Source: Candidatus Dormiibacterota bacterium (GTDB lineage: Bacteria; Chloroflexota; Dormibacteria; Dormibacterales; Dormibacteraceae). From it: a DNA stretch of 64,000 nucleotides. The notes under the pieces are model-generated. The model saw nothing but the letters and a program-made list of their open reading frames with translations. It was not told the DNA's origin and made no database searches. Position 1 is the first letter of the stretch. The number at the start of each line of letters is the position of its first letter. Below, piece after piece: positions 1 to 64,000 of the stretch. Both the position numbers and the translations under genes were made by a program. The DNA lies in NCBI GenBank assembly GCA_024280995.1, contig JAMXLM010000013.1:1-64000 (forward strand), written 5' to 3'.

Positions 1-177
1 GTGCCTTGGCGATGTCATCGCTCGCTGATCGCCGACGCGCTCACGGTGCGGGGGGTCGAGGTCAAGCACATAACGGGCCGCGGCGAGCCGGCGCTGCACA
101 CGCTCACGACGTTCGCCCGGGTGCATGACGGGCGCATAACGTATCCACCGCCCGATACACTCGGCCTCTCAGAGAGG
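1..177 (+). CDS. C-terminal end of a DUF488 family protein (5' end outside window)
   Basis: The first ~55 residues read PWRCHRSLIADALTVRGVEV, then LHTLTTFARV and ITYPP. This is the characteristic C-terminus of DUF488 proteins (the CHR motif followed by a His-Leu-Thr segment); the molecular role of the family is not established. The start lies before the window. No stop codon separates this segment from the membrane protein that follows in the same frame, so it is either fused to it or ends through an error or frameshift. The family match is from memory of the motif. Confidence 0.6.
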
Positions 178-1005
178 ATGGGTAAAAAGCAGGTCCGGCA
201 GGTCCGGCAGCAGATGCGCCGCGTTCAGCCGAAGGCCGGCGCAGCGTCCAACGCGCAAGGTGCGACACGCAAGCAGCGCGAGCGCTACGTCCAGTCAGGC
301 GGCATGCTCCAGGGCTACGCCCCCGACTACGTGCTGCGGGTCGGCTACATCTCGATCGCCGTTGGCGTGGCCTGCCTGCTGATCATCGCGGCGTGCGTAG
401 TGTTCCTTCCACCCATCTACGGCTGGCCCGACGCGATAGCCGCCGCGATCGCGTGGGTGCTGCCGATCGCCCTGCTCGCGAGCTTTGTCGGGCCTGGATT
501 TCGTCTCGCCCTACGCGATCGGAAGGCGGAACCCAAGCTCGTCCAGGGCCAGCTGGTCGGCGCGAGCTCCGTCAGCACCTCGCTCGGCCTCGGCATGATG
601 ATGGTGCAGACCCGCGGTGGGGTCGAGCAGTACCTCGTGCCGCCCGCTCGCCTGAAGCAGGTGCCGGGCAACCAGGTGAACGTCGTGCTCACGGTGACGC
701 CGCACCTCAAGCACGTGAAGGCTGTCGGTGTCATGGGTCAGCGCATGGTGGGGCGCGTCGAGCCGCCGGTCCCGCCAGTGATGCGCCGACTGCAGGTCCT
801 TCCATTGCTGACGCCGCTCGCTTTGGCGATCGCCGCGATTCTCGCCACGGATGTGGTGGCGCTTCTACCTCTCGAACCGACAGCGCTGCACGCGCTGCTC
901 GCGGTGCTCGCGGGCGTCGTGCTCGGCGGCGCCGTTTATGGGATCTCGTTCCTTCTCCAGCGCCGGATGATGGAGCAGGTCCAGGCGCTGCTCCCGAAGA
1001 CCTGA
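178..1005 (+). CDS. Predicted four-TM membrane protein, unknown function
   Basis: From ATG 178 the protein has ~275 residues. The N-terminus is basic and Gln-rich (to about residue 40). Hydrophobic segments lie near residues 55-75 and 85-110, a hydrophilic domain of about 85 residues follows, then two more hydrophobic segments near 210-230 and 240-262 and a short cytoplasmic tail. I do not recognise the family. The reading frame is open upstream into the DUF488 tail; ATG 178 is preceded at once by agagagg, too close for a normal Shine-Dalgarno, so the true start (178, 304, or a fused upstream start) is unsettled. It ends one base before the convergent gene at 1007. Confidence 0.55.
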   Translation: MGKKQVRQVRQQMRRVQPKAGAASNAQGATRKQRERYVQSGGMLQGYAPDYVLRVGYISIAVGVACLLIIAACVVFLPPIYGWPDAIAAAIAWVLPIALLASFVGPGFRLALRDRKAEPKLVQGQLVGASSVSTSLGLGMMMVQTRGGVEQYLVPPARLKQVPGNQVNVVLTVTPHLKHVKAVGVMGQRMVGRVEPPVPPVMRRLQVLPLLTPLALAIAAILATDVVALLPLEPTALHALLAVLAGVVLGGAVYGISFLLQRRMMEQVQALLPKT

Positions 1006-1006
1006 G

Positions 1007-1447
1007 CTAGCCGGTCTTCTCCGGCTCCTCGTCCGGGTGTGACTCGACGGCTGGCTCCGGCTCGGGCGTGGGCTTCTCCGAGTGGAGCGGCGATGCCGGC
1101 AAGAGCTTGCGGCCCTCCGGATACGTGGCAATCAAAAGGAGCGTGAAGGCGAGCCCGAAGATCACCGGTCCCAGGTGAAAGCCCCTGCCCTGGAACTGGG
1201 AGACGATCTCGAAAGCGAGCACGACCAGGCCGTAGAGGATGCCGGCGCGGACCCAGGCGATGGAGCCGGAAGGGTTGACCGCGGCGACGATCAGGCCGAC
1301 CCCCAGAACGGCCGCGGCGGCGGAGCCGTTGGTCCCGACCTGCTCGTCGATGGACCGGAACGACTCGACAAGATCCGTCCCGACAGCGCCCCCGACCAGC
1401 CCAATGCCCATCAGTAGGAGCCCAATCCGGAGCAGCACGGGTCTCAC
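1007..1447 (-). CDS. Small four-TM membrane protein with acidic Pro/Glu-rich tail
   Basis: 146 residues from a GTG start. Hydrophobic stretches near residues 5-22, 42-58, 64-82 and 92-108 suggest four membrane helices. The last 35 residues are Pro/Glu-rich (PTPEPEPAVESHPDEEPEKT) and probably cytosolic and disordered. Family not recognised. It is the downstream gene after the DNA ligase on the same strand, separated from it by repeat R1a. Confidence 0.55.
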   Translation of the reverse strand: MRPVLLRIGLLLMGIGLVGGAVGTDLVESFRSIDEQVGTNGSAAAAVLGVGLIVAAVNPSGSIAWVRAGILYGLVVLAFEIVSQFQGRGFHLGPVIFGLAFTLLLIATYPEGRKLLPASPLHSEKPTPEPEPAVESHPDEEPEKTG

Positions 1448-1502
1448 GAGAGCCGACTGTATACGCCGGGTACCGGCTGAGTCTCGGATTAGACTCGGAT
1501 GA

Positions 1503-1694
1503 GTGTCGCGCCACCGAGGTCAGCAGCGGATTCGCGAAAATCGACGGCCGGAGCCAAGGAGAGGGTGGCGCAACGAGGAGCGCAGCCGTAGCTGCGTGAC
1601 GAGTGAGCGCCAGGCCCCTCGACGCCGGCTTCAGCGCCAAAGGCGCCCAGCCGCCTAGGTCGCGAAGGTGCAAGGACCCTCGGGGTCGGAACAC
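1503..1694 (-). repeat. R1a: 192-bp structured intergenic repeat after the ligase gene
   Basis: Reading the minus strand, the element begins on the last base of the ligase stop codon with gtgttccgaccccgag and ends with ctcggtggcgcgacac, an imperfect terminal inverted repeat (12 of 16 positions pair). It aligns along its whole length with R1b (39709-39900, also 192 bp). Internal hairpins are GCGCC-TTT-GGCGC and CGCAGC-TACG-GCTGCG (1581-1596). I see no convincing ORF or target-site duplication. Confidence 0.75.
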
Positions 1695-3349
1695 TAGGTC
1701 TCCGCGACCTCCGACAGCGCGACCTCGGACTTCTCGCCGAAGTAACGGTCGTAGAGCTCGGCGACGCGCGCGAGCGTGTCGATCTCCTCCACCGGCTTGT
1801 CGTCGCGGATGCGCACGATGCGAGGGAATCGCAGCGCGTAGCCGCTCATATGCCGGCCCGAATGCTGGATGGAGTCGAAGGCGACCTCGAGCACGACCTC
1901 GGGACGAACCATGCGCCGGAATCCCTGGTCTTCGATGGTCATCTCGAGAAAACGCTTCGTGAACTCGGCGATCTCGGCATCGGTCAGACCGGTGTAAGCC
2001 TTCCCGACGTTGACGAGCTTTCCCGACCGCGTGTCCTTGACCGCGAACGTGTAATCGGACAGCACACCCCGCCTCTTGCCGTGGCCCCACTCGACCGCGG
2101 TGACGACCACGTCGAGCGTCGCCAGCGGCCGCTTCAGCTTCAACCACGCGAGGCCGCGGCGCCCGGGCGTGTACGGGCTCAACGGGTCCTTCACCATCAG
2201 GCCTTCGTTGCCTCGTTCGCGCGTCTCTTTGAACACGCGGTCCAAGTGCTCCGGTCCGGTCGCCTCCTCGAGGCGGGCGAGCAGGAAGGGATGCTCCAGG
2301 CCCAGTCCCTCGAGCAGCTTGCGGCGCTCTGTCAGAGGCTCGTCCAGCAGCGTGCGCCCGTCGAGCCACAGCAGGTCGAAGATGACGAGCACGACGGGCA
2401 CGTCTCGACGCAGCTCGTCGTCGACCTTCTTGCGGCCGAGCCGGTGCTGCAGCTCGAAGAACCGCAACACGCGACCGTCGCGGTGCGCGAGCACCTCGCC
2501 GTCGAAGAGCACGTCGTGGCCCATCGTCTTGGCGCCTTCGACCAGCTCGGGAAAGGCGCCGGTGGTCTCCTTCAGGTCGCGCGAGAAAAGCTCGACGCGC
2601 TCCCCCTCGCGGTGCATCTGGCACCGAACGCCGTCGTACTTCTCCTCGGTCCACACGCTCTCGGCGCCCATTCGGGTGAAGGCTTCCTCGGGCGCCTCGA
2701 CTGGGCTCGCGAGCATGAAGCGGACCGGCTGGAAGAGCGTGATCTTGCTCGCCTCGAACTCGCCGCGTTTGCAGCGCACCGCTGTCTCGCCGATGTCCCC
2801 GGTTACGAGGTGCACGCGCTTGACCTGCGTGATCGGCACGTCGAACGCCTCGGCGATGGCGGCTTCCACCAGGCCTTCGCTGAGGCCGATGCGCATCTCG
2901 CCCGAGATGATCTTGATAAAGAAGCGAGTGGACGCGGGATCCATGCGGCGGACCATGGCTTCGAGAGGCGCCGCCTTCGCGTTGCCTCGCGCCGAGCGAA
3001 TCGCTTCCAGCGTCGCCTCGACGTCCGCGAGCTTCACCGGTGCAGGTTGGGTGGCGCCGTCGACGGCCTCGCCGGCCCAGTCGCCCAGGTCCGCATGCTT
3101 CCGGAAGAGCGCGCCCAGGTCCTCCTCGTCGCGCGAAGAGATCGACGAGATGACCTTGCTCAACGTCTGCCAGCCGAGCCCAAGCGTGCGTCGCTGTGAC
3201 GGTGGAAACGCTCGGCCGCTCATGTACACCGCGGCACGGCGAAGGTCCGCTTCGTCGAGCGAGCGGAAGTACGCGCCAAGGATGCGGGTCTTTTCGAGGG
3301 TGGCCGGGGTGGCGCCAACCGCGGCACCGGCATTCGCGAATTCGATCAA
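1694..3349 (-). CDS. lig: ATP-dependent DNA ligase
   Basis: Seals nicks in duplex DNA through a covalent ligase-AMP intermediate. The 551 residues show an N-terminal DNA-binding domain (about 1-200), then the nucleotidyltransferase core with motif I EEKYDGVRCQ (adenylated Lys237), FDGE (motif III), EGLMVKD (motif IV), WLKLKR (motif V) and a C-terminal OB-fold. Length and motif spacing fit the archaeal-type LigB/LigI group that also occurs in Actinomycetota. It is divergent from the 3376 gene, 26 bp away. The related beta-CASP nuclease (4663-5628) is on the same strand but separated by three opposite-strand genes. Likely a repair ligase in addition to an NAD-dependent LigA elsewhere (inference). 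Confidence 0.93.
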   Translation of the reverse strand: MIEFANAGAAVGATPATLEKTRILGAYFRSLDEADLRRAAVYMSGRAFPPSQRRTLGLGWQTLSKVISSISSRDEEDLGALFRKHADLGDWAGEAVDGATQPAPVKLADVEATLEAIRSARGNAKAAPLEAMVRRMDPASTRFFIKIISGEMRIGLSEGLVEAAIAEAFDVPITQVKRVHLVTGDIGETAVRCKRGEFEASKITLFQPVRFMLASPVEAPEEAFTRMGAESVWTEEKYDGVRCQMHREGERVELFSRDLKETTGAFPELVEGAKTMGHDVLFDGEVLAHRDGRVLRFFELQHRLGRKKVDDELRRDVPVVLVIFDLLWLDGRTLLDEPLTERRKLLEGLGLEHPFLLARLEEATGPEHLDRVFKETRERGNEGLMVKDPLSPYTPGRRGLAWLKLKRPLATLDVVVTAVEWGHGKRRGVLSDYTFAVKDTRSGKLVNVGKAYTGLTDAEIAEFTKRFLEMTIEDQGFRRMVRPEVVLEVAFDSIQHSGRHMSGYALRFPRIVRIRDDKPVEEIDTLARVAELYDRYFGEKSEVALSEVAET

Positions 3350-3375
3350 TGGAAGGTGACCTATCGTAGTTCGCG

Positions 3376-3588
3376 ATGCGCAGGTGCCCTTATCTCGAGG
3401 AGCTGGTCAAGGAACGCACCGGTCCGCTGCGCGTGTACCGGTTCGATTGCCACGTCGACCACCGCTCCAAGCGCAAGTACTCTTTCCGCGACAGCCCGCC
3501 GATCTGCGTACGTAATTTCGAGGATTGCGAGCTGTATCAGGTTGAAAAACGCCGCGAAGACGGCACAATAACGCGCTACACGGACTAA
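3376..3588 (+). CDS. Small Cys-containing conserved-looking protein
   Basis: 70 residues starting MRRCPYLEELVKERTG. It contains four cysteines (CPYL, DCHVDH, ICVRNF, DCELYQ) and many charged residues, with no signal peptide or membrane segment. A metal or Fe-S role is possible but not shown. Divergent from the ligase gene and followed 26 bp later by the zinc-ribbon gene, so the two may be co-transcribed. I do not recognise the family. Confidence 0.6.
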   Translation: MRRCPYLEELVKERTGPLRVYRFDCHVDHRSKRKYSFRDSPPICVRNFEDCELYQVEKRREDGTITRYTD

Positions 3589-3614
3589 CAACCGCCCTGG
3601 TACCCGCCATACCA

Positions 3615-3971
3615 ATGAATTGCACAGTCTGTTCTGCTCCGGCTTTGCCCATCGATGACGCGTGCGTCTTCTGCCACGCGCCTCTTGTCGAGCGTGACCA
3701 GCCGGACGAGCTGCTCGACTACCTCGTGGAGCGAATCCCGATCGCGCACGCCAAGCGCGGCCATCTGAACCGCGGGCCGATCACCGAGCTCCAGATCGAC
3801 ATCGACGGCAGAAGCTTCCGCGCGCGGGTCAAGAACGAGATCCTCGAGCTCGCGCCGGCGGTTGAGCTGTCGGCGTGGGTGGACCTGCTGCTGACGAAGC
3901 TCAGCGACGCCGCGGCGGGCGACCACGACCTGCGCCGGGCGGTGCTTCGCTCAGGCTGGGCTCTCCGCTAA
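3615..3971 (+). CDS. Zinc-ribbon protein, function unknown
   Basis: 118 residues. The N-terminus carries two CxxC knuckles (MNCTVCSA and ACVFCHA, residues 3-20), a typical zinc ribbon; the remainder is a compact alpha/beta region with no recognised family signature. Co-directional with the 70-residue gene upstream and with the membrane protein downstream (4011). Confidence 0.65.
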   Translation: MNCTVCSAPALPIDDACVFCHAPLVERDQPDELLDYLVERIPIAHAKRGHLNRGPITELQIDIDGRSFRARVKNEILELAPAVELSAWVDLLLTKLSDAAAGDHDLRRAVLRSGWALR

Positions 3972-4010
3972 GCGGCCCGACCCGCCACGGGGGCGTAGAG
4001 TCAGGCCGGC

Positions 4011-4712
4011 ATGGGCGCTGTTCAGATGCGGTCCGGTGTCCGCTTCTGGGTCGCGTGGGTCGCTGTCGCGGCGATCGGCGCCGCGGCTGCCGCGCTGATC
4101 AGCGTCTACGTCTTTAACTCAGCCCCGCCACGGGTCACGGGGACCTTTGTGCTCGCGCTGCCCGTCGTCGCGCTGCAGTACCTGGTCTTGAAGCTTGCCG
4201 GCGGCGTGCCCGCAAACGGCGCGGGTTGGTGGGCGGCCTTGAGCTTGATCGCCGCCGTCGCAACGGCGGAGATCGACTCCGTCTGGGTGGTCACGATCGC
4301 TCCGGCCCATTTCCCTAGCGTGACCAATCTCGTGCCGTCCCTATCCAGCCCAAGCTTCACGCTTGGCGCGCTTCGCATCATCGACCCGCTGGTCCTCGGG
4401 ATCGCCCAGGGAATCGCCCTCGCCAGAATCTTCGGTAAGACGCGCGTCGCCATCGTCTGGACAGTCGCGAGCGTGATCGCCAGCATCATCGCTCAGCAGT
4501 TTCTCGTCAGCGTGGTCATCCAGCTTCCCATCCCAGGGATTCCATTCGTGCTTCCGATCCTGATCATCAATGTCGCGTTCGCGCTGGTCTTCTCGGCGCT
4601 CACCGGCGCGTTGCTTGTGGCGATGTTCAGGAATCGGCCGGTGTGGCTTTTCGGATTGCCGGCTACAGGGCGAGAGCCAGCTGTTCGTTCTTCTCAAGCG
4701 CCCACGCCTTGA
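4011..4712 (+). CDS. Multi-pass membrane protein, unknown
   Basis: 233 residues with about six hydrophobic segments (near residues 10-30, 42-62, 75-100, 120-140, 145-170 and 180-210) and a short polar tail. Family not recognised. Its 3' end overlaps the convergent nuclease gene (ending at 4663) by 50 bp, so the two transcripts are complementary at their ends. Confidence 0.6.
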   Translation: MGAVQMRSGVRFWVAWVAVAAIGAAAAALISVYVFNSAPPRVTGTFVLALPVVALQYLVLKLAGGVPANGAGWWAALSLIAAVATAEIDSVWVVTIAPAHFPSVTNLVPSLSSPSFTLGALRIIDPLVLGIAQGIALARIFGKTRVAIVWTVASVIASIIAQQFLVSVVIQLPIPGIPFVLPILIINVAFALVFSALTGALLVAMFRNRPVWLFGLPATGREPAVRSSQAPTP

Positions 4713-5628
4713 CGCCCTTGCGTCGCAGCGAGCGTGCGAAGTCCTCGGTGAAGCCGTGGACGGTGTAGACCTGCTCCGCCCCTGAGCGCTCGACCACCTC
4801 GACCAGCTCATCGAAGTCGCAGTGGTCGGAGAGGTCGAAGGTCGCGTCGGCGCCGAACAGGCGCGCGAAATCCGGATCCTTGGCCCAGCCTGAGATCAAA
4901 GCAGTGCGGTACCGGTCCAGGCGGCGGATGTCGTCCTTGCCGGCCGGCGGTGAGATCACGACTCTGTCCCGGACCGGCTCAACGTTGAGCTCGATCCAGT
5001 TAGGCAGCGACCGGCCCGCCATCGCGTACTGCCGCGCGCACGGAACGCATCTCTTTTCGAGGGCAAACGAAAAACCGAACCGCGAGAGCTGCAGCATCAC
5101 CTCCTCGGTCTTGCCGAGGGCATGGCACAGCAGAACCGGCGTGACCCGACTGTCGAGGGCACGCCGGCACCACCGCGCGATCGTCTCCAGCGTCTCGTCC
5201 GGATCGCCAAAACGAAAGTGCGGGCGCCCATAGGTGGTCTCGAGGATCAGGACGTCCGCCCGCGGCACGAACGTTTCGATGCGGCCAGGCTGCCGGAGCT
5301 TGATGTCGCCCGTGTAGAGCACCGACCAGCCGTCGTCGTCGAAATGCAGCTGCGCGGAGCCCAGCATGTGGCCCGCCGAGTGCAGCGTGACGGTGCCTGC
5401 GCCGCGCCGCAATCGCTCTCCGTAGCCCAGCATGCGCCAGGCCCGTGGTCGCCGCTCCTCGGGGATGAGCGCCAGGGTCTGCGGCGTCAGCAGCGCCTCC
5501 TTGTGCCGGCGTGCGTGGTCGGTGTGAGCGTGAGAGATGAAGGCGAAGCTGCGCACCACGAGCGGATCGAGCCACAGGCTGTGGCCCGGCAGCGCAACGC
5601 CGTGGTCCCAGACGACCTCCCCTCTCAC
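4663..5628 (-). CDS. Ligase-associated MBL/beta-CASP exonuclease-like protein
   Basis: 321 residues from GTG 5628. Metallo-beta-lactamase motif SHAHTDH (metal ligands), then HSAGHMLGSAQL, YTGDIK and LETTYGRP, and the beta-CASP region with HALGKTEE and a late His (VHGF). These are the hallmarks of the putative mRNA 3'-end processing factor/DNA exonuclease family that usually neighbours ATP-dependent DNA ligases. It probably acts on DNA ends in a minor repair pathway. The start codon overlaps the stop of the NAD(P)H-hydrate epimerase gene (GTGA), suggesting translational coupling. Confidence 0.85.
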   Translation of the reverse strand: MRGEVVWDHGVALPGHSLWLDPLVVRSFAFISHAHTDHARRHKEALLTPQTLALIPEERRPRAWRMLGYGERLRRGAGTVTLHSAGHMLGSAQLHFDDDGWSVLYTGDIKLRQPGRIETFVPRADVLILETTYGRPHFRFGDPDETLETIARWCRRALDSRVTPVLLCHALGKTEEVMLQLSRFGFSFALEKRCVPCARQYAMAGRSLPNWIELNVEPVRDRVVISPPAGKDDIRRLDRYRTALISGWAKDPDFARLFGADATFDLSDHCDFDELVEVVERSGAEQVYTVHGFTEDFARSLRRKGVKAWALEKNEQLALAL

Positions 5629-6287
5629 AGTCGGATGAGTGTGCTTTCGATCAGGTGTGGAGGCACTGTGACGCCGACCGCGGCATAAGCCTCGCGCGGA
5701 ATGCCGATGTCTGCGATGTACACGTCGCCTGGAAGCTTCATCAGGCCTGGCTTGGGGAGGCCGAGCGCGATCGTTGTGGTCGCGTCCACAATCGGAGAGT
5801 AGGCGACGCCGCTCTCGGCGTCGAGCCCCGATGGAACGTCGACCGAGACGACCTCCATCCTGGTCACATTGATGCTCCGAATCCACTCCGCGAACGTGCC
5901 CTCTGGCGGCCTGGACAGCCCGGTGCCGAAGATCGCGTCGACGATTGTGCGTGCTCCGGTGAGCCGAAGCTTGGTGGACGGTTCGACACCCTCCTTGCGC
6001 AGAGCATCGAGCTCCATGGCGGCGGGACCTCGGAGCCGTGCCGGATCGACGCAGCACACGTTCACCAGCCCTCCCCAGCGGTGCAGGTGTCGGGCGGCGG
6101 CGAGCCCGTCACCGGCGTTGTTGCCAACGCCACAGACGACAGTCGCCGAATGGCGTACGAAGGTGGCGATCCGCCAGCCTGCTGCCTCCATCAGCCATTC
6201 GGTCGGAATGCCGAACCGCTCGGCGCAGACCCTGTCGACCTCCTTGGCCTGGGAACTGCTAAGTGTCGGCGGGACGCTGGACCACAA
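5625..6287 (-). CDS. nnrE: NAD(P)H-hydrate epimerase (YjeF_N domain)
   Basis: Epimerises R-NAD(P)HX to the S form for repair by the hydrate dehydratase. 220 residues with the signature VVCGVGNNAGDGLAAARHL (about residues 50-68), DAIFGTGL and SVDVPSGLDAESG. Only the N-terminal YjeF domain is present; the ADP-dependent dehydratase domain often fused to it is absent here. The TTG start lies inside the end of the regulator gene (29-bp overlap) and the stop overlaps the nuclease start, so this is the middle gene of a three-gene operon. Confidence 0.88.
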   Translation of the reverse strand: MWSSVPPTLSSSQAKEVDRVCAERFGIPTEWLMEAAGWRIATFVRHSATVVCGVGNNAGDGLAAARHLHRWGGLVNVCCVDPARLRGPAAMELDALRKEGVEPSTKLRLTGARTIVDAIFGTGLSRPPEGTFAEWIRSINVTRMEVVSVDVPSGLDAESGVAYSPIVDATTTIALGLPKPGLMKLPGDVYIADIGIPREAYAAVGVTVPPHLIESTLIRL

Positions 6288-6888
6288 ATGAGCAGTAGGG
6301 GTCGTGGCGATGGATGGAGTCCGACTGCGAAACGGCTGCGCCCGTCAGTCGGGAAATGAGCTGTGGGGTGATGGTGCAGACCTGCGGGAACTTTAAAGCC
6401 GTGTTGCGGAAGGGGCAGTTGTGGATAGTGACGCGCACGCCCTCGGCGCTTTCCGACTGCTCGACCAGCGTGCCCGCGCGCCCGATCCACGAGACCAGAC
6501 GCCGCATCTTCTCGTCGAACTCCAGGCCTTCGATGTCGCGCTCGATGGCATCTGCGTGCCTCGCCGCGACCCGCGCGAACACCTCGTCCAGCGCCCCCGG
6601 GCCGCCCATCTCCTGGACCTCCTGCAGGACCATCGTGGCGAGCTGCCCGTAGCGTTTTGGAAAGACGGCGTCGGCCCGCTCGGTCAGGCCGAAGCGCAGC
6701 GAGGGGCGTCCACGGCGCGCACGCTCGGGCTGGCTCACGACGAGGCCTTCGCGCTCGAGGTTGGTGAGGTGCTGGCGGATCGCGTTCGCCGTGACGCCGA
6801 GGTCACCGGCGATCGTTTCCGCGCTGGATCGGCCCCTGCGCCGAAGCAGCTCGAGGATCTCCATGCGAGTCGAACGGCCGGCAATCAT
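6259..6888 (-). CDS. SufR/DeoR-like HTH regulator with Cys motif
   Basis: 209 residues. A winged-helix DNA-binding domain occupies about 5-70 (RMEILELLRRRGRSSAETIA...VTANAIRQHLTNLEREGLV). The C-terminal domain has Cys residues in HNCPFRNTALKFPQVC and HDPYCSF, the pattern by which SufR-type repressors bind a [4Fe-4S] cluster. It heads an operon with nnrE and the beta-CASP nuclease. Two inverted repeats lie upstream (6903-6918 and 6933-6964), the second directly before the -35 box of the divergent 7017 gene, so it may regulate itself and that gene (inference). Confidence 0.75.
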   Translation of the reverse strand: MIAGRSTRMEILELLRRRGRSSAETIAGDLGVTANAIRQHLTNLEREGLVVSQPERARRGRPSLRFGLTERADAVFPKRYGQLATMVLQEVQEMGGPGALDEVFARVAARHADAIERDIEGLEFDEKMRRLVSWIGRAGTLVEQSESAEGVRVTIHNCPFRNTALKFPQVCTITPQLISRLTGAAVSQSDSIHRHDPYCSFVVQRPADT

Positions 6889-6902
6889 CAGGTGTTCATC
6901 CG

Positions 6903-6918
6903 GTCGCTTTGAAGCGAC
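6903..6918. promoter_or_regulatory. Perfect 16-bp inverted repeat upstream of the Fe-S regulator
   Basis: GTCGCTT-TG-AAGCGAC, a perfect 7-bp dyad with a 2-bp spacer, 15 bp upstream of the regulator start. Position and symmetry fit an autoregulatory operator. Not matched to a known consensus. Confidence 0.5.
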
Positions 6919-6932
6919 TCTAGCACAGGCCT

Positions 6933-6964
6933 GAACGACTAAAGCGATTTATTACAGGTCGTTC
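6933..6964. promoter_or_regulatory. Inverted repeat abutting the -35 box of the 7017 gene
   Basis: GAACGAC and GTCGTTC are perfect 7-bp arms spaced 18 bp; the right arm touches the TTGACA -35 box at 6965. A repressor bound here would cover the divergent promoter region. The candidate ligand is the regulator encoded next to it (inference). Confidence 0.4.
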
Positions 6965-6992
6965 TTGACAAAAGACGCTCGCGCCCTAAACT
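6965..6992 (+). promoter_or_regulatory. Sigma-70-like promoter of the 104-residue gene
   Basis: TTGACA (6965-6970), 16-bp spacer, TAAACT (6987-6992). A strong Shine-Dalgarno GGAGGAG sits at 7001-7007, 9 bp before ATG 7017. A consensus -35 is uncommon in this window, which suggests strong expression. Confidence 0.6.
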
Positions 6993-7016
6993 TGGTAACC
7001 GGAGGAGATAGGGAAA

Positions 7017-7331
7017 ATGCCGATGATCAAGCAGGCGAGCCGTGCCATCGAGCACATGACGGCGCGTGAGCGGCGTGTCCAGCGTGCCAAGTACGCTCGC
7101 CGAAACAAGATGCACTACATCGACAAGCTCCTTAACGAGCTGGAGATGCTCAACCTGGCCGACGAGCGGCAGATGCCGCCGGTGCTCTCGGTGGCTGTGA
7201 ACAAGGTCATCGAGGAGTCGCCGGAGGTGACAGTTCTGGCGCAGGCCAAGCCGGCGTCGGTGATGGAGGCGATGGACGCCCTCTACGAGATCCAGGACAG
7301 CCTCATGTACAACCAGATCGAGGACGAGTAA
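7017..7331 (+). CDS. Small helical protein with its own promoter and terminator, unknown
   Basis: 104 residues, highly charged and predicted mostly helical. The N-terminal third is basic (ARERRVQRAKYARRNKMHYI), the rest acidic (ends QIEDE). No Cys, signal peptide or membrane segment. It is a monocistronic unit: consensus-like promoter (6965-6992), strong ribosome-binding site, and a textbook intrinsic terminator 14 bp after the stop. The family is not recognised; the basic/acidic split and regulation suggest an abundant nucleic-acid- or ribosome-associated protein (speculative). Confidence 0.75.
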   Translation: MPMIKQASRAIEHMTARERRVQRAKYARRNKMHYIDKLLNELEMLNLADERQMPPVLSVAVNKVIEESPEVTVLAQAKPASVMEAMDALYEIQDSLMYNQIEDE

Positions 7332-7344
7332 GGCAATGTGACGA

Positions 7345-7377
7345 AGCCGGGCTCTTCGGAGCCCGGCTTTTCTTTTT
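7345..7377 (+). terminator. Intrinsic terminator
   Basis: A 10-bp perfect stem AGCCGGGCTC-TTCG-GAGCCCGGCT with a TTCG tetraloop, followed by TTTCTTTTT. It ends the 7017 gene. Starts for the next gene placed inside this hairpin can be discarded. Confidence 0.92.
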
Positions 7378-7394
7378 CAGCGAGGAGGCCGGCC

Positions 7395-7961
7395 ATGAGG
7401 ATTGGTGTCATCGGGGCGGGCAACATCGGCGGGACTCTGGGAGGTCGGTGGCAGGCGACCGGACACGAGGTGATCTACGGCCTGCGCGATCCGGGGAAGA
7501 GAGAAGGCGCGCGCTCCATCGACGAGGCGCTCGGCGGCGCTGAAGTCGTGCTCCTGGCTATCCCCGGGGGCGCGGTCGTCGACTTTGTCAACGACAACGC
7601 GAAGGCGCTCGACGGCAAGACGGTCATCGACGCCACCAACAACGTCCGTGGCGCGGCGCTGAACTCGTGGGCGGACTGCCAGCCCGTCGTCCCGAACGCC
7701 AGGCTCTATCGCGCATTCAACATCTATGGCTGGGACGTGTTCGCGGCGCCGACCATCGGAGGTCAGCAGCCGGATCTTTTCTACGCGGGACCCGACGAGG
7801 GTCACGAGGACGTCGAACGCCTGATCTCCGACATCGGTCTCAGGCCGGTCAGGGTCGGCGACGCCGACCAGGCCGGCACCGTCGATGGGCTGCTGCGCCT
7901 GTGGTTCACGCTGACGCGCGACCACGGCCGGCACATCGCGTTCAAGCTGCTCACCGACTGA
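7395..7961 (+). CDS. NADP/F420-type oxidoreductase, NAD(P)-binding domain protein
   Basis: 188 residues from ATG 7395, chosen because GAGGAGG lies 5-11 bp upstream and earlier in-frame starts fall in the terminator. Rossmann motif MRIGVIGAGNIGGTLG at the N-terminus, then VVLLAIPGGAV and VIDATNN, as in the coenzyme F420-dependent NADP oxidoreductase family (PF03807). Shorter than classical Fno (~210-220). The substrate is unknown; F420 use is inferred from family only, with some support from the DUF2342-type gene at 29532. Confidence 0.75.
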   Translation: MRIGVIGAGNIGGTLGGRWQATGHEVIYGLRDPGKREGARSIDEALGGAEVVLLAIPGGAVVDFVNDNAKALDGKTVIDATNNVRGAALNSWADCQPVVPNARLYRAFNIYGWDVFAAPTIGGQQPDLFYAGPDEGHEDVERLISDIGLRPVRVGDADQAGTVDGLLRLWFTLTRDHGRHIAFKLLTD

Positions 7962-8014
7962 CCTTCTCCAGGCGACATCAGCGCTTGGGTGACAATGAGA
8001 GCGGCTGGAGAAGG
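7962..8014. repeat. 10-bp inverted repeat between genes
   Basis: CCTTCTCCAG (7962-7971) and CTGGAGAAGG (8005-8014) are perfect 10-bp arms separated by 33 bp, starting on the base after the stop codon. It may act as a transcript-end hairpin; there is no U tract. Confidence 0.45.
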
Positions 8015-8057
8015 CAGCGCGCGATGAGTTTCGCGGCGCCGGGAGGTCTATAGAGAC

Positions 8058-9182
8058 ATGAGCAAGACACAAGCTGTCGACGTCCAGGACAGGGTCCAGA
8101 AGGCCATCAACGAAATGGTCGATTCGGGAGCCGAGCGAGGTCTGCAGGTCGCCGTCTATCTCCACGGCGAGCAGGTCGTCGACGCGGTGGCCGGGATCGC
8201 GGACCCGACAACAGGTCGGTCATACGACAGCGCGACGCCGGTCTACTGCTATTCGGTCGTCAAGGGCGCCGCGTCAACACTGATGCACATGCTCGTCGAG
8301 CGCGGCAAGTTCGACTACGACACGCCGGTCGCGAAGCTGTGGCCCGAGTTCGGCGCCGAGGGCAAGGAGAAAGTGACCGTCCGCCACGTCCTCAACCACA
8401 CCGCCGGCGTTCCGGGCATCCCGTTGACCACCACGATCGAGGACCTGTGCGACTGGGACAAGATGTGCTCGGCCATTGCCGCCGAGAAGCCGTGGTGGGA
8501 GCCGGGCACGAAGATCGGCTACCACGCCTACACCTTCGGCTACATCACCGGCGAGATCATCCGCCGTGTCACGGGCAAGCCGATCCACGACGTGCTGCGC
8601 GACGAGATCTCGCGGCCGCTCGGCATCGACGACGAGCTTTACTTCGGCATGCCGGCCTCTGAGCAGTCGCGCCTGGCGGTGCTCGAGGATGCGCCGCTGC
8701 CGCCGGGCTTCCAGATGCCCGAGATGCCGCCGGACCTACCGATGTTCAGGGCGGCGCCCATGTCGCTGATGCCCAACGCCGCGTTCGGCAACCGTCCGGA
8801 CACGCTGGCGGCCGATATCCCGGCCGGAGGCAAGACCTCCGCGCGTGCCATCGCGCGTATGTACGCGGCGATGCTCGGGACGGTCGGCGGAGTGCGGCTT
8901 CTGACGCAGGCGCGACTCGAGGAGGCGACGCGGTCGCCTTTCTCGGGTACGGACGAGGTCTTCGGCATGCCGACTACCTGGGCTCTCGGCTACGCGCCGG
9001 GTGTGCCGGGCGTGGACGCCAAGGAGCGGCCGACGGCGTATGGAATCGGTGGCGTCGGCGGGAGCTACGCCGGGTTCGACATCGCCGGAGGGATCGCATT
9101 CGGGTTCACGAAGAACCGGCTGGACCAGGACTTCCGCGCCGCGTCCGAGATCACGCGGACGATCTTCGAAAGCCTGGCCTAA
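8058..9182 (+). CDS. Serine hydrolase of the beta-lactamase/EstB family
   Basis: 374 residues. The catalytic SxxK motif is YSVVKG (about residue 65); a YxxY region (GYHAYTFGYITGE) follows near residue 155 and a C-terminal GIGGVGGSYAGFD takes the place of the KTG strand. This is the class C/EstB-type fold used by esterases and D-aminopeptidases rather than true beta-lactamases. No signal peptide, so cytosolic. GGGAGG lies 10 bp upstream of the ATG. It overlaps the convergent Hsp70-like gene by 4 bp. Confidence 0.85.
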   Translation: MSKTQAVDVQDRVQKAINEMVDSGAERGLQVAVYLHGEQVVDAVAGIADPTTGRSYDSATPVYCYSVVKGAASTLMHMLVERGKFDYDTPVAKLWPEFGAEGKEKVTVRHVLNHTAGVPGIPLTTTIEDLCDWDKMCSAIAAEKPWWEPGTKIGYHAYTFGYITGEIIRRVTGKPIHDVLRDEISRPLGIDDELYFGMPASEQSRLAVLEDAPLPPGFQMPEMPPDLPMFRAAPMSLMPNAAFGNRPDTLAADIPAGGKTSARAIARMYAAMLGTVGGVRLLTQARLEEATRSPFSGTDEVFGMPTTWALGYAPGVPGVDAKERPTAYGIGGVGGSYAGFDIAGGIAFGFTKNRLDQDFRAASEITRTIFESLA

Positions 9183-10588
9183 GCTCCGACGGCGACGGGA
9201 CCCCACAGCTGCTGGGCGCGCACGCCCAGTCCGTGGACGACCGCCGTGAACGCGTCGCGCTGCTCGAGCTTCGCTTCGCCGAACACGGCCGCCAGGTCGT
9301 CGCGAAACTTTGGGATGTACCCCGAGCCGCCGGTGATCAGCACTCGATCCACGTCCGCCGGCCGCATGTGAGCCTCGTCGAGGGCGCGGGCCACGGTGGC
9401 GGCGATCACGTCGAGCTCCGGCCGGATCATCGCCTCGAACGTCGATCGCCTGACCGCGACGTCCAGGTGGAGCGGCGGGAACTCGATCCGCGCCGAATCG
9501 GCGCTCGAGAGGGCGATCTTCGCCGATTCGACCGCCCGATAGAACTCGTATGCGTGTCCGGCATACAGGAGGCCCTGGACGATGTCGGCCGGTGCGCCGC
9601 CGATGCGGGCCAGCATCGCCGGGATCCCTGGGTCGGCCATCAGGAGCCGCACGGAGCTGGCGGTGCGAAGCTCGTTGAAAAGCCAGCTGGGCATGCCGTC
9701 GAGGCCGAGCGCGGGGCCGACGATCGTCTCGAACAGGATTCCGTCGAGCGTCTCGCCGCCGATGGCCGTGCCCGCGATCCCGGCGACCTGCGGAATGCCC
9801 GAGCGGGAATCCAGGACTGCGACATCGAATGTGCCGCCGCCGAAGTCGACCGCGACCTCGACGCCGCTGTTCCCGTGCTCACCGATGACGGCGGCGGTCG
9901 GCTCCGGGAGGAACGCCACGTCGGTGAACCCGGCTTCGCGAGCCGCCGCCTCGAGGCGGCGGAAGGCCTCCGCATCGGACGCCTCGCGATTGGTCGGATC
10001 GGCGCCGGCGAATACGACCGGGTGACCGATGACGACCGACCCGACGTCCAGTCCGGTCGCCCTGTCCGCCTCCGCCTTGAGCCGCGTCAGGACGACGCTG
10101 ACGAGGGAGCCGACCGTGAAGTCCGTGGCCCACGAGTTGGTGCCGGCGAATCCCAGCTTTGCGAGCTCGTGCTTGACCCCCGACAGCAGTCTCGCGTCGT
10201 TGCAGCCGCCGCCCTTGCGGTACTGGCGGCAGTCAGTGTCCCAGCCGTAAGGCGCGAGAGGGCATTTCCAGCAATCGGTTTTCTCGTGGCCCGAGACCAG
10301 GAACGTGCGCAGCGCCTCGTCGCCGGCCGCGCGCCTTCCGGCACGGTGCAGGTAGACGAAAGAGGGAAGGGTGCGGGCGCCGCCCTTGCCGAGCGGTATC
10401 ACCTCGATTCGGTCGGGGTATGCGACGGCGACCGAGCTGTTGCTCGTGCCGAAGTCGATTCCGTACCCGACCGGGGTGGAAGCCGCGGCTAGTCGTCCGC
10501 CTCGGCCTGACGGATTCGCTTCGACAGCGTCTGCAGCAGGCGGTAGGAGACCTCCGGGTGCTCCTTCAAAAATGCCTTGAAGTTCCAC
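9179..10588 (-). CDS. YegD-like Hsp70/actin-fold ATPase with a four-Cys insertion
   Basis: The domain runs from YGIDFGTSNSSVAVA (phosphate-1, encoded at about 10472) through VAVDFGGGTFDVAVLD (phosphate-2) and FLPEPTAAV to VLITGGSGYIPKF (adenosine motif), about 430 residues. There is no C-terminal substrate-binding domain, as in E. coli YegD. Near residue 60 of the domain an insertion carries CX2CX10CX8C, suitable for zinc or an Fe-S cluster. The start is unresolved: no ATG, GTG or TTG precedes the phosphate-1 motif closely. GTG 10588 is the nearest in-frame start and would overlap the cyclic-nucleotide-binding gene by 100 bp. The next internal GTG (10402) would delete the nucleotide site. Confidence 0.8.
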   Translation of the reverse strand: MELQGIFEGAPGGLLPPAADAVEANPSGRGGRLAAASTPVGYGIDFGTSNSSVAVAYPDRIEVIPLGKGGARTLPSFVYLHRAGRRAAGDEALRTFLVSGHEKTDCWKCPLAPYGWDTDCRQYRKGGGCNDARLLSGVKHELAKLGFAGTNSWATDFTVGSLVSVVLTRLKAEADRATGLDVGSVVIGHPVVFAGADPTNREASDAEAFRRLEAAAREAGFTDVAFLPEPTAAVIGEHGNSGVEVAVDFGGGTFDVAVLDSRSGIPQVAGIAGTAIGGETLDGILFETIVGPALGLDGMPSWLFNELRTASSVRLLMADPGIPAMLARIGGAPADIVQGLLYAGHAYEFYRAVESAKIALSSADSARIEFPPLHLDVAVRRSTFEAMIRPELDVIAATVARALDEAHMRPADVDRVLITGGSGYIPKFRDDLAAVFGEAKLEQRDAFTAVVHGLGVRAQQLWGPVAVGA

Positions 10589-10887
10589 TCGGGAATGCTG
10601 GCCAGGGTCACGTCGGAGTCGGCCGTGATGGTCGCGCTTCGGCCCTCGTGGTCGAGCAGCGCCATCTCGCCGAACGAGTCCCCCGGCCCGAGCATGCGGG
10701 TCTTGCCGGTCACCGTCTTCACGCTGACGTCGCCGTCGGTGATGATCATGAAACCGACGCCGCCCTCGCCCCGGACCACGATCTCGTGGCCGGCAGGGTG
10801 CCTGACGATCTTCATTTGCTTCTCGATGGAGCGAAGCTCGGACTCGGGGATCCCCTGGAGGAGCTTGGCGTCTCTTAGCGCGGCCAC
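10489..10887 (-). CDS. Stand-alone cyclic-nucleotide-binding (CAP_ED) domain protein
   Basis: 132 residues forming one cNMP-binding beta-barrel: HPAGHEIVVRGEGG (about 30-43), then the phosphate-binding cassette GDSFGEMALLDHEGRSATI (about 70-88). There is no HTH or other output domain, so it should act through a partner. Its 3' end runs directly into the Hsp70-like frame, and the two are very probably co-transcribed. The conserved FGE...RSA residues suggest that it can bind a nucleotide. Confidence 0.85.
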   Translation of the reverse strand: MAALRDAKLLQGIPESELRSIEKQMKIVRHPAGHEIVVRGEGGVGFMIITDGDVSVKTVTGKTRMLGPGDSFGEMALLDHEGRSATITADSDVTLASIPEWNFKAFLKEHPEVSYRLLQTLSKRIRQAEADD

Positions 10888-10923
10888 GGCGCAAATACTA
10901 ATTCCGATCGGGCCGCGGGATGG

Positions 10924-11850
10924 TCAGGCTTTTTTCTTGCCGTCCAGGAATTGCTGGTAGAGGCGGTACGCCTCCTGTTTGCGGCTGTCGACGATCTTGG
11001 TGTAGCCCTGGAGCGTGTTCAGGTTGGCGTGCCCGAGCACTTCCTGGACCAGGCGGACGTCGCCCCCCGTCACCTCGAGAAGCGTCGTCGCGGCGGTGTG
11101 CCGGGCGACGTGCGGCGACTTGAAGGACCACGCGCCGACCTCCTTGCGAATCTGCTTGACGATGTAGCGGGCGCCCGCGGCGGTGAGACGGCGCTCGCGG
11201 TCGTCGCCGGCGGAGCGGTCGAAGTTGATGAACATCGCCATGCACGCGTCCTCGCGGGCGCTCAGGTAATCCTCCATCGCCGCCCGCGCGTCGGCGGTCA
11301 GGTAGACGCTGCGCTGCTTCGAGCCCTTGCCCGTCACCACAAGCCGGTTGCCTGAGCGCGGAAAGTCGGTGCGATCGAGGGCGAGAGCCTCTGAGATGCG
11401 GCAGCCCGTGCTGACGAGGAACTGGACCAGCGCGCGGTCGCGCTTCTCGAGGAGCGTCGAGCTCGGCAGCGCGTTGAGCAGGCGGTTCAGCTCGTCAGGA
11501 TCGATCGGCTTCGGCAGGCGCTGCTCGAGCTTCGGCAGCGTGATCCCGTTGGAAAGGTCCCGCTCGATCAGTCCTTCGCGCGCGATCCAGCGCAGCCAGG
11601 AACGGATGGCGACGAGCGCACGCGCCCGCGAGGCGGGGCTCTTCAAGCGGCCGGCGAGGTGGCGCTGGTACGCCCGCAGGTCCTCATGACGGAGCTTGTC
11701 GACCTCGAGCGAGTGCCCGTGCTCCGCGAGAAATCCGAGCAGCCTGCGGATCTCGCCGTCATACGCCCGGACCGTGTTGGGACTGCGGTTCGCTTCGAGC
11801 TGAAGCCAGCCGATGTATTCGTTCGCTGCGGCCTGCAGGGCGAGTGGCAT
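10924..11850 (-). CDS. Xer-type tyrosine recombinase
   Basis: 308 residues from ATG 11850, the usual length of XerC/XerD. An N-terminal SAM-like core-binding domain (1-110) is followed by the catalytic domain with Arg151 (TGCRISEAL), Lys175 (GKGSKQR), His247 and Arg250 (HVARH), His274 (LGHAN) and nucleophile Tyr283 (GYTKI). All catalytic residues are present. It may be the chromosome-dimer resolvase or an orphan recombinase; a dif site was not identified. It is 4.5 kb from the tRNA-Arg island, outside it, so its involvement there is only possible. A longer in-frame reading upstream is spurious. Confidence 0.88.
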   Translation of the reverse strand: MPLALQAAANEYIGWLQLEANRSPNTVRAYDGEIRRLLGFLAEHGHSLEVDKLRHEDLRAYQRHLAGRLKSPASRARALVAIRSWLRWIAREGLIERDLSNGITLPKLEQRLPKPIDPDELNRLLNALPSSTLLEKRDRALVQFLVSTGCRISEALALDRTDFPRSGNRLVVTGKGSKQRSVYLTADARAAMEDYLSAREDACMAMFINFDRSAGDDRERRLTAAGARYIVKQIRKEVGAWSFKSPHVARHTAATTLLEVTGGDVRLVQEVLGHANLNTLQGYTKIVDSRKQEAYRLYQQFLDGKKKA

Positions 11851-11949
11851 GTCGAGGCCGGTGCTGATGATAACGAGCGTCGCGACGCCCGACTCGGGGT
11901 CGCTACACTCGGGAGGATATTGGGAGGTAGTCCCTCCGAGCTGGAGCCG

Positions 11950-12717
11950 ATGGACGGCTTCGGCTTCGACTCCCAGTTCACCCAGCGCGTGACAAAGCTC
12001 GCGCTCTGGATGTACCGCAACTACTGGCGTGTCGAAGCCGATGGCGTGACGCATGTTCCGGGCCGCGGGCGCGCCCTGCTGGTCGCGAACCACGCGGGCA
12101 TCGTGCCCTACGACGGCGCCATGATCCGGACTGCGATCATCGCCGAGCACCCGCAGCCGCGACACGCCCGCATGCTCGTCGTCGACTGGGCTTTCGCCGT
12201 TCCCTTCACCAACACGCTCCTGGTGAAGACGGGCAACGTGCTCGCCCATCCCGACAACGCGACCGCGCTGCTCGAGCGTGACGAGCTGGTCGGCGTGTTT
12301 CCGGAGGGCGTCAAAGGCGCGGCCAAGAGCTACCGCGACCGTTACCGGATTCGCCGGCTCGGCCGCGGCGGGTTTGTCCAGGTGGCGCTGCGCACGGGCG
12401 CGCCCATCATCCCGGTCGCGGTCGTCGGCTCGGAGGAGGTCCACCCCGTCCTGGCCGACGTCCAGCCGGTCGCGCGGATGCTTGGCCTGCCCAACCTGCC
12501 GCTCACGCCGACCTTCCCATGGCTGGGCGTGCTCGGGCTTGTACCGCTTCCCTCCAAATGGTTCATCGCCTTCGGCGAGCCGGTGGACGTAGCCCATTTC
12601 GGACCCGACGCCTCCAGTGACCCGCGCCTGGTGCTGGAGATCAGCGAGCACGTGCGGGCATGGATCCAGACGACCGTCAACGAGCTGCGACCGCGCCGGC
12701 GGACGATCTTTTCCTAA
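11950..12717 (+). CDS. Lysophospholipid acyltransferase (PlsC family)
   Basis: 255 residues from ATG 11950. The acyltransferase motif NHAGIVPYDG (His48, Asp55) has the HX6D spacing of the mycobacterial-type subgroup rather than the common HX4D; VFPEGVKG (117-120) is the glycerophosphate-binding motif. Probably acylates a lysolipid or glycerophosphate at the membrane surface. Divergent from the Xer gene with about 100 bp between. In mycobacteria a related protein is encoded next to an epimerase-like SDR; here the similar SDR lies at 31705-32829. Confidence 0.85.
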   Translation: MDGFGFDSQFTQRVTKLALWMYRNYWRVEADGVTHVPGRGRALLVANHAGIVPYDGAMIRTAIIAEHPQPRHARMLVVDWAFAVPFTNTLLVKTGNVLAHPDNATALLERDELVGVFPEGVKGAAKSYRDRYRIRRLGRGGFVQVALRTGAPIIPVAVVGSEEVHPVLADVQPVARMLGLPNLPLTPTFPWLGVLGLVPLPSKWFIAFGEPVDVAHFGPDASSDPRLVLEISEHVRAWIQTTVNELRPRRRTIFS

Positions 12718-12757
12718 GCCGGAATCAGTTCCGGGCGCCGCTGGTAGCCTGAGCCGA

Positions 12758-13393
12758 ATGCTTCGATTCCTGGTCGCATCCCTGCTCGTGACGATGGTTG
12801 CCGCATGCGGTGGAAGCCCCGCGCCGGCCGCGCCGACCGCCGGCAGCGTCTCCGTCCAGTCGAGCGACCTGCCTTCGGGCATGTCGAGGTGCGACCTGAG
12901 TGGAGACCTTGACAGCTTCCTGAGCAAGGAGAAGTCCGCCGATCCGGCCACCTACCAATCGACCAAGAGCGAATGGGACGACGCGAAGTCGAAGGGGGCC
13001 ACGGCGGCTTACGCGGCCTTTTACACCGACAGCTCGGCGCACTGCGCCGCCATCAAGTCGCAGGGCTCCTCGATCGGCTCCGCGAACTACAAGCTGGTCG
13101 TCAACTTCGTCATCCAGTTCAAGGACGAGGCCAGCGCGGCAAAGGGCTACCAGAGCGAGTCCGTTTTCAACGTAAGCCCATCGGAGCTGCGCAGCAGCGG
13201 GCAGCCGGTCATCGAAGGCACGAATACGGGCCTGTCGAAGAACTCCATCGTTCTGAGCAGTCAGATCGCCAATCAGACCTACTACATCGCCGTCTGGCAG
13301 AACAAGACCTTCCTCGTGATCCTGGCAATCCTCAACGTCGACGGCGCGGCCAGCAAGAAGGTCGCCACCTCGGAGAACGGCCGGATCAAGTAG
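12758..13393 (+). CDS. Secreted lipoprotein, paralogue of the 20589 gene
   Basis: 211 residues. Signal peptide with lipobox VAAC (Cys18 or so), then a Pro/Ala linker and a globular domain starting SSDLPSGMSRC. The domain aligns by eye with the lipoprotein at 20589-21221 (shared DLP-G--C, short helical segment, AAF/SVF--, ending in SNLD/LNVDGA). Two conserved Cys may form a disulfide. Function unknown; likely outer face of the cytoplasmic membrane. A 6-bp hairpin at 12719-12734 separates it from the acyltransferase gene. Confidence 0.7.
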   Translation: MLRFLVASLLVTMVAACGGSPAPAAPTAGSVSVQSSDLPSGMSRCDLSGDLDSFLSKEKSADPATYQSTKSEWDDAKSKGATAAYAAFYTDSSAHCAAIKSQGSSIGSANYKLVVNFVIQFKDEASAAKGYQSESVFNVSPSELRSSGQPVIEGTNTGLSKNSIVLSSQIANQTYYIAVWQNKTFLVILAILNVDGAASKKVATSENGRIK

Positions 13394-13420
13394 CCGCCGC
13401 GGCCGGCCGCGTTCCCTAGA

Positions 13421-14371
13421 ATGGCCGGGCCGATCGCAAAAGCCCGCCACGTCACACCCCGCACTCGGCAGCGGAAAGGGCATCACGCCCTGTTCCGCCC
13501 TGCGTTGCTGCTCGCCATCGCCACGATGTCCCTGTTCGCGCTCGTCGCCGGCCGCTCGGCGGTCGCAGTCAGGGTCGCTCACGGAGCGAGCGCAGCGCCA
13601 ACCCACCTTGCGGTGGCCGGCGTGCAGGCAGGCGCATGCATGAGCTTCGCGCCGCTCCAGGGGTCGACCAGTAAGACGGTGTTCATCGACCCCGGACATG
13701 GAGGTCTCGACCCCGGCGTCGTGGGGAACGCGGGGAACGCGAGCGGAAAGCCTGTCCTCGAGAAGGACGTTGCGCTTGCCGTCGCGGTCAGGCTGACCGC
13801 GCTGCTACGCGCCGACGGCTACCGAGTCGTGATGTCGCGAGTGGATGACTCGTCTGTTGGCCGGTCGGCAACCACCGGCATCCTCGCGGGCGCGTTGACG
13901 GCGTCGGCCGTGCACCAGGATCTTGTCGCGCGCGCCGCGTGCGCCAACGCCGCGAAGGCGTCTGTGCTGCTGTCGATCCACTTCAATGCGTTCGACGATC
14001 CGTCGGTGGGTGGGACCGAGACGTACTACGACTCGGTGCGCTCGTTTGCCCGCGACAGCAAGAAACTGGCGACTGAGGTGCAGGCGTCGGTCGTATCCGC
14101 GCTGGGGAGCGGCGACCGAGGCGTGTGGACAGACGATGAGCTTGCCGCGCCCACGCTGACGTCTTCGGGCGATGTTTATGGGCACTTCATCGAGCTGGGC
14201 CCCGCGTCGGCGGGGTGGGTCGACGATCCGAGCTCGATGCCCGGTGCCCTGGTCGAGCCATTGTTTCTGACCAACCCCGGCGAAGCGCGCTACGCGGCGT
14301 CGGTGACCGGTCAGGACACCATCGCGAGCGCGCTCCGGACGGGCGTTGAGCGCTACTTCAGCGGCGTATAG
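13421..14371 (+). CDS. N-acetylmuramoyl-L-alanine amidase (Amidase_3)
   Basis: Cleaves the bond between MurNAc and the stem peptide of peptidoglycan. 316 residues with an N-terminal signal/anchor (about 27-50) and a catalytic domain from 85: zinc ligands His93 (DPGHGG), Glu114 (LEKDVA) and His187 (SIHFNA), catalytic Glu279 (VEPLFLTN). No SPOR, LysM or SH3 domain. Acts outside the cell in wall turnover or division. Confidence 0.9.
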   Translation: MAGPIAKARHVTPRTRQRKGHHALFRPALLLAIATMSLFALVAGRSAVAVRVAHGASAAPTHLAVAGVQAGACMSFAPLQGSTSKTVFIDPGHGGLDPGVVGNAGNASGKPVLEKDVALAVAVRLTALLRADGYRVVMSRVDDSSVGRSATTGILAGALTASAVHQDLVARAACANAAKASVLLSIHFNAFDDPSVGGTETYYDSVRSFARDSKKLATEVQASVVSALGSGDRGVWTDDELAAPTLTSSGDVYGHFIELGPASAGWVDDPSSMPGALVEPLFLTNPGEARYAASVTGQDTIASALRTGVERYFSGV

Positions 14372-14542
14372 CTACCAGCGATACCAGCGGCCGCCGCCGG
14401 AACCGCGCAGGAAGAATCCGAGGACCCAGAGGATCAGGCCGATGATCAGGATCCACCACAGGATCTGAAGGCCTGAGCCCAGCAGTCCGCCTCCGCCGAA
14501 GATCAGCAGAAGCAGGACCAGAACGATGAGTGCGACCAACAT
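14372..14542 (-). CDS. 56-residue Lmo0937/DUF5670-like hydrophobic mini-protein
   Basis: Read directly from the minus strand: ATG at 14542, TAG at 14374-14372. The start is MLVALIVLVLLLLIFGGGGL, a second hydrophobic segment contains WWILIIGLILWVLGFF, and the end is RGSGGGRWYRW. Two membrane helices with a Gly hinge and aromatic-basic tail. Proteins of this type are widespread, small and of unknown function, often stress-linked. The stop abuts the amidase stop (convergent, 0-1 bp). Confidence 0.75.
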   Translation of the reverse strand: MLVALIVLVLLLLIFGGGGLLGSGLQILWWILIIGLILWVLGFFLRGSGGGRWYRW

Positions 14543-14623
14543 ATGCGCAGTTACCCCCCTTTTTTGAAGTTCGCCTAATGACAGGAACAGGCGAGGCAGG
14601 GGAAATCACCACACGGTACTGAG

Positions 14624-15967
14624 GTGTTCGACAACGCCGGTCCGCACAGAAGTCCTCATTCCATTAACTTGCATGTTGTGGGAAGCACGGTTGCTCTCCC
14701 GTTTCGCGGAGAAGCGGGCGATGTATACGCGGTCTATTTCAGCCCGGCAGCCCACGACATTCCCGAACCCGACGACGTCCGCAACGCCGCCCGGAACTGG
14801 CATGAGCGCCACCTCGAAGGCCCGCTGAAGCAAGCGGTCACCGCATTCCTCAAGCGAGGGTTGGTGACGATGAACGTGCAGCCGGTGGTGTCGCTGCCCG
14901 AGCTGCCGATCGACCTTCTGCATTACGTCGGCCTGGGCGAGCTCGAGGAGCGGGTGGTGCGCTCGGCGACGCATGCGGTTGTAGTGCTGACCCAGGACCT
15001 GAACATTCCCCCAAGGGCGGGCATGTGGAGCGCACTGGCCGCGGCGCTGGGGATCGCCGAGATGCTCGACGGGGTGGTCTTCGACCCCGATGCCCTCCGC
15101 ATCATCGACCGGTCCGCCGCTGCGACGTGGTTTACACCGATGGGACTCGTCTCCGCGGCGCGGCACGTCATCGTCCCGTTCTCGGTCGGCGAAGGCGGGA
15201 TGGGGTGGATGACCACGCGAGGCCTGCAGAAGTTCGGTCTTCCGGACCTGCAGCTGAACGAGGTTCCGCCGAACCTCGATTCCTCGAGCGTTGTGCTGAA
15301 CGCTGTGGCGCAGCACCTGATCGACCAGGGATTCAAGGCCGCGCTCGAGAACCACGGCGAGATCGGTGAGCTGCTCGTCGACGACGAGGTGGTGATCGAC
15401 GGAAACCTGCTGGCGCGAGCGCTTGCGCGCCCCGAAGTCGCGTCTGTGGCGGGCTCGGCTCGCGTCGCGCTGCGGCTTGACGCCGACGCCGAAGTGCCGA
15501 CCATCACCATCGTCCGGCCTCCCGACGTGCGGATGTCTCAGTCCGAGTGGCTCTACTCCCTGCTGAAGACGTTGACCGAGCAGAAGGCGGCGCCGCCGTT
15601 CATGGCCAAGACGGACAGCGACGAGATGTCCGCGGCGCACACTCGCGCCATGTCCGAGATGGCGACCGTGAAGCAGCGCTTTGGCATCGGCTTGCGGCCG
15701 GGCGAGGTGCTGTTCATGAAGTACGGGTTCCAGACGCCGGACGGTGACCGGGAGTTCATGTGGCTCGCCGTGACGGCGTGGGTCGGGCCGGTGGTGGCTG
15801 GGCAGCTGGCGAACGAGCCACGGCAGATCCCGTCGCTTCGTCTGGGACAGGTGGTTTCGATCCCTGAGAACGACGTGTTTGACTGGATGGTGCAGAGGCC
15901 GGACGGGAGCCACGACGGCGGGTACACCAGCGAAGTGGCCATGAGGAACGCCAACCGGCAAGCCTGA
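14624..15967 (+). CDS. DUF4026/DUF2314-domain protein
   Basis: 447 residues from GTG 14624. The last ~110 residues (LRPGEVLFMKYGFQTPDGDR ... GQLANEPRQIPSLRLGQVV ... DWMVQRPDG) carry the DUF2314 (YegJ-like) signature; the N-terminal 300 residues resemble the DUF4026-type region. No signal peptide or membrane segment. Function unknown. The start could be a little downstream. Confidence 0.65.
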   Translation: MFDNAGPHRSPHSINLHVVGSTVALPFRGEAGDVYAVYFSPAAHDIPEPDDVRNAARNWHERHLEGPLKQAVTAFLKRGLVTMNVQPVVSLPELPIDLLHYVGLGELEERVVRSATHAVVVLTQDLNIPPRAGMWSALAAALGIAEMLDGVVFDPDALRIIDRSAAATWFTPMGLVSAARHVIVPFSVGEGGMGWMTTRGLQKFGLPDLQLNEVPPNLDSSSVVLNAVAQHLIDQGFKAALENHGEIGELLVDDEVVIDGNLLARALARPEVASVAGSARVALRLDADAEVPTITIVRPPDVRMSQSEWLYSLLKTLTEQKAAPPFMAKTDSDEMSAAHTRAMSEMATVKQRFGIGLRPGEVLFMKYGFQTPDGDREFMWLAVTAWVGPVVAGQLANEPRQIPSLRLGQVVSIPENDVFDWMVQRPDGSHDGGYTSEVAMRNANRQA

Positions 15968-16029
15968 CCCGGGGCCGGCTGATCGCCGAGTCCGGCCGTG
16001 CCCGCGCCACGCTGATCGGCTCGGCGGTT

Positions 16030-16260
16030 TTAGAGCGGCGAAGCTCGGCCGAGCAACAGCTTTCCCGCGCGGGCCATGATCATCTTGTACTGCCACCAAC
16101 CCAGCACGCCGCCTATCACGAACCCGATCACCAATCCTCTGACGAAAGCCTGAAAGAAGAGGAGGTCGATGATCACACCGATGACGAGGCCGATGACAGC
16201 GCCGAGGATCGCGCCGAAGAGCTGAGGGTTCTTAACCGCCCACTTGGCCAGGCCGTTCAT
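16030..16260 (-). CDS. Small Gly-rich two-TM membrane protein
   Basis: 76 residues; two hydrophobic segments (about 15-36 and 43-60) rich in Gly/Ile with glycine-zipper spacing (GAILGAVIGLVIGVI). Family not recognised. It lies just outside the left boundary of the tRNA-Arg island. Confidence 0.55.
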   Translation of the reverse strand: MNGLAKWAVKNPQLFGAILGAVIGLVIGVIIDLLFFQAFVRGLVIGFVIGGVLGWWQYKMIMARAGKLLLGRASPL

Positions 16261-16341
16261 GGGCGCATGGTAGCGCCGGTGCGGAAATTTGGGTCATCGA
16301 CCTTGTGCTCTCGGCAGGACACTGTCCCGGAGCGGTCGCCG

Positions 16342-16387
16342 TGGTGCGCCTGGCAAGAATCGGACTTGCTGCCTCTTGCTCCGCAGG
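16342..16387 (-). repeat. Orphan tRNA-Arg 3' fragment: attachment-site direct repeat (left)
   Basis: 46 bp identical to 20473-20518 except 16363 (g for a). On the minus strand it covers the anticodon loop to the CCA end; the 5' half of the tRNA is missing. The mismatch changes the T-loop TTCGATT to TCCGATT, consistent with decay after loss of function. Confidence 0.9.
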
Positions 16388-16425
16388 TACCGGGCCTACT
16401 CGCCAGGTTCGCGTCGATCTCGAAC

Positions 16426-16437
16426 ACGACGCTTAAC
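16426..16437 (+). repeat. Subterminal inverted repeat, left arm of island
   Basis: ACGACGCTTAAC, 39 bp inside the left att repeat; its exact reverse complement occurs at 20439-20450, 22 bp inside the right one. Position fits recombinase or excisionase arm sites (inference). Confidence 0.5.
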
Positions 16438-16581
16438 CTGGACCAAGCCGTCTTTGGCGAGCGCCTAACTCGGCAACGATAAGGAAGAGGTAGCGCAGCA
16501 TTCGGTTCGCGGTGCTGTCGCCGGGGCAGGTACACGGCACAGCGACCCAGCGGGCGCTTGCGGCCCTCTTGGGCTGACTCA

Positions 16582-16599
16582 AACGTCGTGTCCGACGTT
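16582..16599. promoter_or_regulatory. 18-bp palindrome upstream of the first island gene
   Basis: AACGTCG-TGTC-CGACGTT, perfect 7-bp arms, ending 17 bp before ATG 16617. Candidate operator or 5' hairpin for the unknown gene. The rest of 16388-16610 holds only the arm repeat and no gene I can support. Confidence 0.45.
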
Positions 16600-16616
16600 C
16601 ATACAATCGATTGCGA

Positions 16617-17348
16617 ATGCCGATTCCCGTGGCGATCCACAAGCTGGTTGTGCGGCTGCATCTCGACCACCTCGTGATGTGGGCAAATAGCGGAACGAGG
16701 CAATCGGCCCGCGAGGTTGGGGGGAACGTGCATCAGGCCGGTCACGACCTGATCCAGACACAGATCGTCCACCAGGGCCTGACGCGGGCCGAGGTCCAGG
16801 GGATGATCGAGGCCAGGATCACCGAGTTGAAGGCAGAGAGTGCTTTGCCTATGCATGTCGAACCGGCTCGTCTTCCTGAACCCCTGGCGGTGGAGGTTGC
16901 AGTCGACGGCTTCGGAATCATCAGGGCGTTCGATCTCGAAGGCAGCCGGGTCCACCTCGACTTCTATGTTGCCAATGACTCACAGGAGTCGGTCTCAGTG
17001 ACTGGCGTGATGTTGACGGTCAACGACTGCCTCCTCCGCATCAAGCAGTTCTTCACACGTGACGGCGAGCTGCGAGTGCCCGACCCAGGATGTGCGCTGA
17101 GAGAAGTTGGGCCGGGTAGCTTTGACCGGCTGAGCATCGAGTTCGAGAACGCCGGGGCGTCAATCGTCTACTCCGAAGGAATCCGCGGCCAGCTCGACAT
17201 CCAACTATCCGACGGTCGCAGCGTTGTCGGATCGTTCAGCACTGGCCCGCTTGCGCTGAAGGCGATATTTGCTGAGATAGACGAGTGGTGCAGGGAGCAC
17301 AACAGCGCGATGGCTTTCGACGTGCCGATCGAATCCGCGAGGCGCTGA
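16617..17348 (+). CDS. Island-encoded protein of unknown function
   Basis: About 243 residues from ATG 16617 (a TTG two codons upstream is possible). The N-terminal third is helical and contains LTRAEVQGMIEARITELKAE; the C-terminal two thirds look beta-rich (VHLDFYVANDSQESVSVTGV, GQLDIQLSDGRSVVGSF). No signal peptide, Cys motif or membrane segment. Codon use is less G+C-rich than flanking chromosomal genes. Family not recognised. Confidence 0.6.
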   Translation: MPIPVAIHKLVVRLHLDHLVMWANSGTRQSAREVGGNVHQAGHDLIQTQIVHQGLTRAEVQGMIEARITELKAESALPMHVEPARLPEPLAVEVAVDGFGIIRAFDLEGSRVHLDFYVANDSQESVSVTGVMLTVNDCLLRIKQFFTRDGELRVPDPGCALREVGPGSFDRLSIEFENAGASIVYSEGIRGQLDIQLSDGRSVVGSFSTGPLALKAIFAEIDEWCREHNSAMAFDVPIESARR

Positions 17349-17564
17349 TTGTCTCCCGACACGGTAGCTTTGCCGCCTGAGAACGTGCCGCTTAAGCGCC
17401 CGACACTGCAGGTGGTGCCGGCCGGCCCGCTCGGCTGGACGGATAGCACGGACTACATCCTGCTCGACTCAGAGGAGTGCCACGGGCCGTTCCCGACAGG
17501 ACGCCGCCCGCGGAACCGCTCGTCGCAAAAAGGGCAGCTTCGGCTACGAGGCCGTCGCGCCTGA
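17349..17564 (+). CDS. Possible short ORF after the unknown island gene
   Basis: 71 residues from a TTG directly after the stop of the preceding gene. Pro/Arg-rich C-terminus (RRPRNRSSQKGQLRLRGRR), no recognised motif. The middle part (GPLGWTDSTDYILLDSEECH) looks more protein-like than the end. It may be a decayed gene end or not coding. Confidence 0.25.
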   Translation: MSPDTVALPPENVPLKRPTLQVVPAGPLGWTDSTDYILLDSEECHGPFPTGRRPRNRSSQKGQLRLRGRRA

Positions 17565-17590
17565 CCTGAAAGACCTGTCGCGCGACTGAG

Positions 17591-18619
17591 CTACGGACAG
17601 ACTGCGGCGGCGCTCGCTGCGTACTGGTTGGCTTGGTTCACCCAGCCCTGCGCCTGCTTGAGCGCGGCGGTGATCATCGCGTCGGCTTCCGAGTTGGCCT
17701 TCGACGCCGCTGAGTGCGCCTGGGATACCTGACTCGCCGTCGGGGTGCCGCCCGGTTGATAAGACGGGATGGCGGACATCGCTGATTGGAGGGCTTGAAA
17801 GTCCGCGTCCAACCTGCTGACATCGTTCGTGACGGTCTGCTTATCGCCTTGCTCCACGGTCTGATCACCGTTGACGACCGTGAGGTCACCAGCGACAACC
17901 GTGGCATCGCCAGCGACGACGGTCGCATCGCCGCCGCAAGTGTCGCTGCTCGCACCCTCGGCCTGGACCTTCTTCATGTCGTTGTATGCGGTGATGGTGT
18001 CGTTGTATGCCTGTTTCAAGTCGTTGCTGACCTGACCCTGGAGGCCGTTGTACTGGTTGATATCGCTGCTGATCGCCGACGTATCGCTATTGACCCTGCC
18101 GATAGCCTTGTCCACTGCGTCGCGCTCGGCCGCTTCCCGCGCCGCCTGCTGCTGTGCCGCCTGCTGCGCGGCGGCGGCGGCATCCTGCTGGTCTTTCGTC
18201 TGTTGAGCCTGCTGCTGCAAGGTGTGAACGATGCTGTTGTAGGCGTTGGTGTCGCTGGGTGCGAAGTCCTCAGTCGCCAGCGTGCCGTCATTCTGCGGAA
18301 TGCTGAGGTCGATGTTTGAGCCGCTATAGCTGCCGCTGATTGACGTCTCGAAGCCGAGTCCCTGTTGGAAGGTGAGAGTCATCTGGCTGCCATCCGTCGT
18401 GCCCGTGAAGGACGCGTTGACCGTGTTAACCGTCGTCGGGTCGGAGTCGGGGATCGTCGCGCTCTCGTAGTCGCCGCTCAGGTTGTTGCCGTTCCTGGTC
18501 ACCTGCAGAAACTGCACCGAGTTGGGGTTCGGCTGCGAAAGATAGCCCTGCTGGCCACTCGATCCACAGGCGAGCAAAGTGGGGGCCAGCAACAGCGTCA
18601 ACGCCGCCCTCTTCACCAT
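17591..18619 (-). CDS. Lipoprotein with Ala/Gln coiled coil and heptad repeats
   Basis: 342 residues. Signal peptide with lipobox LLAC (Cys18), then a beta-rich N-terminal domain (30-115). A long helical Gln/Ala stretch follows (about 130-170) and further coiled coil. Near residue 230-260 is a tandem 7-residue motif: GDATVVA GDATVVA GDLTVVN GDQTVEQ. The tail is helical. Likely anchored to the outer membrane face and extended. Island cargo, opposite strand to the other two genes. Confidence 0.65.
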   Translation of the reverse strand: MVKRAALTLLLAPTLLACGSSGQQGYLSQPNPNSVQFLQVTRNGNNLSGDYESATIPDSDPTTVNTVNASFTGTTDGSQMTLTFQQGLGFETSISGSYSGSNIDLSIPQNDGTLATEDFAPSDTNAYNSIVHTLQQQAQQTKDQQDAAAAAQQAAQQQAAREAAERDAVDKAIGRVNSDTSAISSDINQYNGLQGQVSNDLKQAYNDTITAYNDMKKVQAEGASSDTCGGDATVVAGDATVVAGDLTVVNGDQTVEQGDKQTVTNDVSRLDADFQALQSAMSAIPSYQPGGTPTASQVSQAHSAASKANSEADAMITAALKQAQGWVNQANQYAASAAAVCP

Positions 18620-18991
18620 CGCGTCGTCTCGGTGCCGGGATTATCTACCTGGCAGGTTCGGGACGAGCCCCCATCTTCTGAAACGAGGCGACACAGTCGG
18701 AGCAGACCAGCTTATCGAACATCCCGCCGCCAGTCGGGGCCGAGCGCGGGATGCCGCATAGCGAGGCTTCGGCGTCCTCCCGAACGAGGTGGGGCGGCTG
18801 CCTCCACTTGGAGCGCCCCAACGCTTGATCAGCGCGCAGTAGTCCTCCGACACGGCCGCATCGTAGCGCACATCCGTTCGTTAACCATGCGATCGGTTGG
18901 CAACTTTTCGTAGACCGGCATACAATCTGCAGTGCCCGCCCCGCCATCGGATTTGTTTTGCCATTGCTCTGGCTGAGGAGTTGTTGGGGTC
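18620..18991. other. 372-bp gap inside the island, possible decayed zinc-finger ORF
   Basis: I see no convincing complete gene. On the minus strand a reading ending at 18645 contains CGIPRSAPTGGGM and LVCSDCVASF, a Cys pattern like a small zinc finger, but it lacks a credible start and upstream coding character. The gap also holds the divergent promoter region for the lipoprotein and the peptidase. Confidence 0.3.
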
Positions 18992-20203
18992 GTGGGTTTC
19001 GCTGAACGTCGAGAGATAGTCCGTAAGATCGAGCAACAGCGCGGCTCAACCGTTATCTGTTTCCTGACCACACTCCGCCCAGGCGTGGCCGGGATGATTG
19101 CGGGCGATCAGGTCAGGATCTTCTTTGACCACCTGTTGCAACTGCCAAAGCGTCCGATCGACAAGCTCGACATCTTTTTGGTCAGCAATGGTGGCGACGG
19201 CACGGTGCCATGGCGCCTGGTTGCCCTGTTCCGGGAGTTCGCGGCTGCATTCAACGTCCTTATTCCGTATCGGGCGTACAGCGCGGCTTCTCTCCTTGCT
19301 TTAGGAGCTGACGAGATCGTGATGCACCCGTTCGCGGAGCTCGGGCCGATAGACCCCACGGTCTCCAACGAGTTCAATCCCGAGGACCCGATCACCCGTC
19401 AAAAACGCGCAATAAGCGTCGAGGACGTCACTGCATACGTGCACTTCATCAAGGAGACGGTCGGTATTACCCACGAAGATGAACTCGTGCGCGCCATCGA
19501 GATCCTCGCGCAACAAGTCCACCCGATAGCACTCGGGAATATCGAACGCTTCATCTCGCAGTCCCGCATGATCGCCCGCAAGATTCTGCGAACGCACATG
19601 GCGGACACCGAGTCGCACACCATCGACGAGATCGTGGAGAACTTGGCGTCAAGGCTTTATTTCCACGGCCATCCGATCAACAGGAAAGAGGCCAAAGAGG
19701 AGCTGAAGCTCAAGGTCAAGACTGACCTGACCGCGAACCTCGAGAAGTGGATGTGGGAACTCTACAGGGACTTCGAGGCCGAGTTCCAGAATGCCGACCA
19801 GTTCAATCCTGCATTGGAGTTAGCGGCCGCTGCCGCACAAGCAGCGCAGACCGCGCCTCCTCAGCAGATTCCCGGGCAACCCGGGTCGATGCCGGCAGCA
19901 CCCGCCCCGGCGTTTATTGACCGCGACCTCCTGCACGCAGTTATCGAGTCAGAAGGATTGTCGAGTCGCTACCTCAGCAAGCACCGCTACATGCGAATGC
20001 AGATCCTGATGCCGCCGCAGCCTATTCCTCAGGTTGCAGTACAGGATGAAATGTTGGAGGCAGGATGGAGTCATTTGAAGGCTCCAGTGGCTCGGGCACA
20101 GGCCCCCCAGTCAAGCTCTGCTCCTGGGGGTGCTCCATCGGGCGCGGTGGGATCGCGGCCCAAGCGGGCGCGCTCGACCCGACCTCGGCCGGAATCGACT
20201 TGA
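18992..20203 (+). CDS. SDH/SppA-like ClpP-fold serine peptidase (island cargo)
   Basis: 403 residues from GTG 18992. The core (about 20-265) matches the serine dehydrogenase proteinase family (PF01972, ClpP/crotonase fold): DIFLVSNGGDGTVPWRLVAL, then the nucleophile elbow YRAYSAASLLALGADEI (Ser about residue 99) and MHPFAELGPIDPTV. The helical region includes VTAYVHFIKE and LASRLYFHGHPINRKEA. After residue 285 comes an Ala/Gln/Pro linker and a C-terminal segment of ~90 residues ending in a basic Arg/Lys tail. No signal peptide or membrane helix, so probably cytosolic, unlike classical SppA. The substrate is unknown. Codon use is AT-richer than neighbours. Confidence 0.75.
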   Translation: MGFAERREIVRKIEQQRGSTVICFLTTLRPGVAGMIAGDQVRIFFDHLLQLPKRPIDKLDIFLVSNGGDGTVPWRLVALFREFAAAFNVLIPYRAYSAASLLALGADEIVMHPFAELGPIDPTVSNEFNPEDPITRQKRAISVEDVTAYVHFIKETVGITHEDELVRAIEILAQQVHPIALGNIERFISQSRMIARKILRTHMADTESHTIDEIVENLASRLYFHGHPINRKEAKEELKLKVKTDLTANLEKWMWELYRDFEAEFQNADQFNPALELAAAAAQAAQTAPPQQIPGQPGSMPAAPAPAFIDRDLLHAVIESEGLSSRYLSKHRYMRMQILMPPQPIPQVAVQDEMLEAGWSHLKAPVARAQAPQSSSAPGGAPSGAVGSRPKRARSTRPRPEST

Positions 20204-20438
20204 ACTGACCCGGCGGAAACACCAGCTTGGTGACCGTCCGGATGTAAATCGGCCTCACTGCTGACCTCCGTAAGCCACCGCTTTCGCCTCGATCATAACT
20301 TCGTGCAACGTTATGCGCCGAGCGGATCTTGCCACATCGACCCGTCCTGGGCTCCTGGGCTATTTGTCCTGCCGGAGCTCTGAACACCGTCCCCGAATGG
20401 TGAGCGTTACAACGCCTAATCCCGGGCGAAGTCGAGGA

Positions 20439-20450
20439 GTTAAGCGTCGT
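20439..20450 (-). repeat. Subterminal inverted repeat, right arm of island
   Basis: GTTAAGCGTCGT, exact reverse complement of 16426-16437. It lies 22 bp inside the tRNA end. The surrounding gap 20204-20472 contains no gene; it also holds the dyads CATAAC/GTTATG (20294-20315) and GCGTTACAACGC (20404-20415). Confidence 0.5.
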
Positions 20451-20472
20451 CAGCGAGTTCAGAACGGCGGAC

Positions 20473-20518
20473 TGGTGCGCCTGGCAAGAATCGAACTTGC
20501 TGCCTCTTGCTCCGCAGG
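20473..20518 (-). repeat. Attachment-site direct repeat (right copy, inside the intact tRNA)
   Basis: 46 bp shared with 16342-16387; spans CCA, T arm, variable loop and anticodon loop. The match stops within the anticodon arm on the tRNA 5' side, as is usual for integration into the tRNA 3' half. Confidence 0.9.
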
Positions 20519-20548
20519 CAAGCGCTCTATCCGGTGAGCTACAGGCGC
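20473..20548 (-). tRNA. tRNA-Arg (anticodon GCG), CCA encoded, hosts the island
   Basis: Complete cloverleaf on the minus strand: acceptor GCGCCTG/CAGGCGC, D stem GCTC/GAGC with G18G19A20, anticodon stem CTTGC/GCAAG with loop CTGCGGA (anticodon GCG, reads CGC and CGU), T arm GCAAG-TTCGATT-CTTGC, A73 and genomic CCA (20473-20475). A20 is the arginine identity base. GCG is unusual for bacterial tRNA-Arg, where ACG is the norm. Confidence 0.95.
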
Positions 20549-20588
20549 AGGAAAAGCGGGGGTTGGCCGGGCGCGCGCAGGGCGCAGT

Positions 20589-21221
20589 TCAGTTTAGTCG
20601 AGGGTCGATCGTGGCCGTCGCGGCCTTGAACGTATTCGAATCCAGGTTGCTGACCGCCACCAGGGCCACATACATGCCGTGCCGCCAGCACGCCAATCGT
20701 ACCGACGGGCGTTCGTAGGTAAACGAGCTCGGGCCCAGGCCGGTGGTCGCGCCGACGGTCAATCCCGGGCTCAGCTCGCCCGGTGGAGGGGGCGCGAACC
20801 CGAACACGCCCGACTGCCATGCCCGGTCGGCCTCACCCGCGTCGGAAAACCTGGCGACAAAGCTGGTCACCGCTTTGACATCGGTCGTCGCACCGAGCTC
20901 TGATTTGCACGCGGACGCGCCGGCGGTGAAGACCGAGATCGCGCCGGCGCTCGCGCCGCCCTCGACCATCGTCTGCCACTGGTCCGACAGCTTTGACGCA
21001 AGCGCCGGATCGGACATCTGAATGACCGACAAGTAGACGTCTATCGGCCCCGAGCCGAGACATACGGTGAGCCCGGGGGGAACGTCGGCGGTCTGGAGGA
21101 TTGCGGCCGTCGGGAGCGTATGCGGCGTCGGGGACGGTGCCGGGCTGAAGACGGCATGCGTCTGGTTCTGACACGAGACCAGGAGCCCGAAGGCCACGAG
21201 GACAGACAGCAACCGACCCAC
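20589..21221 (-). CDS. Secreted lipoprotein, paralogue of the 12758 gene
   Basis: 210 residues with lipobox LVSC (Cys17), Pro/Ser linker, then a domain beginning ADVPPGLTVC. It shares layout and several positions with the 12758 protein (DxPxGxxxC, a central AISVFTAGASAC segment, VAVSNLD at the end). Function unknown. It sits between two tRNA-Arg genes, just outside the right end of the island. Confidence 0.7.
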   Translation of the reverse strand: MGRLLSVLVAFGLLVSCQNQTHAVFSPAPSPTPHTLPTAAILQTADVPPGLTVCLGSGPIDVYLSVIQMSDPALASKLSDQWQTMVEGGASAGAISVFTAGASACKSELGATTDVKAVTSFVARFSDAGEADRAWQSGVFGFAPPPPGELSPGLTVGATTGLGPSSFTYERPSVRLACWRHGMYVALVAVSNLDSNTFKAATATIDPRLN

Positions 21222-21254
21222 GGGGGGCGGAGTTTAGACTGAGTTAGACCTATC

Positions 21255-21330
21255 GCGCCTGTAGCTCACCGGACAGAGCGTTCGGCTCCGGACCGAAAGG
21301 CAGCAGGTTCGATTCCTGCCAGGCGCACCA
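21255..21330 (+). tRNA. tRNA-Arg (anticodon CCG), CCA encoded
   Basis: Acceptor GCGCCTG/CAGGCGC, D stem GCTC/GAGC, anticodon stem TTCGG/CCGAA with loop CTCCGGA (anticodon CCG, reads CGG), T arm GCAGG-TTCGATT-CCTGC, A73 and genomic CCA. It is nearly identical to the other tRNA-Arg outside the anticodon arm and lies 706 bp from it in opposite orientation. Confidence 0.95.
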
Positions 21331-21354
21331 GGACACCGCGGGGGTTGTTCAGCA

Positions 21355-22149
21355 ATGCAGACGAAGTCCAGTCTCGCTCGCGTCAACGGCATCGAGCTCG
21401 GCTACCAGGTGTTCGGCGAGGGCAAGCCGGTGATCCTGCTTCACGGCGGCTTCGGCTCGCTGGAGATGTTCGGCCCCAATGTCGACCTCATCGCCCGTGA
21501 CCATCAGGTGATCGGAGTCGACCTGCAGTCGCATGGTCGCTCGCCGGCGGCCAGGCGCACGATGACCTTCGAGGCGATGGCGGACGACATCGCCGAGCTG
21601 ATCCAGCGGCTCGACCTCGGCAAGGCCGCGATCGTGGGCTTCTCGCTCGGCGGCGGCGTTGCGCTCCGGACGGGCATTAAGCATCCCGACCTGGTCGATC
21701 GACTCGTGCTTGTGTCGACCGTGTTCAAGAGCGCCGGCTGGCATCCCGAGATGGTCGCGGGCATGAAGGCCATGGGACCCGATACCGCCGAGCCGATGAA
21801 GATGAGCCCGATGTACCAGGACTACACCCGGATAGCTCCAAACGTCGACGACTGGCCGGTCCTCGTCGAAGAGCTCACAACGCTGCTGAAGAAGGACTAC
21901 GACTGGACCGACGAGCTGCCGAAGCTGACGATGCCGGTGATGCTCGTCGTCGGCGACGCCGACGGCCTGCCGCCATCTCACGCCGTCGAGTTCTTCACCC
22001 TTCTCGGCGGTGGACTGCGCGACGCCAACTACGACCGCTCCGGCATGACGCATCACCGCCTCGCGATCCTGCCCGGCGCAACGCACTACGACATCAACTT
22101 CAGTCCGGCGCTGGCGGCAGCGGTCATTCCTTTTCTCGACGGCAAGTGA
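21355..22149 (+). CDS. Alpha/beta hydrolase
   Basis: 264 residues. Oxyanion region LLHGGFGS (about 25-32), nucleophile elbow GFSLGGG (Ser near 97), acid in VVGDADGLPP and late His in GATHYD: a complete Ser-Asp-His triad. No signal peptide. The substrate is not predictable. Directly follows tRNA-Arg(CCG) and overlaps the next gene by GTGA, so it is probably co-expressed with the aldo/keto reductase. Confidence 0.85.
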   Translation: MQTKSSLARVNGIELGYQVFGEGKPVILLHGGFGSLEMFGPNVDLIARDHQVIGVDLQSHGRSPAARRTMTFEAMADDIAELIQRLDLGKAAIVGFSLGGGVALRTGIKHPDLVDRLVLVSTVFKSAGWHPEMVAGMKAMGPDTAEPMKMSPMYQDYTRIAPNVDDWPVLVEELTTLLKKDYDWTDELPKLTMPVMLVVGDADGLPPSHAVEFFTLLGGGLRDANYDRSGMTHHRLAILPGATHYDINFSPALAAAVIPFLDGK

Positions 22150-23003
22150 TCGCGAAGGCGGAGTTCGGCCGGACCGGACACAAGAGCTCGCGCGTGATCT
22201 TTGGCGCGGCAGCACTGGGTCACGTTTCGCAGAAGGTCGCCGACCAGACGCTGGAGGTTCTTCTGCGCCACGGCGTCAACCACATCGACACCGCGGCGTC
22301 ATACGGCGACTCGGAGCTCCGCATCGCGCCGTGGCTGAAGCGGGAGCCCGGTCGATTCTTCCTCGCCACCAAGGTCGGCGCTCGCGACGAGAAAGGCGGA
22401 CGCGAACAGCTGGAGCGATCCCTCGACCGCCTGGGCGTCGACCACGTTGACCTCTGGCAGCTCCACTCGCTCGCCGACCCGATCGAGTGGGACCAGGCCC
22501 TCAGCCCGGGCGGCGTCATCGACGCCGCGCTCCGCGCTCGCGAGGAAGGGCTCATCAAATGGATCGGCGTCACCGGTCACGGTGCCCAGATCGCGGCCAC
22601 GCACCGGCGCAGCCTCGACCGGTACGACTTCGACTCGGTCCTGTTACCGCACAACTTCATCACGATGCTGAGCCCTTACTACCGCGAGAACTTCGATGCG
22701 CTCGCCAGGACGTGCGCGGACCGACACGTGGCCGTGCAGACGATCAAGTCGATCGCGCACCGGCCCTGGATGGAGAGTGACCACACGCGGACGACGTGGT
22801 ATCAGCCGCTCGAAGCGCCGGACGACATCGACCTCGCCGTCTGGTGGACGCTGGGCCGGCCAGGCCTGTTCCTCAACAGCGTCGGCGACGTCGACCTGCT
22901 GCCGCTGGTGCTTGACGCCGCGGAGCGGTTTCACGAGGCGCCTGGCGACGATCGGATGCGCGAGCTGATGGACCGCTCGCTCTCGATCCCGCTCTTCGTC
23001 TAA
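22146..23003 (+). CDS. Aldo/keto reductase
   Basis: 285 residues from GTG overlapping the previous stop. TIM-barrel AKR features: FGRTGHKSSRVIFGAA at the N-terminus, HIDTAASYGDSE (catalytic Asp/Tyr), FLATKVGA (Lys), VDHVDLWQLHS (His). The C-terminal NADPH-binding region is shorter than in classical members. Likely an NADPH-dependent carbonyl reductase of unknown substrate. Confidence 0.85.
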   Translation: MIAKAEFGRTGHKSSRVIFGAAALGHVSQKVADQTLEVLLRHGVNHIDTAASYGDSELRIAPWLKREPGRFFLATKVGARDEKGGREQLERSLDRLGVDHVDLWQLHSLADPIEWDQALSPGGVIDAALRAREEGLIKWIGVTGHGAQIAATHRRSLDRYDFDSVLLPHNFITMLSPYYRENFDALARTCADRHVAVQTIKSIAHRPWMESDHTRTTWYQPLEAPDDIDLAVWWTLGRPGLFLNSVGDVDLLPLVLDAAERFHEAPGDDRMRELMDRSLSIPLFV

Positions 23004-23440
23004 GCCGGCTCGATCTCGCGATAACCGCGCGCTGGACTCCACGCCTCGACGACCAACCTGTCGTTGCTGGGCGTCAGTCGCGTGATCACGACCTCGCTGA
23101 TGTCAATCCGAAAGATCCGGACGCCTTCCTTCGACCTCGCTCGAATCGCCCGGCCTGCGATCTTCGCCTCGCCTCGCCATCTGCCGCTCTTCTCCGGATC
23201 TTTGGTCGGTCCGTGAATTGCGACTCGCGGGTCACGCTCCAGGTCCCTCGCCTTCAGGGCGCCTGGCGGCGAGCCGATGATGAGGTCGGGTCCAACGATC
23301 TCCACCTCGGTCCCGCTGATTCGCGGGGAACCGTCGCGCCGAATCGTCGCCATCGTCAGGTGCTTGCGAGCCGTCATCAACCGGCGCACTCGCGCCGCGA
23401 ACTTCGGCTCCGCCGCCTCGAACTCCGCCCACGACGCCAC
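23000..23440 (-). CDS. Pyridoxamine 5'-phosphate oxidase-fold protein (F420/FMN type)
   Basis: 146 residues of the split-barrel PPOX family: ARVRRLMTARKHLTMATIRR, DGSPRISGTEVEIVGPDLII, RDLERDPRVAIHG. Such actinobacterial-type proteins often bind F420 or FMN and reduce unknown substrates; which cofactor is used here cannot be seen. Overlaps the convergent aldo/keto reductase by 4 bp. Confidence 0.8.
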   Translation of the reverse strand: MASWAEFEAAEPKFAARVRRLMTARKHLTMATIRRDGSPRISGTEVEIVGPDLIIGSPPGALKARDLERDPRVAIHGPTKDPEKSGRWRGEAKIAGRAIRARSKEGVRIFRIDISEVVITRLTPSNDRLVVEAWSPARGYREIEPA

Positions 23441-23471
23441 ACGATCAAATTACCCGTACCCTGAAGTTCCG

Positions 23472-24194
23472 ATGGCGAGCCCGGAGAACGCCTTCGCGGC
23501 GAGTCTCTTTGAACCGCTGCCCTCTCGCTATGACCGCATGGCCGAGGTCCTGTCGCTCGGCCAGAACGGCAGGTGGCGGCGCGAGCTCGTCCGCCACATC
23601 GCCCGTTTCCAACCCGAGCGGGTCCTCGACGTGGCGACCGGCACCGCGGGCGTCGCCATCGCGCTGGCTCGCGCAACGGACGCGGACATCGTCGGAGTGG
23701 ACATCAGCGAGCCCATGATCGAGCGTGGCCGGCAGCGTGTAACCGACGCCGGTTTAGACCAACGTGTCCACCTGCAGCGCGCCCGCGCCGAGGAGCTTCC
23801 CTTCGACGACGCGTCGTTCGATGCGGTCTCCTTCACTTACCTGCTTCGATACGTCGCCGACCCGGCGGCGACGCTGCGGGAGCTGGCGCGTGTTCTGAAA
23901 CCGCACGGCGGGATGGCGAGCCTGGATTTCTTCGTCCCGCCCAGCCTCCTGTGGCGGATGAGCTGGCGCGTGTTCACTCGAGCTCTCATGCCGTCGGCCG
24001 GCTTCTTGTTCGCCGGATCGGCATGGTGGCGAACCGGACGCTTCCTCGGTCCGAACATCGAGGACTTCTATCGGCGCTGGCCCATCGACCATCTTTCCCG
24101 CGCATGGCACGACGCCGGCATGGTGGACGTCGAGGACGAAGTGATGAGTCTCGGCGGCGGGCTCGTGATGTGGGGGCGCAAGCACCATGAGTGA
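23472..24194 (+). CDS. Class I SAM methyltransferase (UbiE/MenG-like)
   Basis: 240 residues from ATG 23472. SAM-binding motif VLDVATGTAGVAIALA (about 55-70), VGVDISEPMIERG, FDAVSFTYLLRYV and ELARVLKPHGG are as in UbiE/COQ5 quinone methyltransferases. The adjacent membrane protein (8-bp overlap) may take part in the same lipid or quinone pathway. Specificity not provable from sequence. Confidence 0.8.
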   Translation: MASPENAFAASLFEPLPSRYDRMAEVLSLGQNGRWRRELVRHIARFQPERVLDVATGTAGVAIALARATDADIVGVDISEPMIERGRQRVTDAGLDQRVHLQRARAEELPFDDASFDAVSFTYLLRYVADPAATLRELARVLKPHGGMASLDFFVPPSLLWRMSWRVFTRALMPSAGFLFAGSAWWRTGRFLGPNIEDFYRRWPIDHLSRAWHDAGMVDVEDEVMSLGGGLVMWGRKHHE

Positions 24195-24924
24195 GACTCA
24201 GATCGCCCCGGCGTATTACGCGACGACCGCGCGTGGATTGCGCCGCGACGTCTGGGCGCTGCTCCATCCACCGTACACGGCGTGGCACCTCTCCTACGTG
24301 TTGATCGGCGCCGGTCTCGCGCCGCAGATCAACCTCCTGCGTTTGGGGGCGACGTTGATCGCGTTCTTCCTGGCGGTCGGCATCTCGGCGCACGCGCTCG
24401 ACGAGCTGCGGGGGCGTCCGCTGCGGACCGAGATCCCCGCCGGCGTCCTGTGGATCGCCGCGGTGATCGGCCTGGCCGGCGCCGTGGCGCTCGGGCTAGC
24501 CGGCGTGAGCGTGCTCGGCGCGGGACTCATTCCGTTCATCGCCGCCGGTGTGCTGTTCGTATTCGCCTACAACCTCGAGCTGCTGGGCGGCCGGCTGCAC
24601 GGAGACCAGTGGTTCGCCATTTCGTGGGGCGCCTTCCCGGTCCTCACGGCCTACTTCGCCCAGACAGGCCGGGTCTCGGTTGGCGCAGGACTCGCGGCCG
24701 CGGCGGCGTTCGCGACCGCGTACGGCCAGCGCGCGCTGAGCACACCGGCGCGCCGGCTCCGGCGCAAGACCCGATCCGTCACGGGCACGCTGACGTTGCG
24801 CGACGGCACCGAGACCGCGCTGGACGAGCGCGTGCTGCTCGAGCCACTCGAGCTCGCGTTGCGTTCGTTTGCCTGGGGGACCGTGCTCCTCGGGATCGGA
24901 CTCGTCGCCGCGAAGCTGCTCTGA
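24187..24924 (+). CDS. Multi-pass membrane protein, possibly UbiA-like
   Basis: 245 residues with about six hydrophobic segments up to residue 180 and one at the C-terminus. The segment AHALDELRGRPLRTEIP follows the second helix, at the place where UbiA prenyltransferases carry a polar Asp-containing loop, but the full NDxxDxxxD motifs are absent. Co-translated with the methyltransferase, which fits a polyprenyl-lipid role (inference). Otherwise unrecognised. Confidence 0.55.
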   Translation: MSETQIAPAYYATTARGLRRDVWALLHPPYTAWHLSYVLIGAGLAPQINLLRLGATLIAFFLAVGISAHALDELRGRPLRTEIPAGVLWIAAVIGLAGAVALGLAGVSVLGAGLIPFIAAGVLFVFAYNLELLGGRLHGDQWFAISWGAFPVLTAYFAQTGRVSVGAGLAAAAAFATAYGQRALSTPARRLRRKTRSVTGTLTLRDGTETALDERVLLEPLELALRSFAWGTVLLGIGLVAAKLL

Positions 24925-24963
24925 GTCGCGTCCGATCCGTCGAGGAACTTTCCGGGCGCGCCT

Positions 24964-26496
24964 CTAGACCGGAAGGACTCCGTGCTTGCGGTCAAGAGGC
25001 GGTGTGGCTTTTGTAGCGTAGGCGGCAAAGCGCGCGATCAACGTGCCGCGCAGGTCCTCCGGCTCGACGACGTCGTCCACGATCAAGTTGGAAGCCAGCT
25101 TGTACAGATCGACGTCCTCGCGGTACTCGTCCTCCAGCTCCTTGCGGCGCGCGGCGCGCTGGTCCTCGGGAAGTTCGGCCAGCTTGTTGAAGAACACGGC
25201 GTTGACGGCGGGCTCGGGGCCCATCACCGCGATCTGAGCCGACGGAAGCGCAACGACCGCGTCGGAGTCGAAGGCAGGCCCCGCCATCGCGTAGAGGCCC
25301 GCACCGTAAGCCTTCCGAACGATCACCGAGATCTTCGGCACCGTCGCTTCGGAGACCGCGCTGATCATCTTCGCGCCGTGACGGATGATGCCGCGGCGCT
25401 CGACGTCGGTGCCGATCATGAAGCCGGGCACGTCGGCCAGGAACAGCAGCGGGATCTCGAATGCGTCGCAGAGCCAGATGAAGCGCGCGGCCTTGTCGGC
25501 TGAGTCGTTGAACAGGACGCCGCCCTTTTGCATGGGCTGGTTCGCGACGATGCCCACCGCTCGGCCATCCAGCCTCGCGAAGCCGGTGAGGAGCTCTTTG
25601 GCAAACAGCTTTTTGATCTCGAGCCAGCTGCCCTCGTCGATGATCGCGTCGATCACCTTGCGCATGTCGTAGCCGCGATTGGGCTCATCGGGGATCAGAT
25701 CGCCCAGAGCTTTCTGGCCGGCCCGCGGCGGCAGAGGATCGCAAGGTGCAACTCCGTGGCCGGCGGAGTCCGGCATGTAGCGGAAGTAGGCCTTGGCGAA
25801 CTCGATCGCCTCTTCGTCCCTGGAGACCAGCGCGTCGCCGAGGCCGCTCTCGGTGTTGTGCATTCGCGCCCCGCCCAGCTCTTCGAGGCTGACCTTCTCG
25901 CCGACCACGACCTCGACCATCCTCGGCGAGCCGAGGTACATCGACGCGTTGCCTTCGACCATCACCACCACGTCGCAAAATGCAGGGATGTAGGCGCCGC
26001 CGGCCGCTGACGGTCCGAAGAGCAGGCAGATCTGCGGCACGACGCCCGAGAGCTGCACCTCGTTGAAGAAGATTCGCCCGGCGTGACGCCGGCCGGGAAA
26101 CATCTCGATCTGGTCGGTGATCCGAGCGCCCGCCGAATCGACCAGGTAGAAGAGAGGCCGCCGCAGGCGGGCCGCGGTCTCCTGGATCCGGATGATCTTC
26201 TCCACGGTGCGAGCGCCCCAGCTGCCTGCCTTGACGGTCGGGTCGTTGGCCATGACCGCGACCTGGCGCCCGCCGATCTTGCCCAGCCCCGTGACTACGC
26301 CGTCCGCGGGCAGCTCGTCGGCGAGGGCATTCGCGAACAGGCCGTCCTCGACGAACGAGTCCTTGTCGAGCAGGAGGTCGAGGCGCTCGCGAGCGGTGAG
26401 CTTGTGCTGCTCCCGCAGCTTGGGAAGGTATCGCGTTCCGCCCTTGCGCGCCTTCTCGCGCAGCTCGCGCGACCGCTCGCGCGACCGCTGGCTCAC
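24964..26496 (-). CDS. Acyl-CoA carboxylase, carboxyltransferase (beta) subunit
   Basis: Transfers the carboxyl group from biotin to acetyl- or propionyl-CoA. 510 residues from GTG 26496 (GAGGGG 4 bp upstream; the longer upstream frame lies in repeat R2a). Two crotonase-like halves: N-terminal LTARERLDLLLDKDSFVEDG, FGPSAAGGAYIPAFCD (first oxyanion loop) and C-terminal FLADVPGFMIGTDVERRGIIRHGAKM with YGAGLYAMAGPA. This is the propionyl/methylmalonyl-CoA carboxyltransferase type. No biotin carboxylase gene in the window. Confidence 0.93.
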   Translation of the reverse strand: MSQRSRERSRELREKARKGGTRYLPKLREQHKLTARERLDLLLDKDSFVEDGLFANALADELPADGVVTGLGKIGGRQVAVMANDPTVKAGSWGARTVEKIIRIQETAARLRRPLFYLVDSAGARITDQIEMFPGRRHAGRIFFNEVQLSGVVPQICLLFGPSAAGGAYIPAFCDVVVMVEGNASMYLGSPRMVEVVVGEKVSLEELGGARMHNTESGLGDALVSRDEEAIEFAKAYFRYMPDSAGHGVAPCDPLPPRAGQKALGDLIPDEPNRGYDMRKVIDAIIDEGSWLEIKKLFAKELLTGFARLDGRAVGIVANQPMQKGGVLFNDSADKAARFIWLCDAFEIPLLFLADVPGFMIGTDVERRGIIRHGAKMISAVSEATVPKISVIVRKAYGAGLYAMAGPAFDSDAVVALPSAQIAVMGPEPAVNAVFFNKLAELPEDQRAARRKELEDEYREDVDLYKLASNLIVDDVVEPEDLRGTLIARFAAYATKATPPLDRKHGVLPV

Positions 26497-26518
26497 TTCC
26501 CCTCGGGGACGGCGACCG

Positions 26519-26672
26519 GCACCGTCGACGGATCTTTGGCCCCCATGCGCCCGCATCCGGGCGTCAACTCCTGCGCTTCTCGCTCACGCATCAACGGATG
26601 CGCTCGCTGCGATGCTCGTCGTTTCCTTCGGCTGCGGCCACCTGGATGGCCAAATCTCTCGTCGCCGGCACC
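26519..26672 (-). repeat. R2a: ~154-bp structured repeat after the enoyl-CoA hydratase gene
   Basis: Starts 2 bp after the hydratase stop and runs in the same orientation to 22 bp before the carboxyltransferase start. Aligns over its whole length with R2b (35458-35610). Ends form an imperfect inverted repeat (CCGGCGACGAGAGATTTGGC against CCGTCGACGGATCTTTGGC). Central hairpin CGCATC-AACG-GATGCG at 26587-26602 corresponds to that in R1. Confidence 0.7.
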
Positions 26673-26674
26673 AG

Positions 26675-27466
26675 TCACCGCCCCTTGAATTCCGGTTCGC
26701 GCTTCTCGAAGAAGGCGGTGATGCCTTCTCGCGAGTCGTCGGTCTGCGAGACGAGCAGGAACTGACCATGGAGGTAGTGCAGCGCCGCGCGAAAGTCCAT
26801 GTCCTCCTGCCGGTAGAAGGAGTCGCGGCCGAGCCGCAGCGCGATCGGCGACTTCTTCGCGAGCGTGTCGGCCACCTCTTTCACCGTGTGGTCGAGCTGC
26901 TCGTGCGCGACCACTCGGTTGATGACGCCGACGGACTGCAGCTGTGTCGCGGTCCAGCGGTTGCCCAGCATCTCCATCTCGAGCAGCACCTTGCGCGGGA
27001 TGTTCCGGGTCAGGATCGCCTGGATCATCATCGGCCAGATCCCGACGTTGATCTCGGGGAGCCCAAACGTCGCCGTGTCGACCGCGATGAGCATGTCGCA
27101 TGCGCACGCGAGGCCGAACCCGCCCGCGAGGGCGTGACCATTGATCCGGCCGACGATCGGCTTGCCGAGCTCGGCCATGAGGATGAACAGGTCGACGAAG
27201 AGATCGCGGCTGCGGAAGCGCTCGACCGGGCTCATGCCGCCATCGAAGCTCGTGAGGTCCGCGCCCGCGCAGAAGACACGTCCGGCGCCGGTGAGGACGA
27301 CGACCCGAACGTCGGGTTCGGCGCTGCACCAGCGCAGGGCGGAGGCCAGGTCGCGCAGCATCGTCGCGGAGAGCGGGTTGCGCTGGTCCGGCCGGTTCAG
27401 GGTGACGGTGGCGACGTGACCGTCGACGCCGACAAGCACCTGCTCCAACGCCGGCCTGTCGGTCAT
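26675..27466 (-). CDS. Enoyl-CoA hydratase/isomerase family protein
   Basis: 263 residues from ATG 27466. Crotonase signature: VTLNRPDQRNPLS, FCAGADL (first oxyanion residue), INGHALAGGFGLACACDMLI (second). The usual catalytic Glu region reads FGLPEINVGIWP. Probably hydrates enoyl-CoA esters in fatty or branched acid breakdown, fitting the neighbouring acyl-CoA carboxylase. An upstream extension would run into repeat R1c. Confidence 0.88.
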   Translation of the reverse strand: MTDRPALEQVLVGVDGHVATVTLNRPDQRNPLSATMLRDLASALRWCSAEPDVRVVVLTGAGRVFCAGADLTSFDGGMSPVERFRSRDLFVDLFILMAELGKPIVGRINGHALAGGFGLACACDMLIAVDTATFGLPEINVGIWPMMIQAILTRNIPRKVLLEMEMLGNRWTATQLQSVGVINRVVAHEQLDHTVKEVADTLAKKSPIALRLGRDSFYRQEDMDFRAALHYLHGQFLLVSQTDDSREGITAFFEKREPEFKGR

Positions 27467-27472
27467 CGGCGG

Positions 27473-27543
27473 GTCGCGACCCCGTGGGCCGACGCAGATT
27501 CGCCTAGGTCGCGAAGATGCAAGGACCATCGGGGGCGTGACAC
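27473..27543 (-). repeat. R1c: 71-bp internally deleted copy of R1
   Basis: Begins 5 bp after the MntP-like stop with gtgtcacgcccccgatgg, keeps the conserved block of ~45 bp (ccttgcatcttcgcgaccta) and then jumps to the R1 3' end (tgcgtcgg...ggtcgcgac). The middle of R1 with both hairpins is missing. It ends 6 bp before the hydratase ATG. Confidence 0.65.
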
Positions 27544-27548
27544 GCCGA

Positions 27549-28109
27549 CTAGCCTAGAACTCCGACCGCGATCGCGATGCCGACCAGGATCAGCACCCCG
27601 CCGCCGATCTCCTCGCTCCACTCCTCCGCCCGCTTGCCCAGGCGGTTGCCCAGCTCGAGTCCGACCAGGGCCATCAGGATGCTGACCAGGCCGAATACGA
27701 TCGCGGCCAGCCAGATGTCGACGGGATATACGGCCAGGGCGAAACCGACCGCCAGGTTGTCGATGCTCAGGGCGAGCGCGGTGATGATCAGGCCGCCGGT
27801 TCGGACCTCTCCGCGCCTCCGAGGCTTCTCCTCAGCCTCGAGGCGGCGCGCCTGCCAGATCGCGTAGCCGCCGGTCGCGACCAGGATCGCTCCGGCGAAG
27901 TACTTGCCGTAGCTGCCGAAGTAGCCGGCCACGTTGTGCCCGACGATCAAGCCGATCACGGGCATCAGCGCCTCGAAGAAGCCGAACGCCAGGCCGACGC
28001 GGATCCTGGTCCGGACGCTGATCCCGCTCAGCCCGATCCCGATGGCTCCGGCGAAATTGCTCAGCCCGACCGACACACTGACGAGAAGCAGGCTGAGTAT
28101 CCCGTGCAC
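27549..28109 (-). CDS. MntP/YtaF-like manganese efflux family membrane protein
   Basis: 186 residues, six hydrophobic segments in two inverted halves. Conserved acidic positions occur in GFFEALMPVIGLIVG (first half) and ALALSIDNLAVGFALA (second half, with the Asp-Asn characteristic of this family). Likely Mn2+ or other divalent cation efflux at the cytoplasmic membrane. The start lies at the edge of a 200-bp divergent region. Confidence 0.85.
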   Translation of the reverse strand: MHGILSLLLVSVSVGLSNFAGAIGIGLSGISVRTRIRVGLAFGFFEALMPVIGLIVGHNVAGYFGSYGKYFAGAILVATGGYAIWQARRLEAEEKPRRRGEVRTGGLIITALALSIDNLAVGFALAVYPVDIWLAAIVFGLVSILMALVGLELGNRLGKRAEEWSEEIGGGVLILVGIAIAVGVLG

Positions 28110-28309
28110 TAGGCGGTAAGGCTAAAGGAGGCGACGAAACACCGCCTGGCGCCATCCTGTTAGGCGATATGACGACACTCCTTAACAAAAATACTTTGAT
28201 TGCCCCATTAGGGGTCGGCAGAATTTGCACCGAACCTACAACCGCTCCTGTAACCCAAAGTTAGGCCCCCAATCGCTTAAAGCACACAACCCACCCGCCA
28301 CACAAAGTA

Positions 28310-28672
28310 ATGAAGGTCAAGTCACGCGAACCGGCCGCCGTGCTGGCGACCAATCACGGCTCGTCCCCCGACCTGGACAAGCCCATATTCACGCTGAGCG
28401 TGGCCTCGGAGATCCTCGAGGTGCATCCGCGCACTCTGATGATGTACGAGCACTTGCGCATGATTTCCCCCAAGCGGACCGTTACAAATCGCAGGCGCTA
28501 TTCGCGCAGGGACGTGATGAAACTACAGGCGATCCAGACTCTTACCCGCGAGCATCGAGTCAATCTCGCCGGCGTTCGCTACATCCTCGCGCTGTTGAAG
28601 CGGCTTCACAACGCGGGCGTAGAACCACCGGAGGACCTGAAGAACCTGGACGTAACCCAACTCGACGTCTGA
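28310..28672 (+). CDS. HspR-like MerR family regulator
   Basis: 120 residues. Winged HTH of the HspR branch: FTLSVASEILEVHPRTLMMY, EHLRMISPKRT, RRRYSRRDVMKLQAIQTLT, VNLAGVRYIL. HspR represses dnaK/clpB by binding HAIR elements and needs DnaK as co-repressor; no dnaK operon or HAIR-like CTTGAGT repeat is visible here, so targets are elsewhere or different. The 200-bp upstream region is AT-richer than average and contains CCCC-ATTA-GGGG. Confidence 0.82.
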   Translation: MKVKSREPAAVLATNHGSSPDLDKPIFTLSVASEILEVHPRTLMMYEHLRMISPKRTVTNRRRYSRRDVMKLQAIQTLTREHRVNLAGVRYILALLKRLHNAGVEPPEDLKNLDVTQLDV

Positions 28673-28711
28673 GCAAAAAACTGGTTTGAGGGAAAGGCAA
28701 CAAAGAGGCAA

Positions 28712-28906
28712 ATGTCAAAGAAAAGAAGGCGTCTAGAGATCAAGGTCGACCCGATCCCGGCCCTGTACATGGAGGAAACCGCCTCCTGCCCGGTCTGCGG
28801 CCGCGATGCCCAGGCCATCGGCCGGCGGCACGTGCAGATCGTGTTCCGCTGCGACGGCTGCAAAGTCGTCTTCAAGCGGAACCGGCACTGGCCCTACATC
28901 TACTAG
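28712..28906 (+). CDS. Small zinc-ribbon protein
   Basis: 64 residues with two Cys pairs (SCPVCGRD and FRCDGCKVVF) forming a zinc ribbon and a basic N-terminus MSKKRRRLEIKVD. Follows the HspR-like gene by 39 bp and may be its operon partner. Function unknown. Confidence 0.65.
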   Translation: MSKKRRRLEIKVDPIPALYMEETASCPVCGRDAQAIGRRHVQIVFRCDGCKVVFKRNRHWPYIY

Positions 28907-28914
28907 GACTTCTA

Positions 28915-29514
28915 CTAGGACTTCGGGCTCGGGTTCGTCTTCTTCGGCCGGTCGAACCGGTCGACGAAGGTCTCGATGGCACCGCTGATGAAGCCCTGTC
29001 GCGGCGCGCCCAGCAGCTCCCAGGCGCGACCGAGGCCGATCGCGTATGCGCCCATGAGCACAAGCAGCACCGTGATCAGAGCGTCCTTGCTGGTCGGATT
29101 GCGCCAGATCTGGATGCCGAGCGCGAACTCGTAGCCGTAGATCCCTGCGCTCGCGAGGAACAGGAACAGGCCGCGGGCGATGATCCCGATCGCGTGCCAC
29201 TGCCGGGCCAGGCCGAGCAGCGCGATCGTCTGCAGCATGGCCGGGATCGCGATGATCGTCACCACCGGGCCAAAGGTGACCGCGGGCACCAGGCTCATCA
29301 TCGAGATGAAGAAGATGTTGGTCAGGGCGGTGAATGCGCTCAAAGCCTGAGCGCGCCGCACGGGCTCCGACTGGTCGCTGAACACCCGCTCTGGCGCGAT
29401 CGAGACGGAGACGAACAGCAACCCGATCAGCGCCGCGCTGGCCCCGACGCTCGCGAGAAAGAAAGGCTGGAACTCGGGCGTGATCATCACGCGCCAGTTT
29501 GAGCCATCCCCCAC
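28915..29514 (-). CDS. Four- to five-TM membrane protein, unknown
   Basis: 199 residues; hydrophobic segments near residues 17-38, 58-85, 88-105, 112-132 and 145-165, with a charged C-terminus (RFDRPKKTNPSPKS). Family not recognised. The divergent zincin gene begins 17 bp from its start. Confidence 0.55.
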   Translation of the reverse strand: MGDGSNWRVMITPEFQPFFLASVGASAALIGLLFVSVSIAPERVFSDQSEPVRRAQALSAFTALTNIFFISMMSLVPAVTFGPVVTIIAIPAMLQTIALLGLARQWHAIGIIARGLFLFLASAGIYGYEFALGIQIWRNPTSKDALITVLLVLMGAYAIGLGRAWELLGAPRQGFISGAIETFVDRFDRPKKTNPSPKS

Positions 29515-29531
29515 GTCGTAGCCTTTGGGGG

Positions 29532-30647
29532 ATGAGGCGCTCAGTCGGACGAACGGCGCTGTACGGAGTCCTCTTCGGCCTCGCGACCGCCGCCGTGGCC
29601 GAGGCGGTGAGGCCGCGCGGCGGCACGACGGTGCTGGTTGATTGGGACGACGTCAGACTGGCGGCTCAATCGCGCCTCGACAAGGCGCACATCGAGGACA
29701 CGCGCTTGACCGCGGTCGGCCTCGGCTATCGATCGCTCGCGGACAAGCTCGAACGGCCGCTGCTCAACTTCGTCGGCCCCCTGCCCAAAGGCTCGGTGCT
29801 GCCGCAGTTCGTGGCGCTGGACCGCGAGGGTTGGCTCGACCTGAATCTCGCCATCCTGCGCCGAGCGGTCGATCCGGTCGTGGAAAGCGGACGCATGCCC
29901 AACTCGCTGATCGTGGAAGTCGGGCGGGCCGGCGTGAATCGCTACGTCGGCTACATGCTCGCCTTCCTCAGCCGGCGCGTGCTCGGCCAGTACGACCCGC
30001 AGCTGATGAGCGCCGAGCCGATGGGTGGCGAGGGCCTGTACCTGGTGGAGACCAACGTCGAGGAGTGGCAGCATCACGCGAACCTCCCGGACGAGGACCT
30101 GCGCCGCTGGCTGATCCTCCACGAGATGACGCACGCGTGGCAGTTCGCCGCGCACCCGTGGTTGCGGCCGTACATGGAGGAGTCGATGAGCGTGCTGATC
30201 GACTCGGTCACCCGGCGGCGACCTGGCGTGGCGCGATTCGCCGCGTTCGCCGGCGTCCTGCCCGCGCAGTGGCGCGTCATGCGCCAGGTCCAGGGGACGA
30301 TGTCCGTAATCGAGGGCTACAGCAACCTGGTCATGAACCAGCTCGGCTCCAAGCTGCTCCCGGGTTTCGACCAGCTCGAGGCGGCTTACCGGCAGCGGTC
30401 GTCGGGCAAGAGCGCGCTCGAAGTTCTGATCTGGAAGCTGACCGGCCTCGACTTGAAGCTGCAGCAGTACCAGCGAGGCGAGGCGTTCTGCAAAGCCGTC
30501 TACGAGCGTTACGGCATGAGCGTGCTGAACCGGGTCTGGGACGGACCGGAATCGATGCCGACGCTTAAGGAGCTGCGCAACCCGGCGGCGTGGCAGCGCC
30601 GCGTCGACGCCGAGCCATTCGCTCGCCGAGCCAAAGAAGCCCGCTAG
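29532..30647 (+). CDS. DUF2342-type zinc metalloprotease-like protein
   Basis: 371 residues from ATG 29532. Zincin motif LHEMTHAWQF (about residue 198) with a downstream conserved acidic helix (MSVIEGYSNLVMNQLG). N-terminal hydrophobic segment near 5-20. Resembles the zincin_2/DUF2342 family called F420-biosynthesis-associated in Actinomycetota, but a peptidase activity has not been shown for the family. Supports an F420-using host together with the 7395 gene (inference). Confidence 0.8.
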   Translation: MRRSVGRTALYGVLFGLATAAVAEAVRPRGGTTVLVDWDDVRLAAQSRLDKAHIEDTRLTAVGLGYRSLADKLERPLLNFVGPLPKGSVLPQFVALDREGWLDLNLAILRRAVDPVVESGRMPNSLIVEVGRAGVNRYVGYMLAFLSRRVLGQYDPQLMSAEPMGGEGLYLVETNVEEWQHHANLPDEDLRRWLILHEMTHAWQFAAHPWLRPYMEESMSVLIDSVTRRRPGVARFAAFAGVLPAQWRVMRQVQGTMSVIEGYSNLVMNQLGSKLLPGFDQLEAAYRQRSSGKSALEVLIWKLTGLDLKLQQYQRGEAFCKAVYERYGMSVLNRVWDGPESMPTLKELRNPAAWQRRVDAEPFARRAKEAR

Positions 30648-30651
30648 CCTC

Positions 30652-31128
30652 GTGGGCGACGCCTCCGTGAGCGTGCACGAGGATGCGCTTCAAGAGCTGC
30701 GGGCGGCGGTCGCCGATCTGCGTGCGGAGATCGAGCGCTGCCCGGAAAGCGAGTGGCTCGCGGTTGTGCCCAACGGGTGGACGCGGGCCGCGGTGGCAAT
30801 GCACGCCGCGATGGGGAACGACGTCGCCACGGCCTGGATCGCCTACCTGATCTCGGGACGCGACATCCTCGACACGGCGGATTTCCACGACCGCATGAAC
30901 GGACGCCTTGCCGACCGCACGCGTTCCGTCACCAGAGGGGAAGTGCTCGACACGCTGGAGCGAACAACGGAGCGCGCGACGGACTACATCTCGTCTCTCA
31001 CTGACGACGAGCTCGACATGCCCGCGAACTTCGGGATCGCGCAGCGCGACACCACGGCGAGGCGGTTTCTGCCCGGTCTCGCCCGCCACATCCGTGGGCA
31101 CACCGACCAGTTCAAAGCCGGGCTCTGA
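30652..31128 (+). CDS. DinB-like four-helix protein
   Basis: 158 residues from GTG 30652, 4 bp after the zincin stop. Helical bundle with conserved His in AVAMHAAM and LARHIRGHTDQF, the metal ligands of DinB/mycothiol-dependent maleylpyruvate isomerase-like enzymes. Possibly a thiol-dependent transferase; substrate unknown. Confidence 0.7.
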   Translation: MGDASVSVHEDALQELRAAVADLRAEIERCPESEWLAVVPNGWTRAAVAMHAAMGNDVATAWIAYLISGRDILDTADFHDRMNGRLADRTRSVTRGEVLDTLERTTERATDYISSLTDDELDMPANFGIAQRDTTARRFLPGLARHIRGHTDQFKAGL

Positions 31129-31134
31129 ACGGCG

Positions 31135-31584
31135 CTAGTCGCGGAGCTCCTCCTGTGCGGTCTCTTCGCTGATCGGCATCACCGCCACGGGCAGCTCGCT
31201 GATGTCGAAGTAGCGCACAGGCTTGTTGAGGCGCTTGGCGATGCCGACCTGGACCTTCACGCCAAGCGACAGCCGGCCGAAGACCCAGACCTCGTCCGAA
31301 CGTGACAGCAGGTTGTTCATCGCCTCGCGCACGACGTCCTTGTCGACGGTGTGCATGAGGTAGTAGTCGAAGAGCATGAACGGGCTTACCGGCACCAATC
31401 CGGAGTCGAGGACGAATTTCTGGATGTGCGCTCGCCAGTAGAAGGACCTGTTCGACATCGCGACGTAGACGAGTCGCTTGGGATGTCGGAGCGTCTCCTC
31501 GGCCTGGTCACGAGCGCTCGGCTTGGTGGTCGGCTGGAAGATCCGTTCGAGGATGTCCTCGGCCGCCTTGCCGCTTATCGCCAA
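31135..31584 (-). CDS. Nucleoside deoxyribosyltransferase-like (DUF7768/4406-type) protein
   Basis: 149 residues. The segment LVYVAMSNRSFYWRAHIQKFVLDSGLVPVSPFMLFDYY and later SRSDEVWVFGRLSLGVKVQV follow the Rossmann-like pattern of nucleoside 2-deoxyribosyltransferase relatives often seen in phages. The catalytic Glu of true enzymes is not clearly placed. Function uncertain. Confidence 0.55.
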   Translation of the reverse strand: MAISGKAAEDILERIFQPTTKPSARDQAEETLRHPKRLVYVAMSNRSFYWRAHIQKFVLDSGLVPVSPFMLFDYYLMHTVDKDVVREAMNNLLSRSDEVWVFGRLSLGVKVQVGIAKRLNKPVRYFDISELPVAVMPISEETAQEELRD

Positions 31585-31704
31585 CCCCTAGAAACCCCTT
31601 TGACCGAATTGAATTAAGCGGCGGTTATCGTATCAGCCGTGCCCGCAACCTCCCCGGTTCCGACCTTTTCGACAGCCGGGTTTGGTTCCTCGCCGCCGAA
31701 GCGG

Positions 31705-32829
31705 CTAGCGGTGAGAACGGGGAGCGGCTTGTGAGCGACGGCGGCGAGGCCGAGGTCTAGAAGCCTCCCCGTCGGCCTCTCCGTTCTCTGACGGCACCTG
31801 CCGGCTGTGGATGAAGTCTTCGAGCTCCTTCTCGTACTGGTACGCGCGGCGATCAGTCTCGTAGCGCAGGACGCGGCGCCGCTGGATGAAGTCCTCGAAA
31901 GCGGCTCGGGTGTCCCGCTTCGCCTTGAAGCCGAGCTCGCGCCCGGCTTTGGCCGTGGACAGTGTGCGGCCCCAGCGAAGCAGGTCGACCAGCTGGGGGG
32001 AGAGGAACGCGATGCCCGCCCGCCGGATGCCGAAGGCCGCGATGCCGAGACCCAAAGGCGGCAGGAGGGGCGCGTGAAGCTTGCCCGCGTCTTCGAGCAG
32101 GGTCGACAGCGGGACGTTGCCGGCGGGCGCGATGTTGTACGCACCGCCGGGCCCTCGTCGCGCCGCCAGCACCATCGCCTCGACGCAGTCGTCGCGGTGG
32201 ATCAGCTGCAGCGGCGGGTCGTAGCCGATGATCGTCGGCACCACCTCGAGATCGAGGTATCGCGCCAGCGGCTGCGGCTCGTCCGGGTTGAGGCTGTTCG
32301 CGAACCTGAGAGTGAGGATCGTGATGTCGGGGTTGCGGACCGCGAAATCGCTGACGTACGACTCCACCTCGACGATGTCGCGCACGAACTGGTGATGCGA
32401 ATTGACGTCGAGCCGGTGGTCTTCCTTGATGCCGGTCGGCAGGTCGAATTTCGAGCCGTAGACGTGGCCCGACGACTTGAGCACGAACCGGCGCACGGGG
32501 CTTCCTTCGCCTGCGCAGCCGGCGAGAAGGTTCAGGGTCCCGATGACGTTCATCTCGTGCGCGCGGGAAGGGTCCATATCGAAGGAGTCGATGCGAGTGA
32601 GCGTGTGGACGACGGTGTCGATGCCGACAGCGCGGACGAGCTTTCCGATCAGCGAGTGCCGGATGTCGAGCTTCAGGTAGTCGGCGCGGCCGAGGTCGTA
32701 GCGCGGCTCGCGGATGTCGATGCCGATGACCTCGGCGACGTCGGGATCTTCGACCAGGCGCTGTACGACCAGGGCGCCCCACCAGCGCGCGACACCCGTG
32801 ACGAGGACTCGTCTTTTCCCCCGCGGCAC
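31705..32829 (-). CDS. Atypical NAD-dependent epimerase/SDR (GalE2-like)
   Basis: 374 residues, extended-SDR fold. The nucleotide loop reads VLVTGVARWWGALV: only the first and last Gly of the usual GxxGxxG are kept. The Ser region is present (LKSSGHVYGS), but the YxxxK catalytic pair is absent; its place reads SHHQFVRDIVEVE. This resembles the mycobacterial Rv0501-type proteins, whose partner is an acyltransferase (compare 11950-12717). The 40-residue C-terminal tail is charged and Arg-rich. Probably binds NAD or a sugar-lipid but may not catalyse epimerisation. Confidence 0.75.
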   Translation of the reverse strand: MPRGKRRVLVTGVARWWGALVVQRLVEDPDVAEVIGIDIREPRYDLGRADYLKLDIRHSLIGKLVRAVGIDTVVHTLTRIDSFDMDPSRAHEMNVIGTLNLLAGCAGEGSPVRRFVLKSSGHVYGSKFDLPTGIKEDHRLDVNSHHQFVRDIVEVESYVSDFAVRNPDITILTLRFANSLNPDEPQPLARYLDLEVVPTIIGYDPPLQLIHRDDCVEAMVLAARRGPGGAYNIAPAGNVPLSTLLEDAGKLHAPLLPPLGLGIAAFGIRRAGIAFLSPQLVDLLRWGRTLSTAKAGRELGFKAKRDTRAAFEDFIQRRRVLRYETDRRAYQYEKELEDFIHSRQVPSENGEADGEASRPRPRRRRSQAAPRSHR

Positions 32830-32852
32830 TCCACCTACTCTAGCCAGCGCGC

Positions 32853-33035
32853 CCTTGGCGGCCGGGGTTCAGCCCGGCCGCGACACGCGAGGCGAATGAT
32901 CACCAGGCGCAGTTTGTGGAAGGCTGCTTAGATGATCCGAACCGTATACCGGAAGGAGAGCAGACACTGCCGCAAAGCGGCGACCTTATAGGGCTCCCGC
33001 GCCGTAGCGCGGGAACGCCTCCGGGTTTCCTCTCA
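32853..33035 (-). repeat. R3a: intergenic structured repeat after the helicase gene
   Basis: Starting at the helicase stop (TAATGAGAGG) and ending in a 32-bp core at 32853-32884 with the perfect 9-bp hairpin GCGGCCGGG/CCCGGCCGC. The start, a GTGATC...TTCGCCT block and the core recur in the same order in R3b (41905-42110). It also contains hairpin TCCCGCGC-CGTA-GCGCGGGA (32995-33014), which may terminate helicase transcripts. The middle is not conserved. Confidence 0.5.
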
Positions 33036-35462
33036 TTAATACGTTCGCTTGATGACGTCGCGCTCCATGAGCACGACGGCCTTGGAAACGGGATCCAGCA
33101 ATGGAGACTTCGCCTGGCGGAGGGCGAACTCCAGCTGGCGCAGCAGCGAATAAAGCGCCTTCATCGCCTTTATCGCGTCGCCGATGTCGACGTTAGGCGG
33201 CAGAGGGATCTTGTCCAGCGCCTCGCCCGACGACCAGCGATAAGCGAAGTCGATGTAGTCGTGCGAAGGCTGGCGCAGGTTTGGCTCGTCCAGCTCCTTC
33301 TCCATGTCGGCGAACCGGAAGTAGAGGGAGCGGACCAGCCGCGCCGTCTGTGCGATCGCCGGCGTGGGGTAGCGCCGCGGCGAGCGCTGCTCCCTGCGAT
33401 CCCCTCGCCGTTCCCGGTCCTCTGCGGCCAGCATCACCATCACCGCGCACAGCTCTTCCGGCGTCAGGCCTTCGAACCACCCGAGGGACACGGCTTCAGC
33501 GACAAGGATCGTGTTCTCTCCGTAAACCCGCGCCGCGAACAGGCCCTTGTCGGTGGGCTTGTCGTTCTTGAGGAAGCCGGCCTCGTCGAGGATCGCTTCG
33601 AGCCGGCGGAGCTTGCGCGGGTACTCGTCCATCTGTCCGGTCGCATCGCGCTGCCCGCGATCGAGCTCCTGCTGCAGGGCGCGGATCTCTCCATATCGCT
33701 GCAGCAGCTCGCCGAAGCGCGGCGAGCGGACGACCTTGAGCTTGCGCTGCCGCTCGAGCAGTCCCTTGGCCTCGACTTCCAGGCGCTGGGCGAGCCGGCC
33801 CGAATGACCCTGGCCGCGCTGCCTGCCACCAAGACGATGGCGGCGCTCTTGCCCCGCCTCCCGGCGCAGCCGGCGGAGCTCGATCCGGATCGACCGCCTC
33901 CGCTCCTCGATCTTGAAGTACTGCCCGACGTCGTCGATGGAGACGCCGTCGCCGTCCCACAGGCGCTTGCGGTCCGCCAGCTGCTCGCGCACGTTGACGA
34001 GCCTTTCGGCGTGCGCGGATGCCGCCAGGCGCTTCTGGAACTGGCCGAAAGATCGCTGCATCAACGCCTCGGCTTCGGCGGGCGTGTAGACGCGAAGCAG
34101 GTTGAGGGCCATGTTGTAGCTCGGCAGGAACTTCGACTCGACGACGAGCGTCGGCCCCATCGCGACCTCGTAAATCGTCCCGACCTCGACGTCGGCCTCT
34201 TTGAGGATCACGCCGTGCCCGATGACGTCGATGCCGCGCCGGCCCGCGCGGCCCATCAGCTGCGTGAGCTCGCCCGTGGTCAGCGTTGAGAAGTTGACGC
34301 CGTCGAATTTCGTAAATGAGGAGACAACGACTCCGCGCGCGGGCATGTTGATGCCGAGCGACAGGGTCTCGGTGGCGAACACGACCTTGATCAGGCCGCG
34401 CTGAAAGAGCTCCTCGACCATCTCCTTGTGGTAGGGCAGCAGCCCGGCATGGTGCTCCGCCATGCCTCGCCGCAAGAGACGCGCGTCGACCATGCGTCGG
34501 AACAGCGCCTCCTCATCGACGTCCTTGAGGCCTTGAAGGCGCTCCGCCGCGACGCGGTCGATCGCCTCCTTCTCCGCGGCGGTCGTGAGGTCGAGCTCGT
34601 GGTACGCGCAGCGCTGCAGCGCCTCACGACATCCGCGCCGGGAGAAGATGAAGTAGATCGCCGGCAGCATCTCCAGCCCACGCAGCTGCTCGATGACGTG
34701 CAGCAGGTCGTTCGACGGCAGCCCGCGATAGCCGCCGATGCGGTACGAAGCCTCCTCCTCCTGCGCGGCCTTGCTCCAAGTCCGTTGGTCGATGCCGCCA
34801 TCCGCCTTGAACAGCGGGAAGAAGCGGTTGTTGATGGCCAGCCACATCTTCAGCTCGACCGGCCGCACGTCGTGGAAGACCGTCTCCATGCCGCCGCGGT
34901 TCTCGGCCATCCACTCGGCGATCTCGCGGTAGTTGCCGATGGTCGCGGACAGGCCGACGAGCTTGATCGTCCGCGGCGCCTGGATCACGATCTCCTCCCA
35001 CACCGAACCGCGCGGGAAGTCGTCGATGTAGTGCGCCTCGTCGAGCACGACGTACCGGACGAGGTCGAGGCGCGCGGGATCCTCGTAGATGAGGTTGCGG
35101 AGGATCTCGGTCGTCATCACCACGACAGGCGCGTCGTCGTTGATGGTGTTCTCGCCCGTGACCAGGCCGACCATCGACTCGCCGTACTCGCGAACGAAGT
35201 CGTGGAACTTCTGGTTGCTGAGCGCCTTCAGCGGCGTGGTGTAGAGGACCTTGGCGCCCTCGCGGAGCGCGCGGAAGATCGCGTACTCGGCGACGATCGT
35301 CTTGCCGCTGGAGGTCGGCGCGCTGACCAGCACTCCGCCGGGGCCCCGGTCGAGCTTCTCGATGGCCTCCTTCTGAAAGCCGTCGAGCTCGAACGGCAGA
35401 GTGGCCGCGAACTCGTCGACGAGGCTTCCCACCACATCCCGAAGCTCGGCCGGGGGAGCCAT
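33036..35462 (-). CDS. Ski2/HelY-like DEAD/DEAH RNA helicase
   Basis: 808 residues from ATG 35462, preceded by GAGG 8 bp upstream. Walker A APTSSGKT (48-55), motif II DEAH (141-144), SAT (LVGLSATIGN), motif VI QLMGRAGRRG, then a long arch region with Arg-rich segment and a C-terminal DSHCT-type domain (WFEGLTPEELCAVMVMLAAE). This is the Mtr4/Ski2 architecture found in actinobacterial HelY. Probably ATP-dependent RNA unwinding in RNA decay or processing. The start codon overlaps repeat R2b, and residues read further upstream would come from that repeat. Confidence 0.92.
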   Translation of the reverse strand: MAPPAELRDVVGSLVDEFAATLPFELDGFQKEAIEKLDRGPGGVLVSAPTSSGKTIVAEYAIFRALREGAKVLYTTPLKALSNQKFHDFVREYGESMVGLVTGENTINDDAPVVVMTTEILRNLIYEDPARLDLVRYVVLDEAHYIDDFPRGSVWEEIVIQAPRTIKLVGLSATIGNYREIAEWMAENRGGMETVFHDVRPVELKMWLAINNRFFPLFKADGGIDQRTWSKAAQEEEASYRIGGYRGLPSNDLLHVIEQLRGLEMLPAIYFIFSRRGCREALQRCAYHELDLTTAAEKEAIDRVAAERLQGLKDVDEEALFRRMVDARLLRRGMAEHHAGLLPYHKEMVEELFQRGLIKVVFATETLSLGINMPARGVVVSSFTKFDGVNFSTLTTGELTQLMGRAGRRGIDVIGHGVILKEADVEVGTIYEVAMGPTLVVESKFLPSYNMALNLLRVYTPAEAEALMQRSFGQFQKRLAASAHAERLVNVREQLADRKRLWDGDGVSIDDVGQYFKIEERRRSIRIELRRLRREAGQERRHRLGGRQRGQGHSGRLAQRLEVEAKGLLERQRKLKVVRSPRFGELLQRYGEIRALQQELDRGQRDATGQMDEYPRKLRRLEAILDEAGFLKNDKPTDKGLFAARVYGENTILVAEAVSLGWFEGLTPEELCAVMVMLAAEDRERRGDRREQRSPRRYPTPAIAQTARLVRSLYFRFADMEKELDEPNLRQPSHDYIDFAYRWSSGEALDKIPLPPNVDIGDAIKAMKALYSLLRQLEFALRQAKSPLLDPVSKAVVLMERDVIKRTY

Positions 35463-35610
35463 CGACGGATCCTCGGCGCCCATGCGGCCCATCTTCGGGC
35501 TCATCTCCTGCGCTGCTCGCTCGGGCATACGCGATGCGCTCGCTCCGCTGCTCGTCGATTCGCCCGAATCTGGACCACCTGGATCACCGAATCTCTCGCC
35601 GATGGCCCCC
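35458..35610 (-). repeat. R2b: ~153-bp structured repeat between DUF503 and helicase genes
   Basis: Begins 9 bp after the DUF503 stop and reaches over the helicase ATG (35462-35460). Same orientation and extent as R2a. Terminal inverted repeat GCCATCGGCGAGAGATTCGG versus GCCATCGACGGATCCTCGG. The central hairpin is weaker (GCAT-ACGCG-ATGC, 35525-35537). It appears to provide the helicase ribosome-binding site and start. Confidence 0.7.
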
Positions 35611-35619
35611 GTCCGAGCT

Positions 35620-35922
35620 TCACCAAGGCATGAGCTCCGTCGAGACGTCGGCGACCTGCGCGCCGTCGGCGTGGGCCTCGACGTAGGAAAGCGCCGCGGC
35701 CAGGACGCGGTCGGCCTGCCGGCTGTCGCCGCTCACCGTGACGATCGCGATCTCGGCAAGCTGCCAGCGGTCCAGCTCGCCGACCTCGGCCGCCGCGACC
35801 TTCAACTCCTGGCGCAGGCGGCGCAGCAAACCGCTGATCATCCGGCGCTTGGACTTGAGCGATCCCGACTCAGGAAGGTGCAGGACGACGCGGGCGATGC
35901 CTATCGCAACTTTGGCGGCCAA
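35620..35922 (-). CDS. DUF503 family protein
   Basis: About 100 residues from TTG 35922, chosen because GGAG lies 5 bp upstream; a GTG 10 codons earlier is possible. The sequence ARVVLHLPESGSLKSKRRMI, RLRQELKVAAAEVGELDRWQ matches DUF503, a small ferredoxin-like fold found next to rbfA/nusA in many bacteria, function unknown. Here it heads an operon with the helicase, linking it again to RNA metabolism (inference). Confidence 0.82.
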   Translation of the reverse strand: MAAKVAIGIARVVLHLPESGSLKSKRRMISGLLRRLRQELKVAAAEVGELDRWQLAEIAIVTVSGDSRQADRVLAAALSYVEAHADGAQVADVSTELMPW

Positions 35923-36034
35923 ACCAACTCCATTTTTGACCCCTTGACACAACTCTTCATAATCATCGTGGGGTTAGACGCGCCCGGATGGCCCATGTCG
36001 GGACGCAGGGCGGCCCCAATGGGGGAGTCGACAG

Positions 36035-37753
36035 ATGAGCGAAGACGAGGATCCCAAAGGTTTCGAGCAGTTTGAGCGGTTCCTGGAGGAATGGTCCCGC
36101 CGCGACTTCCTGAAGAAAACAGGCGGTGCGGCGGCTTACATGGCCTTCCTCGCCGGTGGGCTCGAGTGGCTCGAGGCGTGTGGGGGAGGCAGCAACAGCG
36201 GAGGCGGAACCGCCAAGAAGGGCGGGCACGTCGTCGAAGGGAACTTCTCCGACATCCGCACCCTGAACTCGATGCTGAGCAGCGACACCGCGTCGAACCA
36301 GGTCATCGGCCTGATGTTCGACGGGCTCACGAACCAGAAGAAGGACGGAACCGTCATCCCCGCCCTGGCCGAATCCTGGAAGACCTCCGCGGACGGCATG
36401 ACGTACACCTTCAAGCTCCGCTCAGGCCTCAAGTGGTCGGACGGCCAGCCCATCACGGCGGACGACGTCAAGTTCACCTACTCGCTCGCCCAGGACGACG
36501 CCTACAAGGCGTTCGCGTCGCCGCGGCGCGGTGACCTTTCGAAATACATCAAGTCGATCGACACCCCCGACCCGCAGACGGTGGTCATGAACATGACGCA
36601 GGTCTTCGCACCGTTCCTGGCCAGCCACGGCCAGTACGGGATCCTGCCGAAGCACGTGCTCGGCACCATGGACGCCACCGCACTGAACACGGCCGACTTC
36701 AACAGCGCCCCCAGCGTCACCAATGGCGCCTTCAAGTTCGTCCGGTGGGACAAGGGCGCCCAGGTCACCATGGCTCGCAACGACAACTACTGGGCCGGCG
36801 CCGCGTACCTCGACCAGTGGATCTACAAGGTCCTGCCCGACTCGGTCGCGGTGACAAACCAGCTGAAGACCGGTGAGATCGACATCGGGCCTGTCGACCC
36901 GGGGCAGTACGACAACATCAAGACCACGGACTCGGTCACGCTGACGGAGTTCCCGGTCCCGTCGTTCACCTTCTACGCCTACCAGCTCGATCCGAGCAAG
37001 CCGGCCGGCCCCCTGTTTCAGGACCAGGCTGTGCGACAGGCGCTGCTCTACGCGCTCGACCGCCAGTCGATGGTCAACGCCATCTTCTTCAACCACGGCG
37101 TGGTCGCGGACTCGGTCATGCCGCCGACTTCGTGGGCGCACATCAAGCCCCAGACGCAGTACCCGTTCGACAAGAACAAGGCCGGGTCGCTGCTCGACGG
37201 CGCCGGGTGGGCCATGGGCTCGGACGGCATTCGCGCCAAGAACGGCATGAAGCTCAAGTTCACGATGATCACGAACGCTGGCAACAAGCAGCGCGAGAGC
37301 TGTCTGACGTACATGCAGCAGGCCTGGAAGGCGATCGGAGTCGACGCGACCCCTTCGCTGATCCAGTTCCCTCAGCTGGTGAGCCAGATCGTCAGCATCC
37401 GGACCTTCGACATGTTCCTCGTCGGCTTCAACTGGTCGGTCGACCCGGACGAGGCGCCGCTCTTCCACTCGCGCAACGCCGCACCGGGCGGATTCAACGG
37501 CGCGCATTTCAAGAACGACCAGGTGGACTCGCTGCTCGACCAGGCTCTTGGCACCCTGGACCAGAACAAGCGCAAGCAGCTCTACGCGCAGTTCCAGGAG
37601 ATCATGGCCGAGCAGGTACCGTCGCCCATCCTCGTCTTCAACACGGGCATCTGGGGCGTGAACAAGCGCGTCCAGAACACCGACTTCGGCACGTTCAGCC
37701 AGTACCAGTTCCGGCCCTGGAACCACACCGTGTGGGTCACGGACGGCAAGTAA
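36035..37753 (+). CDS. Peptide/oligopeptide ABC transporter substrate-binding lipoprotein
   Basis: 572 residues. Twin-arginine motif SRRDFLKK (about 21-28) followed by a hydrophobic stretch and lipobox LEAC (about 50), so it is probably a Tat-exported lipoprotein. SBP_bac_5 fold: LNSMLSSDTASNQVIGLMFD, LAESWKTSADGMTYTFKLRS, LKWSDGQPITADDVKFTY. Captures peptides or similar solutes for the permeases that follow at 37810 and 38781. Confidence 0.92.
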   Translation: MSEDEDPKGFEQFERFLEEWSRRDFLKKTGGAAAYMAFLAGGLEWLEACGGGSNSGGGTAKKGGHVVEGNFSDIRTLNSMLSSDTASNQVIGLMFDGLTNQKKDGTVIPALAESWKTSADGMTYTFKLRSGLKWSDGQPITADDVKFTYSLAQDDAYKAFASPRRGDLSKYIKSIDTPDPQTVVMNMTQVFAPFLASHGQYGILPKHVLGTMDATALNTADFNSAPSVTNGAFKFVRWDKGAQVTMARNDNYWAGAAYLDQWIYKVLPDSVAVTNQLKTGEIDIGPVDPGQYDNIKTTDSVTLTEFPVPSFTFYAYQLDPSKPAGPLFQDQAVRQALLYALDRQSMVNAIFFNHGVVADSVMPPTSWAHIKPQTQYPFDKNKAGSLLDGAGWAMGSDGIRAKNGMKLKFTMITNAGNKQRESCLTYMQQAWKAIGVDATPSLIQFPQLVSQIVSIRTFDMFLVGFNWSVDPDEAPLFHSRNAAPGGFNGAHFKNDQVDSLLDQALGTLDQNKRKQLYAQFQEIMAEQVPSPILVFNTGIWGVNKRVQNTDFGTFSQYQFRPWNHTVWVTDGK

Positions 37754-37809
37754 GGTCGATCGATTTGGAGGGTAGTTCGAGAACCGCCGGGATCACTACG
37801 TAAGACGAA

Positions 37810-38784
37810 GTGATACTCGCCAAGTATCTGGCCCGGCGGTTCTTCGCCTCCGTCATCGTCGTGTTGGGCGTGACCCTGATCACGCTCCTTTTGATGGACC
37901 GCACGCGCGGCACGTACGTGCCCGGCATCGATCTCAACCCAAGCCTCCGGCCGGAGGACATCGCCCGCCTGCGAGCCAACCTCGGCCTGGACCGGCCGTT
38001 CTACATCTGGTACCTGACCTGGATCTGGGGTGTGCTCCATGGCGACTTCGGGCGCTCGATGATCGACGGGAGCACGGTCATGAGCCACATCCTCGACCGC
38101 CTGCCGAACACCATCGAGCTGACCGCGACCGCGATTCTCGTCGGCATTCTCATCTCGATCCCTGTCGGGGTGGTCAGCGCCCTGCGCAGGGGGAGCAAGA
38201 CCGACCACACGCTCACGGTCGTCTCGGTCGCCGGCTTCGCGGTACCGCAGTTCTGGCTGGGATTGATGCTCATCCTCATCTTCTCCGTCACCCTGGAACA
38301 GCACGGCCTGCCCTGGCTGCCTTCGAGCGGCGCATACAGCGCGTACAACGGCGGCGACCTCCTCGACCGTCTTCTGCACCTGATCATGCCCGCCACGGTG
38401 CTGTCCTTCTTCTATGTCTCGACCTGGTCGCGGTTCATTCGCTCCAGCATGCTCGAGGTGCTGTCGCAGGACTACATCCGGACCGCGCGCGCCAAAGGCA
38501 TGAGCGAGCGCCGGGTCGTGTACTTGCACGGCTTGCGCAACGCGCTCATCCCGCTCATCACGCTGATCGGCCTCGAGCTGCCGGGCCTGGTGAGCGGCGG
38601 TCTCGTGGTCGAGGTGGTGTTCGGATGGCCGGGGATCGGCAAGCTCGCGTTCGAGCGGGCGCTTCAGTACGACTACACCACGGTGATGGGGGTCACCTTC
38701 TTCGCGACCATGCTGGTCATCGCCGGCAACCTGCTCGCAGACCTGCTCTACGGCGTGCTCGATCCAAGGATCCGCTACGGGTGA
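37810..38784 (+). CDS. OppB/DppB-type ABC permease
   Basis: 324 residues from GTG. Six membrane segments and the EAA loop ...DYIRTARAKGMSERRVVYLH (about 218-237), which docks on the ATPases. N-terminal ARRFFASVIVVLGVTLITLLL is typical of DppB. Its TGA overlaps the next GTG start (GTGA). Confidence 0.92.
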   Translation: MILAKYLARRFFASVIVVLGVTLITLLLMDRTRGTYVPGIDLNPSLRPEDIARLRANLGLDRPFYIWYLTWIWGVLHGDFGRSMIDGSTVMSHILDRLPNTIELTATAILVGILISIPVGVVSALRRGSKTDHTLTVVSVAGFAVPQFWLGLMLILIFSVTLEQHGLPWLPSSGAYSAYNGGDLLDRLLHLIMPATVLSFFYVSTWSRFIRSSMLEVLSQDYIRTARAKGMSERRVVYLHGLRNALIPLITLIGLELPGLVSGGLVVEVVFGWPGIGKLAFERALQYDYTTVMGVTFFATMLVIAGNLLADLLYGVLDPRIRYG

Positions 38785-39707
38785 TCGGTCCGAGCCGCGT
38801 CGCCGAGCTGGACATGCCGAGCGCCGGGATCGAGACCGGCGGCTCGCGACCCGCGCAGAGCTACTGGAACGAGTCCTGGGAGCGCCTCCGCGCGAACCGC
38901 ATCGGCGTGGGCGCCGGAGCCCTGATCCTCGTCTTCGCGGCGATTGCGATCATGGCGCCCCTCGTCTCGGCCTTCATCACGCACTACCAGCCGCAGACGA
39001 TCAACCTCGACCAGACCTTCGCGAAGCCCGGCTCTGTGCACTGGCTGGGCAGCGACGAGCTCGGACGAGACACCCTCACGCGGCTTGTCTGGGGCGCGCG
39101 CGTCTCGCTTGGCGTCGCCTTTCTCACGGTGGCCATATCCCTGACGGTCGGCACGTCCGTGGGCATGCTCGCCGGCTATTACGGCGGCTGGATCGATGAC
39201 GTGCTGATGCGACTGGTCGACACCGTGCTGGCGATCCCGGCCATCTTCCTTTTCATCCTCATGTCGATCCTCTTCCGGCCGAACCCGTTCACGCTGGCGG
39301 TGATCGTCGCTTCAGTCGGCTGGGGGGCCGTCGCCAGGCTCGTTCGCGGCGAGGTGCTGTCGGTGAAGCAGCGCGATTTCGTCCTGGCCACCCGCTCGAT
39401 CGGGGCCAGGGATACGCGGTTGATGGCGCGCCACCTGCTCCCCAACGTGCTTCCCGTGCTGATCGTCGCCGCGAGCCTCGGGGTCGGCCAGATCATCCTG
39501 GTCGAAGCGGCGCTCGACTTCCTCGGGCTTGGCATCCAGCCGCCCACGGCGAGCTGGGGCAACATGCTCACCAACGCCGAGAGCTACTTCTTCCGGTCGG
39601 GCTGGCTTGTCGCACTTCCCGGGGTCACGATCTTCACCACCGTCCTCGCGTCGAACATCTTCGGCAATGCAGTCCGCGACGCCTTCGACCCCCGTTTGAA
39701 GTCTTAA
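38781..39707 (+). CDS. OppC/DppC-type ABC permease
   Basis: 308 residues from GTG 38781 (ATG 38815 is an alternative). Five to six membrane helices, periplasmic segment HWLGSDELGRDTLTRLVWGA and EAA loop DFVLATRSIGARDTRLMARH are diagnostic of DppC. Followed not by oppD directly, as is usual, but by the 192-bp repeat R1b. Confidence 0.92.
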   Translation: MIGPSRVAELDMPSAGIETGGSRPAQSYWNESWERLRANRIGVGAGALILVFAAIAIMAPLVSAFITHYQPQTINLDQTFAKPGSVHWLGSDELGRDTLTRLVWGARVSLGVAFLTVAISLTVGTSVGMLAGYYGGWIDDVLMRLVDTVLAIPAIFLFILMSILFRPNPFTLAVIVASVGWGAVARLVRGEVLSVKQRDFVLATRSIGARDTRLMARHLLPNVLPVLIVAASLGVGQIILVEAALDFLGLGIQPPTASWGNMLTNAESYFFRSGWLVALPGVTIFTTVLASNIFGNAVRDAFDPRLKS

Positions 39708-39708
39708 G

Positions 39709-39900
39709 GTGTCGCAGCCCCGAGATTCCTCGCATCCTCGCGGCCTAGTCGGCCGGGCGCCTGCGGCGCTGAAGCCCGCGTCAGGGGGCCCGGCGCTCAC
39801 TCGTCACGCACCAATGGGTGCGCTCCTCGGCGCGCCACCCCTTCCTCGGCTCCGGCCGCCGATGCCACGAGATATGCGTCGGACCTCGGGTCCGCGACAC
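39709..39900 (+). repeat. R1b: 192-bp structured repeat inside the opp operon
   Basis: Starts 1 bp after the oppC stop (TAA 39705-39707) and ends 2 bp before the oppD GTG (39903). Terminal inverted repeat gtgtcgcagccccgag / ctcgggtccgcgacac (13 of 16 positions). Internal hairpins GCGCC-TGC-GGCGC and CGCACC-AATG-GGTGCG (39807-39822). Same length as R1a. No ORF of note and no clear target duplication. Confidence 0.78.
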
Positions 39901-39902
39901 CT

Positions 39903-40884
39903 GTGACGCAACCCCTCCTCGAGGTCCAGGACCTCCATACGGTCTTCTCGACCAAGGAAGGCCAGGTGAAGGCCGTCGACGGCGTTTCGTTCGAGCTGAA
40001 CGCAGGGGAGACGCTGGGCATCGTCGGCGAGTCCGGCTGCGGCAAGTCGGTGACGGCGATGAGCATCATGCGGCTGCAGCGCCCGGGACGAATCGTCGGC
40101 GGCAAGGTGATGTTCAAGGGCCAGGACCTCACGCGCATCAGCGAGTACGAGATGCGTGAGATTCGCGGCCGCGAGATGGCGATGATCTTCCAGGACCCGA
40201 TGACGTCGCTCAACCCGGTGTACAGGGTGGGGTGGCAGGTCGGCGAGCCGACGCGCCTGCACAACGGCTGGGACGCGAAGAAGGCGTTCTCGTCCGCGGT
40301 CAGCATGCTCGGCCGTGTCGGCATCCCCTCGGCCGCGTCTCGCGCCCGCGACTACCCACACCAGTTTTCCGGCGGGATGCGCCAGCGGGCGATGATCGCG
40401 ATGGGCTTGACGACCACGCCGCACGTGCTGATCGCGGATGAGCCGACCACCGCGCTCGACGTCACCATCCAGGCCCAGATCCTCGACCTGCTGCGCCACG
40501 TCAACCGCGAGTTCGGGACGGCCACGATCCTCATCACACACAACCTCGGCGTCGTCGCCGGAATGTGCCAGCGGCTCATCGTCATGTACGCGGGCAAGAT
40601 CGTCGAGGCCGGCCCCACGCGCGACGTGTTCGCCCATCCCAAGCATCCATACACGTGGTCGCTCCTCCGCTCGATCCCGCGTCTCGACGCCGACATCCAC
40701 GAACCGCTGAAGCCGATCGAGGGCCTGCCGCCGAACCTCATCGATCTGCCGGGCGGATGCTCGTTCCACCCGCGATGCGCGTTTCGGGTCGACAAGTGCT
40801 CACATGACGTTCCGGCGCTGCTCCGGGTTGGCGAGTCACAACAGGCCGCGTGCTGGGTGACGCAGTCCGGGACGGAGCTCAAGG

Positions 40885-40892
<8 letters not shown>
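39903..40892 (+). CDS. OppD/DppD-type ABC ATPase
   Basis: 329 residues from GTG. Walker A GESGCGKS (about 41-48), signature [12 protein letters not shown], Walker [13 protein letters not shown], switch His in LITHN; C-terminal oligopeptide-ABC domain with CSFHPRCAF...C, the Cys cluster that binds [4Fe-4S] in some DppD proteins. Overlaps the next ATPase by 8 bp. Confidence 0.93.
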
Positions 40893-41904
<1,012 letters not shown>

Positions 41905-41907
<3 letters not shown>

Positions 41908-42110
41908 TGAGAGGGCACCGCTAGCGCTTCCCTCTCATGAGCGGCGCTCAGCGTCCGTCGCCGCCTTGTCATAGATGAGAGGCGGCGCCGGCCGGATTCG
42001 CGCCGCCTCACCCTCCACTTGGTTGTGATCGCTTGTTCGCCTTCCACCCTCGGTGCTCAGTTGCCGTTGCGATGCGCGTCGCGGCCGGGCGAAGCCCGGC
42101 CGCCAAGGCG
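41905..42110 (+). repeat. R3b: intergenic structured repeat between opp and pyr operons
   Basis: Shares with R3a the stop-anchored TAATGAGAGG, a GTGATC...TTCGCCT block and the 31-bp core 42078-42108 with the perfect 10-bp stem GCGGCCGGGC-GAA-GCCCGGCCGC. Same orientation relative to the upstream gene. No gene in 41908-42139. Confidence 0.5.
41907..41938 (+). terminator. Hairpin at the end of the opp operon
   Basis: ATGAGAGGG/CCCTCTCAT perfect 9-bp stem with 14-nt loop, starting in the stop codon. No U run, so termination may be inefficient or Rho-assisted. A second stem GAGGCGGCGC/GCGCCGCCTC follows at about 41979-42009. Confidence 0.5.
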
Positions 42111-42139
42111 ACACCCGTCTATTCCATTAGATTGATCCC

Positions 42140-42670
42140 GTGGCGGTGGGGGAACGCGAGGCTTTGGCGCGCGATCTCGTCGCGGCCTCGTATCTGAAGG
42201 GAGACTTCGTCCTCCGCTCGGGCAAGCGTTCCAACCGCTACTTCGACAAGTTCCTGTTCGAGACCGAGCCTGCTTTGCTGAAGCGTCTCGGCGCGCACCT
42301 CGCCGCGCTCGTGCCCGTCGAGACGGAGCGGCTGGCGGCGCCAGAGCTTGGCGCGGTGCTGCTCGGTGGAGTGGTTTCGATGGAGACAGGGATTCCGCTC
42401 GTGCTGGTGCGCAAGGAGCCGAAGGGCTACGGCACCGCCAAGCAGCTCGAAGGGCGCTTCGCGGCCGGCGAGCGCGTGACGGTGATCGAGGACGTCGTCA
42501 CCACCGGCGGCGACTCGCTGCGCTCGATCGAGGCGCTGAAGAACGCCGCCCTCGAAGTTATCCACCTCGTCGTCGTGCTGGACAGAGGCGAGGGCGGCGA
42601 GGACAACATCCGTGCGGCGAACATCCCGTACTCGCCCCTGTTTCGAATTCAAGACCTCGACCTTGACTGA
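42140..42670 (+). CDS. pyrE: Orotate phosphoribosyltransferase
   Basis: Makes OMP from orotate and PRPP. 176 residues from GTG. N-terminal FVLRSGKRSNRYFDKF, LVRKEPKGYGTAKQLEG (catalytic loop Lys) and PRPP motif TVIEDVVTTGGDSLRSIE. Overlaps the dihydroorotase gene by 8 bp, so the two pyrimidine steps are translationally coupled. Confidence 0.92.
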   Translation: MAVGEREALARDLVAASYLKGDFVLRSGKRSNRYFDKFLFETEPALLKRLGAHLAALVPVETERLAAPELGAVLLGGVVSMETGIPLVLVRKEPKGYGTAKQLEGRFAAGERVTVIEDVVTTGGDSLRSIEALKNAALEVIHLVVVLDRGEGGEDNIRAANIPYSPLFRIQDLDLD

Positions 42671-44030
42671 GCTGCTCATCAAGGGCGGAACCGTCTACAC
42701 GCCCGAGGGCCCTCGCGAGGTCGACGTGCACGTCACCGACGGGGTGATCGCCAACGTGGGGCCCAGCCTCGTCGCATCGGCGGCCGAGGTCGTGAACGCG
42801 ACCGGCCGCTACGTGCTGCCTGGCGGCGTGGACGTGCACGTGCACAGCCGCGATCCCGGGTTTCCGGAGAAGGAGGACTTCGCCAGCCTCACCGAGGCGG
42901 CGGCCGCGGGTGGTGTGACCGTCGTCGTCGACATGCCCAACACCGTGCCGGCCGTCGACAGCGCCGGCGTGCTGGAATCCAAGGCTGCGCTCGCCCACAG
43001 CAAGGCGCGCGTCGATTTCGGCCTGTGGGGTCTCGTCCGCTCGAGCAGCACATCGAAGGATCTCGAGGAGATGGCCGCGGCCGGCGCCGTCGGCTTCAAG
43101 GCGTACCTCGCCTACTCGTTCAGCCTGAGCCGAAAGCAGGTCCTGTATTCACCGGGCGTCGACGATCCCGACCTCGAGCCGCCCGCCGACTACGGCACGC
43201 TCGCGCGGCTCGCGTCTGAGATCGCCCGGCTCGGATTGCCCCTGGCGATTCACGCGGAGGATCCCGCGGTGCTGTCGAGCTTCCGGCGGCCGGTTCTGAC
43301 TTATGAGGACCTGCTCGAATCCCGTCCCCCCGAGGCAGAGGCCGTTGCGATCGCCGCCGCGGCGGCGGTCGCGCGCGACGCGGGCGCGCATCTGCACATC
43401 GCCCACCTGTCGAGCGCGCTGGGGTTGCGGGCCGCGGAGGATGCGATGCGGATCGGCACCAACCTCACGCTGGAAACGTGCCCGCAGTTCCTGCTGCTCA
43501 CGGCGGACGACTTCGACCACGCCGGCGCGCACATGAAGATGCTGCCGCCGATCCGCTCGGCCGCCGACCGCGACGCATTGCTGGACGGCCTGATGCGGGG
43601 CGTGATCACCTTGGTGAGCACCGACCATGCGCCGCACACGGACGACGAGAAGGCGCAGCCGTTCGTGGACGCGCCGGCGGGAAGCCCAGGCGTGCAGACC
43701 CTCTACCTCAGCTGCCTGCAGATCGCCAAGGACGCCGGCGACGTCTGGCTCGCGCCGCGGTGGGTGAGCGAGGCGCCGGCGCGGTTCATTGGCGCCGAGC
43801 AGAGCAAGGGAGCGATCGCGCCGGGTTTCGACGCCGACATCGTGGTGGTCGATCCAAACGCTCGCACCCACGTCACACCCGGTGAGATGCGCTCGCGCCA
43901 GCGCCACGGCGCGCTGGAGGGCAAGGAGTTCGACTTCGCCATCGAACAGGTGTACCTGCGCGGCGAGCGGGTGGGAGCCGGCGCAAAGGCTCGGGGCCGC
44001 ATGGTGAGACCGGCGCTCGTGATGCGATGA
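42663..44030 (+). CDS. pyrC: Dihydroorotase (class I; allantoinase-like)
   Basis: 455 residues from TTG 42663 (8 bp inside pyrE). Metal ligands His59/His61 (DVHVHSRDPG), carboxylated Lys146 (GFKAY), later His in IHAEDP and IAHLSS, Asp in STDHAPHT. The DMPNTVPAV motif also fits allantoinase, but the pyrE partner argues for pyrimidine biosynthesis. Family distinction is not absolute from sequence. Confidence 0.85.
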   Translation: MTELLIKGGTVYTPEGPREVDVHVTDGVIANVGPSLVASAAEVVNATGRYVLPGGVDVHVHSRDPGFPEKEDFASLTEAAAAGGVTVVVDMPNTVPAVDSAGVLESKAALAHSKARVDFGLWGLVRSSSTSKDLEEMAAAGAVGFKAYLAYSFSLSRKQVLYSPGVDDPDLEPPADYGTLARLASEIARLGLPLAIHAEDPAVLSSFRRPVLTYEDLLESRPPEAEAVAIAAAAAVARDAGAHLHIAHLSSALGLRAAEDAMRIGTNLTLETCPQFLLLTADDFDHAGAHMKMLPPIRSAADRDALLDGLMRGVITLVSTDHAPHTDDEKAQPFVDAPAGSPGVQTLYLSCLQIAKDAGDVWLAPRWVSEAPARFIGAEQSKGAIAPGFDADIVVVDPNARTHVTPGEMRSRQRHGALEGKEFDFAIEQVYLRGERVGAGAKARGRMVRPALVMR

Positions 44031-44470
44031 GGTCGACGGTGGTTGCGGGGGCGTTGTGCCTTCTCACCGCATGCAGCATCTCGAACAGCTCGGCAGCGAG
44101 GAGCCCGAGTCCTTCCGTCTCTCCCACAGGCCAGCTCGATGCACAGGTGCCGATGCCGGCGTCGTTCCCGCACGACGTGCCGATCTACCCGAGAGCTCGG
44201 CTGACGGCGGCCGCGGGCTTCCCGTCGAGCGGACCGACCTCGTGGGGCATGGAGTGGGAGACCGTCGACTCTGTGGAGAAGGTGCAGGCGTGGTACGCAC
44301 AGAGCTTCAACCAGGGCGACTGGACCATCACGTTCGCCTCCGCCACCGCGGAGAGCTTCGCGGCCACGTTCGCGCGCAAGACCGACAACCACATCAACGG
44401 CACGCTGGCGGCCAGAACGTCAAGCGGGGTCACCCAGATCGTGATGAGCCTGCTCTCTCCGCCCGCCTAG
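44027..44470 (+). CDS. Small secreted lipoprotein
   Basis: 147 residues overlapping the previous stop (ATGA). Signal peptide with lipobox LTAC (Cys16), Ser/Pro linker, then a domain with FPHDVPIYPRARLT and VQAWYAQSFNQGDWTI. This pattern resembles lipoproteins of unknown function that have a DVPIYP motif. Likely surface-exposed on the membrane. Confidence 0.65.
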   Translation: MRSTVVAGALCLLTACSISNSSAARSPSPSVSPTGQLDAQVPMPASFPHDVPIYPRARLTAAAGFPSSGPTSWGMEWETVDSVEKVQAWYAQSFNQGDWTITFASATAESFAATFARKTDNHINGTLAARTSSGVTQIVMSLLSPPA

Positions 44471-44516
44471 AGCGAGCTCTCTCTCCCCGCGGTGAGCGGG
44501 ATCGAGGGTGAGGTGG

Positions 44517-45101
44517 CTACCTGACCGGCGCGCCCCGGAAGATCGGGTTCTGCGCCAGCTCCCGCTCCAGGCTCGTCGCGGGCCCGTGGCCGGGATAGAG
44601 CGCGGTCGAGGGTGGAAGTCGCAGCAGCTTGGTGCCGATGCTCATCATCTGGCGCCGTACATCCGTCTCGGGCGTCTGCTTGCCGATGCCACCGGCGAGG
44701 ATCGTGTCGCCGACGAACGCGTGGTTGGCGATCACGAAGCAGACGCTGCCCGGCGTGTGGCCGGGCGTGTGCATCACCTGCACCTTGAATTCACCGAACG
44801 GCAGCTCGTCGCCTTCGAGAAGGTAGCGGTCGGCCGAGCGCAGGAACTGCTTGGCGTCCGCGGTGTGGATCCCAGTCTCACCGCCGGTCAGGCTTTTGAG
44901 GTCGTCCTTGCCGCCGACGTGGCCGGGATGGCCGTGCGTCGCCAGGATGTGCTTGACCGTGAGCCCGGCCGTCTGCTCCGCGATCTTCTCCGCCGGCATG
45001 CCGGGATCGATGACGACCGCCTCCTTGCTGCCGGCGTCCGAGACGATGTAGCAGTTGACCTCGCGATCGAGCTTGACCTTGACGATGGATAGCTTGCCCA
45101 T
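44517..45101 (-). CDS. Metallo-beta-lactamase-fold hydrolase with altered HxHxDH motif
   Basis: 194 residues, glyoxalase II/MBL fold: VNCYIVSD, VVIDPGMP, ILATHGHPGHVGG, VMHTPGHTPGSVCF, VGDTILAGG, LYPGHGP. The second metal-site Asp of HxHxDH is Gly here (THGHPGH, codon GGC). The remaining His and the GDT Asp are kept, so one metal may still bind. Substrate unknown, possibly a thioester or hydroperoxide product. Confidence 0.82.
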   Translation of the reverse strand: MGKLSIVKVKLDREVNCYIVSDAGSKEAVVIDPGMPAEKIAEQTAGLTVKHILATHGHPGHVGGKDDLKSLTGGETGIHTADAKQFLRSADRYLLEGDELPFGEFKVQVMHTPGHTPGSVCFVIANHAFVGDTILAGGIGKQTPETDVRRQMMSIGTKLLRLPPSTALYPGHGPATSLERELAQNPIFRGAPVR

Positions 45102-45125
45102 TGCGATGACACACTATTTACCGCA

Positions 45126-45227
45126 ATGGAGCACGCCGCTGTGGTCGGGTTTGCGGTAGTGATGCTGCTGATCACGCTTTTCTGGACGTACGGCTACATT
45201 CGCCGCCGCTCGAAAAAGCGCTACTAG
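45126..45227 (+). CDS. 33-residue single-TM mini-protein
   Basis: Read directly: ATG 45126, TAG ends at 45227. Sequence starts MEHAAVVGFAVVMLLITLFW and ends TYGYIRRRSKKRY: one membrane helix and a strongly basic tail, a common micro-protein layout. Divergent from the MBL gene by 24 bp and followed by two hairpins. No close family known to me. Confidence 0.5.
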   Translation: MEHAAVVGFAVVMLLITLFWTYGYIRRRSKKRY

Positions 45228-45235
45228 GCCCCTCT

Positions 45236-45273
45236 GGCCGGCTTCGCCGGCCACCTCCCCGCGAGCGGGGAGG
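45236..45273. terminator. Two adjacent hairpins between convergent genes
   Basis: GGCCGGC-TTC-GCCGGCC (45236-45252) and CCTCCCCG-CGAG-CGGGGAGG (45254-45273), both perfect. They fill the gap between the 33-residue gene and the end of the ParA-partner gene and probably act in both directions. Confidence 0.6.
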
Positions 45274-45274
45274 A

Positions 45275-45571
45275 TTAACCCTCGACGACGGCCTGGATCT
45301 TCATCCGTAATGCGTCCAGAGCGTCGAACTTGTCCAGCTGAGGCTTCGGTCGAGGCCGATCCGGATACTTGGCGACCTGCACCGCCTCCTGCAGCAGCTC
45401 GAGCTCTTCGGGCGTGAAGTTGACCGTCTTGAGGACGACCTCCTTGACCCGTCCGCCGGGCCTGTCGACAGCCTCCTTGATCACCTCGTCGGTATCGGAC
45501 ACGACCTGCGGTCGCGTCGGGCGAAACAGCTCTTCGGATCCGACCAGTGAAACGCGCTTGAAGTTAGGCAT
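45275..45571 (-). CDS. Small partner protein of ParA, unknown
   Basis: 98 residues, starts MPNFKRVSLVGSEELFRPTR and has a predicted helical C-terminus (NFTPEELELLQEAVQVAKYP). It follows the ParA gene by 12 bp on the same strand. Not a ParB by size or motif; it may be an adaptor or positioning cargo. Family not recognised. Confidence 0.65.
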   Translation of the reverse strand: MPNFKRVSLVGSEELFRPTRPQVVSDTDEVIKEAVDRPGGRVKEVVLKTVNFTPEELELLQEAVQVAKYPDRPRPKPQLDKFDALDALRMKIQAVVEG

Positions 45572-45583
45572 CGCTCAAGAACC

Positions 45584-46357
45584 TCAGTCCTGCACCTGGT
45601 GATTTTCGACGACCTTCGCGGCGAGAGCCCGATAAGCCTTCGCGCCCTCGGACTCGCGTGCGTACGTCAGGATGGATTGGCCCGCCAGCGGCGTCTCCGC
45701 AAAACGGATCGAGTCGGTGATGAAGAAGTCGTAGACCTTGTCGCCGTACTTCTCGCGCACCGCGGCGAGCACCTCCTGGGAGTGAAGGGCGCGGTGCTTG
45801 TACAGCGTCGGCAGGATTCCGATGAGCTCGAGCCGTGGGTTCAACCGCCGCTTCACACGCTCCATCGTGACCAGCAGCTCCTGCATGCCCTTCAACGCGA
45901 GGAACTCGGCCTGCAGCGGCACGAGCACCTCGTCCGCGGCGACCAGCGCGTTGATGACGATCAGGTCCAGGGACGGCGGGCAGTCGATGATGATGAAGTC
46001 GTAGCGGCGCTGCGCCGGCTCCAGCTTGTCGCGCAGGATGCTCTCCCGGCCGATCTCGTTGATGAGCTGGTTCTCGGCGCCCGCGAGCTCGATGTCGGCC
46101 GGGATGTAGTGCACGCCCATCTGGGCCGCCTCCTGGACGACGTCGGTGACGGTGGTCTCCGGATCGACGAGCAGGTGGTAGATCGTCTTCTCCAGCTCGT
46201 ACGCCGGCTTCATGTAGAGCGTGAGGTGCCCCTGGGCGTCGAGATCGATCAGGAGGACGCGCTGGCCTATCTCGGCGAGAGCGGCGCCCAGGTTGACGGC
46301 GGTGGTGGTTTTGCCAACCCCGCCCTTCTGCATCGCAACTGCGATCGTTCGGGCCAA
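45584..46357 (-). CDS. ParA/Soj-family ATPase
   Basis: 257 residues from TTG 46357. Deviant Walker A MQKGGVGKTTTAVNLG, A' motif LLIDLDAQGHLT, Walker B YDFIIIDCPPSLD, and the late RRLNPRLELIGILPTLY. Such ATPases position DNA or protein cargo by dynamic binding to the nucleoid. No parB or parS-like repeat nearby, so an orphan ParA working with the 98-residue partner is more likely than the chromosomal parAB. Confidence 0.9.
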   Translation of the reverse strand: MARTIAVAMQKGGVGKTTTAVNLGAALAEIGQRVLLIDLDAQGHLTLYMKPAYELEKTIYHLLVDPETTVTDVVQEAAQMGVHYIPADIELAGAENQLINEIGRESILRDKLEPAQRRYDFIIIDCPPSLDLIVINALVAADEVLVPLQAEFLALKGMQELLVTMERVKRRLNPRLELIGILPTLYKHRALHSQEVLAAVREKYGDKVYDFFITDSIRFAETPLAGQSILTYARESEGAKAYRALAAKVVENHQVQD

Positions 46358-46429
46358 GCGCTGCGAGCATACCCGAAGCTGCGTGTTCTGACTGGATTGG
46401 GGGGCCAGACCACTAGAATTGCGCCCGCT

Positions 46430-47212
46430 TTGGTCATCGACATCCTGATCGTCATCGTGCTGGCCGTCGCATTGATCACCGGGTTCCAGCGCGGGGTCAT
46501 CCAGCCCCTGATGGCCGAGATCTTCTTCTTCGGCACGCTGCTGGTCGTTTTTCGCTTCCACGACCAGTTCACGAGCGAGATGCAGAAGCTGCTTCACCTC
46601 TCCCCGGTCTTCGCCGTGTTCGTGGCGTTGATCCTGGCCGTGGTGCTGGGGGCCGTCGGAGGCGCCATCGGCGGCGCGTTCCACCGCATGGAGGCGATCC
46701 GCGGCGTCGACGGCCTGCTGGGCATCTTCGTCCACGGGGTCGTCACGCTTGTCGTCGTCTACCTCGCGATCTCCGCGCTGGTCGTTCTGGACAACGCGTT
46801 CAAGCCCGCGGTGGACAGCGCGAACCTCACGCTTTCCCAGGTCAACTCGCTCGAGAACGAGATCCTCTCCAACCCGATCACGGCGGCGATGGTGTCGAAG
46901 TCCGACCTGCAGGCTTTGCAGAACGCCGCGGCCAAGGGCAGCGCGAACATCAACAACGTCGGCGGCATCCACCAGCTCGAGCAGCTCTACACGAGCTTCC
47001 TGCAGCCGCAGCTGCATGGGTCGCACCTGGCGCCGTTCATCCTCGGCTTCGGCAGTCACCTGCCGTTCATCGGCCACGAAGGCCCTGGCGACCTCAAGCC
47101 GCTGCCTACGCCGAGCCCCACCGCGTGCCCGACGCCGAAGACGAGCCCGTCGCCCAAGGCGACGACCTCGCCGAAGACGACGCCGGCCCCGACCCCCTGC
47201 CCGACGCACTGA
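46430..47212 (+). CDS. CvpA-like membrane protein with Pro/Thr-rich tail
   Basis: 260 residues from TTG 46430. Four membrane segments in the first ~125 residues (VIDILIVIVLAVALITGFQRG fits the CvpA family start), an extracytoplasmic helical region, and a C-terminal ~40-residue low-complexity tail of Pro, Thr, Ser and Lys (TPSPTACPTPKTSPSPK). Divergent from ParA with 72 bp between. Confidence 0.75.
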   Translation: MVIDILIVIVLAVALITGFQRGVIQPLMAEIFFFGTLLVVFRFHDQFTSEMQKLLHLSPVFAVFVALILAVVLGAVGGAIGGAFHRMEAIRGVDGLLGIFVHGVVTLVVVYLAISALVVLDNAFKPAVDSANLTLSQVNSLENEILSNPITAAMVSKSDLQALQNAAAKGSANINNVGGIHQLEQLYTSFLQPQLHGSHLAPFILGFGSHLPFIGHEGPGDLKPLPTPSPTACPTPKTSPSPKATTSPKTTPAPTPCPTH

Positions 47213-47294
47213 TCGCCGGATAGCTCGGTCCGGGGTTTTGCCGACCGCAGGTGGCGGTTCGGACCATCGCGGGAAACGATTAACGTAGGTCGCG

Positions 47295-48494
47295 ATGCTG
47301 GACCTCGCGCTCACTCCCGACCAGGAGCAGCTGGTCGACGCCGTCAGGGACTTCTGCGCCAGGGAATTCGCGCCGCAGATCGCCGCCAACGATCGCGCCG
47401 GCCGGCACGACCCCGAGATCTTCGCCAAGCTCGCCTCGCTAGGCCTGCCGGGCGTGTGCTTCCCGCAGCGCTACGGCGGTCACGGCATGGACTACCTCGC
47501 GCTCGGCCTCGTGTGCGAGGAGCTCGAGTACGTCGACACCGTCTACCGCACCGTGCTCTCGGTCCACGTCGGGCTCGTAGGGATGGGACTCTACACGTGG
47601 GCGTCCGAGGAGCAGAAGCAGCAGTGGCTGGTGCCGATGGCCTCAGGCAAGAAGCTTGCCTGCTACGGGCTGACCGAGCCCAACGCCGGGTCGGACGTCG
47701 CTTCGATGCAGTCGACCGCCCGCCGCCACGGTGACGGCTACGTCCTCAACGGCCAGAAGATCTGGGTCTCGGACGCCGACACCGCGGACTTTCTCCTGGT
47801 CTTCGCGAAGACGGATCCGAAGGCGGGCGGCAAGGGAGTCAGCGCTTTCATGCTCGACCGCGCGGCCGCCGGCAAGGCGCTGAGAACGGAGCCGATCGAC
47901 GACCGTCTCGGCATTCGCGCCGGAGACGTCGGCTCGATCTACATGACCGACCTCGAGGTTGCCGAGGCCAACCGCATCGGTGACGAAGGAGACGGCTTCA
48001 AGATCGCGATGAGCTGCCTCGACAACGGCCGCTACACGGTGGCCGCGGGCGCGACCGGCACGGTGCGCGCGAGCCTCGACGCGTCTGTCAAGTACGCGCG
48101 GGACCGCAAGACCTTCGGCCAGGAGATCGGGCGCTACCAGCTGGTGCAGCAGATGATCGCGCGCATGTCGCGCGACTACGAGATCTGCCGGCTCCTCTAT
48201 TTCAAGGTCGCGTGGATGAAGAACACGGGAGCACGACACACCCGCCAGGTGTCGATGGCGAAGCAGTACGCGACCGACGCCGCTTTCAACGCCGCCCACG
48301 ACGCCATCGAGGTTCACGGTGCCTACGGTTATTCGGCCGAGTATCCGGTCGAGCGTTTCCTCCGCAACGCGCGTGCGCCGATCATCTATGAGGGCACGCG
48401 CGAGGTGCACACGATCCTCCAGGGCGAGTACGCGCTCGGTTACCGTGAGGATCGGCCGGTCAAGAGATCGCTGCCCCCGTACCAGCCGGACTGA
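47295..48494 (+). CDS. Acyl-CoA dehydrogenase
   Basis: 399 residues. FAD/substrate motifs ACYGLTEPNAGSDVASMQST, KIWVSDADTADFLLVFAK, DRKTFGQEIGRYQLVQQM, and the late catalytic-base region with PIIYEGTREVHTILQGEYAL. Oxidises an acyl-CoA to the enoyl-CoA with electron transfer flavoprotein. The IYEGT segment is closest to short-chain and glutaryl-CoA types. Confidence 0.93.
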   Translation: MLDLALTPDQEQLVDAVRDFCAREFAPQIAANDRAGRHDPEIFAKLASLGLPGVCFPQRYGGHGMDYLALGLVCEELEYVDTVYRTVLSVHVGLVGMGLYTWASEEQKQQWLVPMASGKKLACYGLTEPNAGSDVASMQSTARRHGDGYVLNGQKIWVSDADTADFLLVFAKTDPKAGGKGVSAFMLDRAAAGKALRTEPIDDRLGIRAGDVGSIYMTDLEVAEANRIGDEGDGFKIAMSCLDNGRYTVAAGATGTVRASLDASVKYARDRKTFGQEIGRYQLVQQMIARMSRDYEICRLLYFKVAWMKNTGARHTRQVSMAKQYATDAAFNAAHDAIEVHGAYGYSAEYPVERFLRNARAPIIYEGTREVHTILQGEYALGYREDRPVKRSLPPYQPD

Positions 48495-48544
48495 CCTCGG
48501 CCGCGACGCCGCGGCGCAGGCTGCGGTCGATCGACCTCATCGTC

Positions 48545-49825
48545 TTGTCGCTGTACTGGATCGCGATCGGCTACTGGACCAACAGCCTCACCGCGCTGAT
48601 CCTGCCCCAGCTCATCATCCAGTTCGTCGGGACGGCCAACGAGGGCACCGCGGCGAGCCTGCTCAAAGCCCTCGGCACCGTCGTCGCCGTCGTCTGGCAG
48701 CCGATCGCGGGCGGCATCTCAGACCGAACGGTCACGCGATGGGGCCGGCGCCGGCCGTTCATCTTCGCGGGCACGATCGGCGATCTCGTGTTCCTCGCCG
48801 GCATCGCGCTGGCCGGCAGCTACTGGTGGCTGGTCGTTTTCTACTTCCTCCTCCAGCTGGCATCGAACACCGCGCAAGCGCCCTACCAGGGGCTGCTTCC
48901 CGACGTCGTGCCGCCCGAGCAGCGGGGCGAGGCGTCGGGCTACTACGGCGTCGCGAACCTGATCGGCATCGCCGCGGGGACGGCGGTGGCCGGAGTCGTG
49001 CTGGTGCACGTCGGCCGCGCCGGCGCGATCGTGTCGATCGGGGCGGTCCTGCTAGTGACCATGCTCATCACGGTCACGCTCGTACCCGACCGAGCCGCGC
49101 CGGTCGAGCGGCAGTTCGCCGGTCTGCGCGAGCTTCTCGCCAAGACTTTCGGCACGCCTTTCCGCAACCGCGCGTTCGTGTGGCTGATGGTCTCGCGGCT
49201 CCTCATCTTCATGGGGTTCGGTGGCCTGCAGACCTACGCCTACTTCTACTTCGACAACGTGTTCTTCCACCACGACGCGAGCGCGACCGCAACCGCCGCG
49301 GCGACGCTGCTGGGCATCGCTATTGGCGTGGCGGCCCTCGTCACGTGGCCGGCGTCACGTGTTTCGAACCGGACCGGGCGAAAGCCATTGATCTTCGCCG
49401 CCGGATTCTTCGGGGCGGCGGGGAGCCTGGTCCTGGTGTTCAGCCACTACCGCTGGCTGCCGGATGCAGCGGTCGCGCCTCTCGCGTCGCTGCTCAAGGT
49501 TCCCGATCTCGCTGCCCAGGCAACCCTCGCCGGGCTCGTGATCGGCGTCGGCCTCGGCGTGTTCTTCTCCGTCGACTGGGCCTTCATCCAGGACATCATC
49601 CCGGCGCACGAAGGCGGGCTCTACATGGGCTTCTCGAACATCGCCACCGCCGGCGCCGGCATCCTGGCGCTCGCGATAGGCGGCCCGCTGCTCGACCTGT
49701 TCAACCGGCAGGGCCAGATCCTGGGGCTTCCGGGCGGATTCCCGGTCGTCTTTGGCCTCTTCGTGGTCTGGTTCGTTGCCGGGTCGCTTAGCATCCTGCA
49801 AGTGCCGGAGATCAGGCGAGAGTGA
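48545..49825 (+). CDS. MFS transporter (SLC45/GPH-like)
   Basis: 426 residues from TTG 48545; a CTG start ~15 codons upstream, just after the dehydrogenase stop, would add a basic leader. Twelve hydrophobic segments, cytoplasmic loop SDRTVTRWGRRRPFIFAGTI after helix 2 and a matching loop SNRTGRKPLIFAAGF in the second half. QAPYQGLLPDVVPPEQRGEASG is typical of SLC45-like sugar transporters. Substrate unknown. Its stop overlaps the next GTG. Confidence 0.82.
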   Translation: MSLYWIAIGYWTNSLTALILPQLIIQFVGTANEGTAASLLKALGTVVAVVWQPIAGGISDRTVTRWGRRRPFIFAGTIGDLVFLAGIALAGSYWWLVVFYFLLQLASNTAQAPYQGLLPDVVPPEQRGEASGYYGVANLIGIAAGTAVAGVVLVHVGRAGAIVSIGAVLLVTMLITVTLVPDRAAPVERQFAGLRELLAKTFGTPFRNRAFVWLMVSRLLIFMGFGGLQTYAYFYFDNVFFHHDASATATAAATLLGIAIGVAALVTWPASRVSNRTGRKPLIFAAGFFGAAGSLVLVFSHYRWLPDAAVAPLASLLKVPDLAAQATLAGLVIGVGLGVFFSVDWAFIQDIIPAHEGGLYMGFSNIATAGAGILALAIGGPLLDLFNRQGQILGLPGGFPVVFGLFVVWFVAGSLSILQVPEIRRE

Positions 49826-50697
49826 ACCTCGACGGCCTACGTCCGTGGGGAGGGTTGGTGGACGGCGACCGGCCGGACGTCGTCGTCGCCGGAATCGCGT
49901 ACGACGGTTCGGCCGTGTACCGAAAGGGCGCGGCGCTGGCGCCCCAGCGGATCCGTGAGCTGTCGGCGGTCATGCCGCCGGTCACCGAGGAGGGCCAGCT
50001 CCTGACGGGCCTGCGGGTGAAGGACATCGGGGACCTCGACGCCGGCGAGGACATCGAGGGCGGCTGGATGGACCCGATGAATCGTCTGGCGGCGATTCCT
50101 CCGGAAGCGTTCCTCACCGTCGCCGGAGGTGACCACTGCACGGCCATATCGACGCTTGCGGCTCAGACCCGCCGCCACCCAGGGCTGAGGGTGCTCTGGG
50201 TGGACGCGCACCCGGACCTCTGCGACTACTCCAGGGGCGGCAGCTGGACCTGCGGCTGCGCTCTCCGGCGCGCGCTCGAGGCTTCGGGCATCGAGCCGTC
50301 GCGAGTGGTCATCGCCGGCGGCCGCGACTTCGACCCGGAAGAGCTGGAGTTCATCCGCGCCAACGGCGTCCTCCTGGTGACCGCGGCGGACATCGCGCGC
50401 GACCCCACGGGCTCGGCTCAGAGGATCGCGGAGCGGCTAGCCGGTTCGAAGGTTCACATCTCGTTCGACATCGACGTGCTCGATCCCGCATTCGCCCCCG
50501 GCACCGAGATCCCGTCGGCCGGCGGGCTCTCTTCGCGAGAGGCGCTCGAGCTGCTGCGTGGCGCGACCAGGTCGTCGACGCTGGTCGGATTCGACGTGGT
50601 CGAGGTTTCCCCGCCGTTCGACAATGCGGACATCACTTCGCTTGCCGCGCTGAAGATGATCTTCGAGGTGTGGGGCCTGGTAATTGGAAAGCGCTGA
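49822..50697 (+). CDS. Agmatinase/ureohydrolase family protein
   Basis: 291 residues from GTG. Mn-binding motifs GGDHCTA, VDAHPDLCD and SFDIDVLDPAFAPGTEIPSAGG, all ligand positions kept. Typical length of SpeB-like enzymes, which hydrolyse a guanidino group to urea. The exact substrate cannot be fixed. Overlaps the following FAD gene by 14 bp. Confidence 0.88.
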   Translation: MNLDGLRPWGGLVDGDRPDVVVAGIAYDGSAVYRKGAALAPQRIRELSAVMPPVTEEGQLLTGLRVKDIGDLDAGEDIEGGWMDPMNRLAAIPPEAFLTVAGGDHCTAISTLAAQTRRHPGLRVLWVDAHPDLCDYSRGGSWTCGCALRRALEASGIEPSRVVIAGGRDFDPEELEFIRANGVLLVTAADIARDPTGSAQRIAERLAGSKVHISFDIDVLDPAFAPGTEIPSAGGLSSREALELLRGATRSSTLVGFDVVEVSPPFDNADITSLAALKMIFEVWGLVIGKR

Positions 50698-51826
50698 CGC
50701 CGTCATCGTCGGCGGCGGCGTGATGGGCTGCGCCCTCGCGTATCAGCTCGTCAAGCGCAAGGTCGACGTCGTCCTTCTCGAGCGCGAGGAGCTCGGCTCG
50801 CAGTCGACGGGCAAGTGCGCCGGCGGCGTCCGTCAGCAGTTCTCGATGGAGGCCAACGTCCGCCTGCAGCGCCTCTCGGTGAGCATGTTCGAGGACTTCG
50901 AGCGGGAGACCGGCCACCCGGCCGACTTCCGTCAGATCGGCTACCTGTTCGTGCTCACGCGGCCGCAGGACGTCGAGGACTTTCGGCACAACATGGAGAT
51001 GTGGCACCGCGTGGGACTCACCGAAGCCCGGTGGGTCGACGCCGAGGAGGCCTCGCGCATGGTGCCCGTCCTGAACGTCGACGACGTGCTCGGCTGCACC
51101 TTCTGCCCGACCGATGGAATCGCGAGCCCGGCCGACGTGACGTCCGGCTACGCGTCGGTCGCGAGGCGGCTTGGGGCGCGGTTGCGTGAGGGCGTCGACG
51201 TGCTGGGGATCGACGTCGCCGCAGGGAAGGTGCAGGGCGTGCGCACGTCGCGGGGCGACATCGCCACGCGCCTGGTCTTCAACTGCGCCGGCGCGTGGTC
51301 GTCATCGATCGGGCGCATGGCCGGGCTCGAGATCCCAGTCCTGCCCTACCGGCGGCACATCGTCGCGACCGGAACGTTTGCTGCCGTCCCGCGCACCAAC
51401 CCGATGACGGTCGACTTCCAGAGCTCGCTCTACTTCCACCCGGAGGGCGACGGGGTCCTGATCGGAATGAGCGACCGGGCGGAGCCGCCCGGCTACGTCA
51501 CCGACGTGAACTGGGACTTCCTGGAGAAGATGTTCGAGCAGGCCGCGGTGCGCGCCCCTGCGCTTGCCGGTGCCGGCGTCAAGACGGCGTGGGCCGGTCT
51601 CTACGAGACGACCCCCGACCACCAGGCGATCCTGGGACCCGTGCCCGAGGTCGAAGGCTTCTGGTGCGCGGCCGGATTCAGCGGCCACGGATTCATGCAG
51701 GCGCCGGCGGCGGCCCTGCTGCTCAGCCAGCTGCTGCTCGACAACCGCTCCGACGTCGACATCAGCCCGTTCGCGTTCACCCGCTTTGCCAGGGGCTCGC
51801 TGGTCCGCGAGCGGAACGTGATCTAG
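50684..51826 (+). CDS. FAD-dependent amino-acid/sarcosine oxidase-like protein
   Basis: 380 residues from TTG 50684. Dinucleotide motif AVIVGGGVMGCALAYQL at the N-terminus, GKCAGGVRQQFS, and C-terminal WAGLYETTPDHQAILGPVPE with FSGHGFMQAPA: the DAO family as in sarcosine oxidase beta subunits. Probably oxidises an N-methyl or amino-acid substrate and may act with the neighbouring ureohydrolase in catabolism of nitrogen compounds (inference). Confidence 0.87.
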   Translation: MESADAVIVGGGVMGCALAYQLVKRKVDVVLLEREELGSQSTGKCAGGVRQQFSMEANVRLQRLSVSMFEDFERETGHPADFRQIGYLFVLTRPQDVEDFRHNMEMWHRVGLTEARWVDAEEASRMVPVLNVDDVLGCTFCPTDGIASPADVTSGYASVARRLGARLREGVDVLGIDVAAGKVQGVRTSRGDIATRLVFNCAGAWSSSIGRMAGLEIPVLPYRRHIVATGTFAAVPRTNPMTVDFQSSLYFHPEGDGVLIGMSDRAEPPGYVTDVNWDFLEKMFEQAAVRAPALAGAGVKTAWAGLYETTPDHQAILGPVPEVEGFWCAAGFSGHGFMQAPAAALLLSQLLLDNRSDVDISPFAFTRFARGSLVRERNVI

Positions 51827-52320
51827 GGCTCGAACTCCCAGCGCGTCGGCGAGCCGGTGAAGTCGTCGGCGCGAAGGCCGAAGGCCCACGTCGGACGCAC
51901 GCGGAAAGCCGAGTTCAGCGCCGGGTCGAGCGTCTCGATGCCGTAGTTCGTGGCGTACTTCTCGTTTTCGAGCGAGAGCATCGAGGCCAGGTCGGCGGGG
52001 TCGTCGATCAGCTCCGCCACGCCTTCGACGACCACCGGGTTGGCGGCGTCCTCGGTCGCGATCGTGCAGTGGGGATTCGCGGCCAGGTTCCGCGCTTTGC
52101 GTGAGGGCTTGCTGCTGCTGAACCAGAAGCTCGAGTCGTGCCACATGCCCCAGACGGGCATGACGTGCGGCCGGCCGTCTGGCCAGACGGTGGTCACCCA
52201 GTAGTTGCGCGACGAGACGAGGCGCTCTTCGGCCCAAGACCATGGCAGGAGACCGGTGCCCTCGCCCGCCGCGCGCAGCCCATACCCGGGCATGTGCGGC
52301 CGAGCGGCGCGCGGCGCCAC
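51823..52320 (-). CDS. PPOX-fold flavin/F420-binding protein
   Basis: 165 residues. Split-barrel motifs: YWVTTVWPDGRPHVMPVWGM, FWFSSSKPSRKARNLAANPH, CTIATEDAANPVVVEGVAEL. Typical of actinobacterial-type F420- or FMN-binding PPOX proteins. Overlaps the FAD gene by 4 bp (convergent). Confidence 0.82.
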   Translation of the reverse strand: MAPRAARPHMPGYGLRAAGEGTGLLPWSWAEERLVSSRNYWVTTVWPDGRPHVMPVWGMWHDSSFWFSSSKPSRKARNLAANPHCTIATEDAANPVVVEGVAELIDDPADLASMLSLENEKYATNYGIETLDPALNSAFRVRPTWAFGLRADDFTGSPTRWEFEP

Positions 52321-52323
52321 GAG

Positions 52324-52551
52324 CTAGTGCCTGAAGACCAGCGTCAGCACGATCAGGACGAGGCCGCCCAGCATCAGCGCGGCACCGCAGCCCACCGAGA
52401 CGACGGTGTAGACGATTCCCCCGGTCGCGGCGTACGTCTCGGCGTAGCGCGCGCGGCCGCGCCTGCGCCGCATGGCCGCCACGACGCCGGCGACGCCGAG
52501 GAGGAAGGCGAATATGCCGAGCAGGATTCCACTGGAAGAAGCCCCGGCCAT
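52324..52551 (-). CDS. Small two-TM membrane protein
   Basis: 75 residues: hydrophobic 8-27, basic loop (MRRRRGRARYAETYA), hydrophobic 44-72. Ends 4 bp before the PPOX start on the same strand, so the two are probably co-transcribed. Unknown function. Confidence 0.55.
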   Translation of the reverse strand: MAGASSSGILLGIFAFLLGVAGVVAAMRRRRGRARYAETYAATGGIVYTVVSVGCGAALMLGGLVLIVLTLVFRH

Positions 52552-52589
52552 GTCTGAAGCTCAGTATCCACCGGATAGGATTCTCACCC

Positions 52590-53486
52590 GTGGCAAGGAT
52601 CCTGCTCCTCGGCTCGACCGGCTTCGTGGGCCGCGGCGTGGCGCACAAGTTCCTGGACGCCGGCCACCAGCTCCGCGTCCTGGTCCGCGACCCGATGAAG
52701 GCCGCGGCCTTCAAGGTTCGAGGCGCCCAGGTGGTGGTCGGCGACGCCCTCGATCAGAACGCCGTCGTCAACGCCGCATCGGGCGTCGAGCACATCGTCA
52801 GCCTGGTCGCGGTCCGGCGGAACCGGCCGCAGTCGTACCTCGCGGTCAACGTCGACGGGCCGAGGATCCTGGGCCAGGCCGCGATCGCGGCACAGGTGCG
52901 GTCCGTGCTGTTCGTGAGCGCGATCGGGGCCAAGCTCGATCCGCACTTCAAGTACTTCACGTCTCGCTGGATGGGGGAGCAGGAGCTCGCCAAGACCGGC
53001 GTTGCCGGCACGATCCTGCGGTTCTCGATCGTCATCGGCGAGGACGGCGGCATCGTCAAGGACTTCGAGCGGGCGCTCCGGGGACCGTTCGCGCTCATCC
53101 CCGGGAGCGGCCAGAACCAGATCCAGCCGATCCTCCGGGAGGACGCCGCACGCTGCATCGTCGAGGGCGTGGTCAGGCCCGAGCTGCTCGGCAAGATCAT
53201 CGAGCTCGGCGGCCCCGAGGTCGTGACCTACGAGACGATCTTCGACTGGTTCCTGCAGGCGCGCGGGATCAAGAAGGCCAAGCTGAAGCTGCCGACGGCC
53301 CTTCTGTCCATCCCGGCCGTGGGGATGGAGGCCGTGATGAAGGACCCGCCGGTCACGCCCGACGAGCTGCGCATGGTCGAGCTGCCGAACATCGCGGCGG
53401 GCATCGACTCCGTGAGCTCGCAGTTCGGGTGGAGGCCGAGCTTGCCTGGCGCCTGGGCGCCGACCCACTGGGCGAGGCGGGCGTAG
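52590..53486 (+). CDS. NAD(P)-binding NDUFA9-like atypical SDR
   Basis: 298 residues from GTG. Nucleotide motif ILLLGSTGFVGRGVAHKF, then VVVGDALDQNAVV, VRSVLFVSAIGA and YFTSRWMGEQELAKTG (Tyr present, not the classical YxxxK). Resembles the NDUFA9/YfcH-like NAD-binding proteins used in quinone or complex I assembly. Function not provable. Its 3' end overlaps the ThpR gene by 58 bp. Confidence 0.8.
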   Translation: MARILLLGSTGFVGRGVAHKFLDAGHQLRVLVRDPMKAAAFKVRGAQVVVGDALDQNAVVNAASGVEHIVSLVAVRRNRPQSYLAVNVDGPRILGQAAIAAQVRSVLFVSAIGAKLDPHFKYFTSRWMGEQELAKTGVAGTILRFSIVIGEDGGIVKDFERALRGPFALIPGSGQNQIQPILREDAARCIVEGVVRPELLGKIIELGGPEVVTYETIFDWFLQARGIKKAKLKLPTALLSIPAVGMEAVMKDPPVTPDELRMVELPNIAAGIDSVSSQFGWRPSLPGAWAPTHWARRA

Positions 53487-54031
53487 GCCGCATCCGGGCG
53501 TTCTTCGGGCTCCCGCTGCCCGAGGAGCAGCGCGAAGCGCTTGCCGGCTTTCTCGCGCGCTGCGCCGAGGTCGCGCCCGGTTTTCGCTGGACGCCGGCCG
53601 GCAGCCTGCACCTGACGGTGAGGTTTCTCGGCCACGTCGAGCAGTCGCTCGCGGAGGGCATTGCCGCAAAGGTCGAAGCCGCGCACCCGGCGGCTTTCGA
53701 GCTGGCGCTCGGCGATGTCGGATCGTTCAAGCGAGGCCGGCTCGCGCGCGTCGTATGGCTGGGACTGAGGCAGGGCGAGGTCGAGATCGCACCCCTCGCG
53801 CATCTGGTCGAGGCCGAAGCCGTCCGTGCGGGCCTCGAGCCTGAGGGCCGCCGCTACCACGCGCACCTCACCCTGGCCCGCGCCAGAGCGCGCGAGGGCG
53901 CCGCGCCGGCCGACCTTCCCGCGCCTCCCGCGCTGCCGTCGTGGCACGCGAACGAGCTGGTCCTGTTCGAGAGCCACCTCGGACGTGGCGGGTCGGTCTA
54001 CGAACCGCTGAGGACGATCAGGCTCCGCTGA
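53429..54031 (+). CDS. thpR: RNA 2',3'-cyclic phosphodiesterase (ThpR, 2H family)
   Basis: 200 residues from GTG 53429; a later non-ATG start near 53487 would give the more usual ~180. Both HxTx motifs are present: LHLTVRFLG and HAHLTLARAR, the hallmark of 2'-5' RNA ligase/CPDase proteins. N-terminal IRAFFGLPLPEEQREAL is typical. Biological substrate unclear in most bacteria. Confidence 0.85.
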   Translation: MEAELAWRLGADPLGEAGVGRIRAFFGLPLPEEQREALAGFLARCAEVAPGFRWTPAGSLHLTVRFLGHVEQSLAEGIAAKVEAAHPAAFELALGDVGSFKRGRLARVVWLGLRQGEVEIAPLAHLVEAEAVRAGLEPEGRRYHAHLTLARARAREGAAPADLPAPPALPSWHANELVLFESHLGRGGSVYEPLRTIRLR

Positions 54032-54419
54032 CGCCGGCCTGGGCGCACTCGAGGTCCTGCTCCGGCCTGCCGCCGCTCACACCGACGGCGCCCACAACCC
54101 CGTCGCCGGCCCTCACGAGCACCGAGCCGAGGCCAGGCACGATCGGCGTGCGCGTGAGCCGGTCGGCGACGGCGAAGAAGCCGGGGCGGTCTCTCGCAAG
54201 GTCGGCCAGGCCGGCGCCGTCACGGTGCAGCATCACCGCGCCGACCGCCTTGGCCTCCGCGACCTGTGGCGACAGCGGCGGCGCGCCATCCATGCGCGAA
54301 AGTCCGAGCATGAGACCGCCCGCGTCCACGACCGCGACGGTGATGTGGATCCCGAGGTCGGTCGCCTTGCTCTGCGCGCGGGAGATTATGGCGTTGGTGT
54401 CCGCGAGCGTCAGGGCCAT
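54018..54419 (-). CDS. GlcG/HbpS family (DUF336) protein
   Basis: 133 residues: ITVAVVDAGGLMLGLSRMDG, AEAKAVGAVMLHRDGAGLAD, VVGAVGVSGGRPEQD. Family members bind heme or act in glycolate use and form octamers; His/Cys ligands here are not diagnostic. Convergent 14-bp overlap with thpR. Confidence 0.8.
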   Translation of the reverse strand: MALTLADTNAIISRAQSKATDLGIHITVAVVDAGGLMLGLSRMDGAPPLSPQVAEAKAVGAVMLHRDGAGLADLARDRPGFFAVADRLTRTPIVPGLGSVLVRAGDGVVGAVGVSGGRPEQDLECAQAGVSGA

Positions 54420-54519
54420 CCCCGACCAAGTTTCGCAGGTTAAGGGGAGGCTACAAGTCGTGGGTTGGCGGCGAACTGACTTTTGGACTTGCGCGGATTC
54501 CCGGGCGGCCTTAACTTAC

Positions 54520-54625
54520 GCCTCGGCCCCGAGGGAAACGTTCGAGGGGGCGGCAACGAGGCCGCAAGGCCGAGTAGCAGCTCTTGAGAGGCGATCCGTC
54601 GGGGTCACTTCTTTTTCTGCGGTAG
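54520..54625 (+). promoter_or_regulatory. Candidate structured 5' leader of the glycan cluster
   Basis: The 240-bp gap 54420-54659 contains no gene. Within it are CCTCG-GCCC-CGAGG (54521-54534), a GNRA-type hairpin GGCC-GCAA-GGCC (54560-54571) and other pairing G+C-rich arms, followed by CTTCTTTTTCTG and then the GT2 gene. It looks like an RNA leader or attenuator, but I cannot match it to a known riboswitch. Confidence 0.35.
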
Positions 54626-54659
54626 GTAATCGCCGACCGCCGCGCTAATCTGACCGACC

Positions 54660-55868
54660 GTGAGCGTCGCTCAGCGCCCCCGCAAGCAGACCGAACGGTC
54701 TTCCCACACCGCCATCGAGCTCTCGATCGTCATGCCGTGCTTGAACGAGGCGGAGACGCTGGCGACCTGCATTGGAAAGGCCCAGCGCGCGATCGCCACG
54801 CACCATCTCCAGGCAGAGATCATCGTCGCCGACAACGGCAGCACGGACCGCTCGCCGGAAATCGCGCGGGAGCTGGGCGTGCGTGTGGTCGAGGTCGTCC
54901 GCAGGGGCTATGGCAGCGCGCTGATCGCGGGCATCGCAGCCGCGCACGGAAAGTTCGTGATCATGGGCGACGCCGACGACAGCTATGACTTCACCGCGAT
55001 CGGCCCTCTCCTCGAGCGCTTGCGTGACGGCTGCGACCTCGTGATGGGCAATCGTTTCGCCGGCGGGATCGAAGACGGCGCGATGGTCTGGTCGCACCGG
55101 TACGTCGGCAATCCGGCGCTGAGCTCGATCAGCCGTCTCTTCTTCCGCACGCCCGTTGCGGACATGCACTGTGGCCTCCGCGGCTTCCGCAAGGACGCGT
55201 TTCAGCGGCTGCGCCTCCGCGCGACGGGCATGGAGTTCGCGAGCGAGATGGTGATCAAGGCCTCGCTGCAGGGGATGCGGATCGCCGAGGTTCCTGTGAC
55301 GCTCCGGCCGGACGGCCGCTCGCGGCCGCCGCACCTGCGCACGTGGCGAGACGGCTGGCGCCATCTGCGATTCATGTTGCTGTTCAGCCCGCGATGGCTG
55401 TTCTTTTACCCGGGCGTCGCGCTGTTCGCGGCCGGCCTGGTCGCGGGAGCGGTGCTCGAGATCGGCCCCGTCAGGGTCGGACCGTTTGGATTCGACATTC
55501 ATACCCTCCTGCTCGCCGGCTTCGCCTGCCTGATCGGGTATCAGCTGATCGTGTTCGCGGTCTTCACCAAGGTGTTTGCCATGCGGATCGGTTTCCATCC
55601 GCCGAACCCGACCTACTCGGCGATGTTTCGCTACGTCCAGCTCGAGACCGGACTCGTGATCGGCGCGCTGATGTTCCTGGCCGGCGTCGCCGGCACAGTC
55701 GCGGCCGTGCTCAGCTGGCGCGCGGTCGGGTTCGGCGCCCTGGATCCGCGACTCACGATGCGCGAGATCATTCCCGCCGCGGTCTTGCTGACCCTCGGTG
55801 TCCAGACCATCTTTGCAAGCTTCTTCCTCAGCATCCTCGGCATCGACAGCGAGACCGGGCAGGCTTAA
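54660..55868 (+). CDS. Family 2 glycosyltransferase (polyprenyl-phosphate sugar synthase-like)
   Basis: 402 residues from GTG. GT-A domain: LSIVMPCLNEAETLATCIGK, IVADNGSTDRSPEIA, VIMGDADDSYDF (metal-binding DxD), MHCGLRGFRKDAF. A C-terminal half with four membrane helices follows, as in DpmA-type membrane-anchored enzymes. Probably makes a polyprenyl-phosphate hexose for the GT-C-like protein encoded next. Confidence 0.88.
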   Translation: MSVAQRPRKQTERSSHTAIELSIVMPCLNEAETLATCIGKAQRAIATHHLQAEIIVADNGSTDRSPEIARELGVRVVEVVRRGYGSALIAGIAAAHGKFVIMGDADDSYDFTAIGPLLERLRDGCDLVMGNRFAGGIEDGAMVWSHRYVGNPALSSISRLFFRTPVADMHCGLRGFRKDAFQRLRLRATGMEFASEMVIKASLQGMRIAEVPVTLRPDGRSRPPHLRTWRDGWRHLRFMLLFSPRWLFFYPGVALFAAGLVAGAVLEIGPVRVGPFGFDIHTLLLAGFACLIGYQLIVFAVFTKVFAMRIGFHPPNPTYSAMFRYVQLETGLVIGALMFLAGVAGTVAAVLSWRAVGFGALDPRLTMREIIPAAVLLTLGVQTIFASFFLSILGIDSETGQA

Positions 55869-57606
55869 CGTCCTGTCCATCGCGCTGCGATACCCGCTGG
55901 TAGTCGCTTATCTGCTTGCTCTCGTCCCCGCGCTGCTCATGGCGATCACGCAGCCCGTGTGGTCGCGAGTCGACGAGGCGCAGCACACCGACTTCATCAT
56001 CCAGCTGAGCCACGGGGTGTATCCGGTTGCGGACCGCACGGTGGTCGATCCCGAGACGCTGCGCGTGATGCAGTCGACCGGTGTCTATCGCTTCGAAGAC
56101 CCTGGCTCCTACCCGACCCCGGATGCGTCCGACATCGGGCCTCCGCCGTCGGGCATGTCCCCGCGCGCGAACGCGGTCTGGATGTCGCGACACCTCTGGC
56201 AGCTTTCGTACGAGTCCGCCCAGACGCCCGTCTACTACCTGCTCATGGTCCCGGTGTGGTGGTTGGCGGATCGGGCCGGCGGGACGTTCGGCGGGATCTA
56301 CGGGCTGAGGATCGTCAACGCGCTCCTGATCGCCTTGCTCGCACCGATGGCGGTGGTCGTCGCACTGCGCCTTGCGCCGGGCAGGTGGGAGGTGGCGGCG
56401 CTTGCGGCCTTGTTCGCCATCGTGCTCCCTGGCCTCGACCTCGACGCGACCAGGGTGGGGAACGACGCTCTCGCCTCCGTCGTGGGCGCGGCGGCGATCG
56501 TGATGGCGGTCAGGTGGGCAGGCGGCGCCTGGACGGTGCGCCGCGCGCTCCTGCTTGGGCTGGTGCTCGGAGCAGGGGTCCTGGTCAAGCTGACCTTGCT
56601 AGGGCTCGCGCCCGCGGTGGCCGTCGCCATGATCTGGCCGGCCGCCGGCGTCTCGTGGAAGCGACGGCTCGGTCTCCTGCTCATCACCGGGCTGGTGGTG
56701 TCCGCGTGCCTCGGGATCTGGTTTGCGATCAACCTGCACCTGTACGGAGTGCCGGTGCCGTCCGCGCGCACCAACCGTCTGTCGATCGTCGCGCCGATGG
56801 CGTTCGACTGGCGTTACGTCCCCTTCTCGATCGCGTTCTTCGTCGTCAGCTACTGGGGTGGAGAGCCGCTCGGCGCACTGCCTTACGCGGCCGGCCTGGT
56901 TGTGCTCGGCTCGCTGATCGTGCTGGTCGCGGTCGCGGGCCTGATCAAGCGCCGCCGGGTCGATGGAGCCGCCGCGGTCGCGATAACGGCTGCCGCCGGC
57001 ATGCTCGCGGTCGCCCTCCTTCTGCCCGCCACCGCGGCCTTCCAGTTCGCCGGCCCAGGCCGCTACGAGTACCCCGCGTTGCCCGCGGTCGCGGCCCTGA
57101 CGGCGGTCGGATTGAGCGCAGTCCTCGCGCGCGCGTTCGCGGCGCGAACCCTGGCGGCTCTTTACGGTGTGGCCGCGGTGTTGATTCTCCTGGCCGGTGC
57201 GCTTGGCCTCGGCGCGGATGCAACGTCCGGCGGGTCGGGCGAGCCGCCATCCCAGGCGACGATCGTCACGACGGAGTCCACCGCCGAGCGCGGCGACGTC
57301 TCGCTCGCCGTAGACAGCGTTGCGCTCGACCAGGCCGGCGGCGCGACGTGGATCCACGTCACCGCGACCAACTCAGGCCCGGACGCGGCGGAGTGGGACC
57401 CGGCGGCGATTGTCAATGGCGTGAGCGCGGACTACGTACGGTCGAGCCATCTGCCCGGCGAGCTGAAGCCCAACGGCAGCGCCTCAGGCTGGATCTATGT
57501 CGGGATCACCACGCATCGCGGCCAGGCGTTGACGGTGCGCTTCCGCGATGTCGCCCAGCATTCCTACGCGGACGTCGCCGACGTGGTGCTTCAGGTAAGC
57601 GTGTAG
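55798..57606 (+). CDS. GT-C-like polytopic membrane glycosyltransferase
   Basis: GTG 55798 overlaps the GT2 gene by 71 bp and the first ~22 residues look non-coding; genuine similarity starts near LSIALRYPLVVAYLLALVPA. About ten membrane helices to residue ~465, with the first external loop WSRVDEAQHTDFI carrying the acidic pair typical of GT-C enzymes, then a ~120-residue beta-rich extracytoplasmic domain. Likely transfers a sugar from a polyprenyl carrier to an extracytoplasmic acceptor. Ends 16 bp inside the convergent surface-protein gene. Confidence 0.75.
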   Translation: MSRPSLQASSSASSASTARPGRLNVLSIALRYPLVVAYLLALVPALLMAITQPVWSRVDEAQHTDFIIQLSHGVYPVADRTVVDPETLRVMQSTGVYRFEDPGSYPTPDASDIGPPPSGMSPRANAVWMSRHLWQLSYESAQTPVYYLLMVPVWWLADRAGGTFGGIYGLRIVNALLIALLAPMAVVVALRLAPGRWEVAALAALFAIVLPGLDLDATRVGNDALASVVGAAAIVMAVRWAGGAWTVRRALLLGLVLGAGVLVKLTLLGLAPAVAVAMIWPAAGVSWKRRLGLLLITGLVVSACLGIWFAINLHLYGVPVPSARTNRLSIVAPMAFDWRYVPFSIAFFVVSYWGGEPLGALPYAAGLVVLGSLIVLVAVAGLIKRRRVDGAAAVAITAAAGMLAVALLLPATAAFQFAGPGRYEYPALPAVAALTAVGLSAVLARAFAARTLAALYGVAAVLILLAGALGLGADATSGGSGEPPSQATIVTTESTAERGDVSLAVDSVALDQAGGATWIHVTATNSGPDAAEWDPAAIVNGVSADYVRSSHLPGELKPNGSASGWIYVGITTHRGQALTVRFRDVAQHSYADVADVVLQVSV

Positions 57607-60600
57607 GTTGGGTTAGGCGCGATGTGCGCCTCGTACTGCGCCGTCGACCCGTTCTGCCTCACCCACACGTCGAACAGGTAGGTGCCACGGGCCAGGCCGG
57701 TCGTGTTCCAGGTCGCCGACGAGGATGAGCCCCAGCCCTGGAGCACGACCCACGCGCCACCCGGCGCTTGAACCCAGAACTCGTACTGCGCATTGGGGCA
57801 ACCTGTGGCCGCGGCGCTGAGCTGGACCGACGTGCCGGCCGGTTGTGGCGACGCCGGATTGAACGTCAGGGTGACGGCTGTGCACGCAGGACCGGTCTGC
57901 ACCGTGTAGGTCGGGTTGGGCGAGATGTGCGCCTCGTAGCTCGCCGTCGAGCCCAGCTGTCTCACCCAGATGTCGAACTGGTACGTCCCCGTCGCCGCGC
58001 CGCCTGTATTCCAGACGGCGCTCGAGCTGGAGCCGTACGTCTGCAGGATCGTCCAGGACCCGCCCGGCGGCAGGATGTAGAACTGGTACTGCGGGTTGGG
58101 GCAGCCTGCCGCGGTCCCGCTCAGGGTGACCTGCGTGCCGGGCGGCTGCGGCGATGCCGGGCTGGGTGCGTTCCAGGTCACGGATGTGCACGGGGCTCCG
58201 GTCTGGAGCGTGTAGGTGGGATTCGGAGAGACGTGCGCCTCCCAGCTCGCGCTCGATCCGGACTGCCTCACCCATGCATCGAACTGGTAGGTGCCGGTCG
58301 CAAGACCCGCGGTGCTCCAGGTCACATTAGAGCTCGTGCTGTAAGCCTGGAGGATCGCCCACGCACCTCCTGGAGGGAGGACCCAGAACTCGTAGACCGG
58401 ATTCGGGCAGCCTGAAGCGGTCGCGCCGAGCGACACCTGGACACCTGGTGCTTGTGGCGAGGCCGGGCTTGGTGCGTTCCACGTCACGGCCGTGCAGACG
58501 ACGGGTGCCTGCAGCGTGTAGGTCGGGTTGGGGGAGATGTGTGCCTCCCAGCCGGCGCTCGAGCCGGCCTGCCTCACCCAGACGTCGAACAGGTAGGTGC
58601 CGGTCGCTGAGCCGCCCGAGCTCCAGGTCGCGGTTGGGTTCGAGCTGTAAGCCTGAAGGACGGTCCACGCACCCCCGGGCGGCTCGATCCAGAACTCATA
58701 CTGCGGGCTGGTGCACCCCGACGCGACTCCAGTCAGCGTCACGGATGTCCCCACCGTCTGGGGCGAAGCAGGGTCGAACCCGAGCGAAACCGACGAGCAC
58801 GGCGCGCCGGTCTGCAGGACGTACGTCGGGTTCGGCGATATGTGCGCCTCCCACTGCGCGGTCGAGCCGGATTGCTTCGCCCAGACGTCGAACAGATAGG
58901 TGCCGGTCGCCTGGCCGGCGGTGTTCCATGTCGCGGTGGCGCTCGAGCTGTAGGCCTGAAGCACCGTCCACGCTCCACCTGGTGGTTGGATCCAGAACTC
59001 GTAGACGGGGTTCGAGCACCCCGCGGCGCTCCCGCCCAGCGAGACCTGCGGTCCGGGCGCTTGCGGGGAGGCCGGGCTCGGCGGGCTCCATGTCACGGAG
59101 GTACAGGTGTTGGCAGCCTGCAGCGTGTAAGTCGGATTCGGCGAGACATGCGCGTCCCACTGGGCGGCGGAGCCTGCGTCCTTAGCCCAGACGTCGAAAA
59201 GGTACGTCCCCGCCGCGAGCCCCGACGTGTTCCAGGTGGCGCTGGAGGCCGGGCTGTACGCCTGGAGGATCTGCCACGCGCCGCCCGGCGGCTGAACCCA
59301 GAACTGGTAGACAGGATGCGGGCAGCCCGCGGCGGTGCCGCTCAACGTCACCTGGGTGCCTGGCGGTTGCGGCGACGCCGGGCTCGGCGCGTTCCAGGTG
59401 ATCGAGGTGCACGGAACCGGCGGTGGCGGCGGGGTGCCGCTGGTGGTGACCGCGTAGTTCTGAGTCACCCACTGCGGAAAGCCGAGGAACGACGAGCCGT
59501 TCGACTGGTTGGTTCCCCACACGACGCCGGCGTTGAGCGGGTCGGGGCTTGCGCCGGAATAGTCGCCCCAGCGGCAGGGCGGCCCGTACGGCGATGAGCA
59601 GCTGAAATCGACGTCGACGTCCGTGCTGGTCGTCAGCACGAGCTCACCGGCGTTCAGCGTGGACAGCGGGGTCGCCGACGTGCGCGACTGCGCCGCGCTG
59701 ACCACCATGTCTGTCGCCGAGCCGCGGTTGTAGAAGATGGCTGCGTCGTTGCCTGCGATCGACGGGGAGATCGACCCGTTCCAGACGAAGTCGGTCGTGC
59801 TCTGCACGGCGCCCTGCTGGCGCACCGTCATCGTCGCCGGCAGGATCTCGTACCAGCGCGCGACCGAGCGTCCGCCCGGCCCGTTGATCGTGTGCTGGGT
59901 CCAGATCGCGGCGGCGCCACCGGCGTCCGGATCGGCGTGGCCGACGGCCTGTGTCAGCCGTGCGTCGAGCGTGTCCACGACAGGTCCACCGTTCGGCTGG
60001 GGTGCCGAGGCCGGCACGTCGAACGCATTCACGGCCAGGTCGCCGTCGGCGAAGAGGTGGGGCTGCCCGCCTTGTGACAATGTGTGCCAGACCATCACCT
60101 TTGTCTGCGGGCCGGTCGGGTCCGTGGGCAGCGGCGCGACCGGGCTGTGCCCAGCCAGGATGTATCCCGTCGCGGAAGCGTCAGACATGTTCACAGGCAC
60201 CGGGGTGAAGGCGGATGTGCCGTCGGCGTTCAGCAGGCGATGCTGCGGGTCGCCGAACTGCGTCAGTCCGCCTGCCGAGCAGGTGGTGAGGTTGCCCGCC
60301 GGCGGCTTGGGCAGCGCCCAGATCGCGGCGCTGCTGAAAACGTAGTTCCCGGTGGTGTCGTCGTAGAGGTTGGCCCCGATGAGGACGAAGTTGTCGTCGT
60401 GACCGAGCTTGGGATAGTCGGCCAGCTGATTGCCGGTGAACGTGGAGAAGTGACACCAGCCGGAGGCCAGGTTGCTCGGATCGGCGGTCATGGACCATCC
60501 GAACTCGAGGTTGTTGTTGTGGCTTGCGAACGCGAGGCCTGCGTAGAACCACCGGCCGGCACGGGGATCCCACTGCACCTGTGGGTCGCTGACGTTGAGT

Positions 60601-61130
60601 CCGCCGGCGCCCACGAAGCTCGCCATGTCCTGGCTGCTGAGCAGGGTCAGCGATCGGTTGTAGACCGCGATGGTCGTGTTGATGAACTCGACGTAATTGT
60701 TCGGGCCGATCGACCCGGTGCTGTCGGGGGGCGTGCAGCAGAAACCTTCGTCCGAAGCGCTCACACCCGGCTGGTTGGTGCCGTTGAACAGCCCGGCGAG
60801 CGGTCCGGCGCTCGCGGCGGGCGCCGCAGCCGCCGTCCTGGTGTTGCCGGCCCGGGCTTTCGCCGCCGCCAGTCCCTTCGGGTTGGCGCCCAGGAAGGGT
60901 TTGCCGGCGGTCTTGGGCTTGCGCTGTTGCCGGGTCGTCGGAGACACGGTCACGACCGGCGGACGGCCCACGGCGGGCACCTCGTGCCCCGAGGTCCTGG
61001 CTGATCGCGCCGAGGCTGCCGAGGTTGCGGCGACGGGCGCGGCCCATGCCGCGATGGCGCAGACGGAGGCGACCAGCCCTACCAGGGCTTTGCCACGGAC
61101 AGAGAACCCCTTCTGCCCCATAGACCCCAT
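57591..61130 (-). CDS. Large secreted repeat protein (1179 residues)
   Basis: Signal peptide (1-35), a Pro/Lys/Ala linker, then a ~430-residue domain (about 110-570) with CCTPPDSTGSIGPNNYVEFI and QVQWDPRAGRWFYAG, which looks like a beta-propeller/exo-alpha-sialidase-type fold. Six repeats of ~100 residues follow (about 575-1178). Each has the pattern CTSVTW...SPASPQ-PG..V...A.GC-N-YEFWV-PPGGAW-ILQ-Y, then ATWNT.G...GTYLFDVWVRQ and AHISPNPTYT. Two Cys per repeat may form a disulfide. No sortase or membrane anchor is seen. Probably surface-associated or released; sits inside the glycan cluster. Confidence 0.8.
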   Translation of the reverse strand: MGSMGQKGFSVRGKALVGLVASVCAIAAWAAPVAATSAASARSARTSGHEVPAVGRPPVVTVSPTTRQQRKPKTAGKPFLGANPKGLAAAKARAGNTRTAAAAPAASAGPLAGLFNGTNQPGVSASDEGFCCTPPDSTGSIGPNNYVEFINTTIAVYNRSLTLLSSQDMASFVGAGGLNVSDPQVQWDPRAGRWFYAGLAFASHNNNLEFGWSMTADPSNLASGWCHFSTFTGNQLADYPKLGHDDNFVLIGANLYDDTTGNYVFSSAAIWALPKPPAGNLTTCSAGGLTQFGDPQHRLLNADGTSAFTPVPVNMSDASATGYILAGHSPVAPLPTDPTGPQTKVMVWHTLSQGGQPHLFADGDLAVNAFDVPASAPQPNGGPVVDTLDARLTQAVGHADPDAGGAAAIWTQHTINGPGGRSVARWYEILPATMTVRQQGAVQSTTDFVWNGSISPSIAGNDAAIFYNRGSATDMVVSAAQSRTSATPLSTLNAGELVLTTSTDVDVDFSCSSPYGPPCRWGDYSGASPDPLNAGVVWGTNQSNGSSFLGFPQWVTQNYAVTTSGTPPPPPVPCTSITWNAPSPASPQPPGTQVTLSGTAAGCPHPVYQFWVQPPGGAWQILQAYSPASSATWNTSGLAAGTYLFDVWAKDAGSAAQWDAHVSPNPTYTLQAANTCTSVTWSPPSPASPQAPGPQVSLGGSAAGCSNPVYEFWIQPPGGAWTVLQAYSSSATATWNTAGQATGTYLFDVWAKQSGSTAQWEAHISPNPTYVLQTGAPCSSVSLGFDPASPQTVGTSVTLTGVASGCTSPQYEFWIEPPGGAWTVLQAYSSNPTATWSSGGSATGTYLFDVWVRQAGSSAGWEAHISPNPTYTLQAPVVCTAVTWNAPSPASPQAPGVQVSLGATASGCPNPVYEFWVLPPGGAWAILQAYSTSSNVTWSTAGLATGTYQFDAWVRQSGSSASWEAHVSPNPTYTLQTGAPCTSVTWNAPSPASPQPPGTQVTLSGTAAGCPNPQYQFYILPPGGSWTILQTYGSSSSAVWNTGGAATGTYQFDIWVRQLGSTASYEAHISPNPTYTVQTGPACTAVTLTFNPASPQPAGTSVQLSAAATGCPNAQYEFWVQAPGGAWVVLQGWGSSSSATWNTTGLARGTYLFDVWVRQNGSTAQYEAHIAPNPTYTLT
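57594..59412 (-). repeat. Six tandem ~300-bp coding repeats
   Basis: The C-terminal half of the surface protein is built of six ~97-102-residue units, three with nearly the same start (CTSVTWNAPSPASPQPPGTQ type). Nucleotide similarity between units is high, making copy-number change by recombination likely. Confidence 0.85.
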
Positions 61131-61230
61131 GCCTCCAGCGTCCTTCCGGACTACTGCGCGGGTTATTTAGTGGAGAAGTAAACGCTCATCGCGCGGATTT
61201 GGGTTGCTTTAGTTACGATCCCGGGCCGAC

Positions 61231-62280
61231 ATGGGCGCTCTCCGCGTTGCGGTCGTCGGACTGGGCTGGGTGGGAACGCACCGCCATCTCCCCTGGCTGA
61301 AACGCAACCGGGATGTAGAGGTCGTCGGCGTGATCGATCACACGCCCGCACGGGTCGAGCGGGCTAGGGCCCTGTTCCGCGTCCCGCATGGAGTGACCGC
61401 CGAAGGTCCGCATGCCGTGCCCTGGCTCGACGAGATCGACGCCGTCACGATCGCGACGCCACCTGCGACACACGCGGAGCTCGCGCGCGCCTACCTCCTC
61501 GCGGGCAAGGACGTCTTGCTTGAAAAGCCGATGGCGCTCGAGGTCGGGCAGGCGCGCGACATAGCTTCGACCGCGGATCGCGAAGGGCGCGTGCTCGCGG
61601 TGGTTCACAACTTTCAATTCGCGCGTTCGGCAATACGCCTTCGCCGGCTGATCGCCGCGGGCAGGCTGGGACAGATCCAGGCGGTCTGGGGGGCGCAGCT
61701 GTCGAATCCGCGGCGGCGGCTGCCGGAGTGGTACGACTCGCTCCCGCTCGGCCTCTTCTACGACGAGTCGCCGCATTTCTTCTACCTCGTGCGCAGCATC
61801 GTGGGCGACGACCTGCGCATCGAGGTCGCGCACGTCGTGCCCGGACCGCCCGGACGAAGCACGCCTGCCGCCATCACGCTCCTCATGCACGCCGGCGCCA
61901 CGCCGGCGCAGGTCTCAATGAACTTCACGGCGCCGGTCAGCGAGTGGCACCTGACCGTAATCGGGTCCGACGCTCTCGCGGTGGTCGACGTGTTTCGTGA
62001 CGTATTGGTGACGACGCGCAACGATGGCGAGCACCTCGGGCGGCACATCTTGAGGACGACCGCCGACGCCGTGACGAGTCACCTGGGCGGAGTCGCGCGT
62101 TCGGGTGCGCTCAACGTCGCGGGCAAGCTTGCCTACGGCAACGACGTCGTGATCGCGCGTTTCGTCGAGGCGTGCCGGACGCGAGTCGCGCCCAAAGACA
62201 TCGCGGCCGCGGATGGCGTCGAGGTCGTGCGACTGCAGCACGAGGTGCTCGAACGCGCGCGGGTTGCGGCGGGCTCATAG
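61231..62280 (+). CDS. Gfo/Idh/MocA family oxidoreductase
   Basis: 349 residues. Rossmann motif VAVVGLGWVGTHRHL, ATPPATHAELARAYLLAGKDVLLEKPMALEV (the EKP motif of the family) and a C-terminal substrate domain with ESPHFFYLVRSI. Probably NAD-dependent oxidation or reduction of a nucleotide sugar. Followed by the GT4 gene after 8 bp. Confidence 0.9.
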   Translation: MGALRVAVVGLGWVGTHRHLPWLKRNRDVEVVGVIDHTPARVERARALFRVPHGVTAEGPHAVPWLDEIDAVTIATPPATHAELARAYLLAGKDVLLEKPMALEVGQARDIASTADREGRVLAVVHNFQFARSAIRLRRLIAAGRLGQIQAVWGAQLSNPRRRLPEWYDSLPLGLFYDESPHFFYLVRSIVGDDLRIEVAHVVPGPPGRSTPAAITLLMHAGATPAQVSMNFTAPVSEWHLTVIGSDALAVVDVFRDVLVTTRNDGEHLGRHILRTTADAVTSHLGGVARSGALNVAGKLAYGNDVVIARFVEACRTRVAPKDIAAADGVEVVRLQHEVLERARVAAGS

Positions 62281-62288
62281 GGCGGCGC

Positions 62289-63410
62289 GTGCGGATCCTC
62301 CTTGTCAGCAACTACTACCCGGAACACGTGGGCGGCATCGAGACGGTTGCTTCGAGCCTCGCGCTCGGCTACAGAAAGCGCGGCCACGAGGTCCGCTGGA
62401 TGGCCGGGGACATCGCGGGAGCGAGACACGCCGCCTCGGCCGATGACGCGCCTGTTCGCGTCTGGAACGCCATCGAGCGACTCGGTTTTCCCTATCCGCT
62501 GCCGGGCCCGGCGGCGATGCGTCGCGTCGGATGGCACGTCGCGTGGTCCGAGGTGGTGCACATGCACGATTGCCTGTACGCGCTCAACGTGGCCGTGTTC
62601 AGCGCCAGCCGGCGGCGCCGCCGGCCGGTGCTTCTGACGCAGCACGTGGCCAAGGTTCCGTACCCGAACCCCATCCTCCGCGGCCTGCAGTCGGCGGCCT
62701 ACGCAACGATCGGGCGCAACGTGCTCTCGCAGGCGGAGGAAGTGGTGTTCGTGAGCGATTACGTACGCCGCTGGTTCGAGCCTCGCGTCCGTTTCCGCCG
62801 GCCTGCCGAGCTGATCGAGAACGGCATCGACGACGCCCTCTTCCAGCCTCCGACAGCGCAGGAGCGCGTGTCGATGCGCAACCGGATCGGCGCCACCGAA
62901 TCGCGGCCCCTGCTGCTCTTCGTCGGCCGCTTCGTGGAGAAGAAAGGCCTCCGCCTGCTGCGTCCGCTGATCGCGGCCACACCGTCGTGCGACTGGATCC
63001 TGATCGGAAGGTCGGGCGACGTGGATCCGGCCGGGTGGAGCTTGCCCAACATGAGGGTGGTCGATCCGATGGAGCCCGCAAGGCTGCGCTGCTACTACGC
63101 GGCCGCGGATCTGCTGGTACTCCCCTCCAGCGGCGAGGGCTTTCCGGTCGTGGCGCAGGAGGCGATGGCGTGCGGAACCCCCGCGCTGCTCTCCGAGGTC
63201 ACCGCTTCGGGCTTGCCCGCCCTCAGCCACGTCGTCTTCACCTCGCAACCGGCGGTCCAGGAGCTCACGTCCGCGGTCAATCGCGCCCTGGAGGCGCTTG
63301 CGCGGGACGCGGGACTGCGGGCGCGTGTCGCCTCGGTCGCGCATGAGCGCTGGCGGACCGAGACGATGGTCTTGCGGTACGAGGAGCAGCTGGAGGCATT
63401 GCTCCACTGA
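62289..63410 (+). CDS. Family 4 glycosyltransferase
   Basis: 373 residues from GTG 62289. GT-B fold: N-terminal ILLVSNYYPEHVGGIETVAS, C-terminal LLLFVGRFVEKKGLRLLRPL and LVLPSSGEGFPVVAQEAMACGTPAL (E-x7-E nucleotide-sugar motif). Cytosolic; acts on a lipid-linked or protein acceptor. Confidence 0.9.
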   Translation: MRILLVSNYYPEHVGGIETVASSLALGYRKRGHEVRWMAGDIAGARHAASADDAPVRVWNAIERLGFPYPLPGPAAMRRVGWHVAWSEVVHMHDCLYALNVAVFSASRRRRRPVLLTQHVAKVPYPNPILRGLQSAAYATIGRNVLSQAEEVVFVSDYVRRWFEPRVRFRRPAELIENGIDDALFQPPTAQERVSMRNRIGATESRPLLLFVGRFVEKKGLRLLRPLIAATPSCDWILIGRSGDVDPAGWSLPNMRVVDPMEPARLRCYYAAADLLVLPSSGEGFPVVAQEAMACGTPALLSEVTASGLPALSHVVFTSQPAVQELTSAVNRALEALARDAGLRARVASVAHERWRTETMVLRYEEQLEALLH

Positions 63411-64000
63411 GGCGCGACCTGCTGGTTCGGTTCCTCCGCGACTATCCATTCCAGCCCGCGACCGCGTTCTGGCGTGCCGCCGAGGTCGAGCACCTGCTGT
63501 CCAGCGGGCTGCCGCAGGGCCGCGGCCTCGATCTCGGCTGCGGTGACGGGCTCTTGACGCGGATCCTCCTCGAGCAGACCGGTCAGCGCGAGATCGTCGG
63601 CGTGGACCCGGATCCGGCCGAGGCGGCGCAGGCCAAAGGGCTCGGGATATACGCGACGGTTCACGTCGGCGGCGGCGATCGCGTGCCTGAGGAGGAGGGG
63701 TCCTTCGACTGGGTGCTCTCCAACTCGGTGCTGGAGCACGTCGACGCCATCGAGCCCGTGATCGCGGAAGTGGCCCGAGTCCTGCGGCCGGGCGGCCAGT
63801 TCGTGTTGACGGTTCCAGGACCCGACTTCCACAAGTGCCTGCATGGTCCGGTGCTGCCAGGGGTGTCGCGCGAAGAGTACCTCCGCCACCTCGATGCTCG
63901 GCTTGCGCACCTGCGGTACTGGGACAGGCAGCAGTGGGAGGCCGCGTTGAACCGGTCCGGGATGGTCATCGAATGGCTGAGCGGCTACCTGTCGGTGGCA
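63407..64000 (+). CDS. SAM methyltransferase, truncated by the window end
   Basis: Open frame running off the right edge; overlaps the GT4 stop. Motif I LDLGCGDGLLTRILL, then IVGVDPDPAEAAQA, FDWVLSNSVLEHVDAIEPVI and EVARVLRPGGQFVLTVPGP: a class I SAM methyltransferase as found in O-antigen-type clusters. No ATG, GTG or TTG is seen near the start (CTG 63407 or 63420 possible), so the 5' end is uncertain. Confidence 0.8.
   Translation, partial: MRRDLLVRFLRDYPFQPATAFWRAAEVEHLLSSGLPQGRGLDLGCGDGLLTRILLEQTGQREIVGVDPDPAEAAQAKGLGIYATVHVGGGDRVPEEEGSFDWVLSNSVLEHVDAIEPVIAEVARVLRPGGQFVLTVPGPDFHKCLHGPVLPGVSREEYLRHLDARLAHLRYWDRQQWEAALNRSGMVIEWLSGYLSVA

Follow-up and report, generated by a model that had tools for sequence, protein, structure and literature searches.

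R1, a dispersed palindromic repeat at start and stop codons, may be retained as a translational relay between genes

Results

R1 copies in the window

The window (the whole 64-kb stretch of DNA analysed here) carries two full-length copies of a palindromic repeat, R1, an internally deleted copy and a probable diverged one, three of them with a short ORF linking the adjacent genes (Table 1). R1a and R1b are homologous, aligning at 80% over 184 columns with a significant E-value (BLASTN within the window, E 3e-41). The first 43 nt of R1c match R1a at 88% (E ~1e-10) and its 3' end matches R1b at 81% over 27 nt, which is weak alone (E 0.04); the proposal of an earlier, sequence-only reading that R1c has kept its ends and lost its middle is thereby borne out. 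R1d, at the next junction of the gene run that holds R1c, is probably a diverged fourth copy, to which weak similarities alone point (26570-26605 by BLASTN, E 0.03; 26572-26642 by nhmmer, E 0.13). A sequence related to R1d was seen by eye in one relative genome (G014, L387).

Table 1. R1 copies and R1-borne ORFs in the window
Feature	Positions	Strand	Description
R1a	1503..1694	minus	full-length copy, 192 bp
R1b	39709..39900	plus	full-length copy, 192 bp
R1c	27473..27543	minus	internally deleted copy, 71 bp
R1d	26497..26674	minus	probable diverged R1-like copy; weak similarity alone
R1b relay ORF	39709..39906	plus	65 codons + stop
R1c relay ORF	27463..27543	minus	26 codons + stop
R1d relay ORF	26493..26678	minus	61 codons + stop

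R1b separates a putatively oppC-like gene (38781-39707) from a gene starting at 39903, for which the putative name oppD is taken over from the sequence-only reading; the gene 3' of R1c is a putative hydratase, named in the same way. Copies R1a to R1c had been described as beginning at the stop codon of the upstream gene, and they do, with gaps of -1 (R1a, TAGTG, where the stop overlaps the repeat), +1 (R1b) and +5 nt (R1c). They had also been described as running up to the next gene, which holds for R1b and R1c (2 and 6 nt from the next start called by our gene finder); R1a lies 64 nt away and so does not reach it.

Between genes of the same direction, R1 often constitutes a short ORF that starts at the upstream stop and terminates at a codon adjoining or overlapping the start of the gene downstream. 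In R1b, a GTG lies one nt past the upstream TAA and the terminal TGA overlaps the next start (GTGA). The ORF of R1c begins with a GTG five nt past the upstream stop and ends in an ATGA overlap, and that of R1d overlaps the upstream stop as well as the next start (GTGA in both cases). The GTG of R1a likewise overlaps the upstream stop (TAGTG), but its frame continues into the downstream gene and R1a is therefore not coupled.

The ends of the repeat are inverted repeats, as noticed earlier, and in R1a and R1b the fold runs from one end to the other (-98 and -105 kcal/mol; R1c, -34 kcal/mol). Across the family, 25 of the 43 pairs vary on both sides, with a covariation of 0.230 against 0.081 when shuffled and 0.034-0.066 when slid. 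Terminal arms pair at -28.0 kcal/mol with their own partners vs -16.1 kcal/mol with swapped ones (n = 161).

Copy number, spread and mobility

R1 is a family of imperfect palindromes of ~190 bp that belongs to one family-level bacterial group. It was found in 32 of the 61 genomes searched, namely in 31/37 of the window's own family vs 1/24 outside it, and those records with an R1 core that have a name are MAGs of soil Chloroflexi and Dormibacterota. The genome of the window (3.02 Mb) holds about 41 copies, well beyond those in the window: BLASTN gave 40 places, and a covariance model gave 42 rows, one of which is the reverse strand of another, leaving 41. L030:943-1076 (27.8 bits) and reverse-strand rows are left out of the copy list. 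Rfam matched only two tRNAs in the window at gathering cutoffs and, with hits up to E 0.1 allowed, nothing in one R1 copy (L002:1450-1750).

Internal-deletion derivatives comprise R1c, C45:123117-123184 and C36:74561-74652. With R1c as query, 16 of the 18 matches in its own genome fell within known R1 copies, and the remaining two correspond to R1c and to one further deleted copy.

At the R1b site, the R1c site and five others, R1 is missing from nearly all of the relatives' loci examined, which indicates that it has spread. R1b is absent from 11 other loci, and no copy was apparent in the 110 nt that precede the gene orthologous to that at R1c in 12 others. For coaBC, aroC, uvrB and the hydratase, 18/26, 17/26, 16/26 and 13/23 loci were inspected, respectively; the exact pre-insertion sequence was not recovered. 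No signal of a TSD of 2-9 bp emerged from 65 copies with clear ends (119 of 121 copies had full flanks, of which 54 were dropped for unclear ends), nor from 63 coupled cases when the search was anchored on start codons.

The MITE-type character proposed for R1 thus stands in part. R1 is dispersed, multi-copy and short with terminal inverted repeats, and its copies, deletion derivatives and sites without R1 in relatives support a MITE-like spread. That it is a classical MITE is not shown: it has no TSD, and a search of the Y1 family yielded no partner transposase.

Placement relative to genes

The core midpoints of all 161 copies lie outside called genes. Placement was counted for 153 of them, the remaining eight having no gene on one side. 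A stop codon lies within 10 nt of 86/153 copies, against 5.1% of random intergenic points, so R1 is clearly not placed at random with respect to stops; a start codon is as close in 79/153 (6.5% of random points), and both are in 43/153 (0.3%). Gene starts come from the gene finder of this analysis, and some near R1 may be misplaced; called starts could drift toward R1, equally in data and controls. In many reverse-oriented copies the end of the element touches a start codon. Convergent gaps hold 9/153 copies, compared with 14/61 gene pairs in the window, and divergent gaps hold 44/153. The strict gene-tail position described earlier is therefore only half the story, as starts are touched about as often as stops and convergent pairs are avoided. 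Start/stop junctions and translation account better for the exact position of R1.

Core-gene sites occupied by R1 include atpD-atpC, the oppCD-like pair, uvrB and aroC. In many relatives the genes of atpD-atpC and of a mutase-like pair overlap or nearly touch, and R1 sits exactly there. At aroC, by reading, a -10-like TATCAT lies 7 nt from the GTG of R1, as TATGAT in relatives lies 7 nt from the native ATG. A promoter at the end of R1 was considered and dropped by eye.

Register of the short ORF

Among tandem-forward copies, 24/51 carry a strict relay ORF, whose stop overlaps or adjoins the next start in register, against 0, 1, 2, 0, 9, 0, 8 and 1 in eight frame-shift controls; the highest two (9 and 8) are those in which the total length is kept and the core frame shifted. 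The same criterion gave 10/21 in held-out copies (controls 2, 2, 1, 2, 5, 0, 1, 0). Of the 40 held-out copies, 10 occupy a site already represented in the first set; held-out sites that were new, counted once each, gave 8/16 (2, 1, 1, 1, 4, 0, 1, 0), and all sites pooled gave 31/65 (2, 3, 3, 2, 14, 0, 8, 1). The strict test is failed by the other 27/51 copies, R1a included, and by 11/21 held-out ones. When the upstream requirement is dropped, 50/88 forward copies (vs 20 and 26) and 19/58 reverse copies (vs 6 and 9) pass, as do 23/33 (vs 9 and 12) and 6/16 (vs 2 and 4), respectively, of those held out.

The relay ORF is present at 13/19 sites with 152-nt cores (controls up to 6) and, by a small margin, at 9/29 sites with other core lengths (controls up to 6/29); the register of many 152-nt copies may have been inherited. 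Tandem-forward copies differ in core length modulo 3 from copies whose 5' neighbour is an opposite-strand gene (chi-square P 1e-4). The usual frame is open only weakly more often in tandem-forward copies (40/51 vs 34/56, P 0.06), so the signal is one of register and not of stop avoidance; these P values are optimistic, since R1 copies share ancestry. In a small baseline of tandem gaps without R1, 2/17 are coupled, one of which is R1d and the other (L109) has a weak R1 match.

A general reverse-strand ORF was rejected, because 25/58 reverse copies facing a start have no open frame; in aroC, coaBC and uvrB (the last by reading) such an ORF is real. A peptide gene in constant frame was rejected as well: element lengths modulo 3 are evenly spread (45/39/37 of 121 copies), and coupled copies differ in frame and peptide, for which reason the R1 peptide seems unimportant.

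Discussion

We consider it probable, from the sequence patterns above, that R1 is a palindromic repeat which spreads and which is retained because it serves as a translational relay. It spreads within genomes and comes to lie exactly at start codons or stop/start junctions. A ribosome finishing the upstream gene, or one on a leaderless mRNA, would begin translation at the start codon located at the base of the hairpin, read through R1 while opening it, terminate where the stop codon overlaps or adjoins the next start, and re-initiate there. Through this relay the downstream gene would stay expressed despite an insert expected to uncouple it, and R1 would be kept where it serves in this way. 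If so, R1 would show how a repeat can settle in compact operons and leave them intact, and that mobile DNA can be shaped by translational coupling. R1 also provides many natural insertions at known genes, in which coupling through a hairpin is directly measurable.

A more specific version, which we put forward tentatively and with somewhat less than even confidence, is that R1 is mobile and captures start codons. It would insert at the first codon of a gene and place its own start at the native position, be it a stop/start junction or a leaderless 5' end, with ribosomes relayed through the hairpin to the displaced start. R1 would then survive in core-gene junctions as a relay, possibly as a gate on translation, and would represent selfish DNA with the ribosome hand-over between genes as its niche.

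The relay may instead be a chance ORF on an ordinary MITE or palindrome, GC-rich with few stops, of which only junction insertions survive because selection removes those that disrupt genes. The plus strand is indeed open in two of the three core frames in most copies and in any context, ORF-bearing MITEs are known from the accessible parts of earlier reports (PMC2759123, PMC2229807), and the 152-nt cores may owe part of their register to inheritance. We nevertheless regard this as unlikely: the frame-shift controls mostly lose the relay with composition and junction position unchanged, and survival alone permits larger gaps, which offer most target bases, yet 43/153 copies adjoin a start as well as a stop.

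A role at transcript ends had been suggested by the sequence-only reading, and a terminator or a 3' hairpin protecting the upstream mRNA would suit a very stable hairpin that often lies just past a stop codon. Such a role is very improbable, as R1 avoids convergent gaps and many reverse-oriented copies touch a start codon with their end.

Mobilisation by a Y1 transposase, as in REP/RAYT or IS200/IS605-type elements, is largely refuted and was rejected. The hairpin, a left flank recurring in many copies by eye (TTAG/CTAG), a variable right flank and the lack of a TSD agree with it, but Pfam Y1_Tnp had no match in any of the 32 carriers (draft genomes, E 0.001); its matches, 11 places in G027 and one below the cutoff in G037, come from genomes without an R1 match. 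That R1 carries a conserved small protein gene is just as hard to credit: many forward ORFs do encode, in one shared frame, 64-65-aa peptides that resemble one another, but frame and peptide are different in other coupled copies, the differences between the orthologous L117 and L150 are even by codon position (6, 5, 8; one pair, with L166/L364 and L129/L362 left out and unequal-length pairs uncounted), and none of five peptides has a Pfam match.

The nearest known systems can be compared by their descriptions in the accessible parts of the cited papers. ERIC (IRU/RU-1) and YPAL (RU-2) are dispersed intergenic palindromes of 100-200 bp in enterobacteria (PMC2759123, PMC2229807), some, like R1, with contiguous ORFs. 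Their ORFs are described as fused in frame to genes, whereas that of R1 runs from the stop of the gene upstream to the start of the gene downstream. TSDs and TA ends are features of ERIC, and YPAL has TSDs of variable size; R1 shows no TSD. Rickettsia palindromic elements, too, stay translatable after insertion (PMC10969869, PMC2229807), but those located within genes are translated as a piece of the host protein, whereas R1 is a separate short ORF between genes. Correia/NEMIS, RUP and other bacterial MITEs share with R1 their short length, inverted ends and mainly intergenic location (PMC2229807), and differ in having TSDs and TA ends, whereas R1 has neither a TSD nor a partner transposase that our search could find. 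Coupling ORFs on such repeats are not described among the open-access literature matches listed. Termination-reinitiation coupling at overlapping genes, as far as the available part of its description goes, uses ATGA/TGATG overlaps (PMC6728339); the coupling that the R1 sequences suggest has ATGA-type overlaps as well, with the difference that a dispersed repeat supplies the coupled ORF in between.

Family size, variants and distribution of R1

R1 is probably a spreading palindromic repeat of about 190 bp that is retained as a translational relay between neighboring genes, and we infer the coupling itself. Reading and BLASTN comparison of the sequences confirmed R1a, R1b and R1c as they were first described. 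R1a and R1b are 80% identical over 184 aligned columns, while R1c clearly retains the 5' 43 nt and has a short, weakly supported 3' end. All three start close to the upstream stop codon (R1a within it, at TAGTG, R1b at +1 nt and R1c at +5 nt). The proposal that they also run up to the next gene holds for R1b and R1c, which fall 2 and 6 nt short of its start codon, but not for R1a, which falls 64 nt short. A diverged relative, R1d, probably lies on the far side of the hydratase gene, with weak similarity (E 0.03-0.13).

Location of R1 elements and outcome of the relay test (C, contigs of the own genome; L, fetched loci)
Element	Location	Strand	Type	Relay ORF	ORF end	Relay test
R1a	window 1503-1694	-	copy			not passed
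R1b	window 39709-39900	+	copy	65 codons	GTGA	passed
R1c	window 27473-27543	-	deletion derivative	26 codons	ATGA	passed
R1d	window 26497-26674	-	probable diverged copy	61 codons	GTGA at both ends	passed
	C45:123117-123184		deletion derivative
	C36:74561-74652		deletion derivative			not passed
	L026:1430-1619		core with extra insertion
	L155:2492-2638		diverged R1-like
	L155:13930-14297		diverged R1-like

The genome-wide count proposed in the sequence-only reading gave 40 places in the 3.02-Mb own genome by BLASTN with R1b as query. A covariance model built from 26 R1 copies returned 42 rows, or 41 copies once one reverse-strand duplicate was dropped. At a threshold of E 1e-4, 32 of 61 genomes (own genome included) had one or more matches, comprising 31 of 37 members of its family and 1 of 24 genomes from elsewhere. 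An exact 24-base core sequence turned up in 27 contigs when the collection of named genomes was searched, a count from which records near the own genome may be absent; these contigs are titled as Chloroflexi or Candidatus Dormiibacterota/Dormibacteraeota MAGs. No Rfam covariance model matched R1 in the window or in one copy checked separately.

Sub-variants carry an additional apical hairpin of ~25 nt or other insertions. Extra insertions of ~39-41 nt were seen in the cores at four loci (L026, L141, L043 and L054). Locus L155 of genome G034, which has 39 R1 matches in all, holds diverged R1-like copies, two of them adjacent and one with CTAGTGGACTGTAACGGC-type ends.

Placement relative to genes

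The window served to train the gene finder used here. The core midpoint fell outside called genes in 121/121 copies, and then in 40/40 later copies. Among the 153 copies flanked by a gene on each side, these genes were in the same direction in 100 (72 forward, 28 reverse), divergent in 44 and convergent in 9, compared with 14 convergent among 61 gene pairs in the window. Anchoring at stop codons is real (86 of 153 copies within 10 nt), but it does not concern stops alone, as starts are anchored too (79 copies); 43 copies lie this close to both and 31 to neither. The corresponding values for intergenic points in the window are 5.1% (stop), 6.5% (start) and 0.3% (both).

Putative relay open reading frames

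A copy lying forward between same-direction genes (tandem-forward) was scored as a candidate relay when an ORF started ≤ 9 nt from the upstream stop, stayed open through the core (152 nt in many copies) and stopped between positions -4 and +6 relative to the downstream start. In the controls, one or two bases were added at either core edge, so that register alone was altered. The relay was found in 24 of 51 copies, against 0, 1, 2, 0, 9, 0, 8 and 1 in the controls. Counted once per site, 152-nt cores gave 13/19 and other core lengths 9/29; the controls reached 6 in each group, and the margin for the other lengths is small. Since the criterion had been fixed after viewing the first set, 40 further copies were tested with the criterion unchanged; 10 of these lie at first-set sites, and in two cases a pair of the new copies comes from one site. 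The held-out tandem-forward copies gave 10/21 against 2, 2, 1, 2, 5, 0, 1 and 0, and new sites only, counted once each, 8/16 against 2, 1, 1, 1, 4, 0, 1 and 0. Pooled over all sites, the relay was found in 31/65 (controls 2, 3, 3, 2, 14, 0, 8 and 1).

Register matters even without the upstream requirement: 50/88 forward copies passed versus 20 and 26 in the controls, and 19/58 reverse copies versus 6 and 9 (held-out, 23/33 versus 9 and 12, and 6/16 versus 2 and 4). Counting against a role for the link, half of the tandem copies do not pass under the strict criterion, 25/58 reverse copies have no open frame at all, and open-frame rates by themselves differ little (P 0.06). The C36 derivative fails the scripted test, yet reading shows an ORF whose GTG overlaps the upstream stop and whose TAG immediately precedes an in-frame ATG in the next gene.

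It seems that the link matters, not the peptide. Frames and peptides vary between coupled copies, none of five relay peptides matched Pfam, and the differences between the orthologous L117 and L150 are spread evenly over the three codon positions (6, 5, 8) with the ORF kept. L102 (genome G000) and L166 (G016) represent one site by their flanks, to which L364 (G011) is joined by identical junction strings; the ORF starts of L102 and L166 differ and an indel lies between, with the GTGA end register common to both.

The reverse strand of the aroC copy offers a GTG followed by an open frame and TGATG. By reading, a -10-like TATCAT lies 7 nt away from the GTG of the element, and in relatives TATGAT lies 7 nt from the native ATG. 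Reading at R1c likewise places TAGGCT 7 nt away from the GTG of the element and, in several relatives, 6-7 nt from the native GTG; because this motif sits in the last part of the coding sequence upstream, we treat a promoter there as putative. Leading genes in the window carry TANNNT at -15 to -4 in 13/46 cases versus 1.7 in shuffles, and Shine-Dalgarno-like motifs in 7 versus 4.7.

In the cited passages, ERIC, YPAL and RPE are short palindromic repeats able to carry ORFs (PMC2759123, PMC2229807, PMC10969869) and are the nearest kinds to R1; their ORFs are fused to genes, whereas that of R1 is separate and links stop to start. Termination-reinitiation at ATGA/TGATG overlaps has been studied in other prokaryotes, and the same source also records one close gene pair without coupling (PMC6728339). 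The combination of a palindromic repeat with a separate stop-to-start ORF was not found in the open-access literature searched.

Base pairing and mobility

Across 29 copies, 25 of 43 consensus pairs have changed on both sides, and covariation of the R1 pairs is 0.230 versus 0.081 when shuffled and 0.034-0.066 when slid. Terminal arms (161 copies) pair at -28.0 kcal/mol with their own partner versus -16.1 with the arm of another copy; in 69 copies with poor consensus-matching ends the values are -25.8 and -14.1 kcal/mol. Selection on pairing is one possible cause of this match. Strand-switching repair of imperfect palindromes is another, as it could equalize both arms without selection.

More tentatively, R1 may be a mobile element that captures start codons and hands ribosomes through its hairpin to the displaced start. 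We hold both this reading and retention as a relay slightly less firmly because the margin at core lengths other than 152 nt is small and sites are shared. A Pfam profile search detected Y1_Tnp in none of the 32 R1 carriers, and matches to the R1c left end in the own genome all fall within R1 copies. No TSD signal beyond chance was found in 65 copies with clear ends (best z 2.7, 448 combinations), nor in a search anchored on start codons.

Sites without R1 in relatives

The sequence-only reading had suggested looking for empty sites, and loci lacking R1 were found in relatives at all seven sites examined, although none yielded the exact target sequence. R1 was present in 1/12 loci at the R1b site, and in 1/13 at the R1c site, 2/17 at aroC, 1/16 at uvrB and 1/18 at coaBC (one unreadable owing to a truncated match) of the loci viewed. 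At atpD-atpC (30 loci), R1-type elements occur in genomes G000 and G020, other inserts in three loci, and one locus ends at a contig end; 24 lack R1 in the 300 nt viewed. The non-R1 inserts (L181, L185 and L201, from G004, G018 and G046) mark this junction as a recurrent insertion point. For a mutase-like large/small pair (30 loci), R1 occurs in G000 only, the remaining loci being judged on 60 nt each, and many same-genus loci have TGATG, TAGTG or ATGA at the junction. The atpD-atpC and mutase-like names were given by recognition rather than from a family search.

Upstream of uvrB (L285-L300), many loci carry TTAGAATTAG and a CGAACGTTTGTGCG box, which we take to resemble an SOS/LexA site, and several have TAGTCCGGACT palindromes or other repeats. 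Directly upstream of coaBC in five relatives (L241-L244, L246), 36-bp units form 11-codon mini-ORFs (MTSKLDQDGTY-like, by eye), each TGA directly preceding the next ATG and the last unit preceding coaBC; two units are visible in most. By eye, this repeat is unrelated to R1 and its coupling habit is the same.
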